Shown here: positions 1 through 64,000 of the stretch, piece after piece
How positions within the stretch are numbered: the first letter of the stretch is position 1
Layout of the letters: every line of letters begins with the position of its first letter
Assembly (NCBI GenBank): GCA_949130485.1
Contig: OX422188.1
Location: 6,877,969-6,941,968 of the forward strand
Direction of reading: 5' to 3'
Length of the DNA: 64,000 nucleotides
DNA from: Agelas oroides
Taxonomy: Eukaryota; Porifera; Demospongiae; Agelasida; Agelasidae
The notes under the pieces: generated by a model
What the model was told of the DNA's origin: nothing
What the model saw: the letters and a program-made list of their open reading frames with translations, nothing else
Database searches by the model: none
Position numbers and translations under genes: made by a program

Positions 1-113
1 GGACAAACCAGTTTGTCCTGTCTATATACAAATCATTAAGCTAACCCACTGCACGTAGTGTGTAGCTACAATGGAGCAATTGTGGAACAGGGAATCAAAT
101 TCAGTTAATCAGT

Positions 114-192
114 TGGTGTGTGTGTGTGTGTGTGTGCGTGTGTGGTGTGTGTGTGTGTGTGTGTGTGTGCGTGTGTGGTGTGTGTGTGTGTG

Positions 193-235
<43 letters not shown>
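114..235. repeat. (GT)n microsatellite
   Basis: An interrupted run of GT dinucleotides with occasional GTGTGCGTGTGTGG breaks. The reading frames open across it are products of the repeat and not genes. Confidence 0.97.
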
Positions 236-238
<3 letters not shown>

Positions 239-465
239 ACCCAGCTCTTACTATATAGGTATCACCATAGTACAAAGCTATACCGGAAAATATCACAAGT
301 TTGTTGCCATCTGTATTGCTATGAGTGCGCAACACGAGTAACAATGCCAACGGCACCAAACGAGTGATATTTTTTCTGGTATAACTTGGTACTATGGTGA
401 TAATGATTTTATCATGCAAACCTTCGATTTCATTGTGCTTTCAGACGCAGCGCATGTGACTTGTA

Positions 466-1050
466 TAGCCTCGTTCCCAGGTGCGGAGGGGGAGGAGAAA
501 GTGCGCCTGGTACACACTGTTTGCGCATGCGCGTAATTATAGGCAAGACCACGTGGTAGAATTAGGGGCGTGTACTAATATGACGATTCGGTTATCACGT
601 GAATAGCATAAACCGTCATTAAAAAATACCTCGGCTTTTGTTCTTAGGACGCTATAAACATGCTGCTACATGCTTTGCCTAGTTTTATACTGTCAGATAC
701 AAAGAGAAATGTCTGGTAGGCAGTGGTAGGAATCGACTTACCGGAAATGGTGGATAACCGCATAAATGTACGCTTCCTCGGTAAACGCACGCATTGGAGG
801 CAATCTGTTCGTTCTTGAGCTTTATCTCGAGGTACCTAGCTACCAGAAGGCCTAGAACAGCGCGATATGAAACTCACTCGAACAGAACACCAACTGGCAT
901 ATCAACGAGGCGAGTTTATGACGTCACCAGTATACATACGTATACGTATGAACACGGTCGCCACGGAATTCCGTAGCGATTAAACGCATGCGCAAACAGT
1001 GTGTACCAGACGCTCTTTCTCCTCCCCCTCCGCGCTTGGGAACGAGGCTA
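466..1050. mobile_element. MITE, TIR family TAGCCTCGTTCCCAG
   Basis: The two ends are inverted copies about 70 bp long, starting TAGCCTCGTTCCCAG and ending in its complement, including the shared stretches rich in GGAGGAGAAA and TGCGCATGCG. The element is flanked by an exact 10-bp direct repeat, GTGACTTGTA, at 456-465 and 1051-1060, which marks the insertion. No transposase frame is visible inside, so it is a non-autonomous element. Confidence 0.85.
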
Positions 1051-1125
1051 GTGACTTGTAGTACCTGATACGGATTCTCACGTGACTTGTAGTACCTGAT
1101 ACGGATTCTCACGTGACTTGTAGTA
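1051..1125. repeat. 31-bp tandem repeat
   Basis: Two full units and one partial unit beginning GTGACTTGTAGTACCTGATA. The first unit directly abuts the MITE at 466-1050, so its start doubles as the right target-site copy. Confidence 0.8.
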
Positions 1126-2040
1126 AAAAATACGGTTTTTTATAAACTTTGTGCAGCTGCAAGGCTTCCCCATTGACTCCAATACATTCGTGTGAGTTAG
1201 ACGTATGACAGCAAAAATTATAGCCATTGCATGTAGGGTGATGACAAAGTTTGTGTATATTTCATCATTTCCAAAGGTACAAAGTGTGATACTGTGACCC
1301 TTAAGGAATTTTCAAGTAGTTGGATTGCACTGTAGGAATTTGCCACAGGCCTGAACTGGCCCTCACTTGTGTGGTTGTGATGTGGTCACCAACTGAAAGT
1401 CAGTAGAACACTGGACTTTGCACTCCTAAAAGGATACTATTTAAAGAACACCTCAGGGCCTGTTGGAAACCATATATATATATCAAGTTATTGTGATTCT
1501 GCTTCCTGTTACAAGTATTGCTTAACAGTGCCAAATTCCACCACCCACCCCAAACTTCCATAAGGCGTGCAGGGGAATAAATGTTGTGCAATGTGTTTAT
1601 CTCTTGTTGGGTTTCAAAGCTTCCTAACTTGGGGTTGATAACTGCTCCATGCTTCAGCCTGCTTTGGTTTTAATTTATTAACAACAGTTGTATATAATTG
1701 CCAAGTGCAGTGTGGCTTGCTAATTGTGACGTAAGCGTAGTGAGGCTTGGTAGTTTTGTTGTATTCTCGGCCCTGTATGAAATGTTAAATGTATGTTTGG
1801 CTCCTGGGGGCCCTGCAAGTCTTAGGCACACGTGGTTACCATCACTGCTGAACATAAGCACAAGAAAGTGATTGAGTGAGCAACCGATTGAGCAAACTTG
1901 AGGTTAAGTATTCAGCTCAACCTCTACTGATTGGGACCTTGATCCTATAGTTAGCGCTACTAAGCAAGCGAGCGAGTTTGAGTAAACACTCAGCTTGACT
2001 TTTATAGTTCATGGTCTCAATCGTATGAAGGAGCAAGCGA
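1126..2040. other. No gene seen
   Basis: AT-rich sequence without a convincing exon, RNA gene or element boundary. Short open frames on the minus strand at about 1400-1860 have no recognisable domain and no supporting splice context. Confidence 0.6.
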
Positions 2041-2043
2041 TTG

Positions 2044-2395
2044 AACTCAGCATAAGCAGCCAGCTTGATCTACATCGCTTGGCAGTGAACTCAGCATAAG
2101 CAGCCAGCTTGATCTACATCGCTTGGCACTGAACTCAGCATAAGCAGCCAGCTTGATCTACATCGCTTGGCAGTGAACTCAGCATAAGCAGCCAGCTTGA
2201 TCTACATCGCTTGGCAGTGAACTCAGCATAAGCAGCCAGCTTGATCTACATCGCTTGGCAGTGAACTCAGCATAAGCAGCCAGCTTGATCTACATCGCTT
2301 GGCAGTGAACTCAGCATAAGCAGCCAGCTTGATCTACATCGCTTGGCAGTGAACTCAGCATAAGCAGCCAGCTTGATCTACATCGCTTGGCAGTT
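2044..2395. repeat. 44-bp minisatellite, 8 copies
   Basis: Eight nearly perfect head-to-tail copies of a 44-bp unit beginning GAACTCAGCATAAGCAGCCA; only one or two single-base differences are visible between copies. Confidence 0.95.
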
Positions 2396-2569
2396 TCTGG
2401 TGCCCCTTTGTGGGTATTGCATCCTGTCAGTGATGGAACTTTATCACTCAGCAGAATTTGCAAGCTGTCATTACCATGGTAACAGATGGTAGCAGCTACT
2501 CATGTAGATGGTGATGTATTCCAAAGTCTGTACATTGTAACCCACAGTAGCTCGTTAAAGAATGCGTGA

Positions 2570-3105
2570 ATAATGGCGCCATTTCCTATGGTAGCTATGA
2601 TCTTTATCCTGTTGCTATGGAAGCAGAGTTACTCCCCCAGGGCAAGTAGCTCTATGAGTACAAGCATCTTGTTAGGGCGTTGGTACTTTATTTTGTTCCT
2701 GTAGTAATTAATGTTTCCATGGTTGCTTAAGGTGGACAGTAGGTGTTATATCTGAGGAAGTTTAATTATAATGTGTAAACAATGACACCATTTCCTAAGG
2801 TAGCTATGATCTATATCCTATTGCTATGGAAGCAGAGTTACTCCCTCAGGGCAAGTAGCTCTATGATTACAAGCATGAGCTCACTAACTTCCTACCAATA
2901 TCTTGTTAGGAAGTTGGTGAACTAGTATGTTGATTTTCTGACAGCTTATTTTGTTCCACGTTTCCATGGTATCCAAATAGAGAACAGATTAGCTCAACAT
3001 GGACAAATATCTGGGGAAGTTTGTTAATATGTAAATAAATGATCCCATTTCCTATAGTAGGGTGTATCTCATTGCTATGGAAGCAGAGTTACTCTCAAAG
3101 CATTT
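2570..3105. repeat. Diverged ~215-bp tandem repeat, about 3 copies
   Basis: The segment CATTTCCTATGGTAGCTATG followed by TTGCTATGGAAGCAGAGTTA recurs near 2580, 2790 and 3045, with related sequence (TTTCCATGG, CTTGTTAGG) between copies. Confidence 0.8.
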
Positions 3106-4255
3106 ACAGAGAATATAACCTCGTTCCCAGGCCTTCCCCCCTCCAGCTTTTGATCGCTTGCAGTAAGCAAGAATGGAGAGAAAGACCTGAGGTTTCTTAC
3201 CACATGATCTGCAGAACAGGGGACATGCAGGTTCTTGATACGGAATTTTTTTTTTAGCAGCCCCACAAAAGCTATAGAAGTTCCAGTGGAAGGTAGCGAT
3301 TTCGGAAGATTAACCTTTTTTTTTTGAAAGAAACAGCTTGTTCTTCAAAATGACTCCCAGTAACTACTGGAAAGCCCTACAACAGTTTGCCCCATTGAAT
3401 GGTCTTCAGGCAGATATTTGTATCTTGTGAATGGGTGCAATACAAGCGGACCACCTTTGCATTTTGGTTCAATGGAAGTTTGTATGGGAACAAATTAAAA
3501 TGAGCGTAACTTCCACATACATTGAATGCACAACTTGAGAGTGGTAACACTCGATAGAGCTCGCCGAAAGCTTTCTTCTGAAATGGAAGGACAGGTTCTA
3601 CTTCTAGGTTTGAATCAATGGTTGCTGTCATACGAGCATTGCAACCCCAAATGTAGCTTCTTTTTGCCACATCAGCTCTGTTTTGCCACTGCTGGATGTT
3701 TCATGCACATCACTTGGCAAACCCTATCTTGTTGGATATGTTGACATGGCTCTCGGCTGGCACTTGTCCCGTTTCATTGTTGGCACAGAACGCAAGATTG
3801 GTCTCATATTCTCTTTAATCTTGTTACCAAGCTTCTTTCATTTTCAATTTTTGATTAACTTGTCTGTCCTTCTCATTGTTGCTACAAGCAATCGTAATGG
3901 TCACATGTTGTTGATGCGCGCGTGTACGTGTGTATGTTATCGTTACATTGTCTGTTTATGTGCAAGATTGTACCCCAAATAACTCGTCGAATAGACAAAC
4001 ACAGGATATAAACATCACAGTTGTGACTTCTGTGCATCCATGTAGCAAGCCCACAAGGCATGGCTGGAAAAATGGTGCAAGCGTAGGGGTGATAGTGTTG
4101 CAGTGTCGTTTCTACCTTGTTTGGTTATAACCCTTTGGGGACCCATCCTTACATGCAGTTGTTTTTATTACTTGTTATTATAGAATTGGCTGTTGCACTA
4201 GCCAAATTTGTCTTGCCAGTTTTATCATGGTTATTTCCAAGCTTTGTCAGAGCAC
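3106..4255. other. No gene assigned
   Basis: Short open frames exist on both strands (for example 3377-3670 minus and 3526-3744 plus), but they overlap antisense to each other, match no domain I know and lack clear splice sites. A fragment of the TCGTTCCCAGG repeat family lies at about 3120. Confidence 0.5.
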
Positions 4256-4257
4256 TC

Positions 4258-5165
4258 AAAATCCTTAGGGTCCACCAAGAACATCCACCGTCCTTCCTAC
4301 CCGAAGCCTGTGCAAGAGGGCGATAGGAAGTCCTTTAAGATTCCCATGTCCCACCAAGAATATCCACCGTCCTTCCTACCCGGAGCCCCATGCAAGTGGA
4401 CGATAGGAAGTCCTTTAACCCTTTAAATGCTAAATTAATTCCCCTAAAGGTCTTGTGTAGACTAGTCCCACCTTCTTTCACCTGTATTTCCACTTCTGCC
4501 AGGAGTTAACCCGAGAAACTTGATCCACAGCTTCCCTCAGAAGTTTTTTGCAGGTTCATGACCCTGACCACACCCACTCATTACCGAGCATTCAATAGTC
4601 TGGGCCCTCCGACCAGGGAACACTCCTCCAGACTGAAAGCTGCCTAAAAAAACAGAAATGGAGTCCCTACAAGGTGAAAGGACCGTTTTCTGTGCTCGTT
4701 TGTACAAGAAAGTGGAGGAGTGGGACACCCAGCACTGACCAGGCCTTTTCTATAGCCAGCTGCAACAGCCGCCATGCACTGCCAGCCAGAGCGGTGCCCC
4801 CACCCACCTCCCCCTGTCCCACCCTTTCTGCTAGCGCAGAACCTATCTTCAAAATGGATTGCGCCAACTGATAACATGCAGCCGAATTTTGATGACGCGT
4901 ATAGGCGTCAATTGCTGTTAAACGGTTAAGATTCCCATGTCCCACCAAGAATATCCACCGTCCTTCCTACCCCAAGCCCCATGCAAGAGGGCGATAGGAA
5001 GTCCTTTAAGATTCCCATGTCCCACCAAGAATATCCATCGTCCTTCCTACCCAAGTCCCAAGAGGATGAGAGGAAGTCCTCAGGATTCTCATGTCCCACC
5101 AAGAACACCCACTGTCCTTCCCCCAACCTAAATTCTAAGAGGACAATGGGAAGTCGTTGGGTTTC
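4258..5165. repeat. ~75-80-bp tandem repeat interrupted by a MITE
   Basis: Five or so copies of a unit with ATGTCCCACCAAGAA, TCCACCGTCCTTCCTACCC and GATAGGAAGTCC are seen at about 4262, 4345, 4935, 5015 and 5090. The array is split by the TTAA-flanked insertion at 4419-4925. Confidence 0.9.
4419..4925. mobile_element. TTAA-flanked MITE (piggyBac-like)
   Basis: A 507-bp insertion bounded by TTAA at 4415-4418 and 4926-4929. Neighbouring tandem units read GTCCTTTAAGATTCCC without the insertion, which gives an empty site. The ends CCCTTTAA and TTAAACGG are imperfect inverted repeats. A diverged homologue lies at about 28185-28600. TTAA target duplication is typical of the piggyBac superfamily; no transposase is present. 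Confidence 0.8.
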
Positions 5166-5330
5166 TGGAGTCCCCCACCAAGGAAGCCACAGTCCTACTG
5201 TCGGTTCATCCTAACACCGTGGTCTTTGTACTTGTCACCTCTAGACCTCCCGATCCCTTTCTAGTGATTCCTCCCACCTGCACACTTTGATATCATACAA
5301 GGCTATTGTTCTGAAACCTTCTTCATTCTA

Positions 5331-5465
5331 ACCTCTTCCTTCGACCCACTGGTCTACCCTTCGTTTGTGAACAATAACCTCTTCCTTCCACCCACTGGTC
5401 TACCCTTTGTTTGTGAACAGTAACCTCTTCCTTCCACCCACTGGTCTACCCTTCGTTTGTGAACT
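5331..5465. repeat. ~43-bp tandem repeat, 3 copies
   Basis: Three copies containing CCTCTTCCTTCCACCCACTG and GTCTACCCTTCGTTTGTGAA. Confidence 0.9.
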
Positions 5466-5720
5466 AACCTTTGAAAAGTGATGTCTTACTCCACAACACT
5501 TGTTGGAACTATAATTAGAGGATGTTCTTCAATGGTTCTCCTTTCTTTGGCCACCAATGTATGTGTACTTGGAGGATATACTTCTTCCTCTTTCCCAGTG
5601 CTGTCATTTCTTTGTCACGTGTACTAGTCTCGTTCCCAGACCCTCCCGAAAAGCAGAGAGGGTCTGGTGTTCTAAGTGACATTTCTTGTCTCATGGGGCA
5701 GGGTCTCCAGTATAAGAATG

Positions 5721-5974
5721 CAAGAGTGCATAAGAACGGGTGGCTAGAGTAAGAGCATGTAACTCCAATAGAAGCCCACAGTCCGGTCAAAATTATTGAA
5801 CCGTACTAAAAATAGAACACCCGGCACGTGCTTAGCAACAACGGCTTATGTCTACGCGTAGCGGCGCGGCGCAGTACATGTTACTATTTTTAGTACAATT
5901 CAATAATTCCGACTGCTTTCAAATTTACGGAGTTACACGCTCTTACTCTAGCCGCCCGTTCTTATGCGCTCTTG
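5721..5974. mobile_element. MITE family M1, copy 1
   Basis: A 254-bp foldback element whose ends match CAAGAGCGCATAAGAACGGG in inverted orientation, with arms extending about 45 bp. It is flanked by the 7-bp direct repeat AAGAATG at 5714-5720 and 5975-5981. The centre carries CTAAAAATAGAACACC and its inverted partner. Other copies are at 10582, 14967 and 17382. Confidence 0.9.
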
Positions 5975-6315
5975 AAGAATGTCATACGTAGTTGCACTTG
6001 ATGTCCGGGACTCAAGATGGCATGCACTGGTTACTTTATACAGCTAGAGTGGAACTGGAATGCCATAACATATAACAGCTATAGCTAAATGCTCAGGGAG
6101 GTCTACACAAAAGGTTATTATATATACACATTTATGGAACACCACTGTGAACTACCATGGTAACGGACATGATCAACAACAGCTTCAAAGACAAGATTTT
6201 ACTATGATGCAGCTTGTTTATGCTGCATGGTATGGTTTATCAGAACTCGAGAAGACCACAAAGTCTCTTTGGACCTCCAAGAACCAGCTGTGGGGCAAGT
6301 TTATTCTACTACTTA

Positions 6316-6425
6316 GACTACACATGGTCTGGGATTGAGACTACACATGGTCTGGGATTGAGACTACACATGGTCTGGGATTGAGACTACACATGGTCTG
6401 GGATTGAGACTACACATGTGCTGGG
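6316..6425. repeat. 23-bp tandem repeat, ~4-5 copies
   Basis: Direct copies of AGACTACACATGGTCTGGGA plus TTG. Confidence 0.95.
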
Positions 6426-6533
6426 GAAAGGGACAGATTGGAACTGGGGCTACTTCCAAGAGAGGCTAATTTGGGGGGTCACAGTTTGTGGTTGAAGGTT
6501 GCAGCCCACTGCCTGTAATTAGCCTGTAATTCA

Positions 6534-6562
6534 CCCCCCCCCCCCCCCCCCCCAAAAAAAAA
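6534..6562. repeat. Poly-C then poly-A tract
   Basis: About 19 C residues followed by 9 A residues. Length is likely unreliable in the assembly. Confidence 0.9.
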
Positions 6563-6624
6563 TGCAGTATTTTGCAGTCTCTCTTTTTGCTCATAGCTGT
6601 GGTCAAAAGTCTAGTTGTGGTAGT

Positions 6625-6725
6625 TCTTGTGGGGTTGCTATTGGCCTAGAGGTCAAAGGTCAAAGTACTGGACTATGAACCAAGGTTCTAGCCCCGCTAA
6701 TAGCAGACATTTATATTTCTCTTCT
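6625..6725 (+). mobile_element. tRNA-headed SINE-like fragment
   Basis: TGGCCTAGAGGTCAAAGGTC resembles a Pol III A box, and GGTTCTAGCCCC about 35 bases later resembles a B box, at tRNA-like spacing. A true tRNA is unlikely because no clean acceptor stem or anticodon arm can be drawn. Confidence 0.45.
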
Positions 6726-7207
6726 GGCTGCACTTGCCCTACTAACTTTGGGGTGACATTAATCCATTTATCCAAGATAATATTTTGATATTAGTTTTGA
6801 TTGTGTTATTGGGATGTCCTTGCATGTTAACTGGGTTATCCTGACCTAGCTAGACCACACATAAATATTGCAATGTAAATATGCTCCCGAGGCCCACATT
6901 GAAGGCTGTGATGTTCCCTGGGACTGCTGCTGTAGCAAACTGAGTGGGGCGTTAATAATGGAAGAAGTTGTCTCTAGTGTTGACTTCAATTAAACAATTG
7001 TTTGTAAATAGAAATCCCCCAAAATTGCTTGGTTAGAACTAACAATGTTTATAGTGTCATGCAAGAAACCATAGTGCATTAATATACCTTATATATACAT
7101 GTACGTACGTACACGTGTATGTGTACGTGTACATCCCATCAATTATCCTTATTAACCCCCTACAGTGCACTTTTTGTGTTAGCTAAGTGTTAAGGGTTAT
7201 TATACAT

Positions 7208-7455
7208 ACCTTTTGTGTAATGTGAGATTCTGGCAGTATTTCTACCAGCTTTAAATTTTGGCGTGGTTGCCATAGCAACCTTAGGAACTCTACTAATGGC
7301 TGTTTGCACACTTTGCTGGCCAGCTGTGGAAATGATGTCCAATTTACCGTGTTGTATACAGCTGTCTAAGGAAGTTGATATCCCGGTAATGTGGCCTGCA
7401 TTCCTGCCAAGTTGAGGCACATGACCCATTTCCCTTCTCTTCCTCTGTGTATCTT
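7208..7455 (-). CDS. Possible internal exon, unrecognised
   Basis: An 80-residue open frame on the minus strand ends at a good donor (AAAAG followed by GTATGT at about 7207) and begins near a possible acceptor (ATACACAG at about 7450). The peptide is rich in Ser, Thr, Ala and Lys, without a domain I recognise. It could be one exon of a gene whose other exons I did not find, or a chance frame. Evidence is limited to splice-like borders and coding-like composition. Confidence 0.22.
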
Positions 7456-7615
7456 CCATCCAATCCTCTTCTCTTCTCTTCTTTCCACACTCCCCTTTTC
7501 TCCACTACTCCCCTTCTCCCTGTTCACCTTCCATTCCTGGAGGTATCATTCCACAGTGTTGTGCTAATGTTGCATACAGATGGCTACAGGACGTGGTACC
7601 CTAACAGTCGAGTCC

Positions 7616-8036
7616 CAGGAGGGGGGGGTAGGACAAGCTCTAAGAATCACATGAAAAAATTTACATTCCATTCTTAGGTATGCGGAAAGTTCACGGCGAT
7701 TTACAGAGATTAAGTATGCGCTCGTAGCATCGAAGTTTGCCGGAGGTTAAACAGGGATCAATGCTTGGAACCTTAGGATGGAACATCCCTGCATTGTCAG
7801 CAAGTCGGAGAAATCCCTGGATATGGGTGAGCCCACCTTCCATGCCGAGAAAACTGCATGTTACCAATTGCAGCAGCAAACCAAAGTGCATGTTTTAGCT
7901 TTAGCGCTGCAAACTACTCTCGAAAACTGCACAAAAAGCACTCCATAAGGTCTGTAGCGCGCGGAATCAGACGATTTCACTGAGCATTACATCATCAGAT
8001 TGCTGAGTGCACATGAGCTTGTCCTACCACCCCCTG
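7616..8036. mobile_element. MITE with CAGGAGGGGG ends
   Basis: The left end CAGGAGGGGGGGGTAGGACA and right end TGTCCTACCACCCCCTG are inverted repeats extending through GGACAAGCTC. Flanks GTCGAGTCC and GTTGAGTCC form a 9-bp target duplication with one difference. There is no coding capacity. Confidence 0.8.
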
Positions 8037-8103
8037 GTTGAGTCCTGATCGGTCACAACAGAATGAGGCCTACTAAGTGGAATGTGGCTATACCAGTATT
8101 CAT

Positions 8104-8110
8104 CCTCCCC

Positions 8111-8141
<31 letters not shown>

Positions 8142-8147
8142 ACACAG
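8104..8147. repeat. Poly-C and (CA)n tract
   Basis: About 20 C residues run directly into a CA dinucleotide repeat. Confidence 0.95.
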
Positions 8148-8214
8148 GACTGCATTCAACTCTTCACAAAACAAGAGAAGATAGACAGCTGGTAAGTGAC
8201 TACCACCAAAACTG

Positions 8215-8271
8215 CTAGTCTCATTCCCAGACCCTCAGTAGTCTCCCTGAGTATTCTGGGAATGAGACTAC
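8215..8271. mobile_element. Short palindromic element, TAGTCTCATTCCCAG ends
   Basis: Only 57 bp long, with inverted ends TAGTCTCATTCCCAGA and TCTGGGAATGAGACTA. It is a deletion product or minimal member of the same TIR family as 466-1050 and 50139-50678. Confidence 0.75.
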
Positions 8272-8397
8272 CCAACTGCCATCTACCAGTCCTGGAATAA
8301 GTCCACATTCATCTGCCTAGTCAGCTAACCTATACACATCTAAGCCTGGTCAGCTAATGATGTGTCCTTCTTGTAAGCACTTGTAGTGGGATATCAA

Positions 8398-8990
8398 AGT
8401 ACTCCTTGCCTTGACTCTCCTGACATGTTGCCTTGACTCCCCTGACAAGTTGCCTTGACTCCCCTGACAAGTTGCCTTGACTCCCCTGACAAGTTGCCTT
8501 GACTCCCCTGACAAGTTGCCTTGACTCCCCTGATACGTTGCCTTGACTCTCCTGACATGTTGCCTTGACTCTCCTGACATGTTGGCTTGACTCTCCTGAC
8601 ACTTTGCCTTGATTTGATCTCCTGACACGTTGCCTTGACTCGATCTCCTGACACGTTGCCTTGACTCGATCTCCTGACACGTTGCCTTGACTCGATCTCC
8701 TGACACGTTGCCTTGACTCGATCTCCTGACACGTTGCCTTGACTCGATCTCCTGACACGTTGCCTTGACTCGATCTCCTGACACGTTGCCTTGACTCGAT
8801 CTCCTGACACGTTGCCTTGACTCGATCTCCTGACACGTTGCCTTGACTCGATCTCCTGACACGTTGCCTTGACTCGATCTCCTGACACGTTGCCTTGACT
8901 CGATCTCCTGACACGTTGCCTTGACTCGATCTCCTGACACGTTGCCTTGACTCGATCTCCTGACATGTTGCCTTGACTCCCCTGACATGT
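8398..8990. repeat. Minisatellite, 22-bp then 26-bp units
   Basis: Roughly nine copies of a 22-bp unit (TTGACTCCCCTGACAAGTTG plus CC) pass into about thirteen copies of a 26-bp unit that has an extra GATC and reads TTGACTCGATCTCCTGACAC plus GTTGCC. The longest unit block is almost perfectly homogeneous. All three minus-strand frames stay open through the array and would encode repetitive Ser/Gln/Arg-rich peptides. This is a result of the unit having no stop in any frame, so no gene is called. Confidence 0.95.
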
Positions 8991-9239
8991 GTAACTGGCA
9001 TTCACTGAAGCCTAAAAGAGAGATCAATGGAGTATTACTATGTGATCAACTAATTTGTGGTTCAGTAATGAATTTTTGCTAGTTGGGTTTCGCAGATTTC
9101 CACATCTCACAACCTGCTGCAGAAGCCTAGAAAGACAGGAACTAATTTCACTTTTAGTGTGTATTCATTTCCTTGGTCAAACTTCCATAGTAAGCTTCTC
9201 TAGCCTTTACTTCCTCTGACACTTGTGGCTTCATCGCAT

Positions 9240-9515
9240 GCTCTGGCTTGTCTAAAATTAACTTGTCCTGACACTAGTGTCTCATCTTGTGGCTTGTCCT
9301 GACACTAGTGGCTCATCTAGTGGCTTGTCCTGACACTAGTGATCTCTCCTGACACTAGTGGCTCATCTAGTGGCTTGTCCTGACACTAGTGGCCTGTCCT
9401 GACACTAGTGGCTCGTCTAGTGGCTTGTCCTGACACTAGTGGCTCATCTAGTGGCTTGTCCTGACACTAGTGACCTCTCCTGATACTTGTGGCTCAACTA
9501 GTGTCTCAACTAATG
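9240..9515. repeat. ~31-bp minisatellite
   Basis: Variable copies of CTCATCTAGTGGCTTGTCCT plus GACACTAGTGG. Confidence 0.9.
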
Positions 9516-9519
9516 GGTT

Positions 9520-10570
9520 AGACAGAGGCCTATCCTAGGTTGTACAGATGTGTGGTATTACCAGGGATTTACTGTATTTCCTTGAATAGAAGCCACCCTC
9601 GAATAAACACACCTGTCAGTTTATACACCAGGTTTAAGTTTGGCTGTATAGCTAATAAACACCACGTCTCAAAAAGATGCCGGGTACCATCTGAGGGCGT
9701 GGCACTTTTGTCACGTTATGTGCATAGTCGAATCTTCAAGTGTCTCATAAGATGCTACGAGTGCCTTTTCATTCAACAGCGTGGAATGCTTCCAGTATGC
9801 CCGGTGCACCAGGTACAAGGCTAGAAGCGATTGGTGCTGCGGAACAAAAGTGTCCGGCTTGTGAGACCAGCTAGGGAACTGGCATTCATCAAAGATTTAA
9901 AGCTAGCTGGGATTAGCATGAGTGGTTTATGAAACGAAAAGGGCTCTTGCTACGATGTAAAAGTACCATCAATAAACTCAGCAGACATACCAAGTAGTTT
10001 TATAAATACCAGCCCGTTTAAAAGCCAGCCCGTTTAAAAGCCAGCCCGTTTTGATGCTGGGCCTACAGACCCCTAAAGGAAATCGGCACCTGAGCAGGAA
10101 ATATGGTATGATCAATAACCACTGGGGTGGAACCCAAAAACAAAAATGGTTATTGTAAGCCATAAATTTCTGGCTATCATGCATGCATTGTGCAGTCTGG
10201 TTTGTCATTATTGTTATTAGTAAGCATACAAGGTAGGAAGTTATACAACTTCATGTGGTATGCATAACAGAATCTACAACTTGTATGAGTTGATGCAAAA
10301 ACAATCATCAGAAATAAGGGTAGAATATTAGTTCAGGAATTCATGGCTTAGTAGCTAACCTTTGTCCTCGGGCTATGTCCTCGGACTCGGTTGATATACT
10401 GAAATAAAAGAACTTCAGCATTGTGTTATAGCTGTAACTCTTAATTAGAACGGGTTGTTGTTGCCAACTCAGATTGTCCAATGATGTTTGTGTACAGTAG
10501 TGTATAGTAATGTTGCCAAAAGTAATTGTCTGCCTCACGTAACGTATTTTGTGAATCACGAACACTTGAC
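9520..10570. other. No gene seen
   Basis: Contains a short direct repeat of TTAAAAGCCAGCCCG at about 10015-10055. No exon or RNA gene is supported. Confidence 0.55.
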
Positions 10571-10581
10571 ATAGTTCATAT

Positions 10582-10834
10582 CGAGAGTGCATAAGAACGG
10601 GCGGCTAGAGTAAGAGCGTGTAACTACGTAAAATGCGAAACCGGGCGGGATTTACCATGAGTACTAAAAATAGTAACACATACTGCGCAACTGTGCATAT
10701 AGACATAAGCCATTGTTGCTAAGCACATGACCGGGTGTTCTATTTTTAGTACAGTTCAATAATTTTGCCTGGACTACGGGCTTCTATTGGAGTTCCACGC
10801 TCTTACTCTAGCCGCCCGTTCTTATGCGCTCTTG
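10582..10834. mobile_element. MITE family M1, copy 2
   Basis: Same inverted ends as the 5721-5974 copy, 253 bp long, flanked by the 7-bp direct repeat TTCATAT. The inner part is in the opposite orientation to copy 1. Confidence 0.9.
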
Positions 10835-11965
10835 TTCATATATAGCGTAATACTGCACTGTACTAAGGAAGTCTTAGCCTGGTATTGGCTGAAATGCATC
10901 CTGTGTAGTGCATTACTTTGCACAACATTTAGACCTGCTATTTTGTAAGGAGATATACATATGTCCACATTATGTACATGAAATTTCAATTATGACGGAT
11001 TAAAAAAAATTGCATAGATGAGGTAATCCACATGCATAACACAGGATTGAGTTGCTAGTGGCCTTGTAGTTTAAATATGACTTGATAAGTCCCAAGTTTT
11101 AGCTCAGTCTTACATCATAAATGTGGCTACGGTTTCGTGTGAAATGATTCACCATATCCAGGATCTTGCAATAAAATATGTCTTAAACCAGCTGCCAGCT
11201 GGTTGCACAAAGGCATGGAGTGGGTTCTAAGAAGCTGCTAGGATGAGATAGTCTCCATTGAAGTAATCCCGCAAATGAAATTTAGTGAAGTTGGTCACAG
11301 GCTTGAAGGAATCCTATGACTCAGCATTTGCTTGGAAGAGTTTTTTTTATTATGATTGGTTTTCAAGAAAGTTTCCAAGAAACTGCCACAGTGGCAAGGG
11401 GTTTTTCTTCTGTGAATCCACACTTGGATCTTTGATGTAACAAGAGAGCAGGAAGCATAGGCATGACCCGTTGTCGGAGGTATGGACTGCAAAAATGCTG
11501 CCGTGTTTGGCATGTGAGAAAAACTTTGTGATCCACTTCAAGGCATCTTATTGTTGTGAATTCACTCCCTCCCTCACGTTTTGCAAAGTGCACAGCAACA
11601 CTGCTCTGTTAAGGTTATGATCAGCTAGTTGGAAACCTTTGAAATACATGCAGGCACCAGTTGTTTGCATAAGCAATTATTACAGAAGCTGTGTGGACGC
11701 ACGTCCCCAAACTGACCCGGCGTTGCTTGAGTAGTTACTGCAATCTGCAGTGCAGTGGGCAAGTATAGACATAACGATAACATTTCAGTGGGCACCTGCA
11801 AAGTAGTAAGTATACGATAACATTTCAGTATGATGTTCGAGCATTGCAAGAAGGGAATACTACGAAGTTTTTCCACCCAACCTCACCGAACTTCCAGGTG
11901 CCAAGTGTATGTTTGACCTTCTGCAGGTACTCCCTAGGTACAGCTACTCACCTTCCCTTACTCTT
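10835..11965. other. No gene assigned
   Basis: Open frames on the minus strand at about 11295-11600 overlap in three registers and match nothing I recognise. A motif GTTTGCATAAGCAATTATTA at about 11665 has a diverged partner near 44275, which points to an old dispersed repeat. Confidence 0.5.
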
Positions 11966-12441
11966 GGATGGCTTTAGCTAGTGGAGAAAGTTCTTTGACT
12001 CAACCAAACTGAACTTTCCAGTGGCCAGTGCTGTACTGTTAAAGCCATCCAAGAGTGAGGTTAACAGCTGCACCAAGTGAAAGGGTGCAAGACCCAGTTG
12101 ATAGTGCATGGAAAACATTCTTTGTCCTAACCTCATTGAACTTTCCAGTTGCCTGTACTGTATTGAGAAAGCCATTGAAGAGTGAGGTTAACAGCAGCTG
12201 TACCAAGTGGATACCTGAAGAAGGGTGAAAGACCCAATTGATAGTGCATGGAGAAAGTTCTTCGTCCTAACCTCATTGAACTTTCCAGTTGCATGTACTG
12301 TATTGAGAAAGCTTAAAAGTGAGGCTAACAGCTGTACCAAGTAGATACCTGAAGAAGGGTGAAAGACCCAGTTAATTGGGGCGAGCGTGAGCGAGCTCCA
12401 CACTAGTGAGTTGAATTGCGGATTTTTCATATATATATTTA

Positions 12442-12745
12442 TTATCCAGTTGATATTTCTACAACAGTATTTTCCTATTCCCGTGCCGTGCAATATCACA
12501 CGATATTGCACGGGTAGTTATTGCACGGGTAGTTATTGCACGGGCCCTGAGGCTATATACGCGTGATATCCTAGCAACCAGCGTGCGCTTTAATTAGAAC
12601 CAGTGCGTTCGAACGGCGAGTTACTCCGTACTTCGTGTAAGAAGAGACACGACGCTGTTGTGGTAATGGATAATAAATACTTTATTACACTCGTTAGCGT
12701 GCATATCGCGGTTATTGCACGCTAACTCGTGTAATAAGGTATATG
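12442..12745. mobile_element. Foldback element F1, copy 1
   Basis: Nearly identical to 25441-25741. It contains several short palindromes, for example around GTGCAATATCACACGATATT, and a right-hand foldback between TTACACTCGTTAGCGTGCAT and its complement. No coding frame is seen. Confidence 0.8.
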
Positions 12746-12756
12746 TATTATATGTT

Positions 12757-13105
12757 ATAGATAAACCACAGTAGACAGGGATTTATGGTCCATAAACCAC
12801 CTGAGCCCAAGGGCGCAGCCGGAGGGCAAGGGTAGTTTATGGCCATAAATCCCTGTCTACTATGGTTTATCTGTTATATTCTCCACTCTGATTGGTCCTT
12901 GTAGTTATTAGTAAACACACATGGTAGTTTTCACTGTAAACGAGGTATGTTATTAGTAAACATGTAAAGTAGTTTACACTGTAAACAAGGTAGCTTATAG
13001 GAAACATCATTTTACAACTTCTGGGGTATATGGAACAGAATCTACAGAATCTACAACTTCCTGTCAGTATATGGAAAATAATACCCACCTGTTACCACAG
13101 AAACA
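12757..13105. mobile_element. Foldback element F2, copy 1
   Basis: The first ~115 bp is a large palindrome whose arms carry ATAAACCACAGTAGACAGGG and TTTATGG. Sequence from the palindrome through TGGAAAATAATACCCACCTG recurs almost unchanged at 38995-39361, so the repeat unit is longer than the palindrome. Confidence 0.8.
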
Positions 13106-14598
13106 AGGGTGAAGTGGAGAATATATATATGTATATATATATCTGTCGTACGTATTTCATATGTCTTAAATTTAACGTGACAGCCGCGCACCATGTACAG
13201 ACAAAAGAAAATTTTCCATGCAGCAGCCAAGAGTTCTAGCGTGTCTGCCTGAGGCTGAGTGAAGATACAAGTTACGAGAAACGTCTAGTTGTGTCAAACT
13301 AGTTACATAACGCAGAAGGTGGCAGATACCCTTCTGGTTTCTACACGGTATAGTGTTTCAAGATTGTCTAACTGTGTATTGAGCATGCGTGGCGACTTTC
13401 TTCTGCTATTTGCATGTGCAAGAACTATGCATGATAAACCAGGCTGTGTGTTCACAAAAAACAGAGTTCAGCAGGAGCATTGCTTGCCCCACAATGTTCT
13501 ACATTCCCCTAGTAGTGCATGGAGAAAGTTCTTCGTCCTAACCTCATTGAACTTTCCAGTTGCCTGTACTGTATTGAGAAAGCTTAAAAGTGAGGTTAAC
13601 AGCTGTACCAAGTGGATACCTGAAGAAGGTTGTTAAGACCCAATTGATAGTGCATGGAGAAAGTTCTTTGTCCTAACCTCATTGAACTTTCCAGTTGCCT
13701 GTACTGTATTGAGAAAGGGTAAGTTCAGTTGCTGCACCTAGGGGATAACTTATAGCTGGTGGCACCCGGAATGCATTCAGTTTGTCACAGCCTGATTTAA
13801 GAACCCAGCCACCTCACTGAACTTTCATGGTGCCTGTACTGTATTGATAAAGCCATCCAAGTGAATGTCAGTAGCTGCACCCAGGAAGTAACTGAGGCAT
13901 CCTAAATACAGGATGCATTCAGTTTTGAGGAGGTTGAATTGGTAGTGAAGAAACCCCTTTCCGCCAAATATTCAAGACTCTGTACTGTATTGAGAAAGCC
14001 ATTCAAGGGAAGGCATCTTGGGAATAGCTGATGGCGTCTTGAAAACAGATCACAGAAGGTTTGGGGGACTGAAGTGATAATGCAGGAAGTTCTATCACCC
14101 TTTGGGTAACCTTTTTTTGTCAGTACCATAGCTACATGCACCCATACGGTTGCAGGATGTAACGGCAATGGTGCTGTGAAACCATCAAGGGAGGAGAAGC
14201 AGGAAATTAGAGCCAGCTTTGCTCATGCTGGTCTAGACTGGTAGACTAAACATGCAGTGCTGTAAGGAAGAGTGGTTGGCACCTTCATCCACACTGTGAC
14301 CACAGCCAATGGTGCAGGGAACGTTTTAGAATGCTTACTTCACCTGACAACAGCTCTTCCTGTGATACAAATTAATTTTGTAAGGTTGCCAAGGAATTCA
14401 CTTCCTGTGATACCAGAAAATTAAATATTTGATCATGCAATTTTTGTAGCTAGGGAGAGCAGGGTATCTGTTAATACACCATATTTGGTCACAGACGTTT
14501 AAATTTGAACCCATTAAAAACCTTTGTTCAGTAGGATTTTGTCACCACACACACACTCTTTGGTTGGTGATTTAAAAGAAGTAGGAATTTGAAGCATG

Positions 14599-14719
14599 TT
14601 GAAGAGGAAGGTTATCTGTTACCAACTTGAGCTCAGAAAATAGCTTGCTGACGTTTGACTGGAGCATTCAGTCGAAATGTCGGCAAGTTAGTTGCTAACA
14701 GATAACCTTTCTCTTCATT
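14599..14719. repeat. Long imperfect hairpin
   Basis: Arms beginning GAAGAGGAAGGTTATCTGTT pair with the right arm ending AACAGATAACC and TCTCTTC; the inner part (GACTGGAGCATTCAGTCGAA) closes the loop. Arms are about 50 bp. It may be a foldback element or a transcribed hairpin. Confidence 0.7.
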
Positions 14720-14966
14720 TATGCATGCAGGAGCCGACTGAGAAGCCACTGAAAGTTGAAACATGTTCGTACTTTTGTTGTCGCCAGTAGTTATTGTTAT
14801 TTAAGTATTGGATATACTACCAATATGAGGAGTACATTGTGTTTATACTCCGAGTAATAGGTAGTATATCCAATTTATGCCACATTGAGACAGTAAACTA
14901 TAACTCAAATTTGTGTAAACTATATTCTGAACATCATGTAAGTTTTGTACAAACTATTATTGTACA

Positions 14967-15589
14967 CAAGAGCGCACAAGAACGGGCGGCTAGAGTAAGA
15001 GTGTGTAACTCCAATAGAAGCCCATAGTCCAGTCAAAATTATTGAACTGCACTAAAAATAGAACACCCGGTCACGTGCTTAGCAACAATGGCTTATGTCT
15101 ACGTGCAGCTGCTCAGTACATGTTACTATTTTTAGTACTCGTGGTAAATTTCGACCGGTTTCAAACTTTACGGAGTTACACTCTCTTACTCTAGCCGCCC
15201 ATTCTTATGCGGGTTTGGTGCCGTTTCGTCAACTCACATTTCACCTACTAAAAATCAAAATGTGCCATTTCGCCTACTCAACTAAAAGCAGTTTCTAAGT
15301 AAAGTAGAGAGTATCATTTAGCTACTACAACACTTTATGGTGGTTGGGAAGTAGTTACAAGCTGAGCAATCAAATCTTCTGTGTGTGCTTGTTCCTGTTT
15401 AAAAATTTTCAATTAGTTTATATACTTTGGGATGAGCAACTCATATTTCCCACCAACCATGTTCCCTTCAAAGTATGTTACAAAACTCATCAACTCTGGG
15501 CAGATTAGGTACTGTAACCTTGGCTGCTTCCAGGCACAAAAACTGGTGCAACTGTCTGCGAGATGGGACTATCCCCTTATGCGCTCTTG
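14967..15589. mobile_element. MITE family M1, copy 3, split by an insertion
   Basis: The M1 ends are present at 14967 and 15589 and are flanked by an exact 7-bp duplication, TTGTACA. The right arm is interrupted at CTTATGCG by a separate 364-bp insertion (15212-15575). Confidence 0.85.
15212..15575. mobile_element. Nested 364-bp insertion with 8-bp TSD
   Basis: Bounded by CTTATGCG at 15204-15211 and 15576-15583. Joining the flanks restores the M1 right arm exactly. I see no strong terminal inverted repeat. An 8-bp duplication is usual for hAT-type elements. Confidence 0.75.
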
Positions 15590-15654
15590 TTGTACATAAC
15601 AGGAATATATGACCTGTTATACTCTGCTGTTCATCCAAATATGTAGAAAGTGAT

Positions 15655-16220
15655 TTAATATTTAATGTGGTATAATGTATGCTTACACTCATTGTGTTAC
15701 ATCCCCGCTACTTCCCGCTACTTTCCACTACTTCCCGCTACTTCCCACTACTTCCTGACAGATTGAAATTCTATTCACACCTTTAATTGCTCTGAATGGG
15801 TCAGCTCCATGCGGTCACACCTGCACTGATGGGAAAGTTAGGTTATCTCACTGCCTCGATTTAATATTTAATGTGGTATAATGTATGCTTACACTCATTG
15901 TGTTACATCACCGCTACTTCCCGCTACTTCCTGACAGATTGAAATTCAATTCACACCTTTAATTGTTCTGAATGGGTCAGCTCCATGCAGTCACACCTGC
16001 ACTGATGGGAAAGTTAGGTTATCTCACTGCCTCGATTTAATATTTAATGTGGTATAATGTATGCTTACACTCATTGTGTTACATCCCCGCTACTTCCCGC
16101 TACTTCCCGCTACTTCCTGACAGATTGAAATTCAATTCACACCTTTAATTGCTCTGAATGGGTCAGCTCCATGCAGTCACACCTGCACTGATGAGAAAGC
16201 TAGGTTATCCCACTGCCTCT
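15655..16220. repeat. ~180-bp tandem repeat, 3 copies
   Basis: Three near-identical units each carry ATTTAATGTGGTATAATGTA, a small inner array of CGCTACTTCC, and GGGTCAGCTCCATGC. The inner array differs in number between copies. Confidence 0.92.
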
Positions 16221-16795
16221 CTTGTGTAGAAAGTACCTACCAATGTTGGTGTTTTTGTGGTCAAAGCTACAGTGAAGTAATCCTGCATGATGATCAACCT
16301 TGCATTGAACCAGGGGGTTCGTCCCAGAATGTCTAATCCCATTATGTCTAACCTTGAGCACACTTTCGTTAAGTGCTAGTTTGAGACTAAATATTCTTTA
16401 TTAGGCTTACCTGAACTGGCCCATACAAGGATTGTAGAGGGCATTGTGTGTTGTGTGTGTGTGTGCTGAGCTGCCTCTATAGTTTGACTGCATGTGCATG
16501 GGCTGCTCAAATTCCAACCTACAATTAATAAGTCCTGCACTTCACTATTAAGCACACTGTTAGGTGTCCATTTTACTCTTGTGGAGATGCAAGGAGGATA
16601 TGTCTTAACAACGTGTGCCAAGTGTGGTATAGTTGACTCCCTCTCCTGTTTGCTCAGTGGTCAAGTTGGTGGTTGAAAGTATTCACTTGGGGGAAACACC
16701 GGAACTCATGTAGTAAGCAACAGCAGCCCACAGTTTTCACAAGGCCACTTGACCTTAAACCACACTACAAACTCTTTGCAGCATCTTGCATCGCA

Positions 16796-16895
16796 ATCAG
16801 TGCATCATTGTGTCAAAGTGCATCATATGTGTCAAAGTGCATCATATTGTGTCAAAGTGCATCATATTGTGTCAAAGTGCATCATATTGTGTCAG
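16796..16895. repeat. 20-bp tandem repeat
   Basis: About five copies of CATCATATTGTGTCAAAGTG. Frames open across it are repeat artefacts. Confidence 0.95.
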
Positions 16896-16899
16896 CCAT

Positions 16900-17380
16900 A
16901 CTATCAACCTTAGAGATAACACCTACACAATCCTACATCCGACTTACAGTTCCAAACAACACGCCTACACGTTTCTTTGTTGTACAGTATTTGTGGTTAC
17001 TTCTCTTTTGCTTTGAAGTTGCATGCTTAACTCTTAACCTCCATGATGTTCATCCAAGTTAAGTGCAGAGTTCTATGGCAGGTGACTAAAGGTCACCAAC
17101 TACCACAGAACTCTACGCTTTGACCCCAGGTAACTTGACCGCAAGGCTCAAAGACTCGTCCTGAGACCAGATTTTTTGCGTACACCCTGCGGCCTCATCA
17201 AAAAGTAGGATCTGGACACTTTCATGAGGAAAACTGTGACCAGTTGACATACAATAATTGTAAGACAGTACCAGAGGAGAGTGAGTACAAGGGAAGTAGC
17301 CACCGAGAGGCTAATATTAAGGCTGCCCAGAACAAAGAGGAAAAGAGCACAAAGATATAGAGCAAAAAAATATATTATGT
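16900..17380. other. No gene seen
   Basis: No domain, splice-bounded exon or element terminus could be supported in this stretch. Confidence 0.5.
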
Positions 17381-17381
17381 A

Positions 17382-17630
17382 AAGAGCGCATAAGAACGGG
17401 CGGCTAGAGTAAGAGTGTGCAACTCCAATAGAAGCCTGTAGTCCGGTCGAAATTATTGAACTGTACTAAAAATAGAACACTGGTCACATGCTTAGCAACA
17501 ATCGCCTATGCCTACGCGCAGCTGCGCAGTACATGTTACCATTTTTAGTACTGGCGGTAAATTCCAACCGGTTTCAAGTTTTACATAGTTACATGCTCTT
17601 ACTCTAGCTGCCCGTTCTTATGGGCTCTTG
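17382..17630. mobile_element. MITE family M1, copy 4
   Basis: Inverted ends AAGAGCGCATAAGAACGGGC and TATGGGCTCTTG; 249 bp. The target duplication is unclear because both flanks are TA-rich. Confidence 0.85.
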
Positions 17631-18529
17631 ATATATATATATAAGTTATATACAAGTACCATAACCTTTGGTGCCCAAAAATTTGCAAGCTGGCTATCTG
17701 TGATGACATTATTCGCTTCTCTGAGCAATCTGATTGGTGTGACGACATGTTAATACGCTTTATAAAACCTAGTCTCTTAGTCTAAGGATGGGACTATAAG
17801 GCTCAAGGCTGGCTCAAAATTGTATTCCCGCAGGCCATAAATGGCCACTATTGGTACATTTCAGACAGTGTTGTTTTAGTAAAGGGTTTATCCTAGTTGT
17901 AGTTAGTTTTTTGATTCTGAAAATTTTAGTTTGGTTATAGTTCTGGAGTAAGGACACCAGATAGTTTTGGTTTTAGTAAATTTTTTAGTTTTAGTTATGA
18001 TTATAGTTATAGTACACAAATAAGTTAACACAGCACAATATGAAGGTGACTACTGGAGGGGTTGTCACCATTGAGAAGAAGGAATGGGGGCAGTATCTGC
18101 TATCTCTTCACTGATGTTTTGATCCTGAAAACTCTATTTTACAATTAAGTCATGCACATCCTTATTAATTTCCGTGTTGACTGATTGACTTTTAAGGGTT
18201 TAACATGAACACACTTGCTATGTGTGTTGACTTAATTAATGTATTACAACACTCGAATTTTGTTATCCTTTCCAAGAGCTTCAAATTGTTTTGTTGGTAT
18301 ACACAAGCACTTTTGTTTCAGCTTCTGTTAACACTTTGTCTGCCTATTTTGTTGTTATATATGGTATGCACTTCACCAATTTGGTTGTAATTACCTCAAT
18401 TATGGGATGGTGACATAGTAGGCACTAGAAGTCAATGCACCCTTGATCACAGTGTTGCCTGGTGCCTTCAGGAGGGATGAAGGAGGATGGAAGAGGAGGA
18501 AAGGAAGTAGAGAGGGGAAGAGGGGGGAA

Positions 18530-18960
18530 AGGTGGGGATTGAAAGGCCACAACAGCTTAAGATTTTGAGAGGGAAAACGTGCTGTGTCCAGGATGTGTAT
18601 TTGAAAGAGTGTTTAAGTAAAATATGTCACAAGCTATTAGTACTGAACCTCCACTTTGCACTCATTACTCCCCATCACCACCACCAAGTAATCAAGCTGA
18701 ATGACTCAGTAATTCAGCTGGTTAGAGTATGGCAGGCCCATTTGCCAGGTTGCGGATTTGAGTTCCTCTCTGAATCATTGTCACATTTCTCCTAATTCTC
18801 ATCTTCTTTCTCAATCACTTTGACCAGGTCAAGGTCTGACCATTGGGTATGGAGCAAGTTTATGCCTGAGTCTGCACCTCCCACTTCACACTTGTTGCTT
18901 CTCCAGTTTCTACTACTTGCAATATTATACAATTTTAGCTGCTGTCATGAATATACTTAG
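18530..18960 (+). mobile_element. tRNA-headed SINE-like repeat, copy 1
   Basis: TAATTCAGCTGGTTAGAGTA resembles an A box and GCGGATTTGAGTTCC a B box. The same arrangement with its 5' leader (AGATTTTG, AGGATGTG) and 3' body (AATGACTTTGA, CTGAGCCTGC) recurs at 20300-20810 and in part at 21040-21150. Confidence 0.6.
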
Positions 18961-18970
18961 AGTGCAACTT

Positions 18971-19493
18971 AGTCTCATGCCCAGCTGTCCACGCCTTCCG
19001 GCGGAGAATGACTGCTGGTTTGATTCGAATTTCTTGTCATGAAGGTGTGTCCAGTGAACGTATAATTATTGTACCAAGAATGCAATTATTAGACCTGTTC
19101 TCTATTTACTGCTCGATTTGTTGTGTGGCCTTACCTTCAAGTAGTCAGCAACGTCCCCCCACCACTGTTTGAAGCATCAGTCACTAGTGAAAGGAACGGC
19201 AAACTTCCTTCTTTCAGTTGTCAACCTTGAGCTAAAACAGCTTGCAACATCCTTCCCTCATGCAAACTTGCAAGCCGCCTGAGTTTGTTTGTAAGTAGGT
19301 TTGTTGTAGCCCAGTCCTCACAAGAATGGAGCGCTGATTCACAGTCTTCTCTCTTCTGCAAAAAAATTGCAAACCTTGAAATAGAATCAAGGTGGCCATT
19401 TGCACTTCGATGAAGGTGTTAGTGACAAGAAATTCAAATGAAACCACCCCAGACACTTTCCACTGGGGGCATGGACGGCTGGGCACAAGACTA
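18971..19493. mobile_element. MITE, TIR TAGTCTCATGCCCAGCTGTC
   Basis: The left end TAGTCTCATGCCCAGCTGTC is repeated inverted at the right end, with arms including TTCTTGTCATGAAGGTGT. Flanks AGTGCAACT and AGTGTAACT form a 9-bp target duplication with one change. It belongs to the 466-1050 family. Confidence 0.85.
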
Positions 19494-20299
19494 GAGTGTA
19501 ACTAAGCCTCCAACGTTTTATAGTTATATAAGAGTGAGGAAGGTTGCTTTATTCAAGTCTGTTTGATGTGAGGTGGTGTTAATAACATTACAATGTCCAA
19601 AACTACCTACCCAATATGTCAAATTGCCAAGTGCCTTAGCGCAAGGCTGATAATCGTGCAGTGCAGTCAGTTCGCGTCTGTATGTATGTATGTATGCACG
19701 TATATCCGTCACACTTTAATTAGCGTGGGGAGTCTAGTGGCACATGTGTACAGACATAACATGCACGTGGTCACGATGACACAAATGCAAGTGCTGCGTG
19801 AATGGACCCTGATGGAACCTGAGCTGTCTTTATGTGACCGTGCTAGAACGCAAAAGTGGAAGCAAAGGGCGACTGCATCACACGAGAGCAGGACAAAGAA
19901 AAGGGAACGTGATGGAGTGAGAAAGAAGCGATGCATACAGGGAGAGTCTAGCAGTCACAAGTAAGGCGAAACATTAAGCCAACCGAGGGTGCATCACTCG
20001 AGGTGCCCTTGGCCCACTACCAGGTACTGACCTCTTCGTAGACTTCAACAAGTGATCACTTTGCCATCTTCTCGTTTTCCCACCTCACAATAGGCTATAG
20101 GCCTGCCATGCCTACTACATACTGGACATGTGTGTGGAGGCAAACACTCTGCGCAAGTGTATTCCTAGTCACCATGAAAATTTCAGCATGAGGCATGTAC
20201 CCTTATGTGCAGTCAGCAAAACTGTTAGATAAGAAATGTCACCCTGTAGGGATTTACTTCCTGCATAATGATTGTGAGAGTGAAAGCAGCAGGATGAGC

Positions 20300-20815
20300 C
20301 ATTCAGAGGCTTCTATTGACACAATGCCACATGGAGATTTTGCAAGAGGAAGGAATACAAGTTCTTAAACAAACTATGTCACTAGCTGTTAATAGCTGAG
20401 CCTGCACCTTGCACTTAGCACTCACACACTCTCCAATCCAACATGCCATTGTGGTCTCTGCCTTGGCTGAATTCCTCCATGAGTTCATAAGTCGTCAGAC
20501 TTAGCCACTGAGTTGCCAAATGACTTGGTAACTCAGTTGGCTAGAGCATGGCAGGCCAGTTGGCAGATTGTGGGTTTGAGTTCTTCCCTAAGTCATTGTC
20601 ATTTTTATTCACCTTTCTTTCTCAATGACTTTGAACAGGTTAAGGTCTGACTGTCAGGTCTGGAGCATGTTAAAATCTGAGCCTGCGCCTCACGCTCATT
20701 GCCCCCACCTCCCCTCCCCTCCCCACCCCCCCTCTCCCCCACTCTATTTTCTACCACTTTCACATTGAGTAATTAAGCTGCTGTAATGAATGCAATCCAG
20801 ACCTAGAACTGTGAG
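20300..20815 (+). mobile_element. tRNA-headed SINE-like repeat, copy 2
   Basis: TAACTCAGTTGGCTAGAGCA is close to a tRNA A box and GTGGGTTTGAGTTC to a B box. It is the best-preserved Pol III-like promoter in the window. The tail region is shared with copy 1. Confidence 0.6.
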
Positions 20816-21266
20816 CCTCCAAGGGTGTGTAGTTATATGGGAATGAGGCAGGTGTTAATTTGTTTACTCTGGTTGCAGTGTCAAAAACTACCCCAGATGG
20901 GCAACTTGTTAATTATTTTTTCAATTGAAAGGCTCCATTTCCTACTTATGGGCAGTCAGTGACACTGTTATATCATCCTGTAGGGGTTTCTCCTCTTTTC
21001 ATACCCTTACCACATTACATTTTTTGTGAGGGAGAGCAATCCAGGATGTGCCGGTTCAAAGGCCTCTATTCACACCTGCCACATCAAGATTTTGGGAGGG
21101 GAAGGAAGTTCTGCAGTCCAGGATGTGCATTGAAAGAGTGGTTATATTACTGTTACATCATACTGGCTAGTTGTGCTTGGTTGTCTCTTTTCACCCATAC
21201 CATTACACATACATTCCTCCCTCTCACTTCATCAACATGTACATGCACGCGCAAACCCTCACACAG

Positions 21267-24200
21267 GGTCTGTTTGAACTGCAAACGTCAGGATGCTGTT
21301 AAAAAGATTGAGATCTGGAAACTTCCTCGTATTCTGATCATCATCCTGAACAGGTGAGTTTTGACGTAACTAAGAGTGGCTGGAACTAATTCATTATTGG
21401 GACGAGTGTGAGCGAGCCCCACACTAGCGAGTTGGCTGGGGGATTCTCGATATGTATGTATGGTATGTCGTACGTACGTGATTCCGTATATCTCTATGAT
21501 CTATTTAAGCGGCACCCTATAAGCGGCGCCCTGCCCCAGGTCTGGGCACGAGATCAGCTGGCATGGGTAAGAGGTCAAGAGCATATTTCTTGTCGCACGT
21601 GGCGCATTAATGAGCTAAACTGTAAAATTATGGATAGAGAGAAGCTGACAGGGCTAGGCGTGCTGCTATGTAACAGTCAATGCTGTAGTGCATCGCTTGC
21701 TCATGCTCGCCCCACAATGTTCTACATTCCCCCTAGTTTATGAGAGGCACACACCGGCCAGCCGCTATCTCAAAAGTTCACAGCTTGCTGCAACATATCC
21801 TGTGTAAAGGCTACATACTAAATAGGGACAACGACTAGAGGATATTCATGATCCACTAATTGGTTGCTAACACATACGAATAGTCAACCAATTGGTTATC
21901 GACATATCTGAAATTCTCACAAAACCTGCGCACTCGTAACAATACAGACGGCAACAAACTCGTTTTATTTTCCGGTATAGCTATGTACTGTGGTGATACT
22001 CATATGTGGCAGTCCCGTGTAGAAATCGAAGGTTATTCCGTCGCATATTTCGATCGCATCGCTGCGTTCAAAGCGCCATATCGCTGAACTTCTGTTAAGG
22101 GCGGGGCTCATATGTGCATGAATATCTAATGAGTTTACGAAGCGCGTATGAGTGCTGCCCTTCACGGAAGTTCAGCGATACGGCGCTTTGAACGCAGCGA
22201 TGTGATCGAAATATGCGACAGAATAACCTTCGATTTCTACACGGGACTGCCACATATATTAACAGACTTAATGATTGTCTGTGGTGATTGATACAAAAGG
22301 AATTCAATAACTACCTTTTCATTGTGGAACTAGCAGAAGCACAGAGTTTGTAGTTTTCTCAGCTAACATACTAGCAAAAACTTCTTGTTAAGTTCACATT
22401 CCCAGCATGTCCCAGAACAAACTGAGGACCTGTCGTGGTGAACACAAAGCCAACTTTTACTCACCTTGTGTGCAGTTATCCATCTTGTAAAAGCAACAGC
22501 ATCAGTGGCATTTATTTTGTGACAAAAGTTTTTTTGCATAATTTTTGGTCTGCTTGGCTGTTAGCTCCAAACTGACATACGTAAGTACATGCCCATAATT
22601 ACAGAAGGGACAAATAAATGAAAATCTGGAGCATTTCAACTTGAAGGCCAGCAGTTTCAAGACTGATTGATGGTCCTCCCATTAAAACTGTACATCAGCA
22701 TTAATATTAATTTTTCAATGTTGACAGATTTCGGTTTGAGGGAGTTTGGAGAGAGAAACGGCAGAATTACATTGACTTCCCCCTGAGGTAAACAGTTAAT
22801 ACTGAACTTTGAACCTGGCTATGTTGTGTAATCGTATACTTTGTGTACTGCTGTTTTCAAAGCATAATGCATGTTTGTAGGTTGGAGAATTTTTGTAGTG
22901 AGCTTGGTGTGGCAGTTGAACTGCTAACTCCCTACTTCCTGTTTGTGCTGTGCAAGTAACAACATAAGAATGTTAGTTACTCTTGGTTGAAGCAGATACA
23001 TGTTCGATGAACATCTTGGGGTGTGGTTTAGACTTTTTGTATTAATTTTCACAATGGGCCTTCTCTTAAAGCTGTATTGGTAACTGTTAGTTTACAGTTG
23101 AGTTGAGACTTGACAAGTATAATGGGCCAGTCCCTATTAACAATTCTTTACACATCTAATAATTTATCTGTACTACAAAAAAATTGCAATTAATACAAAA
23201 ATATCCCGATCTACAAGTATAATGGGCCAGTCCCTATTAACAATTCTTTACACATCTAATAATTTATCTGTACTACAAAAAAATTGCAATTAATACAAAA
23301 ATATCCCGATCTACAAGTATAATGGGCCAGTCCCTATTAACAATTCTTTACACATCTAATAATTTATCTGTACTACAAAAAAATTGCAATTAATACAAAA
23401 ATATCCCGATCTACAGTGTATTGTACTTGTGGTAGTCTAAAGCATCCCCTGCATTTATCATAAAATGGAGCAGTTTTAGCACCCTGAAATGTCTGGAATT
23501 TATAGTGTCCTAAGATAGCTTAATTAACCCTTTAACCCCTACGCACATGCGCAGAAATCGATCGCGTGGTTACGAGAGAAGCTAATAAAAAATGGCGATT
23601 TTGTGAAGTGTTGATTCATTGCGTTATATCTTGTAAAATAGCTGAGTTCAGGCAATGATAGTTAGTTGAAAACAAACCTGCTTTACTCAGAACGTAGTCA
23701 GAAGACCTGCTAGTAAAGTCCGAAGAAGCTACAACGGTGGAAACGTAGGTACCCGCTGTCTACCTGAAAATGACCGATAATACACGGCAAAAGTTGGCAG
23801 ACAGTTTCAGCGAAGGACTCCACATTGTTATATCATTTGATTCTTTCCATCTTTTGTGCATGTTTTTGTACCAGAGAAAGCAGAATCAATGTTTTACAAG
23901 CAACCAGTTTCCTGTCTACTGCATTACATCACTGATAGTACTATCTCTACTTACATAAATAGAGCTTTGTAATACATGAAACTTTCAAGATACCATACAA
24001 CAAGAGATTGGTGTGTGTACATCCTCCTTCCTTCTTCCACCTTATGAATGACTGCTTAATCCAGGAAACTTGAAAAGTATACATTCATCCTGTTTCCTTC
24101 CTTCTAGCCACAATCTACCTTTTCCACTGAATTAGCTGACCTCTTGGTTCAACAGTAGTGTTCCTTCCTTCCTTCCACCCACGGGTCTACCGCTAATCTT

Positions 24201-27200
24201 TTAATTAAATCCTTATTCCTGTAACACCTGCTGGTACAGTTGTTGGAGGAAGTTCTTAAATGGTTCTTCTTTCTCTGGCTACGTTACTGGAGGATATCCA
24301 TGATATACTTTCTTCTTGGCTCCCCAGTGGTACTTCTCTGCCATACCTATGTGTACATAGAGTAGCTCATCAATCACCGGACACTACTTAATTCTGGACA
24401 CCATCAAAGTGTCGGACAACAAATCTTTAGATCTACATTAAACGATTGTCCAGCTGATCTGACCTACTCTAGCTAGCATGTCCTCGTTCCCCAGTTCCCA
24501 TTTCCTTGTTCCACACTTCCCCCATTTCATTCCGAAGATGCGCCATGTGCTTGGGCAAACCACTCACGTTTGGTTTGTGAGAGATTGTGGGCTGTGGTGA
24601 TCTTGACCCAAGCTGTTTACATTGAGTTGGTTGTCAAGCCCCCCTCCAGCGAGTGCCTGCATGGATAGCCGCATGCATGTACGCAAACATTGGCATGGCT
24701 TCCGGGTCGAGGGTACGCCCTGATTGAACATCTGAGCCAGAAAGGCTGCTAGCTAGCTATTTGTGTGTAGCACAGCTATAGCGTATTTGCTAAAACCCGA
24801 CAGAAACATAGTCCGCAGTTAGGGGTCACTTTCCAAGTACTGATGGTTCGGACAATTGCTACTTTTACACCTGTGACTGCATAGATCTTAATCGAGTGAG
24901 TCTGGCAGTTATCTATCTTGTTTGTCTTGATGATGTGAAGAAGCGTCCCAAGTACGGACGCATAACGTTCAGCAGTCCGAGAGATATCATGCTGTCCGCG
25001 TGATGGTGTCCGATAACGGATGGGTTACTCTACAATACAGGAAAAGAGCCTGCAGTTATATGCTTCAATGTTTGTTGCCATTTAAGTTTGTTTGATTCAC
25101 ACACAACCAATACACATAAAATTTTCTGTAGTGTTAGTGTTTTTGGGAACACCCTCCTTCAAAGCCAGGCACTTTTCTGTATTGTATTGTATAGCAATTG
25201 ACTCTAAAACCAACACCAATGAGCTGATAGTTTAAATTGTATACCATTAGGATCGCAACTAACCATTAGGGAGTGACTTTTATTCTTGTTGGTTTATTCC
25301 AGCTCTCTGGATATGACTTCAAATGTGGTAGGAATCCGTCCCCCTGGACAATACAACTTGTATGCTGTGTCGGTAAGTTCAAGTATATACATGTACGTAT
25401 GGAACACTCCTTAGAAAAAGACACCTGTATTAAGGATTTATTATCCAGTTGATATTTCTACAACAGTATTTTCCTATTCCCGTGCCGTGCAATATCACAC
25501 GATATTGCACAGGTGTTATTGCACGGGTAGTTATTGCACGGGCCCTGAGGCTATATACACGCGATATCCTAGCAACCAAGTTGTGCTTTAATTAGAACCA
25601 GTGCATTCGAATGGCGAGTTACTCGGTACTTCGTGTGAGAAGAGACACGACGCTGTTGTGGTAATGGATAATAAATACTTTATTACACTCGTTAGCGTGC
25701 ATATCGCGGTTATTGCACGCTAACTCGTGTAATAAGGTATATATATTCTTTAGTTAATCAGGAAGCTTCAACTCTTAGCTTTGTATAGACCTTATCACTT
25801 CTTGCATAATTACATGTGAAACAGACAGTGGTTGGACATCTGGGTACTATTCCACCATTTTGAGTGGCAAGAAAGAGAGCTTTGAATGGAGAGTAAGTAC
25901 AGTGGAGCAGTTTGTGAGCTCCTTTTGCACGAGCACAAGCACTGATTTACATTTCGACCCAAAATGCACAAGGCCTCAACATGACCTATAACTCACTGAA
26001 GCAAATAAGCTTACCTGCATGCCTTATTCATGATGTGAGCTCACAATGTACCCCACTGTAATTTCTACCGGGGACTGTATGTATCAACAGTGCCCCATAG
26101 CTTAAAGATTACTCATAGTATATGCTAGTATGCATATGTGGCAGTCCCAGGTAGAAATCGAACATTATTCCGTTGTGTAATTCGACCATGTTACTGCGTT
26201 TGAAACGCTGTATTGTAAAACTTCCGTTAAGGGCGGGGCTCATATGTGCAGCGAAGAGGCATGAATACCTGATAAGTCTACGTAGTGCATATGAGCCCTG
26301 CCCTTAACGGAAATTCTGCGCTACTGCGCTTTGAACGCAGTAACACGGTCGAAATACGCAACGGAATAATGTTCGATTTCTACCCGGGACTACCACATAT
26401 ACCAAACAGTATAGATCTTATGCACTTGTTTACATATGAAATGGAAGTGGGCGGACATCTTGATACTAGCTGCCATTTTGAGGGGCAAGAAAGACCGCAC
26501 TCAATGGAGCACTTCTCCATTACATAGTTTGATTGTGTTGCCATATTAACAGCTGAACTTTCATTAAAGTTGGAGCTCGTACATACCGTGTAGGTGCACG
26601 AATACCTGACAAGTGTGTGCAGCATGTATGAACCCCACCCTTAATGAAGTTCAGAGCTACTGCGCTTCGAACATGGTAACGTGATTGAAATGTGCAACAA
26701 GATTGTTTGATTTCTACCCGGGACTGTGCCTCACATGCAAAGTCATCATTTACTAGTACATACATGACTAAACGGCATGGTGACTCTTCATTGCATCTGG
26801 TTCTTTCCTCAGAATCATTATGGTGGCACAATGTCTGGCGGTCATTGTAAGTGAATTTCATGTATGTTTACAATCAGACTAGGAAGTTGTGTCAGTTAGA
26901 ATATGACAGAGCTCATAGTACTGGTCTTATAGCTTACATCTGTTTCTTCATCTTACTTTAGACACTGCCTTCTGCATGAACCCCTACAAGAGGAAGTTTT
27001 ATTGCTTTGATGACCATGAAGTGAAGGATATCAGAGATGTCAGGGACATCAGGGTAGGTGATCACTACATGTTGATGCAGTGCCACCATCACAATCCCCC
27101 ATTACTGTATGGTTGGTAATTTTCACGGGTACAAATTTTCATGAAGCGGGCCCAAAATCAAGTTTCAGAAATTTTCGTGGTTTTAATTTTCGAGGTCAGT

Positions 27201-30200
27201 GAATCTGGAACCCACGCGTTAGCTAGCCGGATGGCTAAAAGCTGAGTGAATGTCTAGAATTGTCTACAGAGAAAGATGGCAATCCTGGCTCTTTGTTCAT
27301 ACATGGGGAGATACGCTGGCACAGCTAGACTAAGTATAAAGTAGCTTCATACCCAGGCCCTTCTTAGAGGTGATTGCTTTCACTCTCGGCCTTGCGCCGC
27401 CATCCGGTTCGTTTTTTTGTTCTTACTCGATTTCCCGATTGGCTTGAGCAGTGGCCGTCAAAGGCATACTCGCTGACAGGTTTCTATTGGAGTTAGAATG
27501 GGCAGATAGTTTAAAGTATTGCTGCATTGAAATGTGATTCACTCGCCATGGGCAACATAGCTCTCGACTCGTGAAAAATGCGAAAATAAATCCCTCGTGA
27601 AAATTACCAACCGTACGGTACTTACTGCCCAGATGGTACTAAATGCTTAGCCTCGTACCCATGTATGGGAAAAGGAAGCGAGCCTAGGTGCAAGGCTACC
27701 GAATTGCTTTAGTCACAAGACCTGGCAGCCATGCAAGGTGATGTGCCAGATGATGTTCTATAAATGTTTAGAGTAAGATAAACCGCTCACCTTGCCTTCC
27801 TTCTTGATATCACAAACACACTAGTTATAGCCATTAATTTTTAAAAACTAGCTCAGCATATAAAAGTACATTGCTAGCGTTGACTAAACTCGTTGCTTTC
27901 AGTGGCTTCTCTTCTGCTTATCCTAATAGTAGACACTAGCTCAACATATAAAAGTACATAGTTAATACTTGGTATATGTGAACTACATGAGAACTTAAAG
28001 TGGATTCTCAGTTACAGGTGGTATACATTGAACCATGGGTGGTACAGGTTGAATTTACAACTGGTATAACTGGTATCATCTACTTGTAAATGACCACTCA
28101 GATTGCATTATTTAGCTATAGTGTAAATGCACTAGATGCTGATATTAAGGAATCTATGCCCTAAAGGCCCAAGCTTGTGGCATTAAACTGTATAGTGCAC
28201 TTTTGGTTATACATCACACACAGTCTCTACACGCTTGTGCACAGGTTCTGTGTCGGCAGAAAGGGTGGGACAGGAGGGTCACCCACAGGGTGCTGTGCAC
28301 ATGGCAGCTGCTAGGCTTGGCTGTAAAAAGGCCATGGTTGGCACCGGTTGGGCCAATTCTCGCCCTGGCTGCATGAACAGGCTTAGAAAACGCTATTCCC
28401 ACCATTTAGGGGGCTCATTTCTAGCAGGGAAAGCTGCTTGGGTTCTGAATGAGTGTTTGCCAACTGATAATACTGACTATTGCATGCTTGTTAATGAGTG
28501 GGTGTGGTTAAGGTCATGTGTCTGCTTATTAAGTCTGAAAGTGCACTTGGGTTCAGTTTTGGAGTCAGAGCTCAGACAGAAATGAAGATATGGTGCATTA
28601 AATTAAAGACATGTATATGCTGCAATTAAGTAGCCTCAAGTGGAAAAAAATTAGGTGTTAACTTAAGGGCTTGATGGTTACAATATGTTCTAAATAAATT
28701 AGATGTCTTGACCAACAGGATCTAAGATATCTATTGTACATCATTCTGTACATCTTTGATACTGTAAGTTAATGTGACAGCCGTGCACCACATATGACAA
28801 TTGATTTTTGCTCTGCTGCTGTTGATATCATGGTGTAACTAGTGCATGGAGTTGAGTTTTTCAGTGGGAGTGAAGAAGTTACAAAAAACATTCAGGATGG
28901 GTAGCTGGAATGTGAGCATCTATTGTATGAGGGCTAGGATTGTGTATACAAACAAGTTACTTAAAGAATGTGGAGAGACAGCAGAGCTTCTTCTGCTATT
29001 GTCAGTTTGATTTTTCAAATTGGATATGTTTAACTATTTGTGTAAGTAAGATCAACAAGCCTTGCACAAATGGCTTTGTCTTTATGGCAAACTATTCTTT
29101 GCGTTTATGACAATTTCCCTAAGTGTCACATATAAGAATTTGTGCACAAGTTGTTCACAGACAGTAGAGTGACAATCTCTGCTAGCTACCATTGTGCATG
29201 GTTTGTGTACTGTGGTTTGTCAAGCCTTAGCTAGCCAAACAATGCTATGTGCTCAGCCTCACTTTCATTTTCCTAGTTCATAGTAAATCTTGACAAGTCT
29301 AAAACATACCGTAGCACTAAACTCCCAGTGATCTGGGAGTTTAGTGCTAGCTAAATGGCTCACCGCTTCACCTTTATGTTCAAGGTAAGAGCCAGACATG
29401 AGTTGATCACATAACCATTTGTACGCCCTATGAAAAAGCACTGGTACAGAATCTACTATTGGAAGGGGACCCAATGCAGAAACAGAAACTGCACTCTGTT
29501 GGTATTGAACATGTGATGCCAAGTTTATCATAGTTTAATTTGTTTGCATAACACCTACTTGACCCACACACAGTGTGGACGTTTACTAATATAGGCTTTT
29601 GCTGTCTAGCACCGCTTTCCCATGCTAGTTGGTGAAGCAGTTTTATTCCCAGAACTTATGCAAGAGATTGGATGTCCATTGCATCCTCGTGTACTTGTAA
29701 TGTGAATCCTTTTATCTGCATCTTGTGGTATAATCTTGGAATGTAATCACTAATAATTTCCATATTTAGAGAGCCTGCTAGAGACTAAGCATGGTCTGAG
29801 ATCATAATCTGATCAATGATTTATTGTGTTCAAGGTTTTAACTGCTGACTGGAGATTGGATGCTCAATGTTGTAATATTAATTTTGAGTATGATTTGTCC
29901 TTGATAATTGTTCCACTTCCGCTGTGGGTGGAACAATTCACAGTAATCTTATTGTGCAGAAAGCCTATACAGCTGTGACCAAAACTGTGTTTGCATACAT
30001 ATCTCATGTCTCACATATGATATATGCTGTACAGACTATACCACATATGGGTCTGTTGAGGCGTGACAGGTAGCTTTAGCATGCCTGAGCATTGTGTATG
30101 GGTGCACAAGTTTATACCTGTCAATCTGATGCCTGGATACCAAATTGTAGTTTGATTTGTGAGTCATTGGGTGTGTGAATACATGTAGTTGTTACAGTGC

Positions 30201-30336
30201 CGGGCAAACATTATAATGTACGAAATATGTCTTCCCCCCAGTGCATATTACAGTACCATTGTAATTTCTACAGAGCAATGGAGCATATGTATTGTTCTAC
30301 ACAGCAACAGACTTTACTCCTCCAAGAATGTTATGA
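21267..30336 (+). CDS. USP8-like ubiquitin carboxyl-terminal hydrolase, 3' exons
   Basis: Six exons can be joined in frame: 21267-21353, 22728-22787, 25303-25372, 26813-26846, 26962-27053 and 30274-30336, all with GT-AG borders. They encode the C-terminal half of a USP (peptidase C19) domain: the second zinc-ribbon pair CLNC, then KKIEIWKLP as in USP8, a strand ending LNRF, FEGVWREKRQNYIDFPL, the catalytic-His box NHYGGTMSGGHYTAFC, then FDDHEV, and AYVLFYT before the stop. The family removes ubiquitin from proteins; USP8 relatives act on endosomal cargo. The usual HLKRF motif reads ILNRF here. Exons carrying the catalytic Cys and the first zinc-ribbon pair were not found and may lie upstream of 21267. 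Introns are packed with foldback elements. Confidence 0.88.
21396..21717. mobile_element. MITE in USP intron, GGGRCGAGYGTGAGCGAGC ends
   Basis: Left end TGGGACGAGTGTGAGCGAGC matches inverted right end GCTTGCTCATGCTCGCCCCA. Related ends are seen at about 12376, 13480, 40000 and 43232. Confidence 0.65.
22001..22257. mobile_element. Foldback element F3, copy 1 (in USP intron)
   Basis: Almost the whole 257 bp folds on itself: outer arms ATATGTGGCAGTCCCGTGTA and its complement, inner arms GCGCTTTGAACGCAGCGATG and complement. A homologue is at 26133-26400, with a more decayed piece to 26735. Confidence 0.85.
22320..22720. other. USP intron sequence, nothing else seen
   Basis: No exon or element boundary is visible before the exon at 22728. 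Confidence 0.5.
23113..23412. repeat. 100-bp tandem repeat, 3 identical copies
   Basis: Three copies at exactly 100-bp spacing, starting ACAAGTATAATGGGCCAGTC. No difference is visible between copies, which suggests recent amplification or an assembly effect. It lies inside a USP intron. Confidence 0.95.
24358..25032. mobile_element. MITE in USP intron, TAGAGTA ends
   Basis: Left end TAGAGTAGCTCATCAATCAC with CGGACAC is matched by right end GTGTCCG with GGATGGGTTACTCTA. It is 675 bp and has no coding capacity. Confidence 0.65.
25441..25741. mobile_element. Foldback element F1, copy 2 (in USP intron)
   Basis: Near-identical to 12442-12745, including the right-hand foldback around GTTAGCGTGCATATCGCGGT. 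Confidence 0.8.
26133..26400. mobile_element. Foldback element F3, copy 2 (in USP intron)
   Basis: Ends CATATGTGGCAGTCCCAGGT and its complement; inner arms carry TTAAGGGCGGGGCTCATATG. A third, decayed piece follows at about 26550-26735. Confidence 0.85.
27105..27622. mobile_element. MITE in USP intron, TATGGTTGGTAATTTTCACG ends
   Basis: The left end TATGGTTGGTAATTTTCACG is repeated inverted at the right end CGTGAAAATTACCAACCGTA. Flanking TA would fit a Tc1/mariner-type target site, but this is not certain. Confidence 0.75.
28185..28600. mobile_element. Diverged homologue of the 4419-4925 MITE
   Basis: Matches the reverse complement of the 4.4-kb element at several points, for example GGTTCTG with AGAAAGGGTGGGACAGG, and TAATGAGTGGGTGTGGT with GGTCATG. 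The 116-codon open frame here comes from the element and is not called as a gene. Confidence 0.65.
29312..29349. repeat. Perfect short hairpin
   Basis: A 17-bp stem (TAGCACTAAACTCCCAG and its complement) closes over a 4-base loop, TGAT. Confidence 0.9.
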
Positions 30337-30734
30337 TTTTATTACTGACGTGTAATAGGGCCATGCCCAGTTGGACTTTTTATGGCTGTTATTCAATCAG
30401 TAGCTGTATTATTATTATATCATCTCTCAAAACCCTGGCTTGTCAACAGTCCTGCATAATCTTGTATGTTTGTTATGAGCTTATACTATGCTTTTCAGTA
30501 AATTTCATGGTCACTGTAGTATATGTACTACACACATAGACAGTCAACTAATGGTATAGCAATCCTGTCCCATATACAATCAGCTGTTCAATCTCACTCC
30601 TTGACCGGAACTGTGGGTGGTAGAAACTGTAATAATAATGCTTCCATGGTGGACTGCATACTAATACAAGCATGCTAATACATGCATGAACAATCAATGA
30701 ATTGCATCTCCCCCAAGAATAGGCGCACATGCAA

Positions 30735-30766
30735 GACGCGTTTCGGCCAATACCAGACCTCATCAG
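30735..30766 (-). ncRNA. Hammerhead-ribozyme-like core
   Basis: Reading the minus strand: CTGATGA (30766-30760), stem GGTC, loop TGGTATT, stem GGCC pairing with it, then GAAAC (30744-30740) and GCGTC. This is the conserved hammerhead core, with stem II pairing perfectly. Flanking AGCGCAC and GTGCGCC can pair as an outer stem I, though six unpaired bases then separate the outer stem from the cleavage position, and stem III would be very short. Repeats with similar stem-loop tails that are not ribozymes are common in animal genomes, so activity is unproven. Confidence 0.4.
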
Positions 30767-30995
30767 GTGCGCTGGGGTGACGGGGAGATGGGGATTGCTA
30801 TATTTCGTGCACAGAATGCTGTAAGGTGGATGGCCTTATCCAACGGAAGAAAGCTCCATGGTGGCAGTTCCGGGTAGAATATTTCTATCGCGTCATCGCT
30901 TATTCAAGAGGGTGGGGCTGTTCCGGAGTGTTTCGGTTCTGCTGTGTTGAAGACGCATGCATGCAATTTTTTATAGGATTCCCTGCCACAAGTAG

Positions 30996-31005
30996 ATATA
31001 TAAAG
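30996..31005 (+). promoter_or_regulatory. TATA box of gene A
   Basis: ATATATAAAG about 105 bp before the gene A start codon. The paralogues have TATA boxes at a similar distance (about 90-100 bp). Confidence 0.6.
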
Positions 31006-31103
31006 CGAGCAAATCGCCTTTGGATACAAACCTGCTATCCGCACGAGTGGCAAACAAAATCACTTGTAAAATATAACGTTACTTCACATTTAGACAGGCG
31101 GCG

Positions 31104-31637
31104 ATGATGGCACTATCAAGCAACCACTGTAAACTGTTTCTTCTGTGTTGTTGGGTAGTTCTCTTTTTCCATACCGCCATTGAGGTGCAAGCAAGATCTG
31201 TGCCGAGGTTGAAACTGGCACTGCTGAGTGAAGAATCAGGGAAGTACATCGTGGTGAACGAAAGCGGGGAGGTAAAAGCCATCGGTAGACGGAATGATCC
31301 AGCAGCACACTTCTACCCCACCTTCTTGGATGGATACATTCGGTTTGAAAGCGTGCTCTACCCTGGGAAATACCTACTCGTGGAAGAGAAAAGCAATGTG
31401 ACGCAGCTGACAGCTGGTGTGCCGATCGATTCGGAAGGATCTGGAATAGTTGACTACTCCAGTCACGAGTGGAAGCAAATATACCTGAGCGATCCAGTAA
31501 AGAGTGCGTTCAAAGTGACTGGTTCGAATGGAACGGTATGTTTCCTTGCCTTCGACAAGTTTGGTGAGGTTGTAGGTCCCTGTGCCAACGTAACAGCGTA
31601 CGACTCAACTGCAAGCTTGAGATATCTCCTCGTTTGA
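31104..31637 (+). CDS. Gene A: secreted beta-trefoil-like protein, intronless
   Basis: A 177-codon single exon. The first ~30 residues are a signal peptide with a strong hydrophobic core (LFLLCCWVVLFF) ending near VQA. The mature part has three similar lobes: LLSEESGKYIVVNESGEV, FESVLYPGKYLLVEEKSN, and CFLAFDKFGEVVGPC. A three-fold repeat of this type, with G-x-Y/F-hydrophobic-L and a turn, is the pattern of beta-trefoil proteins such as FGF and IL-1. Four N-glycosylation sequons (NES, NVT, NGT, NVT) point to secretion. The final lobe has two Cys that could form a disulfide. It is the most distant paralogue of the two-exon genes at 32.9-53.7 kb and lacks their intron. Two ATGs start the frame; the first or second could be used. 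Function is unknown. Confidence 0.85.
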   Translation: MMALSSNHCKLFLLCCWVVLFFHTAIEVQARSVPRLKLALLSEESGKYIVVNESGEVKAIGRRNDPAAHFYPTFLDGYIRFESVLYPGKYLLVEEKSNVTQLTAGVPIDSEGSGIVDYSSHEWKQIYLSDPVKSAFKVTGSNGTVCFLAFDKFGEVVGPCANVTAYDSTASLRYLLV

Positions 31638-31689
31638 GGCATAGAAGAAACATGCATTCTCCCCGACGACATGAAAACTTCATCCATGA

Positions 31690-32500
31690 GATAGAATCAC
31701 TTATTTATTTATTTATTTTATCTATACGCATATATATATATCTTACTGTTGTACAGTCTATCAATTACCATGATTTTTATCAACCAAGATTTTTCTAAAA
31801 GGAATGATGTGTATAACGCGGTTTGTAAGTCCTTCAACAATGAGCAATAAGAATAATTAACGCGCTGCTATGAACTTACTATAATCCCAGCATAAACGTT
31901 GATAAACAGACCAAACAAAAGCAGCTTCCGTATGGCAAAGTATATTGCTGGGTACATGACATGATTATTGGTACCTGGATACCTTCTCGATATTATTTTT
32001 TCTTTATCTATTTACACTCAGCTAATCATTATCTACCTAGCTGCAGTGCTTGCATGCAAGGTTATATACCATGGCTAAAAATAGTGCAGTCACGGCTGAT
32101 GTAACTGCTGCTGTTAATATTAATTGCATAACTTGCACAGTCTGCACATTTAATAAGTTAACCACATCCATGGGTGTATTAAATATCTATCTCCAGCTGC
32201 AGCGACGGATAAGAGAGAGGCTTTCCCGTTGTCGCATAGTGCATGGCAAAAACTTCTATTAACTATAATGATTCAGTTTTTGCACAGTTGTTGTGGAATG
32301 AATCTTGCTCCAGAGGACAAGGCCCCCGTCCAGCTATTCGCGCGCGTGGCTAGGAAGGAGCAACGTTCACGTTTAAGTTGCTAGCTGGCTGTGCAAGTGC
32401 GCGCGAGATCCTTGTCTTTGTAACCTAGCTCCTATTTTTAGGAGAGTATTCCACAATGTTCGCTTGGGTTGCGTGACCTAGCCAAGCACGATCACGTGAC
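31690..32500. other. 3' flank of gene A, no further gene
   Basis: Contains a (TTTA)n and (TA)n stretch at 31700-31740. A short open frame at 32050-32262 has no supporting feature. Confidence 0.5.
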
Positions 32501-32954
32501 GCAGCGTGCGACAGAGCTAAAGTGCTATATGGTTCCTGTTGCCGTAAAAGCAAAGTCTATATGCACAATTGCACACGTGTCGTCTTGCCATTAGAGCATC
32601 CGCAACTGACTAACATCCACTGTTCATGCAATAGTGCTAGCACATTGGGATTCAGGCTTTTCCATGCATGCACGTTTCATCATGTTGCTCAGATAGTTGA
32701 AATTTCAATTTTTGTTACAGCAAGTGTGCTTGGCACAATAAATATTACATAAAAATAAATAATTTCTGAAGTGATTCTATATAGCTGCAGGCCACAAAAT
32801 TAAATAATCATGAATTCCTCAAATGATTATACAGGTCTTATAGCCCTGTAAATGATAATTTCTAAATTAGACAGGCCTTATAGTCCTGAAGATAATTCAG
32901 CTAATGTTTTAGAGTCCAAAGACTGTAGGGTATAGCTCTTGGTCACGTGGAGGA

Positions 32955-33561
32955 TTATATAACCAGCCGTGGAGTGATTTCTGCCTCGGGAGCGCTGCTA
33001 GTGAGGCCACAGGCACCATACGGATCTCCAACTGTGTTAAATGCCATATAGCAATCAGGTGAAATGTGGAAGGCGAATGTACCAGTGTCGATGGTTGTGG
33101 CCGAAAACAAATCATTGTCGTTGCTGGGGACTCCGACCTTTAGCACTCCACCGTCGACCAGCAGGTATTTACCGGGGTACATCACGCTTTCGAAGCGAAA
33201 TTTTCCAGGAGAGGGCCAGGTGACGTAGAACCTTGCAGCAGGAGCTGTATGAGAAAAAGAAAGAAGACTAGTGATTAGTCTACACCTAAGTCCTGTCACA
33301 TGCATGCATGCAGTGGGTGACCTTGTATAACATCTAGGCCTATTTTTAAGGGAGATGTGGTTCGTTGATTGTTCATGCATGTGTATAGCTGCATTTACCC
33401 GTAGAAGATGCCCTTGCATGTACAGCTCCATCCCCTATTGCCTCCACAAAAAGTCCAGAACGATCGCTCAGTAAATTGTACATGACAGTAGTTGGTGCAG
33501 CAGTTGTGCAGTAGATTGCAGTTGCTAGAACTGCGCAGACGAGAAGAGTGTTGAAGGCCAT
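32955..33561 (-). CDS. Gene B (B-type): secreted beta-trefoil-like protein
   Basis: Two exons on the minus strand, 33399-33561 and 32955-33244, joined in phase 1 over a 154-bp GT-AG intron, give 150 aa. The start is the ATG at 33561, because MAFNTLLVCAVLATAIYC is then a clean signal peptide. Lobes: LLSDRSGLFVEAIGDGAV, FRFESVMYPGKYLLVDGG, and CYMAFNTVGDPYGACG. The middle lobe resembles the IL-1-family F-E-S-x(3)-P-G stretch and also sugar-binding AbfB trefoils. Gene F diverges from it 505 bp away. Genes C and E are near-identical; D is slightly diverged. No lesion is visible, so it is likely functional. Confidence 0.85.
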
Positions 33562-34066
33562 TACTGACTGACTGGTTCTTGAGTGAATTATAAGGTTGCT
33601 TTTCAAACTTGTGCAGTTGGCTGTTTGCCGCTTGATGTGCGATCTACCAATGTAGCCGTTTTTATACCTTAACCATGCAGCCGCAAGACATCATCGGTTG
33701 CGGGCTGCACGAACTCTTGTCATCCCATTCAGGCTTCATTCAAAGTTTCCTCTAGAAGGTTAGGTCATAGCGATTACATGTATAGGTCGGTTCATTTCCA
33801 CTTCCGCAGTGGCTCCTTGCGGAAGTGGAAACGAACCAACGTACAATCGCTATGACCTATAATCGCTATGTTCGAGCCACTGCGTAGGGACGATCAGAAA
33901 GCAAGCTCGCATGTGCTGGCCTAGTGTATGTGTAAACATATACCATAATGAGCCAGCGCGTGTCTTCGATCAGCGCATATAATGATGCTGCTGCACGCAG
34001 TGGAGTCTGTCTGCTGCGCGCACACTACTTCCATTGAACACAATCCGATTCAATGTGCATGCAGCA
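33562..34066. promoter_or_regulatory. Bidirectional promoter of pair B/F
   Basis: The 505-bp gap between divergent start codons holds TATA-like boxes facing both ways: TATAAAAA on the minus strand at 33659-33666, and TATAAT on the plus strand at 33978-33983. Between them an interrupted palindrome (33786-33839) has arms carrying CCACTTCCG and CGGAAGTGG, the ETS-type core. The region is essentially identical to 37464-37968. Confidence 0.65.
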
Positions 34067-35590
34067 ATGTTCAAGATCATAATGTTTGTGATAGCCATTC
34101 TCTGTGGCGCAAGACGTACACTGGAAGTGCCAGCTACTGGTTTACTGCAACTACGACTTTTAGCGGAAGAACTATTGGCTTAAGTGAGTACCTTGTCAAA
34201 TGGATTTGCAGTTATCTCTCCAACAGAGAACAGCATGTTAATTGTCTTGAATGGACAGGAATCCACCTCATCACCCGTCATTTCAGGGGTACCCCAAGGA
34301 TCTGTGTTGGGTCCCTTACTCTTCTTGCTCTACATCAATGATCTGGCTAATGGTTCCCTCTCTGAGAACTGCTTTGCATCTCTTTATGCTGATGACCTGT
34401 TACTGTACAAGATCATTACTGACCCACGGGATTACGCCACCTTGCAGTCTAACATAAACTCAGTTGCTGATTGGATAAACGAGCATTACCTCTCCCTCAA
34501 CCCCTCGAAATGACTGTGACAAGGCTTCGACAACACTCTGTAAGCCCACCTACGTTGTTACTGAATGGGGAACCTATGGAAAAGGTGGACAGCTATAAAT
34601 ACCTGGGTGTCACTTTAACAAGTGATCTCACATGGTCAGACCACATCAGAAACATCACAGCAAAGTCCAGGAGGCTTGTTGGGCTGTTATATAGACAGTT
34701 CTACAAGTGGTCCAGTCCAGCAACCCTATCCAGACTCTATATGTATCACTAGTGAGACCCCATCTTGAATACGCCTCCCCAGCATGGAGCCCCTATATTA
34801 ATAAGGACATCAACTCTTGAATCTGTGCAGAAGTTTGCCTTAAAAGTTTGCCTTAAACAGTGGAATATGCCATCCTGCCAGCTGCTCAACCATGCAGTCT
34901 CATTTGCCAGATCTTGGTACTCGCCGCAAACACTTGAGCCTGTGTTACTTTTATAACATAGTTAATGGTGTTCATGTGTATCCTAACCTACCTCTTGTAC
35001 CCCATTCACCTCAGCATGTACTTCGCAATACACATTCTTTCATGCAATTTAGTCCTCATACTAATCATTTTCAGCATTCTTTTTCCCCACATGTAACTGC
35101 CTTATGGAACACCTTACCTAGTGCTATTACTTCTGCACCAACTCTTTCTGTTTTTAAGAATTATATTCACTCTTCATAGTTTATTTTTATGGGCACAAGT
35201 ACCATATTAGTGTACTTTCACTATTCTTGTGCTTTGCATTATGCATAAAGTTTCATAGAAAAAAAAAAGAAAAAAAAAAATCTGGCCAGTTCGTTGTAGG
35301 ACTGCGTGGAGGGAGAGTCCACGCTCATGCTGCTAGACCAAGTAAGCAAATTCTAGTCAGTGCAATTTTCATGCACGCTTTACTTGAATTTACCGTATTA
35401 CAATGGTAAATGTTTTGCCATGCATTGCTTCAGTATTAATATAAAAAAATTTGTAGATTAACTTGAATGATACCTGATCGACCAACTATACACAAAATAA
35501 ACGCATATATATCCTTGGTGTTATTGGACAATTCTTTTTTGCACACACAAACAGCTAGGGCAAACAAGTTTTATACCACCTTTCCAAGTC
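34067..35590 (+). pseudogene. Gene F (G-type), broken by a LINE and truncated
   Basis: Begins like gene G (MFKIIMFVIAILCG signal peptide, then LLQLRLLAEE), but a 1.1-kb LINE fragment interrupts codon ~35 (34172-35280). The rest of exon 1 resumes at 35281 and ends at the donor after 35341. Exon 2 starts at 35555 and stops matching after 35590, where a dispersed repeat begins. The missing second half removes two of the three trefoil lobes. Confidence 0.85.
34172..35280 (+). mobile_element. 5'-truncated LINE inserted in gene F
   Basis: Encodes a decayed reverse transcriptase spread over several frames: SGVPQGSVLGPLLFLLYIND, then SLYADDLLLY with the YADD active site, then the thumb-like C-terminal part with YKYLGVTL. 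It ends in an A-rich tail. The family is CR1/L2-like by motif style. Two more 3' pieces of the same family are at 35732-36359 and 50229-50388, sharing GCATAAAGTTTCATAG before the tail. Confidence 0.88.
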
Positions 35591-35731
35591 TAAGACTTAA
35601 ATATTAAGTATTAAGTGTTAAGTGTTAGGAGAGGTATTAAATGTGTGACAAAACACAGTCGAGCCACTGATCCCAGGGAAGTTCTCCAACTGGTGACTGG
35701 TTCCTAGGAGCAAGTGACTGCATGAGCAGTC
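35591..35731. repeat. Dispersed repeat, related to 51300-51610
   Basis: TAAGACTTAAATATTAAGTA and the following ~140 bp, including CCACTGATCCCAGGGAAGTT, recur at 51300-51610, where an extra ~180 bp is present in the middle. Inverted copies of part of it lie at 57057-57260. Confidence 0.8.
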
Positions 35732-36359
35732 TTCTACAATTTGTTCTAAAGCCTGACAGCAAATTGGTATGCTCTACCGCAAATTTTACAGATACTCTGA
35801 TGTGGACTCTCTAAAGCAACTATATGCGGCATTTATCCGCCCCCATCTTGAATATGCAACTGCTGTTTGGGACCCTCACCTGTCTAAGGACAAACAAGAA
35901 CTTCAATCAGTACAACGTTTCGCATGTAGGGTCTGTACCAAAAGTTGGGATGATGCTTACTGTGATATGCTGCATACCTTGAACATACCCCCACTCTCTG
36001 AAAGGAGGAAACTACTCAAAATGTGTCATCTCTACAAAATTATTCATGGGTTTGTTGACTTTCCTAATGCACCATTACTGTGCAAGCCTTGCACTAATTA
36101 CTTCACAAGATACGCACATCCTCTCACACTCCTTCAACCTCAGACTCGCACAAACTCTTACTACTTTTCCTTTTTTTCACATGCTGTAGCAATTTGGAAT
36201 AGTTTACCTTACTCTGTTGTTTCATCACCTAATATTAGTATGTTTAAGAAAAGTTTTGTTAACTGTAACCTATCTTTATAACCTGGGTACATTATACTAT
36301 TAGCCTTTGCTATTTTATGTATCCATTGCACAAGTTGCATAAAGTTTCATAGAAAAAAA
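35732..36359 (+). mobile_element. 5'-truncated LINE 3' end
   Basis: A 170-codon intact frame encodes the region after the reverse transcriptase: LYAAFIRPHLEYATAVWDP and RFACRVCTKSWDDAY, typical of CR1/L2-group LINEs. It ends in TTTCATAG plus an A tract. Comparison with 51600-51640 shows the empty site (AGTCATTGACAAGAGAAGTT), so this is an insertion between unit 1 and unit 2. Confidence 0.88.
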
Positions 36360-36864
36360 GAGAAGTTGCTCATTTTTATGATACAGTACAGCCCTTGCAG
36401 AATGTGGGCAGGACAACATTTAGCAGGATGGTTCCTGTTGCCGTAAAAGCAAAGTCTATATGTACAATTGCACACGTGTCGTCTTGCCACTAGAGCATCC
36501 GCAACTGACTAACATCCACCATTCATGCAATAGTGCTAGCACATTGGGATTTAGGCTTTTCCATGCATGCACGTTTCATCATGTTGCTCAGATAGTTGAA
36601 ATTTCAATTTTTTGTTACAGCAAGTGTGCTTGGCACAATAAATATTACATAAAAATAAATAATTTCTGAAGTGATTCTATAGCTGCAGGCCACAAAATTA
36701 AATAATCATGAATTCCTCAAATGATTATACAGGTCTTATAGCCCTGTAAATGATATAATTTCTAAATTAGACAGGCTTTATAGTCCTGAAGATAATTCAG
36801 CTACATGTAATCTTTTAGAGTCCAAAGACTGTAGGGTATATATAGCTCTTGGTCATGTGGAGAA

Positions 36865-37463
36865 TTATATAACCAGCCTTGGAGTGATTTCTGCCTCGGG
36901 AGCGCTGCTAGTGAGGCCACAGGCACCATACGGATCTCCAACTGTGTTAAATGCCATGTAGCAATCAGGTGAAATGTGGAAGGCGAATGTACCAGTGTCG
37001 ATGGTTGTGGCCGAAAACAAATCATTGTCGTTGCTGGGGACTCCGACCTTTAGCACTCCACCGTCGACCAGCAGGTATTTACCGGGGTACATCACGCTTT
37101 CGAAGCGAAATTTTCCAGGAGAGGGCCAGGTGACGTAGAACCTTGCAGCAGGAGCTGTATATGAGAAAAGAAAGAAGGCTAGTGATTAGTCTACACCTAA
37201 GGCCTGTCACATGCATGCAGTGGGTGACCTTGTATATAGGCCTATTTTTAAGGGAGATGTGGTTCGTTGATTGTTCATGCATGTGTATAGCTGCATTTAC
37301 CCGTAGAAGATGCCCTTGCATGTACAGCTCCATCCCCTATTGCCTCCACAAAAAGTCCAGAACGATCGCTCAGTAAATTGTACATGACAGTAGTTGGTGC
37401 AGCAGTTGTGCAGTAGATTGCAGTTGCTAGAACTGCGCAGACGAGAAGAGTGTTGAAGGCCAT
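36865..37463 (-). CDS. Gene C (B-type): secreted beta-trefoil-like protein
   Basis: Exons 37301-37463 and 36865-37154, phase-1 intron of 146 bp, 150 aa. Coding sequence matches gene B at almost every position, including the signal peptide and the CYMAFNTVGDPYGACG motif. About 440 bp of 3' flank is also shared with gene B, so the whole segment was duplicated recently. Gene G diverges from it over 505 bp. No lesion is visible. Confidence 0.85.
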
Positions 37464-37968
37464 TACTGACTGACTGGTTCTTGAGTGAATTATAAGGTTG
37501 CTTTTCAAACTTGTGCAGTTGGCTGTTTGCCGCTTGATGTGCGATCTACCAATGTAGCCGTTTTTATACCTTAACCATGCAGCCGCAAGACATCATCGGT
37601 TGCGGGCTGCACGAACTCTTGTCATCCCATTCAGGCTTCATTCAAAGTTTCCTCTAGAAGGTTAGGTCATAGCGATTACATGTATAGGTCGGTTCATTTC
37701 CACTTCCGCAGTGGCTCCTTGCGGAAGTGGAAACGAACCAACGTACAATCGCTATGACCTATAATCGCTATGTTCGAGCCACTGCGTAGGGACGATCAGA
37801 AAGCAAGCTCGCATGTGCTGGCCTAGTGTATGTGTAAACATATACCATAATGAGCCAGCGCGTGTCTTCGATCAGCGCATATAATGATGCTGCTGCACGC
37901 AGTGGAGTCTGTCTGCTGCGCGCACACTACTTCCATTGAACACAATCCGATTCAATGTGCATGCAGCA
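37464..37968. promoter_or_regulatory. Bidirectional promoter of pair C/G
   Basis: Same layout as 33562-34066: minus-strand TATAAAAA at 37561-37568, plus-strand TATAAT at 37880-37885, and an interrupted ETS-type palindrome at 37687-37741. Confidence 0.65.
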
Positions 37969-38648
37969 ATGTTCAAGATCATAATGTTTGTGATAGCCAT
38001 TCTCTGTGGCGCAAGACGTACACTGGAAGTGCCAGCTACTGGTTTACTGCAACTACGACTTTTAGCGGAAGAATCTGGCCAGTTCGTTGTAGGACTGCGT
38101 GGAGGGAGAGTCCACGCTCATGCTGCTAGACCAAGTAAGCAAATTCTAGTCAGTGCAATTTTCATGCACGCTTTACTTGAATTTACCGTATTACAATGGT
38201 AAATGTTTTGCCATGCATTGCTTCAGTATTAATATAAAAAAATTTGTAGATTAACTTGAATGATACCTGATCGACCAACTATACACAAAATAAACGCATA
38301 TATATCCTTGGTGTTATTGGACAATTCTTTTTTGCACACACAAACAGCTAGGGCAAACAAGTTTTATACCACCTTTCCAAGTCCTGGTCACATCAGATTT
38401 GAGTCTGTAAAATTCCAAGGAAGATTCTTGTTAATTGACCATCGAAAAGGCAAACTGAAGTTGGGTGAACCAAAGAATGGAAATGATATTCTCGAGATCC
38501 AGCACTTGAACGACCAGTCCTAAGTGCATTCAGAGATTCAGAGAACTGCTACTTTGCCTTCGACAAAGAAGGCGAACAAGTTGGGCCTTGTGGACTGAAT
38601 ATCACGGAAAATAGCCCTATGATAAGAATGCGTTACATGATAGTATGA
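37969..38648 (+). pseudogene. Gene G (G-type), single-base deletion in exon 2
   Basis: Exon 1 (37969-38134) encodes the signal peptide MFKIIMFVIAILCG and first lobe LLAEESGQFVVGLRGGRV. Exon 2 starts at 38348 after a phase-1 intron and encodes NKFYTTFPSPGHIRFESVKF with LLIDHRKGKLKLGEPKNGND. One C is missing near 38513 (AACGACCAGTCC where copy H has AACGATCCAGTC), giving a stop at 38521. The downstream frame still encodes CYFAFDKEGEQVGPCG and ends at 38648. The gene is thus either a very recent pseudogene or intact with an assembly error. Overall similarity to gene A is clear in all three lobes. Confidence 0.8.
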
Positions 38649-38649
38649 A

Positions 38650-38990
38650 AACAGGCATCATACAGTCATTTATATATATATCTGTACTGGCAGTGTATTT
38701 ATCATTTTCTCAGATATATTTTACCACAGAGTACAGCTTCTTATTGTGCATGTATATATTTTTACTTTCTCTGTATTCTGTCACATGTGCATGCATGATT
38801 GGTACTATGTTTAGGCGTAGTGAACTTGTTTACATCTTCCTTATTTATAAACGTGGGACGTTTGATCAAAACAATGAAATCCTATAAACTAAGCCACATT
38901 CCAGTATATAGCTTGCACAATGCATACACGCGCAGTTGCCATACAATCAGGCTGTTACGCTATTACGCTATTAGTACGACAAAGCAGAAA
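38650..38990. other. 3' flank of gene G, no gene
   Basis: AT-rich; the hydrophobic open frame at 38645-38887 has no supporting evidence. Confidence 0.5.
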
Positions 38991-38994
38991 TTAA

Positions 38995-39361
38995 GTTATA
39001 GATAAACCACAGTAGACAGGGATTTATGGTCCATAAACCACCTGAGCCCAAGGGCGCAGCCCGAGGGCAAGGGTTGTTTATGGACCATAAATCCCTGTCT
39101 ACTGTGGTTTATCTGTTATATTCTCCACTCTGATTGGTCCTTGTTGTTATTAGTAAATACACATGGTAGTTTTCACTGTAAACAAGGTATGTTATTAGTA
39201 AACATGTAAAGTAATTTACACTCTAAACAAAGTAGCTTATAGGAAACATCATTTTACAACTCCTGTGGTATATGGAACAGAATCTACAGAATCTACAACT
39301 TCCTGTCAGTATATGGAAAATAATACCCACCTGTTACCACAGAAACAAGGGTGAAGTGGAG
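38995..39361. mobile_element. Foldback element F2, copy 2
   Basis: Begins with the same palindrome as 12757-13105 (ATAAACCACAGTAGACAGGG arms) and continues in parallel with it to CAAGGGTGAAGTGGAG. Confidence 0.82.
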
Positions 39362-39478
39362 TATATAATAATTATAAATACGGGGTGAAAGTACAACTGG
39401 AGGAGCAAGTATAAACGAGGGGGTCGTGATGGACAGGTAAAAATAAAAAATAACAGGAAAAAGGTTTGTGTTCATGAG

Positions 39479-39733
39479 TTAAACAGAGGATGAAATGTTT
39501 GATTCGCCGTTAACGAGGTCGACCACCGTGGGGATCTTGATGGCATGTCCACACGACGATCGAGCTCCTCTGATGAACTGGATATCAGAATGTAGGAGGG
39601 AGAAAGCCAGACTATAGCACAGCCGGCATAGTGTGCTGCTGTAGGGGTGATCCCATTTTGAGGCAAGCAAAGAGGCCAATCTTTTGTAGAATGTGCTGGC
39701 TTCGTTAGCAAGACCTCCCGTGGCAGAGATCAC
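39479..39733 (-). mobile_element. Retroelement ORF fragment
   Basis: The minus-strand frame encodes GGLANEASTFYKRLASLLAS and a hydrophobic SLAFSLLHSDIQFIRGARSS. I recall this pattern from C-terminal parts of animal retroelement polyproteins, but the assignment is by motif feel only. A second copy lies at 53716-53900. Confidence 0.45.
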
Positions 39734-39799
39734 TAGATGCGCTCTTGAGATGTATATAGGGGAATCCCCACTGCTATAAAATCATGCCAATAGCAAAAC

Positions 39800-40905
39800 G
39801 CTTCCAAATGAAAATCATTCAGTCATTAAACTTTCTCAGTGATTATCAATGTGGTACTTCCTATCGTTGTTGGAGTTACCAAAACTTTACGTTTGATCAA
39901 CAAATGAAATCACTCTTGCTAACATGACGCACTTACAACGACTGCTTACGTACATCAACACAGCCAGGAATGAATACTAGGGGAATGCAGTGCATTGTGG
40001 GGCGAGCGTGAGGGAGTTGTATGGTGCAGTAGCGTTCCATATACACTACCTTTTCCCACTTGCATATATGTCTCATTCCCAGGACTTCCCCACCTCCAAC
40101 TGTAGCCTGTAAAACTATACAGGAGGAGAACACCTGGGGAACAGGCTATATAGGATATCAAATGTATCCCGGTGTTTGTGGAGCAATATAACTTGTGTTG
40201 TGCTAATCTTGGGTTCGTTGTACACTCTCTGTGTCATTACTGTGAAATGCTGCATGCAACAAGGTCTCAAAACATTTGGAGGTGGCTTGAAGAGTTGCAA
40301 GGATGAGGGTTCAACATCTTGATACGAACAAGTATATTCCGTTGTTTTCCTGTGTCTCCAACTTATTCACATCTTGGCATGCACTGTCTCCTCAATTCAC
40401 GGTGTATAGTGCACGGATATTTGCTGAGACCATACAGCTGTGCATGGGATCAGAATTCTCTCAGGTATGGGTATAGAGTCAGGGTGATGTAGACTATTGC
40501 CAGCCCCGAGTTTTCCAGAGCACAATTACTGGAGTTGTGGTATGGGGTTTTAGAAGCTCTTCTGTAGCTGTTGCTAACGAGGGTTGTTCGGTCAAGTCAC
40601 ACAGACCTCTCTGGTTTGGGTCCTCAAGCTAATCACTCTGTCTTACACAGAACACTCCCGGTTGGCGGCAGTGTCATGCAGCGCGTTAATAATCAGCTTC
40701 CGTCTTGCTAGTCGTGCCTCCTTTCCTCGCCTTTTTCAAGTCCCTGTTACGTTGGTTCCCACTGTTCAGCCTTTCTGTCCTGCTAGTCTTGTCCCTTGAG
40801 CAACAGTCAGTGGTTACATGAACTAACTTGCAATGTGGAAATATTGCATCGCGCACAAATGGGGCAGGATGTATATATACGGAATACGCACGTACCATAT
40901 AAACA
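39800..40905. other. No gene seen
   Basis: The first ~330 bp (to about 40110) is shared in part with 53900-54130. Fragments of the GGGGCGAGCGTGAG and CTCATTCCCAGG repeat families occur at about 40000 and 40075. Confidence 0.5.
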
Positions 40906-40910
40906 TATTT

Positions 40911-41644
40911 CTAGCCCGTTACTATGTGGTTGCTATGTAATAGAGTGCATTATATTTCAGATAAAGCCTTGTAGTTTGTATCCCGCGGGCATCAAGTACA
41001 GGTAACTTTATTTGCCTGGATTTACGCAGAATTTTTTATGTGCATTCTCAACCGCTCAGCATTGCGATAACAGAATGGGTCGACGACAGCGATGGCCAGT
41101 CCGAGAACAAGCCGCGCGGACAAGCCCCAACGGGCCAAAAGAGACGAAAATCAAACCGGTAACGCTCTGTGCTCACGGTGGCTACGAAGCTAGCTTTGAG
41201 GCTTGTTTCGTGGACATAGGATGCCTTGAGAAACATAATTTGTCAACAGTGCTGTTGGAAAACAGCAGAAAGCATCACGGCATAGCCGTCAATTCTCATA
41301 AGGCTTCGCCACTCGCCCCGTTTCCGGACTGGCTGTCGTCGCCCATCGCAGTGTTGAACGGTTTCAAAGTCGCAGCTACGACAAAAATGGTTGTTACTAC
41401 AAGTAACTGAGTACTACCGTACCTGTAAGCTAGCTAGACTACTAGTGCAACCTTCGAAAAACAGCTGCGTTCACAAATAAACACACCGCTGACATAGCAA
41501 CACATTGAAGCGCATGCGCAAACGGGCTAGAAGCCAGTTATTAACCGCACCCTCGGGCTTTAGTTGATATATAAGCAACACCGCCCTCGGGCCGCGGGCG
41601 GTGTGCTTATATATCTACTAAAGCCCTCGTGAGCGGTTAATAAC
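40911..41644. repeat. Duplicated element pair, copy 1
   Basis: A MITE-like part (40911-41530; TIR CTAGCCCGTT with inner TGCTATGT) is followed by a foldback (41538-41643) whose arms are GTTATTAACCGC and GCGGTTAATAAC. The 110-codon frame MGRRQRWPVREQAARTSPNG inside shows no recognisable domain and differs in frame from copy 2 near its end, so it is not called as a gene. Confidence 0.75.
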
Positions 41645-41662
41645 TATAACATATAAATAATT

Positions 41663-42387
41663 CTAGCCCGTTACTATGTGGTTGCTATGTAATAGAGTGC
41701 ATTATATTTCAGATAAAGCCTTGTAGTTTGTATCCCGCGGGCATCAAGTACAGGTAACTTTATTTGCATGGTTTACGCAGAATTTTTTATGTGCATTCTC
41801 AACCGCTCAGCATTGCGATAACAGAATGGGTCGACGACAGCGATGGCCAGTCCGAGAACAAGCCGCACGGACAAGCCCCAACGGGCCAAAAGAGACGAAA
41901 ATCAAACCGGTAACGCTCTGTGCTCACGGTGGCTACGAAGCTAGCTTTGAGGCTTGTTTCGTGGACATAGGATGCCTTCAGAAACATAATTTGTCAACAG
42001 CGCTGTTGGAAAATAGCAGAAAGCATCACGGCATAGCCGTCAATTCTCGTAAGGCTTCGCCATTCGGGCCCGTTTCCGGACTGGCTGTCGTCGCCCATCG
42101 CAGTGTTGAACGGTTTCAAAGTCGCAGCTACGACAAAAATGGTTGTTACTACAAGTAACTGAGTACTACCGTACCTGTAAGCTAGCTAGACTACTAGTGC
42201 AACCTTCGAAAAACAGCTGCGTTCACAAATAAACACACCGCTGACATAGCAACACATTGAAGCGCATGCGCAAACGGGCTAGAAGCCAGTTATTAACCGC
42301 ACCCTCGGGCTTTAGTTGATATATAAGCAACACCGCCCTCGGGCGGTGTGCTTATATATCTACTAAAGCCCTCGTGAGCGGTTAATA
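41663..42387. repeat. Duplicated element pair, copy 2
   Basis: Direct repeat of 40911-41644, separated by 18 bp, differing by a few substitutions and small indels. Confidence 0.9.
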
Positions 42388-42396
42388 AATATAGGT

Positions 42397-42537
42397 TATA
42401 CGATGAAACCGAGGGGTCTACGGGATTTAGATACCCGCGGAAACCTATATAAACACCCGCGCGCGAAGCGCAAGGGTGTTTATGGTTTCCAAGGGGATCT
42501 AAATCCCGTAGGCCCCGAGGGTTTCATCGTATAAGGT
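42397..42537. mobile_element. 141-bp foldback element
   Basis: Arms GGTTATACGATGAAACC and GGTTTCATCGTATAAGG, with inner arms CTACGGGATTTAGAT and ATCTAAATCCCGTAG, fold into one long hairpin around GCGCGCGAAGCGC. Confidence 0.85.
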
Positions 42538-42539
42538 AT

Positions 42540-43350
42540 TTATACTATAGCCAATCAAATCGTTTCTCTCCTTGGCAACAAAACTGCGTGCATTTCTCTC
42601 CTTAGCAACAAAACTGCCTAGCAATGGCTACAGTTCAAATTCTGAATGAACGAGCTCTCTTTCAAGCTGTTCGCTGACCGCTTACCTTGAGACGATTCAA
42701 CTTTGTACTTGCTCGGCAACGCTCGCTAGTGATTGGGATTCAAAACCGAATTCAAATTCAGAGCGCCTGAGAATGAGACCGAAATGTCCCGCCCCATGAC
42801 ATTGTGAACTTTCTGGTGAGTGTTGTGTTGAGCGAGTACTAGCGCTTTCTTGAATAGTAGCTACCTATGGCTCCCATTGAAACTGCAGGCAAACTCCGTG
42901 TGAACCGGTTAAGTTCGAGACCACCACTGTCGAACCAAACACTTTCTATCCGAAGCTGTCTTCAGACTGCAGCCATTGTCATACAACCGCTAACGAGCTT
43001 AGCGCTTTGCGTACGGAAACTGTATGAGAGCTGGTGGCTATATTTGTAGCGCTTCATGGTATTAAACTATCTCTATACTATCTACGGATATCACAGGTGG
43101 TATAAGTTCAATTTACAGGTGGTATAAGTGATTTATACTACCTGCAATGACCAATCAGATTGCAGTATTTCATTTAGCTATAGTATAACTATAACATAGA
43201 CAATTTTCCGTTTTCACCACAAGTGTGGGGCTCGCTGCGCTCGCCCCAATGATATTGATAGCGGAAAGCCTGGGTTCGAGGCTATGAATATGACGCAATG
43301 TTCCCAAACGAACCTCCACAAATATTGCAGCTGTGGATATTTTCAGGTGC
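42540..43350. other. No gene seen
   Basis: Holds a direct repeat of CTCCTTGGCAACAAAACTGC at 42568-42617, a fragment similar to 28016-28130 (ACAGGTGGTATAAGT with AGATTGCAGTATTT) at about 43090-43190, and a piece of the GGGCTCGCTGCGCTCGCCCC family at 43231. Confidence 0.5.
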
Positions 43351-43357
43351 TGTTTAA

Positions 43358-44023
43358 CTCTTTACCGACCATGACGCCTACGGCGTCACGAGATTATTGT
43401 TCCCGTATGCATATGACCAATGACGCGTCATGAGTACTTACCTGCCCTTGCGTGTTTCCCCCGGAAGATAGCGGTTTACGCAGTGCACACGCGTGTAACA
43501 GTATTCATTACACCCACCGGAAGCTAATCGTGCACGTTTTAATTGAAACTAGCACTTCGATGAGGCGGAAGTTGAACGTAGCGTAGCGTGTCGTTCTACC
43601 GCAATCGACCGGGCTGTGTTTGTCGCGACCGATCTCGAGAAGTATACAAGCTACGAAGATGCGGTAAAGAGCAATATGTAGCTAAATGAAAGTTCTAACT
43701 TCGCTACAGATTTCAAAGGAAGCAGAATTGTAACATCCAAGTTACAGGCATCAGAACAGACCGAAAGTAGCAACTTCCGGTATAAAAAGTTCGGGTTTAT
43801 CTCCAAGCTTGTTCTTTAGTGGTAAGCTTCAAAACTACAGTGAAGCTATGCAAAGCCTAAGGCTCTCCAGTGTTGCTCTCCAGTGTTTTTGACCAGAAGT
43901 CTGTAGCTGGTTTACAACTGGAGATATAACACGGAGTATACAACATGTCGTCTCAGCCGCTTCCGGAATTCCTGTGTGGTCATTTACGTAATATTGCAAT
44001 AATTTGCTACGGTCGGTAAAGAG
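43358..44023. mobile_element. TTAA-flanked MITE with perfect 13-bp TIRs
   Basis: The ends CTCTTTACCGACC and GGTCGGTAAAGAG are perfect inverted repeats, flanked by TTAA at 43354-43357 and 44024-44027. The related sequence at about 54190-54240 reads GGTGCTGTTTAAGTCATTAA without the element, giving the empty site with a single TTAA. It is 666 bp with no transposase frame; a piggyBac-type non-autonomous element is the best fit. Confidence 0.88.
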
Positions 44024-44029
44024 TTAAAT

Positions 44030-45700
44030 TATTAAAGCCTGATGCATCAACAAGCATCCCACTCACAAATGAAAGCTTTTTAAAATTTTCCGATATAATA
44101 TGGGGTAATTCCGACAGCTGTGCTTCTCATTAAAAAAAATAATGAAATTGTTAACCTGGGTGCGATTCCCGCAACATAGCTGACGTCTCAAATAACAACT
44201 TGAAATGATCTAGCCTAAATGATGACATCTAGGAAATGTGGTCTGGTAGTTGGAAATCCGTGCAGTCGCCAGTTGTTTATATAAGCAATTATTATAGTTG
44301 GCTTAGCTCACAGTCACCCCCGGCATTGCTGAAGCCTGTCGCGTCCCCAAGGTAGATTGCTCATTATTGGCGCCAAATATAAGACAAAAAAAAAGCTTTG
44401 GTGTTCTAGTGTGATGTATGGCTATCCCAGTGTATTTTGCAGAGCGGCACTTAAGAGAAATCTTGAGAATTGGACTTTATAAAGATTCTACGCTCTAGAC
44501 GGGTTTTCTGAGATTTCGAATTGCGAGTTTGTAGGGAGTGCACAAAAATTAGAATGCATTATATAAAACGAGCAGTATCTCTGTTAGCGTGTCCAAAGAA
44601 AAAACAAAATTTCGCAATCGAAAAAAGTTATTAATACAGGCTTAAAGAGCAGCCTTAGAGCAATTGAACGATATGCGGTTACCCATATTTTACCCCAAGA
44701 TATGGCTTTCCGAAGTCAAATGGTACCGTACCCACTTTTTACAACAAAATTCAATGGAGAGGGTGGCACCGCGCAACATCATTTAAAGATCAAGTACATA
44801 CAACACCTCATCCAGTTTTAAATTTTCTGGGGATCTAAATCAGTCCTGTGCTGCGATATCCTAGCCTTTTTTTGGAGCACAACAGCTCACAGCAGTGGTA
44901 TCAGTGCATATTATGGTAGATGTTTAAAGTTTGTTTCTTTCAAGAGCTGTCTATGGGGATGACTCTGATGATGAAAATGACGTTTGTTTTGGCTAATGAG
45001 TCTAAGTGCATGTAGCTACCAGTGAGTCCCCAAACCTGCAGACACGAGTCACCAACATGCATGGTCATCATAATCTGCACCTTAGTGCCTTGAGTCTCTA
45101 ATAAGGGCAGTACGGCTTGTCCACCTATTCCCTTCAACCCAGTCACTGGTCATTCACCATCACATTCTTGTTTGTGCATCTCTTAATAGTCCATCTTCTT
45201 TGCAACTGCAAACACTCCCTTCTCTCCTCCATCATTCTGTGGGCCCACTTTATCTCCCAGCAGCTACAGTTGTGGATTTCATACACTCTTTATAGTACAT
45301 GAACAGACTCGTTGCCACACACACAAGCCTATGCAGTTCGTAGGTTAGTACACAGCCTCCACCACTCAGGTATCAGGAGTGAAATGTTTGTTTCCAAGAT
45401 CAGCTGAGGTCCTTTGGTAATCCTAATGGGAATAAAGTAAGTTTCAGCAGAAAATGACTGTACTGGAGTGACACTCGCTTGCAATGTCCTGAGCTTTTGC
45501 TGGTTGCCACAGTAGTGTGACTGTTTTGATGGCAAATACAACCCAAATAATTGATATCTGCACCCCAAGAAACCTATTTCCCATGGTAAAAGTTGAATAT
45601 AGGCCTACCTTAGAAGTCCAGTGAAATTTGTAAAAAGCAGCTAAAACACCCAAAATAAGGTAGAAGTTTTAATGAAATGATTGTTCTTACCAGCAGAATT
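44030..45700. other. No gene seen
   Basis: AT-rich. A diverged copy of the ~11.66-kb repeat (GTTGTTTATATAAGCAATTA) is at about 44270. Several short open frames (44940-45650) lack domains or splice support. Confidence 0.5.
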
Positions 45701-45784
45701 GAAAAGAAGAACGAAAGCGCTTCAATTTGATGTGCGTTGTAAGGCTATTGGCCGAAATTTCGACTGTGGGTGCGGGTTTTTGCA

Positions 45785-46660
45785 AGCATACGTAGATAAT
45801 AGAGCACTGAAACGGGATTGGAAACGGGCAAACTCGGGCAAAACGCCGATGACGTCACGTTGAATCCTCGTAATTCCGGGTGTTTCAGTTAGAAGGCGGT
45901 GCCCACTAACCGGTGTACGATCGTTTATCTCCCGCGCGGGTCATCGCACTAGAGGTTCTTGTGCATTTACTGATATACCACGGTATCTACTAGGCTACAA
46001 TATTCTGGTAGAAAATTGTACTATGCACAGTTGTGAATTGATTTTTATGCAATGTAGAAATGCTAAAATAATAGTATCATAGTTTTTCTGGAAAATAAAC
46101 AGGGCTACCCAATGATGCAAGCTGTCATAAAGTGTAACCATTACCAAAGAATGTAACTGAGTGGCTTATTTCTTTGTGATACAGTACACTGTTTGATGGG
46201 AGGTCTTGAAAAGTGTAAATAATGTGAAAACTCTTGTAGTTTTCTGGAGAGATCTGTACCCTGGTTTAGGTAAAGTCTGCTGGTACAGTATTAGCAGTAC
46301 ATAGGTCAATGTAATGCTGACAAAACAATAGAGCTGCAGTAATTGTGTGCACTTTTCTCCAGCTTTCTGAACAGGTGCCTCCAGCTCATGCAGAGGACAT
46401 ATCAATCTGTCTTAGTCGTCTTTAGGCCTGCTGATAATTTTCAGGACTCGTGAATATCCCTCCATCGCAATAGCTGTCTGCCAGAAAGCACTCGACATTC
46501 GGGGAAAGAAGAAACGCACATAACCGCCGCTCTCGCACAGTCGTCTACTAGTACTGCCAATGCAGTGTGCGTCAGATTACGTGACCGAAACGATGATTCG
46601 ACGTAAAATTATTGCCGTTTCCAATCCCTGTTCGTAGCTCTATTATCTATATGTTGCAAG
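45785..46660. mobile_element. Probable inverted-repeat element
   Basis: CATACGTAGATAATAGAGC with GGGATTGGAAACGGGCAA at the left is matched inverted at the right by TTGCCGTTTCCAATCCC with GCTCTATTATCTATATG. The exact borders are uncertain. Confidence 0.6.
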
Positions 46661-46994
46661 ACACATACAACGGTGCCGCATTCAATATAGCACTTCCGCT
46701 CCAAAAAGGGTTACGCAATTTTTCACTGTTATGAATATCATTTGGACTCGCTATAAATTCTGTGTGGGATGTCTAGCTAGCTCTGGAAGAGGCTAGAGCC
46801 CCCCCGCATCTCTTGAACCTCCTTCATGCAGATTTTGGAGTACTCTCTGACGAGGGCAATTTCATATCGCCATTATATATGCAGAGCTCAGACAGTAAAA
46901 CAGGCAAACTTCTTTATAATATGTTTTCATGACTATATTGCTAAATGTTAATATTAGTGACTTGTAAGCCGTGGTGTCGGCTGGGAGTGTATAT

Positions 46995-47160
46995 AGCCTC
47001 GTTCTCAGGTCTTCCCCGTTTTGTTCTTCGGTTTGCGTTATGTATAATACACGGAAGCGGAAGAGCCGCTCTTCCGCTTCCGTGTATAGTCTCGTGCCCA
47101 GACCTTCCCGCACGTGCGAGAAAGAGGGTCTAGTGTTCTGATGTCACATGGGGCGGGGTA
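46995..47160. repeat. Palindrome and TAGTCTCGTGCCCAGACC element ends
   Basis: A perfect palindrome with CGGAAGCGGAAGAG arms lies at 47052-47083. It is followed by TAGTCTCGTGCCCAGACC and the block GTCTAGTGTTCTGATGTCAC, which is also seen at about 5630-5705. Confidence 0.7.
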
Positions 47161-47870
47161 GCTCCCCGATCTGAGAGCTCGAATCAGATTCTAGAACGCA
47201 TAATTATATGTGCATGACGTAAGCGATCGTATTTTTGAACCGAATTGGAGGTAGAAAAAACTTACCTCACAGCTCGTTCTCAGCTTTCCCAAGAAACTTA
47301 GCGGCCTTATCAAGCTTTTGTAAACCATACCGTGCAGCAGTCCAAGTCGTCAGAAAACTCGAGTCCCGGATGTAAAATGACATTCTTTACGCCGTAGGCC
47401 CCGCCCCATGTGACAAAGTTGGGGGGGGGGGGGACGTGTCCCCCGGCCCTCCCCGCTTCTGTCGCCTACGCATGTTCGTAAATTAGCTATGAGCTCCATT
47501 CGCCACTCTCCTGTCCAGGCGAACAAACACATGGATGTCTCACTTCCTTTGTCGTTGGCGTTCGGGATCTTTCAGGAGTCAACACCTCCGTTGTTCTGGT
47601 ACACACGCCGCGCAGTAAAATTATGTGTTACTGCGCGGAGCGCGCACCAATTGCGAAATACAGTAGTACACCATAGATAATACATACCGGGTATATATTA
47701 TCTATGCTTACACTTAGAAAGTTATTCTGATAGGCTCAAAGCCTCAAGCCCCAGGTTCTCCGGGGTCCCTATAGCAGGGAGAGCCTGCATGGGAACAAAA
47801 CTAAGCACTGTAGTCTGAGTCAGCGGAAAGGTATAGCATATGCACGGCACATGCAATCATCTCACAATGC
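47160..47870. other. No gene seen
   Basis: Contains a poly-G tract (47420-47432) and an inverted match to the CACATGGGGCGGGG block at about 47400. Nothing else is supported. Confidence 0.5.
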
Positions 47871-47874
47871 AACA

Positions 47875-48360
47875 CCTCCCTGTGCACATTGTATTTGCTG
47901 CATGGAACTAACTGGTTCACACAAACACAATTCACTTAACTTCAGTTCCCTTAATTTTTGATGGTCAATTGACAGGAACCCCTTCGTTGAAATTTTACCG
48001 CCACAGCTCAAATCTGACTTGGAAGGTGGTATAATACTTGTTTGCCCTGTATGCAAACAAGGAATTACCTTATACGTTTAATTCACCGGCAAACAAATAC
48101 ACAATGGCAAAGCATTTACCATTATAGAAGTACATCTCGTTCAGTACACACGTATATTTGACGGACTACAACTAACTTCTGCTTACTTGGTCTAGCAGCA
48201 GCATGAGCATGTACTCTCCCTCCACGCAGTCCTGCAACAAACTGGCCAGATTCAGGCTTCCACTAAGAGTCGTAGTTGTATAGCGAATCAGTAGCTGGCG
48301 CTTCCAGTTTGCGTCTTGCGCCACAGAGAATGGCCACAATTATGATCTGATTCACATTGA
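47875..48360 (-). pseudogene. Gene I (G-type), degenerate
   Basis: On the minus strand the exon-1 region still reads GTGGCCATTCTCTGTGGCGC and CGTGGAGGGAGAGTAC, as in gene G, followed by a donor-like GACCAAGTAAGC. The start ATG of gene G is missing because of a small deletion at about 48340, and an insertion of 4 bases at about 48250 shifts the frame. Exon 2 (about 47880-48056) keeps GGGCAAACAAG and TTGACCATCAAAAA but is frame-broken. It diverges from intact gene D. Confidence 0.75.
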
Positions 48361-48786
48361 ATCGATGCAAATGTATGGTGTGCGCAGCGGCCAGATTTCC
48401 CTCCGTGCGGCATTAAAAGTCGTAAGTTTATCATGCAGGGCTAGTCAGCAGTCACATTATATGCGCCAAATGACTCGAGACACGCACTGGCTAGGCCCCA
48501 CATGCATTCTGATCGTCCCTGAGCAGGTTCGAACGTCCCTGCGTAAGCGGAAATGGACCGGAACCGACCTAACCGTACGACCTAACCTTGAGAAGCGCGA
48601 GTTCACTGCGGCCTGAATGGGGTGACGCTGAGTTCATGCAAACCCGCGGCGCCATACTATACATGGTCCAGTTTGCAACAGAGTATAAAAACGGCTACGT
48701 TGGTAAATCGACCATCAAACAAACAACCAACTGCACAAGTTTGAGCTGAAGCAACTTTAATTCACTCAAGACCCACTTTGTCAGTA
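48361..48786. promoter_or_regulatory. Intergenic promoter region of pair I/D
   Basis: TATAAAAA at 48684-48691 lies about 96 bp before the gene D ATG, as in genes B, C and E. The large palindrome of the other units is absent. Only one half-like stretch (GCGGAAATGGACCGGAACCG at about 48547) remains. Confidence 0.6.
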
Positions 48787-49324
48787 ATGGCCTTCAACAC
48801 TCTTCTCGTCTGCGCAGTTCTGGCAACTGCAATCTACTGCACAACTGCTGCACCAACTACTGTCATGTACAATTTACTGAGCGATCGTTCTGGACTTTTT
48901 GTGGAGGCACTTGCAAATGGAGATGTACGTGCAAGAGCATCTTCTACGGGTAAGTGGCTATACACATGCGTGCATGTGACAGACTTGGGTGTATGGAGTA
49001 ATCACTAGCCTTCTTTCTTTTCTCATGCATACAGCTCCTGCTGCAAGGTTCTACGTCACCTGGCCCTATCCTGGAAAATTTCGCTTCGAAAGCGTGATGT
49101 ACCCGGGCAAATACCTGCTGATCGACGGTGGAGTGCTGAAGACCGGAGTCCCCAGCAACGACAATGATTTGTTTTCGGCCACAACCATCGACACTGGTAC
49201 ATTCGCCTTCCACATTTCACCTGACTGCTACATGGCATTTAATACAGTTGGAGATCCGTATGGTGCCTGTGGCCTCACTAGCAGCGCTCCCGAGGCAGAA
49301 ATCACTCCAAGGCTGGTTATATAA
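48787..49324 (+). CDS. Gene D (B-type): secreted beta-trefoil-like protein
   Basis: Exons 48787-48949 and 49035-49324, phase-1 intron of 85 bp, 150 aa. Signal peptide MAFNTLLVCAVLATAIYC; first lobe LLSDRSGLFVEALANGDV differs from B, C and E; second lobe FESVMYPGKYLLIDGGVL; third lobe with CYMAFNTVGDPYGACG. It is the most diverged B-type copy but fully open. The unit lies in the opposite orientation to the other three. Downstream sequence (to about 49560) is homologous to the 3' flanks of B, C and E. Confidence 0.87.
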
Positions 49325-49729
49325 TTCTCCATGACATGACCATGGCAGTCTTTGGACTCTAAAAGATTAGCTGAATTATCTTCAGGACTATAAGGCCTGT
49401 CTATTTAGAAATTATCATTTACAGGGCTATAAGACCTGTATATAATCACTTTGTAGGATATTTAATTTTGTGGCCTGCAAGTATAATGAATCAGTTCTTT
49501 ATGACAATTGTAATATTTATTGTGCCCAAAGCACACTTGCTGTAATAGAAATTTGAACCATCTGAGAAGCATGTCGAAACTGCGGACGCATGGAAAAGTG
49601 CCTGCCAATGTCAGCTGCTGCTATTGCATGGACGGCAGATGTTAGTCAGTTACATCTAGTTAGGATGCTCTGGTGCATGGCAAGACTACCATACATCCCA
49701 CATATACATGCATGCAATTATGCATGAGT

Positions 49730-50130
49730 TCCACTTTAGTGCACCATCCTGTCTATACACTTGCGCATTGCATAGCCAAGCTAGCAGCTTAGCCAAATCT
49801 AGCAGCTTAGTCGTAAAGGTTTCTAGCCACGCGCGCGAAAAGCTGAGCGGAAGCCTTTGGCTGCACGATTGAATATTTTACCGGTGTCAGAGAAGTCTCT
49901 CTCAATTTTTGTCTCTTAGCTTATCATTCGTTCATTGCTCTTATTTTTTACTCTTATTTATTTATTTATCGGGCAGGCTTCGTATTAGCATTGAGTTGCT
50001 ATTGCCTGACCCTAATGCATACTCTGCTGTGCATTAAACCATCATGATTAAAAAAAAAAAAGTGCATGAGTGCTTGACTCCCCAGTCATTGGCTCCTATA
50101 AGGATCAAATGACTTCTCCCTGGGACCCCT
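49730..50130. repeat. Left part of an inverted duplication
   Basis: Matches the reverse complement of about 57860-58065, for example GCACCATCCTGTCTATACAC and GAAAAGCTGAGCGGA. Sequence from 50690 to 51610 continues the match towards 57050. Confidence 0.75.
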
Positions 50131-50138
50131 AGTATACT

Positions 50139-50678
50139 TAGTCTCGTGCCCAGACTACTTTTCGCCGAGCGGGAAAATAGTCTGGTAACTGCGTTTTGGT
50201 TCCGAAATCACCGTGACGTCACGTTTCATTTATTTTTCCTATGAAACTTTATGCAACTTGTGCAATGGATACATAAACTAATATAGTATAATGTACCCAG
50301 ATTATAAAGATAGGTTATAGTTAACAAAAACTTTTCTTAAACATACTAATATTAGGTGATGAAACAACGCAGTAAGGTAAACTATTCCGTTCAAGTGGAT
50401 TATGAATTCAAGAGCGCTCTAGTAAACAGCGAACTCCGAGACAGCCTACTTGTGCTCCTTTCGAAAGATAGAATAGCCTAGTCAATACGCGGCAGCTAGG
50501 GTTGCCCGATCAATGTCCATTTCGCTAGTAGATCGTTGGCACGCAATGTGGAATGCAATCTTCAAGCGTTAAATTAGAAAAGAATAATGCGCCAGCATTC
50601 CGGCGCACTTGAACGAAAATGGAATAGGCAGTTGACGAGATCGGTGGGCGCGAAAAATGCGGTCTGGGAACGAGACTA
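50139..50678. mobile_element. MITE, TAGTCTCGTGCCCAG family, with nested LINE end
   Basis: Inverted ends TAGTCTCGTGCCCAGAC and GTCTGGGAACGAGACTA; exact 9-bp target duplication TAGTATACT at 50130-50138 and 50679-50687. A 3' LINE fragment sits inside it at 50229-50388. Confidence 0.88.
50229..50388 (-). mobile_element. 5'-truncated LINE 3' end, nested
   Basis: Reverse complement matches the last ~160 bp of the 35732-36359 LINE (GGAATAGTTTACCTTACTG through TTTCATAGG and a T-rich complement of the tail). Confidence 0.85.
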
Positions 50679-50689
50679 TAGTATACTGT

Positions 50690-51620
50690 TTCAAGTTATT
50701 CCATGACAGATTACGCTAATTTTTCTCGCCATTATATAGTACCATTGATCGCTACTGATGAGTTAACGTAATTGACAATGGAAGTGAATATTAATATAAC
50801 ATTTGCATGCCGTTGTTACAGGAAGTTTGATCGCTCGGAAATATTATCGCGGCGTTCATATTTCCTGGGAAGTTTAATCGTCGAGCGCGTAACTTTTCCC
50901 TAGAAAAATGACCAAGTTAGGTGCTTCTTACACTACTGCTATTTTTTTTAATATTTTTTTTATGATAATAAATTTGATGCATTAGCACAGGTCAATAGAA
51001 ATAGCTGTATATATATGAGCTAGTGTCAATCTAAAGACCTTACAACAAAACCAAACAACAACACAATAACAAGACGTAAGCTACGAATACAACTATAGTT
51101 ATGTAGGGCATGTTTAAAGGACAACAGAGAGTTCTTGCTGGCAACATCAAAGTGTATTTCGTGAGCGATCAAATTTCCTGGCAGCGTTAATCCTTTATTT
51201 CGAAATTGTCCCCCCTTTTACAATTTTGCAATAATGCAAGGGTACATAAATAGCAATTGCTAACTTGATAATGCACCCAGAAAGAAATCCAACTTAACTA
51301 AGACTTAAATATTAAGTATTAAGTGTTAAGTGTTAGGAGAGGTATTAAATGTGTGACAAAATATACAGTCCGTTTTAAAGAATGCAATGACTGGCAGTTT
51401 CCCCTTGCTGTAGTGTTGAGTGTATTGAGAAACTGTTACCTCTGGTCTGAAATACAATTGGCAGGGCAGCCGCATATTATTATCGGCACACCAACCTGAA
51501 AGAACAGATTTGTGTATATTCATGTCCTACAGTAACTATAGGAGCCACTGATCCCAGGGAAGTTCTCTAACTGGTGACTGGTTCCTAGGAGCAAGTGACT
51601 GCATGAGTAGTCATTGACAA
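50690..51620. repeat. Right part of the inverted duplication, mosaic
   Basis: Contains pieces matching 57057-57480 inverted (for example TGGTCTGAAATACAATTG and ATTATCGGCACACCAACCTG) and GAGCGATCAAATTTCCTGGC in both orientations, so smaller inverted motifs lie within it. Confidence 0.7.
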
Positions 51621-52120
51621 GAGAAGTTGCTCATTTTTATGATACAGTACAGCCCTTGCAGAATGTGGGCAGGACAACATTTAGCAGGATGGTTCCTGTT
51701 GCCAAAGCAAAGTCTATATGCACAATTGCACACGTGTCGTCTTGCCATTAGAGCATCCGCAACTGACTAACATCCACTGTTCATGCAATAGTGCTAGCAC
51801 ATTGGGATTTAGGCTTTTCCATGCATGCACGTTTCATCATGTTGCTCAGATAGTTGAAATTTCTATTTTTTGTTACAGCAAGTGTGCATGGCACAATAAA
51901 TATTACATAAAAATAAATAATTTCTGAAGTGATTCTATATAGCTGCAGGCCACAAAATTAAATAATCATGAATTCTTCAAAATTTATAATGATTATACAG
52001 GTCTTATAGCCCTGTAAATGATAATCTCTAAATTAGACAGGCCTTATAGTCCTGAAGATAATTCAGCTAATGTTTTAGAGTCCAAAGACTGTAGGGTATA
52101 GCTCTTGGTCACGTGGAGGA

Positions 52121-52725
52121 TTATATAACCAGCCGTGGAGTGATTTCTGCCTCGGGAGCGCTGCTAGTGAGGCCACAGGCACCATACGGATCTCCAACTG
52201 TGTTAAATGCCATGTAGCAATCAGGTGAAATGTGGAAGGCGAATGTACCAGTGTCGATGGTTGTGGCTGAAAACAAATCATTGTCGTTGCTGGGGACTCC
52301 GACCTTTAGCACTCCACCGTCAACCAGCAGGTATTTGCCGGGGTACATCACGCTTTCGAAGCGAAATTTCCCAGGATAGGGCCAGGTGACATAGAACCTT
52401 GCAGCAGGAGCTGTATGAGAAAAGGAAGAAGGCTAGTGATTAGTCTACACCTAAGTCCTGTCACTTGCATGCATGCATGCAGTGGGTGACTTTGTATATA
52501 GGCCTATTTTTAAGGGAGATGTGGTTCGTTGATTGTTCATGCATGTGTATAGCTGCATTTACCCGTAGAAGATGCCCTTGCATGTACAGCTCCATCCCCT
52601 ATTGCCTCCACAAAAAGTCCAGAACGATCGCTCAGTAAATTGTACATGACAGTAGTTGGTGCAGCAGTTGTGCAGTAGATTGCAGTTGCCAGAACTGCGC
52701 AGACGAGAAGAGTGTTGAAGGCCAT
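52121..52725 (-). CDS. Gene E (B-type): secreted beta-trefoil-like protein
   Basis: Exons 52563-52725 and 52121-52410, phase-1 intron of 152 bp, 150 aa. The protein matches genes B and C at every position I compared; only nucleotide changes and intron/flank indels separate them. The start at the MAFN ATG gives the signal peptide; an upstream in-frame extension is transcribed leader and lacks a signal. Gene H diverges from it over 487 bp. Confidence 0.85.
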
Positions 52726-53212
52726 TATTGACTGACTGGTTCTTGAGTGAATTATAAGGTTGCTTTTCAAACTTGTGCAGTTGGCTGTTTGCCGCTTGAT
52801 GTGCGATCTACCAATGTAGCCGTTTTTATACCTTAACCATGCAGCCGCAAGACATGTTGCGGGCTGCACGAACTCTGTCATCCCATTCAGGCCGGTGAAC
52901 TCAACGTTTCCTCTAGAAGGTTAGGTCATAGCGATTATAGGTCGGTTCATTTCCACTTCCGGAAGTGGAAATGAACCGACGTACAATTGCTATGACCTAT
53001 AATCGCTATGTTCGAGCCACTGCGTAGGGACGATCAGAAGCAAGCTCGCATGTGCTGGCCTAGTGTATGTGTAAACATATACCATAATGAGCCAGCGCGT
53101 GTCTTCGATCAGCGCATATAATGATGCTGATGCTGCACGCAGTGGAGTCTGGCTGCTGCGCGCGCGCACACTACTTCCATTGAACACAATCCGATTCAAT
53201 GTGCATGCAGCA
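52726..53212. promoter_or_regulatory. Bidirectional promoter of pair E/H
   Basis: Minus-strand TATAAAAA at 52823-52830 and plus-strand TATAAT at 53117-53122. At 52941-52980 lies a perfect 40-bp palindrome centred on ACTTCCGGAAGT (a double ETS-type site); outer arms AGGTCATAGC and GCTATGACCT extend it further with few mismatches. Confidence 0.7.
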
Positions 53213-53718
53213 ATGTTCAAGATCATAATGTTTGTGATAGCCATTCTCTGTGGCGCAAGACGTACACTGGAAGCGCCAGCTACTGGTTTACTGCAACTAA
53301 GACTTTTAGCGGAAGAATCTGGCCAGGACTGCTGGAGGGAGAATGCACGCTCATGCTGCTAGACCAAGTAAGCAAATTCTAGTCAGTGCAATTTTCATGC
53401 ACGCTTTACTTGAATTTACCGTATTACAATGGTAAATGTTTTGCCATGCATTGCTTCAGTATTAACATAAAAAATTGTAGATTGACCAACTACACAAAAT
53501 AAACGCATATATATCCTTGGTGTTATTGGACACTTCTTTTTTGCACACACAAACAGCTAGGGCAAACAAGTTTTATACCACCTTTCCAAGTCCTGGTTGA
53601 GTCTGTAAAATTCCCAGGAAGATTCTTGTTAATTGACTATCGAAAAGGCAAACTGAAGTTGGGTGAACCAAAGAATGGAAATGATATTTTCGAGATCCAG
53701 CACTTAAACGATCCAGTC
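53213..53718 (+). pseudogene. Gene H (G-type), frameshifted and truncated
   Basis: The signal peptide MFKIIMFVIAILCG and LLQLRLLAEESGQ match gene G, but a 10-base deletion at about 53328 shifts the frame. Exon 2 (from about 53562) lacks about 11 bases before GAGTCTGTAAAATTC. The match ends at about 53718 (GATCCAGTC), where a retroelement fragment begins, so the third lobe is absent. Confidence 0.82.
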
Positions 53719-53900
53719 GCACGACGATCAAGCTCCTCTGATGGACTGGATATCAGAACGTAGGAGGGAGAAAGCCAGACTATAGCGCAGCGAGCATAGT
53801 ATGCTGCTGTAGGGGTGATCCCATTTTGAGGCAAGCAAAGAGTGCCAATCTTTTGTAGAATGTGCTGGCTTTGTTAGCAAGACCTCCCGTGGCAGAGATC
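53716..53900 (-). mobile_element. Retroelement ORF fragment, second copy
   Basis: Same sequence as 39550-39735 (GATCGAGCTCCTCTGATG-like start, ACCTCCCGTGGCAGAGATCA end). It truncates gene H. The following ~200 bp also parallels 39740-39960. Confidence 0.6.
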
Positions 53901-54239
53901 ATAGATGCGCTCTTGATATGTATATAGGGGAATCCCCACTGCTATAAAATCATGGCAATAGCAAAACGCTTCCAAATGAAAATCATTAGTCATTAAACTT
54001 TCTCTGCAGCTATTATCAATGTGGTACTTCCTATCGTTGTTGGAGTTACCAAAACTTTACATTTGATCAACAAATGAAATCACTCTTGCTAACATGACGC
54101 ACTTACAACGACTGCCTGGCGTACATCAACACAGCCACGAATGAATATGACACAATGCAAACCTCCACAAATACTACAGCTGTGGGTATTTTCAGGTGCT
54201 GTTTAAGTCATTAAAGCTTGATGCATCAACAAGCAACCG

Positions 54240-54385
54240 GAAGAGCCCAGTGAAAAATTACCTGATATTCCTACTCCCTCAAATGAGCCTGAAGCTCAAC
54301 CTGTCGACCAAAGAAACATTAATCTACCAGCACCTCGTCGATCAGGATGCATCCGAAACCCTCCTGACTGTTTCATGTGATTAAC
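54240..54385 (+). mobile_element. Ty3/gypsy-like pol C-terminal fragment
   Basis: One frame reads PDIPTPSNEPEAQP and then PAPRRSGCIRNPPDCFM before a stop, resembling the R-R-S-x-R-x-R-x-P-P-D end of gypsy-type polyproteins. It is directly followed by a purine tract and a TG-start LTR-like sequence. Only the end of the polyprotein remains. Confidence 0.5.
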
Positions 54386-54397
54386 AATGTTTTACAC

Positions 54398-54840
54398 AAA
54401 GAAGGGAGGAATGTGGTGACTTAACCATGTATGGACACATTGGACACCTTTGACTGAAACTTACACTTACTGTATAGTAAGTTTTAGGTGATCCTTTTTA
54501 GTTTGTTCCTGTAGTAGACCTTACCCTCATTAGCTGTAGATGTTAGTGATTGTATCAGCATCCGTTTGTATAATATGTTTACCCTGTCACCTCTTGTAAG
54601 GTCATGGTACTGGACCTTGCCCTGCTTTCCTTCAAACTTATTCACACCTCATCCTCCTGGACTGCTGAGTCACTATTATCTCATCCTTCCACCATTCAGT
54701 TCTCTCCTTTTGTTGTTATACATGGTCTATTCTATCAATATATTTGAAGTTGAGATACGACACTTTTCTATAGGGGAAACTGTATATAAAATCAATAAGT
54801 ATCAGAGAGTCGGTAGACTCTCTATGTAGGGATGGCGCCG
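54398..54840 (+). mobile_element. Purine tract and LTR-like sequence
   Basis: AAAGAAGGGAGGAA (54398-54411) is a good polypurine tract, and TGTGGTGACTTAACC right after it looks like an LTR start. GTATATAAAATCAATAAG at about 54782 could supply TATA and poly(A) signals. The right border is not certain and no second LTR was found. Confidence 0.45.
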
Positions 54841-54849
54841 ACGCGCAAT

Positions 54850-55285
54850 ATATGCAATACTTAAGCAAAAGCCGTATAACTTCACCACAAATATGCTAAA
54901 AGCTTATTTAAGCGCCCAGCCTTCCTCTTTGAGTGCCTTTGTGATCAGCAAGACTCATATAAGTGGCCAAAAGCCACGCGGAAGACAACTAAACGCAAAA
55001 GTGTGCGGTAGCAAAAGTGCCATTTTTCGTATTCTTTCTTTCTTCTTTCTTCTTTCTTCTTTCTTTGTTCAGACCACTTGTCAAACGACGATAACTCCAA
55101 AACAGCTCAAGTACTCACCTTGATTTTAGCACGAAACTGATGTTCATCACAGCGCGCAGCTTCCCAACCACTCAGCGTCTTCATAGCTTCAAATTTACCC
55201 CGGTCAAGAAAAGCGATTCACAACACACTGAGGCTGCTGTCCGTTGCTTGGGACGCCATTTTCTAATTTTGTACGCATGCGCACA
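54850..55285. other. No gene seen
   Basis: Includes a (TTCTTTC)n stretch at 55032-55066. Nothing else is supported. Confidence 0.5.
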
Positions 55286-55288
55286 CGA

Positions 55289-55339
55289 AGTCTCGCTCCC
55301 AGACCAAAGACCACGGTCATTGGTCTGGAAGCGAGACTA
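55289..55339. mobile_element. Short palindromic element, AGTCTCGCTCCCAGACC ends
   Basis: A 51-bp palindrome of the TAGTCTCG TIR family; inner arms AAAGACCACGGTCATTGG. Confidence 0.75.
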
Positions 55340-55780
55340 GTACGCGAAATCGCCAGCGGGCAGTACGCATAGCTGGCACTGTCTTTCCCCTCGCGGCATT
55401 GGGCAAGGCTTATGAACACCACGTAGGTAAGGCGCTACCTACTTGTAGCTACACTAAAAATAGCCTACTCACAGCTTTAGTGAACTGTAAAGCTAGCATG
55501 CATGGTAAGTTGTCAGTATGATTGTTTTCTGTGCTGCAGCTGGTCAGTCGTCATGTGATTGACAACTGAATCATGAAATTGGTTTCACAAAGTTTGGTAG
55601 GGAGAGCGGTTGGCCCTTCATCAGGTTCTAGTTGGCTGTATTACACATTTAATATTATTACATGCCTGGAACTATTCTGTCAACGCCATTTTAAGTTCTG
55701 GTGTTGTGGTTACACTTGAAATATTCTTCTTAGGCTTAGGTCTAACTAACTGAGATTAACATCAAAAAAGTACAGAAACA

Positions 55781-56445
55781 AGACTTAAAAAAACATTAAA
55801 AATGTAAAAAGATGTAGGGATGGCATGCCAAAAAGTATGCAAACAAGGTAGGGATAATGCATGAAAGCAAAGGTCAACATATTGGCAAAGCCCCATCCCT
55901 ACATCTTTTTCACACTGCAGTTAGACAGTGCATGGGGGTCTTCCTAAAACGTACCACAAGTTTACTCCAACCTTTACTGGCAGTTCATCAAGGCTGTAGC
56001 CTCGTTCTCAGGCCACTTCCTAGCTCCTCCCACATGGCCTGGGAACGAGGAGTATGATCCAGCATCTGTGTCTGTATAGCCCATAGGTATGTTTGCCTCG
56101 TACGTAGCTATCAGATAGCTACCAAGTACTATAGCTTTACTGTCCACATACTACTTGTAGTGACAGTGGCACCCTTTCTGATACAACCTAGACACTGAGC
56201 TTGAGTGGGCTGCAGACTAGTCATAGACAGTGTGTAAACTCAGGTACTCATGCTAACTGCATGGATGGGTGCAGATTCAGCTCTCAACTCAAGCACGCTA
56301 ACTGCAGTGTGAAAAAGATGTAGGGATGGGGCTTTGCCAATATGTTGACCTTTGCTTTCATGCATTATCCCTACCTTGTTTGCATACTTTTTGGCATGCC
56401 ATCCCTACATCTTTTTACATTTTTAATGTTTTTTAAGTCTTTATA
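55781..56445. mobile_element. Composite foldback with ~145-bp perfect arms
   Basis: 55781-55925 and 56297-56445 are inverted copies with almost no mismatch. Each arm itself begins and ends with AAAAAGATGTAGGGATGG and its complement, like a complete small MITE. The loop contains a separate short palindrome (55998-56052, CCTCGTTCTCAGGCC ends). Confidence 0.88.
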
Positions 56446-56629
56446 TATAAGCATGAAAGGGTAAACATGATCTTGCTAATTCTTCTTTTCTTTACGGTAC
56501 CTTCAAACTTTGAACAGGTTCTAACTCCAGTTGAAAGTTGCAACGTTAATCTTACTCCAGTGTCATATAGGAGTGAGTGACTCCAGTGACTCCACCTGTC
56601 AATGACTCCACTGTCATTCACTCCTAGTA

Positions 56630-56666
56630 TAATTGTGCCATTTCTCTCTCCAAACTCCCTCAAACC
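56630..56666 (-). pseudogene. Fragment of a USP exon
   Basis: 35 of 37 bases match the USP exon at 22731-22767 on the opposite strand (GGTTTGAGGGAGTTTGGAGA, then GAGAAATGGCACAATTA). An AG precedes it as at a splice acceptor. Neighbouring exons are not recognisable. Confidence 0.6.
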
Positions 56667-57056
56667 TAAGTATATAGATGAAACAACAAAAATGTTGATC
56701 CACAACAAACATGTCTCAGGAGGTGGTGTTTGAATATGCATACATCTGAAGTGGAACCATGCCATTGTACACATTGATCACATGATATTATGTTCAAGTC
56801 AATAGACTTAGGAAGTCCCCAAGTACAGTATAGACGGATTTCTTCCTACACCTGCATGTGTCTTGCTCTCCCCGTGCAGGAAAGGGCATCAGCGTTCTAG
56901 CTTCAAGGTACTGCAGAGATGGTGGCACATCTCTTCTTGGGCAAATGTTATCCTACCCACATTCTCTCCAAGGGCTGTACTGTATCATACAAATGAGTGA
57001 CGTCTCTTGTCAATCACTACTCAGTCAAAATGAGTGACTTCTCTTGTCAATCACTA

Positions 57057-58065
57057 CTCAGTCGCTTGCTCCTAGGAACCAGTCACCAGTGGGAGAGCTT
57101 CCCTGGGATCAGTGGCTCCTATAGGGTAAGTGATTGTTACTGCATGTAGGACATGGATATACACAATACATTAATCTGTACTTTCAGGTTGGTGTGCCGA
57201 TAATAATATGCGGCTGTCCTACAATTGTATTTCAGACCAGAGCTAACAGTTTCTCAATACACTCAACACTATACAGCAAGGGGGGGACAATTTCGAAAAA
57301 AAATGACAAAGTCATGGAAAGTACAGAAGCACTTAGCTAGGTGCTTACTGCTATTTCGTGAGCGATCAAATTTCCTGGCGGCGATAATATTTAAAGTTAC
57401 ACGCGCTCGCGGGGATTAAACTCCCTAGGAAATATGAACGCCGCGATAATATTTCCAAGCGATCAAATTTGCGAATGTTGTACTAATATTCACTTCCACT
57501 GTCAATTACGTTAGTAGTTATCACACATCCCTATTATATATACTTGCATTTATACTGCATGCTATTAGGGCTTACTTGATGCCCTAATACTTTTGGTTCA
57601 ACTGCTATTGGATACAGTTTGGCCTTGGACTTGTTGAGCTTCGCGTTCATTCTTTGGCATTAATTTTGTCACACTGATGAACATACTGCTGGATGGCGTC
57701 CTTTCGATAGACCAATCGGGTATATGCTCCGCGAAGTAAATAGTTCTCGACTGTTTCAAGCTATTCCATGACTGATGATCTGCTGAATGCTAAAAACATG
57801 CACGTTTTTCTCGCCATTATACGATTGATCGCTACTGATGAGTTTGAATTTCCCGCCAAGCATTGCTGTTTCGGGGCCAATGACTGGGGAGTCAAGCCCT
57901 CACTTCTCTGACACCGGTAAAATATTTGATCGTGCAGCCAAAGCCAAAGGCCTCCGCTCAGCTTTTCGCGCGCGTGGCTAGAAACCTTTACGACTAAGCT
58001 GCTAGCTTTGGCTATGCAATGCGCAAGTGTATAGACAGGATGGTGCACTAACGTGGAACTCTCAC
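57057..58065. repeat. Inverted counterpart of 49730-51610
   Basis: Blocks in reverse order and orientation: CCTAGGAACCAGTCACCAG, GTTGGTGTGCCGATAATAAT, ATTTCGTGAGCGATCAAATT and CCGCTCAGCTTTTCGCGCGC. The MITE present at 50139 is missing here, which shows that it inserted after the duplication. Confidence 0.78.
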
Positions 58066-58526
58066 GTGTACTTAGGAGAAGACGGTTGAACGTGCTCCAG
58101 TCCTTCTATGCCCAAGGCAGCCACTTGTGTGGATATTTGAGGTCAGTCTTGTGTACACAGTTTTGATATCCAGTAGCCTTGCTACGTAGCAAATTTTGTT
58201 AGTATCCTAGAAGCGCCTCCCCACTTACATGTCCCTCCTATAGGTGTGAATTTTTAAGTGGGCTTTTATACTCTTTTTCAAGGCGGTTTTAGAGGCTGTT
58301 TAGTACTGAATCCTGTTAAATACAGTCTCTCAACAAAATAAAAGGGGTTATTACTGTGCCTTTGTGCTATACTAATACTAATACCTACTGTGCTGTTCAG
58401 TGCTCTGTAGTGTGAAATTTGTACTGAGAGACAGTCACTTGTATTCTCACCCCCTTAAATTGCCTCCACATAGCTCTCAACTGCTAGTATATAACCTTCA
58501 CATAAGTGGGTGTGAAATCTTCTATC
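58066..58526. other. Probable LINE 5' untranslated region
   Basis: No gene is seen. Given the intact ORF1 downstream, part of this stretch may be the 5' UTR, but the element start cannot be fixed. Confidence 0.35.
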
Positions 58527-59561
58527 ATGTCTGTTTTGTCAGATGATGCTCCCTGTGTAAATTGTGGGGATATGGTTAGTGGAGAAAGCCAGGCTCTAGA
58601 CTGTGACCTCTGTGGAAGGTGGTTTCACCTGACATGCATTGGCATATCACAGCAAGCGTATGAAATATACAGCCAGTTTGAAGGGCAACTCCCCTGGTTT
58701 TGCACCAGCTGCCTAGCTAGCTTGAAGTCCCTCCACTCAAGTTTGGATCAACTCACTCTGGAAAATCATGCCCTCAAATTGGAATTGACTCAGCTCAGGT
58801 CACTGGACGGCCTTGTAGCCAACCTCTCTCATGAAGTGAGCAGGCTGTCCAGGGATCTAGCATTTATCACTAAGCCTGATTTAGCCTCGGTGTCCATGAA
58901 TCCAGCCTGTAACCCCCTGACATGCCATCTATCTGAACCAATCACATCCCACCCAAACCGCTTCGAATGCTTGCTTGATAGAAATCCTGATATGCCAGTT
59001 GTTCATGGAAAAGGAAACCCCAACTCTAATCCTAACCCAACCCCACAAGCTTCAACGTCCAAACCCAGGAAAGCAACAAAAAAGCCACAACCACAAACTG
59101 CATCAAATAGAAACCCACCTATGCAAAAGTTCTACATCAGGGCAGTTCCCAGCCACACTAGCATTCAGGAGGTGAAACGTAAGCTTCAGAGCCTCAGTGT
59201 CCAACATGATCATCTCTCTGAACCATATTTGACAGCCCCAGATTCCAAAAGGAAGTATTTGGAAATTTTCCTTGGTGTGGACGATGCAAACAAACTCGAT
59301 AAAGGACTAAAATGTGATGCCACACTGGGATGGTTTGTGAGCATATTCGCACCAAAGAGACCCCATCCTGTCCCACTTATGTCACTGAAGCTCCCCCCTG
59401 TACCTTCTGATCACAAAGATAAACGTCCCGTCCCACTTATGTCACTGAAACTCCCGCCACTTCCAACTACCTACACTAGTTGCCAGCAAAAGCAACAATC
59501 TCAGCCTCAGGCTACACAGGATTTTTTAGGGAGAGGGAAATCCTTTCTAATAGTACGTTAG
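58527..59561 (+). CDS. LINE ORF1 with PHD finger
   Basis: 344 aa from the first ATG (58527). Residues ~10-65 form a C4HC3 PHD finger: CVNC, then CDLCGRWFHLTC, then WFCTSC. Residues ~70-120 look like a coiled coil (LDQLTLENHALKLELTQLRS). A Pro/Asn/Ser-rich linker (~160-205) precedes an RRM-like segment (FYIRAVPSHTS) and a C-terminal duplication of RPVPLMSLKLPP. ORF1 proteins bind element RNA; PHD-bearing ORF1 is known in CR1/L2-type LINEs. The stop is five bases before the ORF2 start at 59567, suggesting coupled translation. Confidence 0.85.
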   Translation: MSVLSDDAPCVNCGDMVSGESQALDCDLCGRWFHLTCIGISQQAYEIYSQFEGQLPWFCTSCLASLKSLHSSLDQLTLENHALKLELTQLRSLDGLVANLSHEVSRLSRDLAFITKPDLASVSMNPACNPLTCHLSEPITSHPNRFECLLDRNPDMPVVHGKGNPNSNPNPTPQASTSKPRKATKKPQPQTASNRNPPMQKFYIRAVPSHTSIQEVKRKLQSLSVQHDHLSEPYLTAPDSKRKYLEIFLGVDDANKLDKGLKCDATLGWFVSIFAPKRPHPVPLMSLKLPPVPSDHKDKRPVPLMSLKLPPLPTTYTSCQQKQQSQPQATQDFLGRGKSFLIVR

Positions 59562-59566
59562 TTACA

Positions 59567-60898
59567 ATGGGTAATATGGACAGTAATAGTAACTCAGATT
59601 TTGGTCATAACATTGTATCCCCCCACACTTTCAACCCCATTCTTGAACCAGATACCCTCAGCCATCCACCCTCTACTTATCCTCATAATCAACAAAATCT
59701 CCCCCTTCCCACCCCCCTCCCTAAGGCCACCCTTCAAAAGACAGATCTCCCTTTTCAACTCTCAGTAGGTTTTTGGAATGTTTGTGGCTGGAGCCTTGAT
59801 CCGTCACAGCAACTAAAAAGCAATGTAATTACAACATCTAGGCTCGACATTATATGTATAGCTGAAACCTTCCTAACCAATGAAAATGAAATCCATCTGA
59901 AAGGATATAAGTGGTTTGGAAATAATAGGAGAAATATTTCTAAGAGGGCCATAAGAGGATCGGGAGGGGTGGGCATACTCATTAAAAATTCTATTCTTAA
60001 TCACTTCTCAGTGGCTGTAATTGAAGAAAAGGCTGAAGGAATTTTGTGGATAGACCTCATAGGCAAAAAATCACTGCAAGGCCAACACTTAGGTATTTGT
60101 GTTTGTTATCTTCCCCCAATTAGCTCAAGTAGAGGTGATATTTCACAAGAATTCTGGGATGACCTAAGGTGCATAGTATTTGAAAACTACCAGCATGGTA
60201 ATTTTATGATCTGTGGAGACTTTAATGCACGTATTGGATCTCTCTCTGATTGCCCGGATAACTCATCTATCCCCAATAGGAAACCATTAGATCACACTAC
60301 AAATAGCTTTGGTAGACTCTTAGTAGATTTCCTACACACACTTGATATGTGTACACTGAATGGTAGATTTGATCCTCTGAAAGATGGCTTCACATCAATC
60401 TCTACCAAGGGACTTGCGGTTGTTGATTACTGCCTGGTACCTTTGCAACATTTCTCTGCCTTTTCCAAGTTTCATGTAGTTGACATACATGAGTTTGTCC
60501 ACAGCAAAAATATTGCTGTGGACTCTAAAATTCCGGACCATAGGCTGATTATATGGAAGGTTACTTTTAACAATACTCAGCCAAACAATCACCCCAAAAC
60601 TTCCAATCAAATAACAACCAAAAGAATCCCGCAGGACTATTTTGAAGATCCCACAGTCCACAAACAACTGAGCCACCTAGCTGCACAGCTTGACGAGGAA
60701 CAAAGTCACCCGGATGTAGATGGGATATATACCAATTTCTGCAGGCTTATAGATGAGCAATTGATTCATAAACCCCTCAAACCAAATAAAATGTATGGAA
60801 AAACAAATAAATGTAAACCATGGTGGAATTCCCACTTAAATGAGTTGTGTAAACGTGTTTCAATTAGTTTAAAAAAAATGGGAAGAGGAGAAAAATAA
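59567..60898 (+). CDS. LINE ORF2, endonuclease part
   Basis: The start at ATG 59567 lies five bases after the ORF1 stop; an upstream in-frame ATG at 59480 overlaps ORF1 and is less likely. Endonuclease/exonuclease/phosphatase motifs are in order: VGFWNVCGWS, IICIAETFLT, GGVGILIKNS, MICGDFNARIG, and IPDHRLIIW with the catalytic His. This domain nicks target DNA for target-primed reverse transcription. The frame ends at TAA 60896-60898, just after the A8 run; reading with a one-base skip there enters the reverse-transcriptase frame. Confidence 0.85.
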   Translation: MGNMDSNSNSDFGHNIVSPHTFNPILEPDTLSHPPSTYPHNQQNLPLPTPLPKATLQKTDLPFQLSVGFWNVCGWSLDPSQQLKSNVITTSRLDIICIAETFLTNENEIHLKGYKWFGNNRRNISKRAIRGSGGVGILIKNSILNHFSVAVIEEKAEGILWIDLIGKKSLQGQHLGICVCYLPPISSSRGDISQEFWDDLRCIVFENYQHGNFMICGDFNARIGSLSDCPDNSSIPNRKPLDHTTNSFGRLLVDFLHTLDMCTLNGRFDPLKDGFTSISTKGLAVVDYCLVPLQHFSAFSKFHVVDIHEFVHSKNIAVDSKIPDHRLIIWKVTFNNTQPNNHPKTSNQITTKRIPQDYFEDPTVHKQLSHLAAQLDEEQSHPDVDGIYTNFCRLIDEQLIHKPLKPNKMYGKTNKCKPWWNSHLNELCKRVSISLKKMGRGEK

Positions 60899-60899
60899 T

Positions 60900-63209
60900 G
60901 TGAACCTAAAGTTAAACTACTTGAGTGCTCAAAAACTTTTTAGCAAGTATGTTCGTAAATATAGGAGACAATTCAACAACAAACGGCAGCTAGACCTTCT
61001 ACAACAGCAGAAATACAATCCAAAACTATTCTGGAAGAAGTTCAGTCAACTTGGGGGTAGTGGGTTTCCTTCAGGTCAGACAGTCCCTGACTCAGTAATC
61101 GATGATCAGGGACATGAAACCTCTGATAAAGAAGAGGTTCTTAATACATGGAGGTCTTACTTTAGCAACCTCTTAAATGCTGGAACTACCTTACCTGTTT
61201 CATCTCCCCCCAGTGACTCAGATTATGATACCTCATGTTTAAATGACCCTATATCTATAGAAGAAGTGAAAGCTGCAGTAGCAGCAAATATCAACTCCAA
61301 AAGCCCAGGTCTGGACCAGATTAAGGCCAACTACATTAAGAATGAAAGCTGTGTCTCCTTTCTCCATAAATTATTTAATTACTGCCTTAGGAATGGAACT
61401 GTGCCATCAAACTGGAACAAGTCAGTAATAAAACCAATTCCTAAAACCAGTAGGGAGTCAAAGAACCCAAATGACTTTAGAGGCATATCTCTGCAATCAG
61501 TAATTATGAAAACATATTGCCGCATTCTAAATTCCCGCTTCAGTGATTGGATTGAGCTCAATTCTATCCTCAGTGAGGAACAAAATGGCTTCCGGCCTGG
61601 CAGATGCTGCCTTGACCACATTTTTACGTTATCTTCCATTGTTGAGAACCGTATGATAGGAAATCAGGATACGTTTGCATGCTTTATTGATTTTCGCAAA
61701 GCTTTTGACAGCATTAATCGACATTCCTTATGGAAGAAACTTCACTCAAAATATGGCATAAATGGTAACTTTTTGATGGCCCTAAAATCTATGTATGAAA
61801 ATGTGAGTTGTACTGTGAAAGTTAATGACCTATATTCAGACTGGTTTGATGTAAACACAGGAGTTAAACAAGGCTGCATTCTCTCCCCAACATTGTTTGC
61901 CTTGTACATTGATGATTTAGCTAAAGAATTGAATTCAAGTGCTTTTGGTATACAGGTTAATGACAGAAATGTAGCTGCTTTATTGTATGCAGATGATATA
62001 GTCGTTTTAGCTCCAAATGCAGAGAATTTACAGACTTTGATTGATTTGATACACAACTGGTGCACTACCTGGGGTATTAAGATTAATAGCTCTAAGTCTA
62101 ACATAATGCACTTCCGTAAGAGACACTGTAGAAAGCCAAGATCCTCATTTCATTTTAAAGCAGGTAATCAAACAATTGACTACACAAGTGAGTACCGTTA
62201 TCTGGGATACCATATAAATGAACACTTGGATCTATCACAAACAGTTAGTAAAATTACCATAGCGGCCAATCGGGCCCTAGCATCACTTAATCATAGAACT
62301 AAATGTGCAGGGGGATTTCACTATGACACGTACACTATGCTTTTTAATCAGCTGGTTTTGAGCAGGATACTTGTATACTCATGCATCTGGGGTCATAGAG
62401 AATTTCCTAAAGTTAAATCCATTCAAACTGCTGCGATGAGGTTTTTCCTTGGAGTTGGCACCTCATGTCCCAACACAGGCTTGTTTGGTGAGATGGGATG
62501 GGTCCCTCTCCAAGCTGAAATAAAGTTCTCTATTATCAAGTTCTGGCATAGGATTTGCTCTCTCCCTACACACAGACTACCCAATATAATTCATAGATGG
62601 AGTTCCCAAAAAGGCCTTGGCAACTGGGCAGATAAAACCATAAAATTGTTCCCAGACATTAACCTCTCAAATTTCTCTAAGATGGATAGGAACTCCTTTC
62701 AAAAGGAAGCGTGGAATAGAATTTTGCAAGTGGAATATACTAAGTGGCTAGATAATCTCAACTCAATTGCTCCTAATTCTGAAAGTGGTGGAAGATTAGT
62801 CCTATACAGGTCTTACAAGCTGGAACCAGCCCCAGAAGAATATGTTACCCGACCAACTTCCTGGCGAAGGAGAAGAACCATTGCTCAGTTAAGATGTGGA
62901 TGCCTACCCTTAGAGATGGAAATTGGCAGATATAGACATCCTAAGACGCCCCTTGCTCAAAGGATATGCCAGCTGTGCAATGAGGGGATTGAAGACGAAA
63001 CACACTTCTTAATTTTCTGCCCGCAGCTTACCCAGGAAAGAATTGCACTATTTAAAACCATGGAAGGAGTGCTAGGATCAACATTCTACTCATTACCTCC
63101 TGCTGAAAAGACATTAAAAATACTTATGAACTGTGGAAGAGACCTGGAATTGGGAAAGGCTCTACATGTGATGGCCCAGTCTCGGAAGAATATCATCTTC
63201 TCTCCGTGA
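60900..63209 (+). CDS. LINE ORF2, reverse transcriptase and C-terminal part
   Basis: Continues ORF2 in the next frame without an ATG of its own near the start; the open frame after the in-frame stop at 60870 begins inside the A run. Motifs: SPGLDQIKANYI, FRGISLQS, EEQNGFRPGRCCLDHI, CFIDFRKAFDSINR, GVKQGCILSPTLFALYIDDL, and LLYADDIVVLA with the catalytic YADD. The C-terminal CQLCNEGIEDETHFLIFC is a zinc-knuckle-like motif common in LINEs. About 770 codons are open, so the element was active recently. Confidence 0.88.
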   Translation: MNLKLNYLSAQKLFSKYVRKYRRQFNNKRQLDLLQQQKYNPKLFWKKFSQLGGSGFPSGQTVPDSVIDDQGHETSDKEEVLNTWRSYFSNLLNAGTTLPVSSPPSDSDYDTSCLNDPISIEEVKAAVAANINSKSPGLDQIKANYIKNESCVSFLHKLFNYCLRNGTVPSNWNKSVIKPIPKTSRESKNPNDFRGISLQSVIMKTYCRILNSRFSDWIELNSILSEEQNGFRPGRCCLDHIFTLSSIVENRMIGNQDTFACFIDFRKAFDSINRHSLWKKLHSKYGINGNFLMALKSMYENVSCTVKVNDLYSDWFDVNTGVKQGCILSPTLFALYIDDLAKELNSSAFGIQVNDRNVAALLYADDIVVLAPNAENLQTLIDLIHNWCTTWGIKINSSKSNIMHFRKRHCRKPRSSFHFKAGNQTIDYTSEYRYLGYHINEHLDLSQTVSKITIAANRALASLNHRTKCAGGFHYDTYTMLFNQLVLSRILVYSCIWGHREFPKVKSIQTAAMRFFLGVGTSCPNTGLFGEMGWVPLQAEIKFSIIKFWHRICSLPTHRLPNIIHRWSSQKGLGNWADKTIKLFPDINLSNFSKMDRNSFQKEAWNRILQVEYTKWLDNLNSIAPNSESGGRLVLYRSYKLEPAPEEYVTRPTSWRRRRTIAQLRCGCLPLEMEIGRYRHPKTPLAQRICQLCNEGIEDETHFLIFCPQLTQERIALFKTMEGVLGSTFYSLPPAEKTLKILMNCGRDLELGKALHVMAQSRKNIIFSP

Positions 63210-63284
63210 CCAATCTGTTTTTATTTTTACTAGTCTCTCCCTCTAATAAGTTACCTTGGGAAAACTTGTCTGTCTCTGTTTAGT

Positions 63285-64000
63285 CTGGCCTCTGGTACTC
63301 TAAATTCTGTGTAGTTTGTCCCCTGGTGTACCCTGAGAAGGGTCCCAGGGGAAGGCTTGTCAGTTTTGTGTACTCTGTCCCCTGGTGTAGTCTGTCCCCT
63401 GGTGAACCCGGGGAAGGGTCCCAGGGGAAGGCTTGTCTGTTTCTGTGTAGTCTGTCCCCGGGTGTACCCTGAGAAGGGTCCCAGGGGAAGGCTTGCCTGT
63501 TTCTGTGTAGTCTGTCCCCTGGTGTACCCTGAGAAGGGTCCCAGGGGAAGGCTTGTCTGTTTCTGTGTAGTCTGTCCCCTGGTGAACCCTGGGAAGGGTC
63601 CCAGGGGAAGGCTTGCCTGTTTCTGTGTAGTCTGTCCCCTGGTGAACCCTGGGAAGGGTCCCAGGGGAAGGCTTGTCTGTTTCTGTGTAGTCTGTCCCCT
63701 GGTGTACCCTGGGAAGGGTCCCAGGGGAAGGCTTGTCTGTTTCTGTGTAGTCTGTCCCCTGGTGAACCCTGGGAAGGGTCCCAGGGGAAGGCTTGTCTGT
63801 TTCTGTGTAGTCTGTCCCCTGGTGTACCCTGAGAAGTGTCCCAGGGGAAGGCTTGTCTGTTTCTGTGTAGTCTGTCCCCTGGTGAACCCTGGGAAGGGTC
63901 CCAGGGGAAGGCCTGTCTGTTTCTGTGTAGTCTGTCCCCTGGTGTACCCTGGGAAGGGTCCCAGGGGAAGGCCTGTCTGTTTCTGTGTAGTCTGTCCCCT
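63285..64000. repeat. 60-bp minisatellite, ~12 copies, open at window end
   Basis: Units of exactly 60 bp begin CTGTGTAGTCTGTCCCCTGG; within each, CCCCTGG and CCAGGGG are inverted. It starts about 75 bp after the LINE ORF2 stop, so it probably arose from the LINE 3' UTR. The array continues past the window. Confidence 0.95.

Follow-up and report, generated by a model that had tools for sequence, protein, structure and literature searches.

Gene Content and Layout of the Locus

The window considered here is a 64,000-nt stretch of the genome of the demosponge Agelas oroides (assembly GCA_949130485.1, contig OX422188.1, positions 6,877,969–6,941,968 of the forward strand). A mitochondrial contig that carries atp9 (genetic code 4) also marks the organism as a demosponge. 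The window holds a lone gene, A, and four loci at which a B-type and a G-type gene lie head to head (B/F, C/G, I/D, and E/H). Gene A (31104–31637, forward strand) is an intronless, uninterrupted open reading frame of 177 codons that starts with MMALSS and encodes a probably secreted FGF-like protein. Its paralogue A2, which is 84% identical, lies at G000:C6:6969402-6969926.

The four B-type genes of the window are all intact and encode proteins of 150 amino acids each, those of B and C being identical. Gene B (32955–33561, reverse strand) consists of exon 1 (33561–33399), an intron (33398–33245), and exon 2 (33244–32955). Genes C (36865–37463, reverse strand; exons 37463–37301 and 37154–36865), D (48787–49324, forward strand; exons 48787–48949 and 49035–49324), and E (52121–52725, reverse strand; exons 52725–52563 and 52410–52121) are built likewise, with an exon 1 of 163 nt followed by a phase-1 intron in all four, intron donors of GTAAATGC or GTAAGTGG, and acceptors that end in CAG. 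The B-type coding sequence is constrained by purifying selection: B and E differ by one nonsynonymous and seven synonymous changes (P = 4e-4), and B and D by nine and 11, respectively (P = 0.004). An intact reading frame with its intron is present in five of the seven B-type copies found; the two others are relics, in L005.

The G-type partners, by contrast with the intact B-type genes, are broken at every one of the four loci. In gene F (34067–35590, forward strand), exon 1 is split by an insert of ~1.1 kb (~34172–35275) that contains a reverse-transcriptase fragment, and exon 2 is cut after about 40 nt, so that most of it is lost. Gene G (37969–38648, forward strand) has a single-base (1-nt) frame break in exon 2, apart from which it is close to the intact gene G3 (96% over exon 2). 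Gene I (47931–48348, reverse strand) is a relic without an aligned start codon, with frame breaks, several indels, and a truncated exon 2, and gene H (53213–53718, forward strand) has deletions in both exons and ends at 53718 against other repeat DNA. G3 is the single intact G-type gene found; it lies outside the window, adjoins a B-type relic, and has an exon 1 of 163 nt followed by a phase-1 intron, exon 1 of G being longer by 3 nt. An earlier note on this DNA had placed a phase-1 intron at the same point in the paired genes, and this placement is borne out for both types. Its view that each pair has retained a partner of either type is functionally wrong; with all four G-type partners broken, these loci contain no working pairs.

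The head-to-head gaps measure 505 bp in B/F (33562–34066), 505 bp in C/G (37464–37968), 487 bp in E/H (52726–53212), and about 440 bp in I/D (48349–48786), the last taken up to the point where the alignment of I begins, as I lacks a start codon. The B/F gap carries one TATA-like box per direction and an inverted repeat, and such boxes lie 91–129 nt 5' of the start codon in each of the six genes inspected (A, A2, B, D, G, and G3). At the DNA level, the four divergent pairs, the lone gene A, and the gaps of 440–505 bp are as first described. The cluster had been taken to end at 53718; it continues outside the window, with D2, I2, A2, and G3 found in the following ~32 kb. Two further relatives, both read by hand, lie off the cluster: the paralogue J on contig C12 and a G-type candidate on contig C3, which is a relic with stops. 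A large share of the region consists of repeats. Scanned with Pfam, ten open frames of the window yielded domains of retroelements and, with a score under the cut-off, one Hpt match.

Duplication and One-sided Decay of a Head-to-head Pair

The B/F and C/G loci are 97.6% identical, and E/H is 92.6–94.8% identical to both. The I/D locus matches the other pairs at 81–89% on the D side and at 73–77% on the I side. All four derive by segmental duplication from a single ancestral head-to-head pair, and the arrangement is recognizable at six loci when the relic adjoining G3 is included. Similarity beyond chance also connects the gene types in tblastn comparisons of a few loci (A with D, E = 1e-12; D with G3 exon 2, E = 1e-20). 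The proposal that the family was built from duplicated head-to-head pairs was therefore right as to origin, with six loci traceable. The same note knew of no described counterpart to the layout; because it is accounted for by a single divergent pair that was segmentally duplicated several times, no new gene system is required.

The ancestral pair was copied, and decay has been one-sided. Predicted charge differs between the two types (pI 4.9 for B and 9.6 for G3), and the ancestral pair would have joined an acidic B-type gene to a basic G-type gene. Several rounds of local segmental duplication multiplied it, with the B-type copies mostly retained under purifying selection and the G-type copies left to decay. 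The one intact G-type gene, whose B-type partner has decayed, is the exception.

Sequence Comparison with FGFs

Pfam FGF (PF00167; curated cut-off, 24 bits) is the best family for A, A2, G3, and J. The score of J, 25.3 bits, is the highest in the family and exceeds the cut-off, whereas A (18.4 bits, E = 0.0022), G3 (18.8 bits), and A2 (13.7 bits) fall below it. B and D matched no Pfam family at E values up to 10. Two fascins of the same genome, scored as controls, reached 26.3 and 24.0 bits against the FGF model, and the cut-off alone therefore cannot tell an FGF from other trefoils.

PDB sequences were searched with family profiles and with single members, the latter being weak queries. A six-member profile found FGF8b as its top match (E = 4.5e-6, profile positions 28–136), followed by designed trefoils and then by FGF1 and FGF10 at E values of 0.15–0.85; IL-1, fascin, and ricin-type lectins were absent among its 29 matches. 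FGF8b was still on top when J was left out of the profile (five members, E = 1.3e-4). With J alone, all 54 matches were FGFs or designed trefoils, none of them a fascin, and the best natural protein was again FGF8b (E = 0.08); the matches of J to FGF1 were shifted one lobe out of register. The 15 matches of A alone were all designed trefoils, and G3 alone matched no trefoil. A control fascin of the same genome, in contrast, matched no natural FGF, and its matches to fascins had E values of 1e-118 or better. Family profiles also matched RsgI5 and arabinofuranosidases weakly (E = 0.18–3.5), some of which presumably carry sugar-binding trefoils. The PROSITE FGF signature was looked for in A, B, D, G3, and J and is absent from all five. 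Divergent FGFs may also be without it, so that its absence weakens the case for a canonical FGF but not for an FGF-like protein. A six-frame scan of the genome with the FGF profile gave two matches, both true fascins, which were rejected as family members. Searches of IMG/VR and of a bacterial and archaeal genome set gave 11 and 66 pattern matches, with no confirmed relatives among them.

Gene J, as predicted, is divided into exons of 154, 116, and 195 nt by a phase-1 and then a phase-0 intron. The coding exons of elephant and mammoth FGF5 are given as 364, 104, and 348 nt (PMC2754481), and these lengths imply the same two phases. The phase-1 intron of the B- and G-type genes sits at the corresponding boundary between lobes 1 and 2; the second intron is missing from these genes, and A has none. 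A two-intron layout of this kind is also known from other FGFs.

Signal peptides had been proposed for the family, and A, B, D, G3, and J do begin with a hydrophobic stretch that by eye resembles one. AlphaFold models that combined window exon fragments with A (pLDDT 44.8) or with its mature part (pLDDT 39.9) were of low confidence; the first places a helix at residues 5–30 of A, with block-mean pLDDT of 71–88 over residues 1–20. The three similar lobes claimed for these proteins are only weakly alike: among 12 lobe comparisons in four proteins, lobes 1 and 2 of A and of J are significantly, if weakly, alike (outscored by one and four of 500 shuffles), lobes 1 and 3 of J are marginal (outscored by 23 of 500), and the other nine comparisons are not significant. 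A pair of cysteines 14–15 residues apart is present in lobe 3 of all five proteins examined.

A Probable FGF-like Identity and Alternative Readings

On balance, we favor the reading that this is a demosponge cluster of FGF-like proteins that arose from a copied, half-decayed pair. Judged by sequence, divergent ligands of an FGF-like kind are the best reading of these proteins: their N termini suggest secretion, and the profile matches suggest an FGF-type β-trefoil fold. They share with the FGF family a profile-matching core, FGF8b as the best PDB match, and, in J, the intron phases of mammalian FGF5, but they differ from it in that J alone exceeds the cut-off, nothing in Pfam matches B or D, and the FGF signature is absent. 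The earlier note, which had suggested secreted β-trefoil-like proteins that may be extracellular ligands or lectin-like factors, is partly supported: secretion and a β-trefoil fold are probable, and the profile matches narrow the ligand reading to FGF-like; a lectin is less likely (RicinB_lectin_2 gives J 14.1 bits against a cut-off of 25.6). Fascin (PF06268) is likewise a β-trefoil, cross-matches the FGF model, and scores J at 21.9 and A2 at 12.2 bits, below its cut-off of 23.1. The two fascins of this genome, however, are single open frames of ~500 amino acids with four fascin domains and, by eye, no signal peptide.

The proteins would most likely serve as paracrine signals between sponge cells, acting through a receptor tyrosine kinase, matrix glycans, or both. 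Charge could speculatively distinguish a basic G-type form retained by glycans from an acidic B-type form that diffuses freely. We advance only tentatively, and with some doubt, the further idea that sponges keep true FGF orthologues, represented by the ancestral two-intron gene, and that in this lineage a divergent pair gave rise to two complementary FGFs, an acidic and a basic one, co-regulated from a shared promoter region before the pair was amplified and the basic member lost. If so, the FGF ligand would be older than the divergence between sponges and the rest of the animals, and the acidic and basic proteins could be an agonist and its partner or antagonist, thrown out of balance by loss of the basic member.

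A genuine though lesser possibility is that these are fast-evolving secreted β-trefoils with immune, allorecognition, or defensive roles, lectin-like binders that have the fold alone in common with FGF. The recent local duplications seen here, which left numerous dead copies, form a pattern typical for immune or defense gene families, yet the surviving B-type copies are constrained rather than diversifying. J does match RicinB_lectin_2 weakly, but ricin-type lectins account for none of the 29 PDB matches of the family profile, which FGF8b heads. Most members score under the FGF cut-off, and other trefoil families also reach that model; the intron phases of J, on the other hand, are FGF-like. 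We think it improbable that the cluster is an assembly artefact or non-functional repeat debris, whether uncollapsed haplotypes or amplified pseudogenes. The near identity of B/F and C/G, the four broken G-type genes, the two B-type relics, and the richness of the region in repeats would fit such an origin, but D2 is inverted relative to D, which is not expected from uncollapsed haplotypes, and the B-type genes show both coding constraint and an intact frame and intron in most copies. IL-1-like cytokines, likewise secreted trefoils with a similar FES..YPG stretch, are very improbable: the FESV.YPGKYLL stretch of A, B, and D may resemble IL-1 sequences, but neither the profile nor the single-sequence PDB searches found an IL-1 chain, and no IL-1 Pfam family matched A, B, D, A2, G3, or J, all at E values up to 10.

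For the FGF-like reading, the closest precedent comes from another demosponge, Spongilla lacustris, in which an FGF-like ligand, termed an FGF "morpholog", has already been reported from structure (Ruperti et al. 2023, PMC10176882); its identity to chicken FGF4 is 11.8%. By its published description, that protein aligns over residues 61–230 and is therefore longer than the cluster proteins of 150–177 amino acids; FGF pathway genes are placed in pinacocytes, and the text available to us mentions neither a cluster nor head-to-head pairs. FGF receptors have been dated to the eumetazoan origin (PMC7260276, citing Bertrand 2014), and a published survey of FGF genes is confined to eumetazoan groups, the words sponge, Porifera, and Amphimedon being absent from its accessible text (PMC3420111). 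As far as we searched, two points are new: a sponge gene whose predicted intron phases are those of an FGF, and a cluster of duplicated pairs that has half decayed. A sponge gene that combines similarity to the FGF profile with the intron phases of a mammalian FGF would make the age of FGF signaling directly testable, and the cluster offers a compact example of a pair that was duplicated several times while one of its sides decayed.

Neither the three kinase loci scanned with Pfam, out of 143 kinase matches in the genome, nor a set of exons on C4 could be established as an FGF receptor. The first locus combines a tyrosine kinase with an SH2 domain, the third has a Kringle domain, and the second is a tyrosine kinase whose open frame holds no other domain that exceeds its cut-off. 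Upstream of the C4 exons, a stretch that reads as FN3-like matched no Pfam family. The exons themselves scored 157 bits with RET and 156 bits with FGFR2, and one chain labelled EGFR was ahead at 205.

Paired layout, duplication, and decay

Contig C6, which carries the cluster, comes from a 259-Mb animal genome assembly of 141 contigs. The B-type genes B, C, D, and E are all intact, each encoding 150 aa, and they stand 505 (B), 505 (C), about 440 (D), and 487 bp (E) from their G-type neighbors. The four head-to-head pairs of the earlier note (B/F, C/G, I/D, and E/H) are thus present as a layout but not as pairs of working partners: all four G-type copies within the window are broken. F is interrupted by an insert with a reverse-transcriptase fragment, and the reading frame of G is broken at one base; H has deletions and a truncated end, and I has indels and lacks its start. 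The single-base defect in G may reflect misassembly, an explanation that hardly fits those in F, H, and I. Gene A (31104–31637) is a single open frame, and the 31 kb at the start of the window gave no protein match.

The cluster runs on for about 32 kb past the window, where it includes D2, I2, A2, and G3. D2 is an intact B-type gene oriented opposite to D, and its partner I2 is a G-type relic; the gap between them (∼1 kb) has been enlarged by an insertion. A2 is 84% identical to A. G3, a G-type gene encoding 154 aa, is intact, and about 400 bp from it, head-to-head, lies a relic of the start of B-type exon 1 (79% identical). The phase-1 intron at a common place, as previously claimed, is confirmed: it follows coding nt 163 in B, C, D, and E and also in G3. 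The head-to-head layout therefore occurs at six or more loci (the four pairs, D2/I2, and G3 with its relic), and at least two copies were found without a partner: one B-type relic, past A2, and one G-type relic, on contig C3. Both numbers are minimum values because the genome searches score the best candidates alone. The relic near A2 is a 39-aa B-type C terminus (L005:2427–2543, ∼500 bp past the gene), which suggests that A and B genes also moved together. The 27 kb examined past the locus of G3 (L009, L024, and L025) gave no protein match.

In a self-comparison of the window, B/F and C/G are 97.6% identical over 1.66 kb, E/H matches both at 92.6–94.8%, and the I/D pair is more distant (81–89% on D's side and 73–77% on I's side). 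These identities, together with identical B and C proteins, indicate that the pairs all derive from a single ancestral divergent pair by segmental duplication. Nonsynonymous and synonymous coding changes number 1 and 7 for B/E (P = 4e-4), 9 and 11 for B/D (P = 0.004), 8 and 12 for E/D (P = 9e-4), and 9 and 9 for C/D (P = 0.02), in comparisons that have branches in common. This bias toward synonymous sites implies retention of the B side alongside decay of the G side. Only two changes separate D from D2, each of them nonsynonymous, and constraint between A and A2 is weaker (dN 0.085, dS 0.15). Two further duplications were observed: a 430-bp block (39552–39976 and 53720–54147, 94.7%) that starts just past the point where H breaks off, and, between C/G and I/D, a tandem duplication of 757 bp (40893–41648 and 41647–42393, 97.1%).

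Alignment of five gaps shows TATA-like boxes conserved on both sides. The gaps of B/F (33760–33870) and C/G (37660–37775) and, in shortened form, of E/H (52915–53010) contain an inverted repeat, TAGGTCATAGCGAT ... ATCGCTATGACCTA, flanking a CCACTTCCGC hairpin; the repeat is mostly absent from I/D and D2/I2. It is a candidate for a small element that entered the promoter region common to both genes.

Resemblance to FGFs

We read the family as divergent, probably secreted FGF-like proteins. Against the Pfam FGF model (PF00167, cut-off 24 bits), G3, A, and A2 score 18.8, 18.4, and 13.7 bits, all below the cut-off, and B and D give no score. In a PDB search, the top match of a five-member family profile is FGF8b (E = 1.3e-4). 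With J, a paralogue on contig C12, added, FGF8b improves to E = 4.5e-6, followed by designed trefoils, which derive from FGF1, and then by FGF1 and FGF10 entries (E 0.15–0.85); none of the 29 matches is an IL-1, a fascin, or a ricin-type lectin. Searched alone against the PDB, A finds designed trefoils only and G3 finds no trefoil. The PROSITE FGF signature occurs in none of five proteins. The three similar lobes of the earlier note hold in part, as likeness is clear in 2 of 12 lobe-to-lobe comparisons and not in the remainder. Structure predictions were of too poor quality for use.

J was reached through a weak exon match (E = 0.06) and is 29% identical to G3. It scores 25.3 bits to the FGF model over profile positions 3–110 of 124 and 21.9 bits to the fascin model, below that cut-off of 23.1. 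All 54 of its PDB matches are FGFs or designed trefoils with weak scores; FGF8b (E = 0.08) is in register, and FGF1 entries are out of register by one lobe. Two genuine fascin genes of this genome (L020:343–1884 and L021:388–1896, both minus strand; 235 and 211 bits to fascin) score 26.3 and 24.0 bits to the FGF model, above and at its cut-off, a warning about the specificity of that model among β-trefoils, and the pass of J alone is therefore not decisive. J, however, scores higher to FGF than to fascin and has no fascin among its PDB matches, whereas the fascin tested retrieves PDB fascins with E-values of 1e-118 or lower and not one natural FGF. When the genome was scanned in six frames with the FGF profile, the two fascins were the only matches; the cluster was missed, as was J, the core of which is divided over exons.

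The three exons of J (154, 116, and 195 nt) have consensus-like predicted splice sites and intron phases 1 and 0. FGF introns generally sit at the same lobe boundaries throughout the family. As we read it, the first sponge intron would lie about three codons before intron 1 of FGF8. Coding exons of 364, 104, and 348 nt, given for elephant and mammoth FGF5 in PMC2754481, yield the same phases as in J.

Possible function and sponge precedents

The family most likely comprises secreted paracrine ligands, for which we infer secretion, a trefoil fold, and a receptor. With the first 25 residues removed, the predicted pI is 4.9 for B and D, 9.6 for G3, 5.4 for A, and 6.4 for J. Acidic B and D versus basic G3 might allow a division between a diffusible and a glycan-bound ligand expressed from one shared promoter region. 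Examination of matches to an FGFR1-kinase query established no FGF receptor in this genome; many of the 143 matches fall inside tyrosine-kinase gene arrays (G000:C4:10029159–10180914, C15:1231345–1494532, and C8:4672909–5935803). For Spongilla, PMC10176882 reports FGF receptors in pinacocytes and an FGF-like ligand identified by structure; PMC9820676 reports an "FGF homologue" measured in Chondrosia. The literature searched, mostly outside subscription journals, yielded no report of a sponge FGF gene cluster or of head-to-head FGF pairs.

Other elements

A nearly complete LINE-type retroelement (58506–63209, plus strand) has separate ORFs for a PHD finger (32.4 bits), an endonuclease (PF03372), and a reverse transcriptase (PF00078, 131.7 bits), and a tandem repeat extends from it to the window end. 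A satellite-like tandem array (8350–9045, minus strand) is open in three frames with SGESRQ/VKATCQE-type units. Contig C141 (L054–L056) is a 22,436-bp mitochondrial genome (genetic code 4) with many tRNAs and the genes cox2, atp8, atp6, cox3, cob, atp9, nad4, nad6, nad3, nad4L, cox1, and nad1. In such a context, an atp9 gene in the mitochondrion is the mark of a sponge, and the genes follow the order common in demosponges. Pfam matches confirm the assignment of cox1 and of atp9 (ATP-synt_C, 50.5 bits), as well as a LAGLIDADG endonuclease frame that lies between two parts of cox1; the other genes were named by reading.
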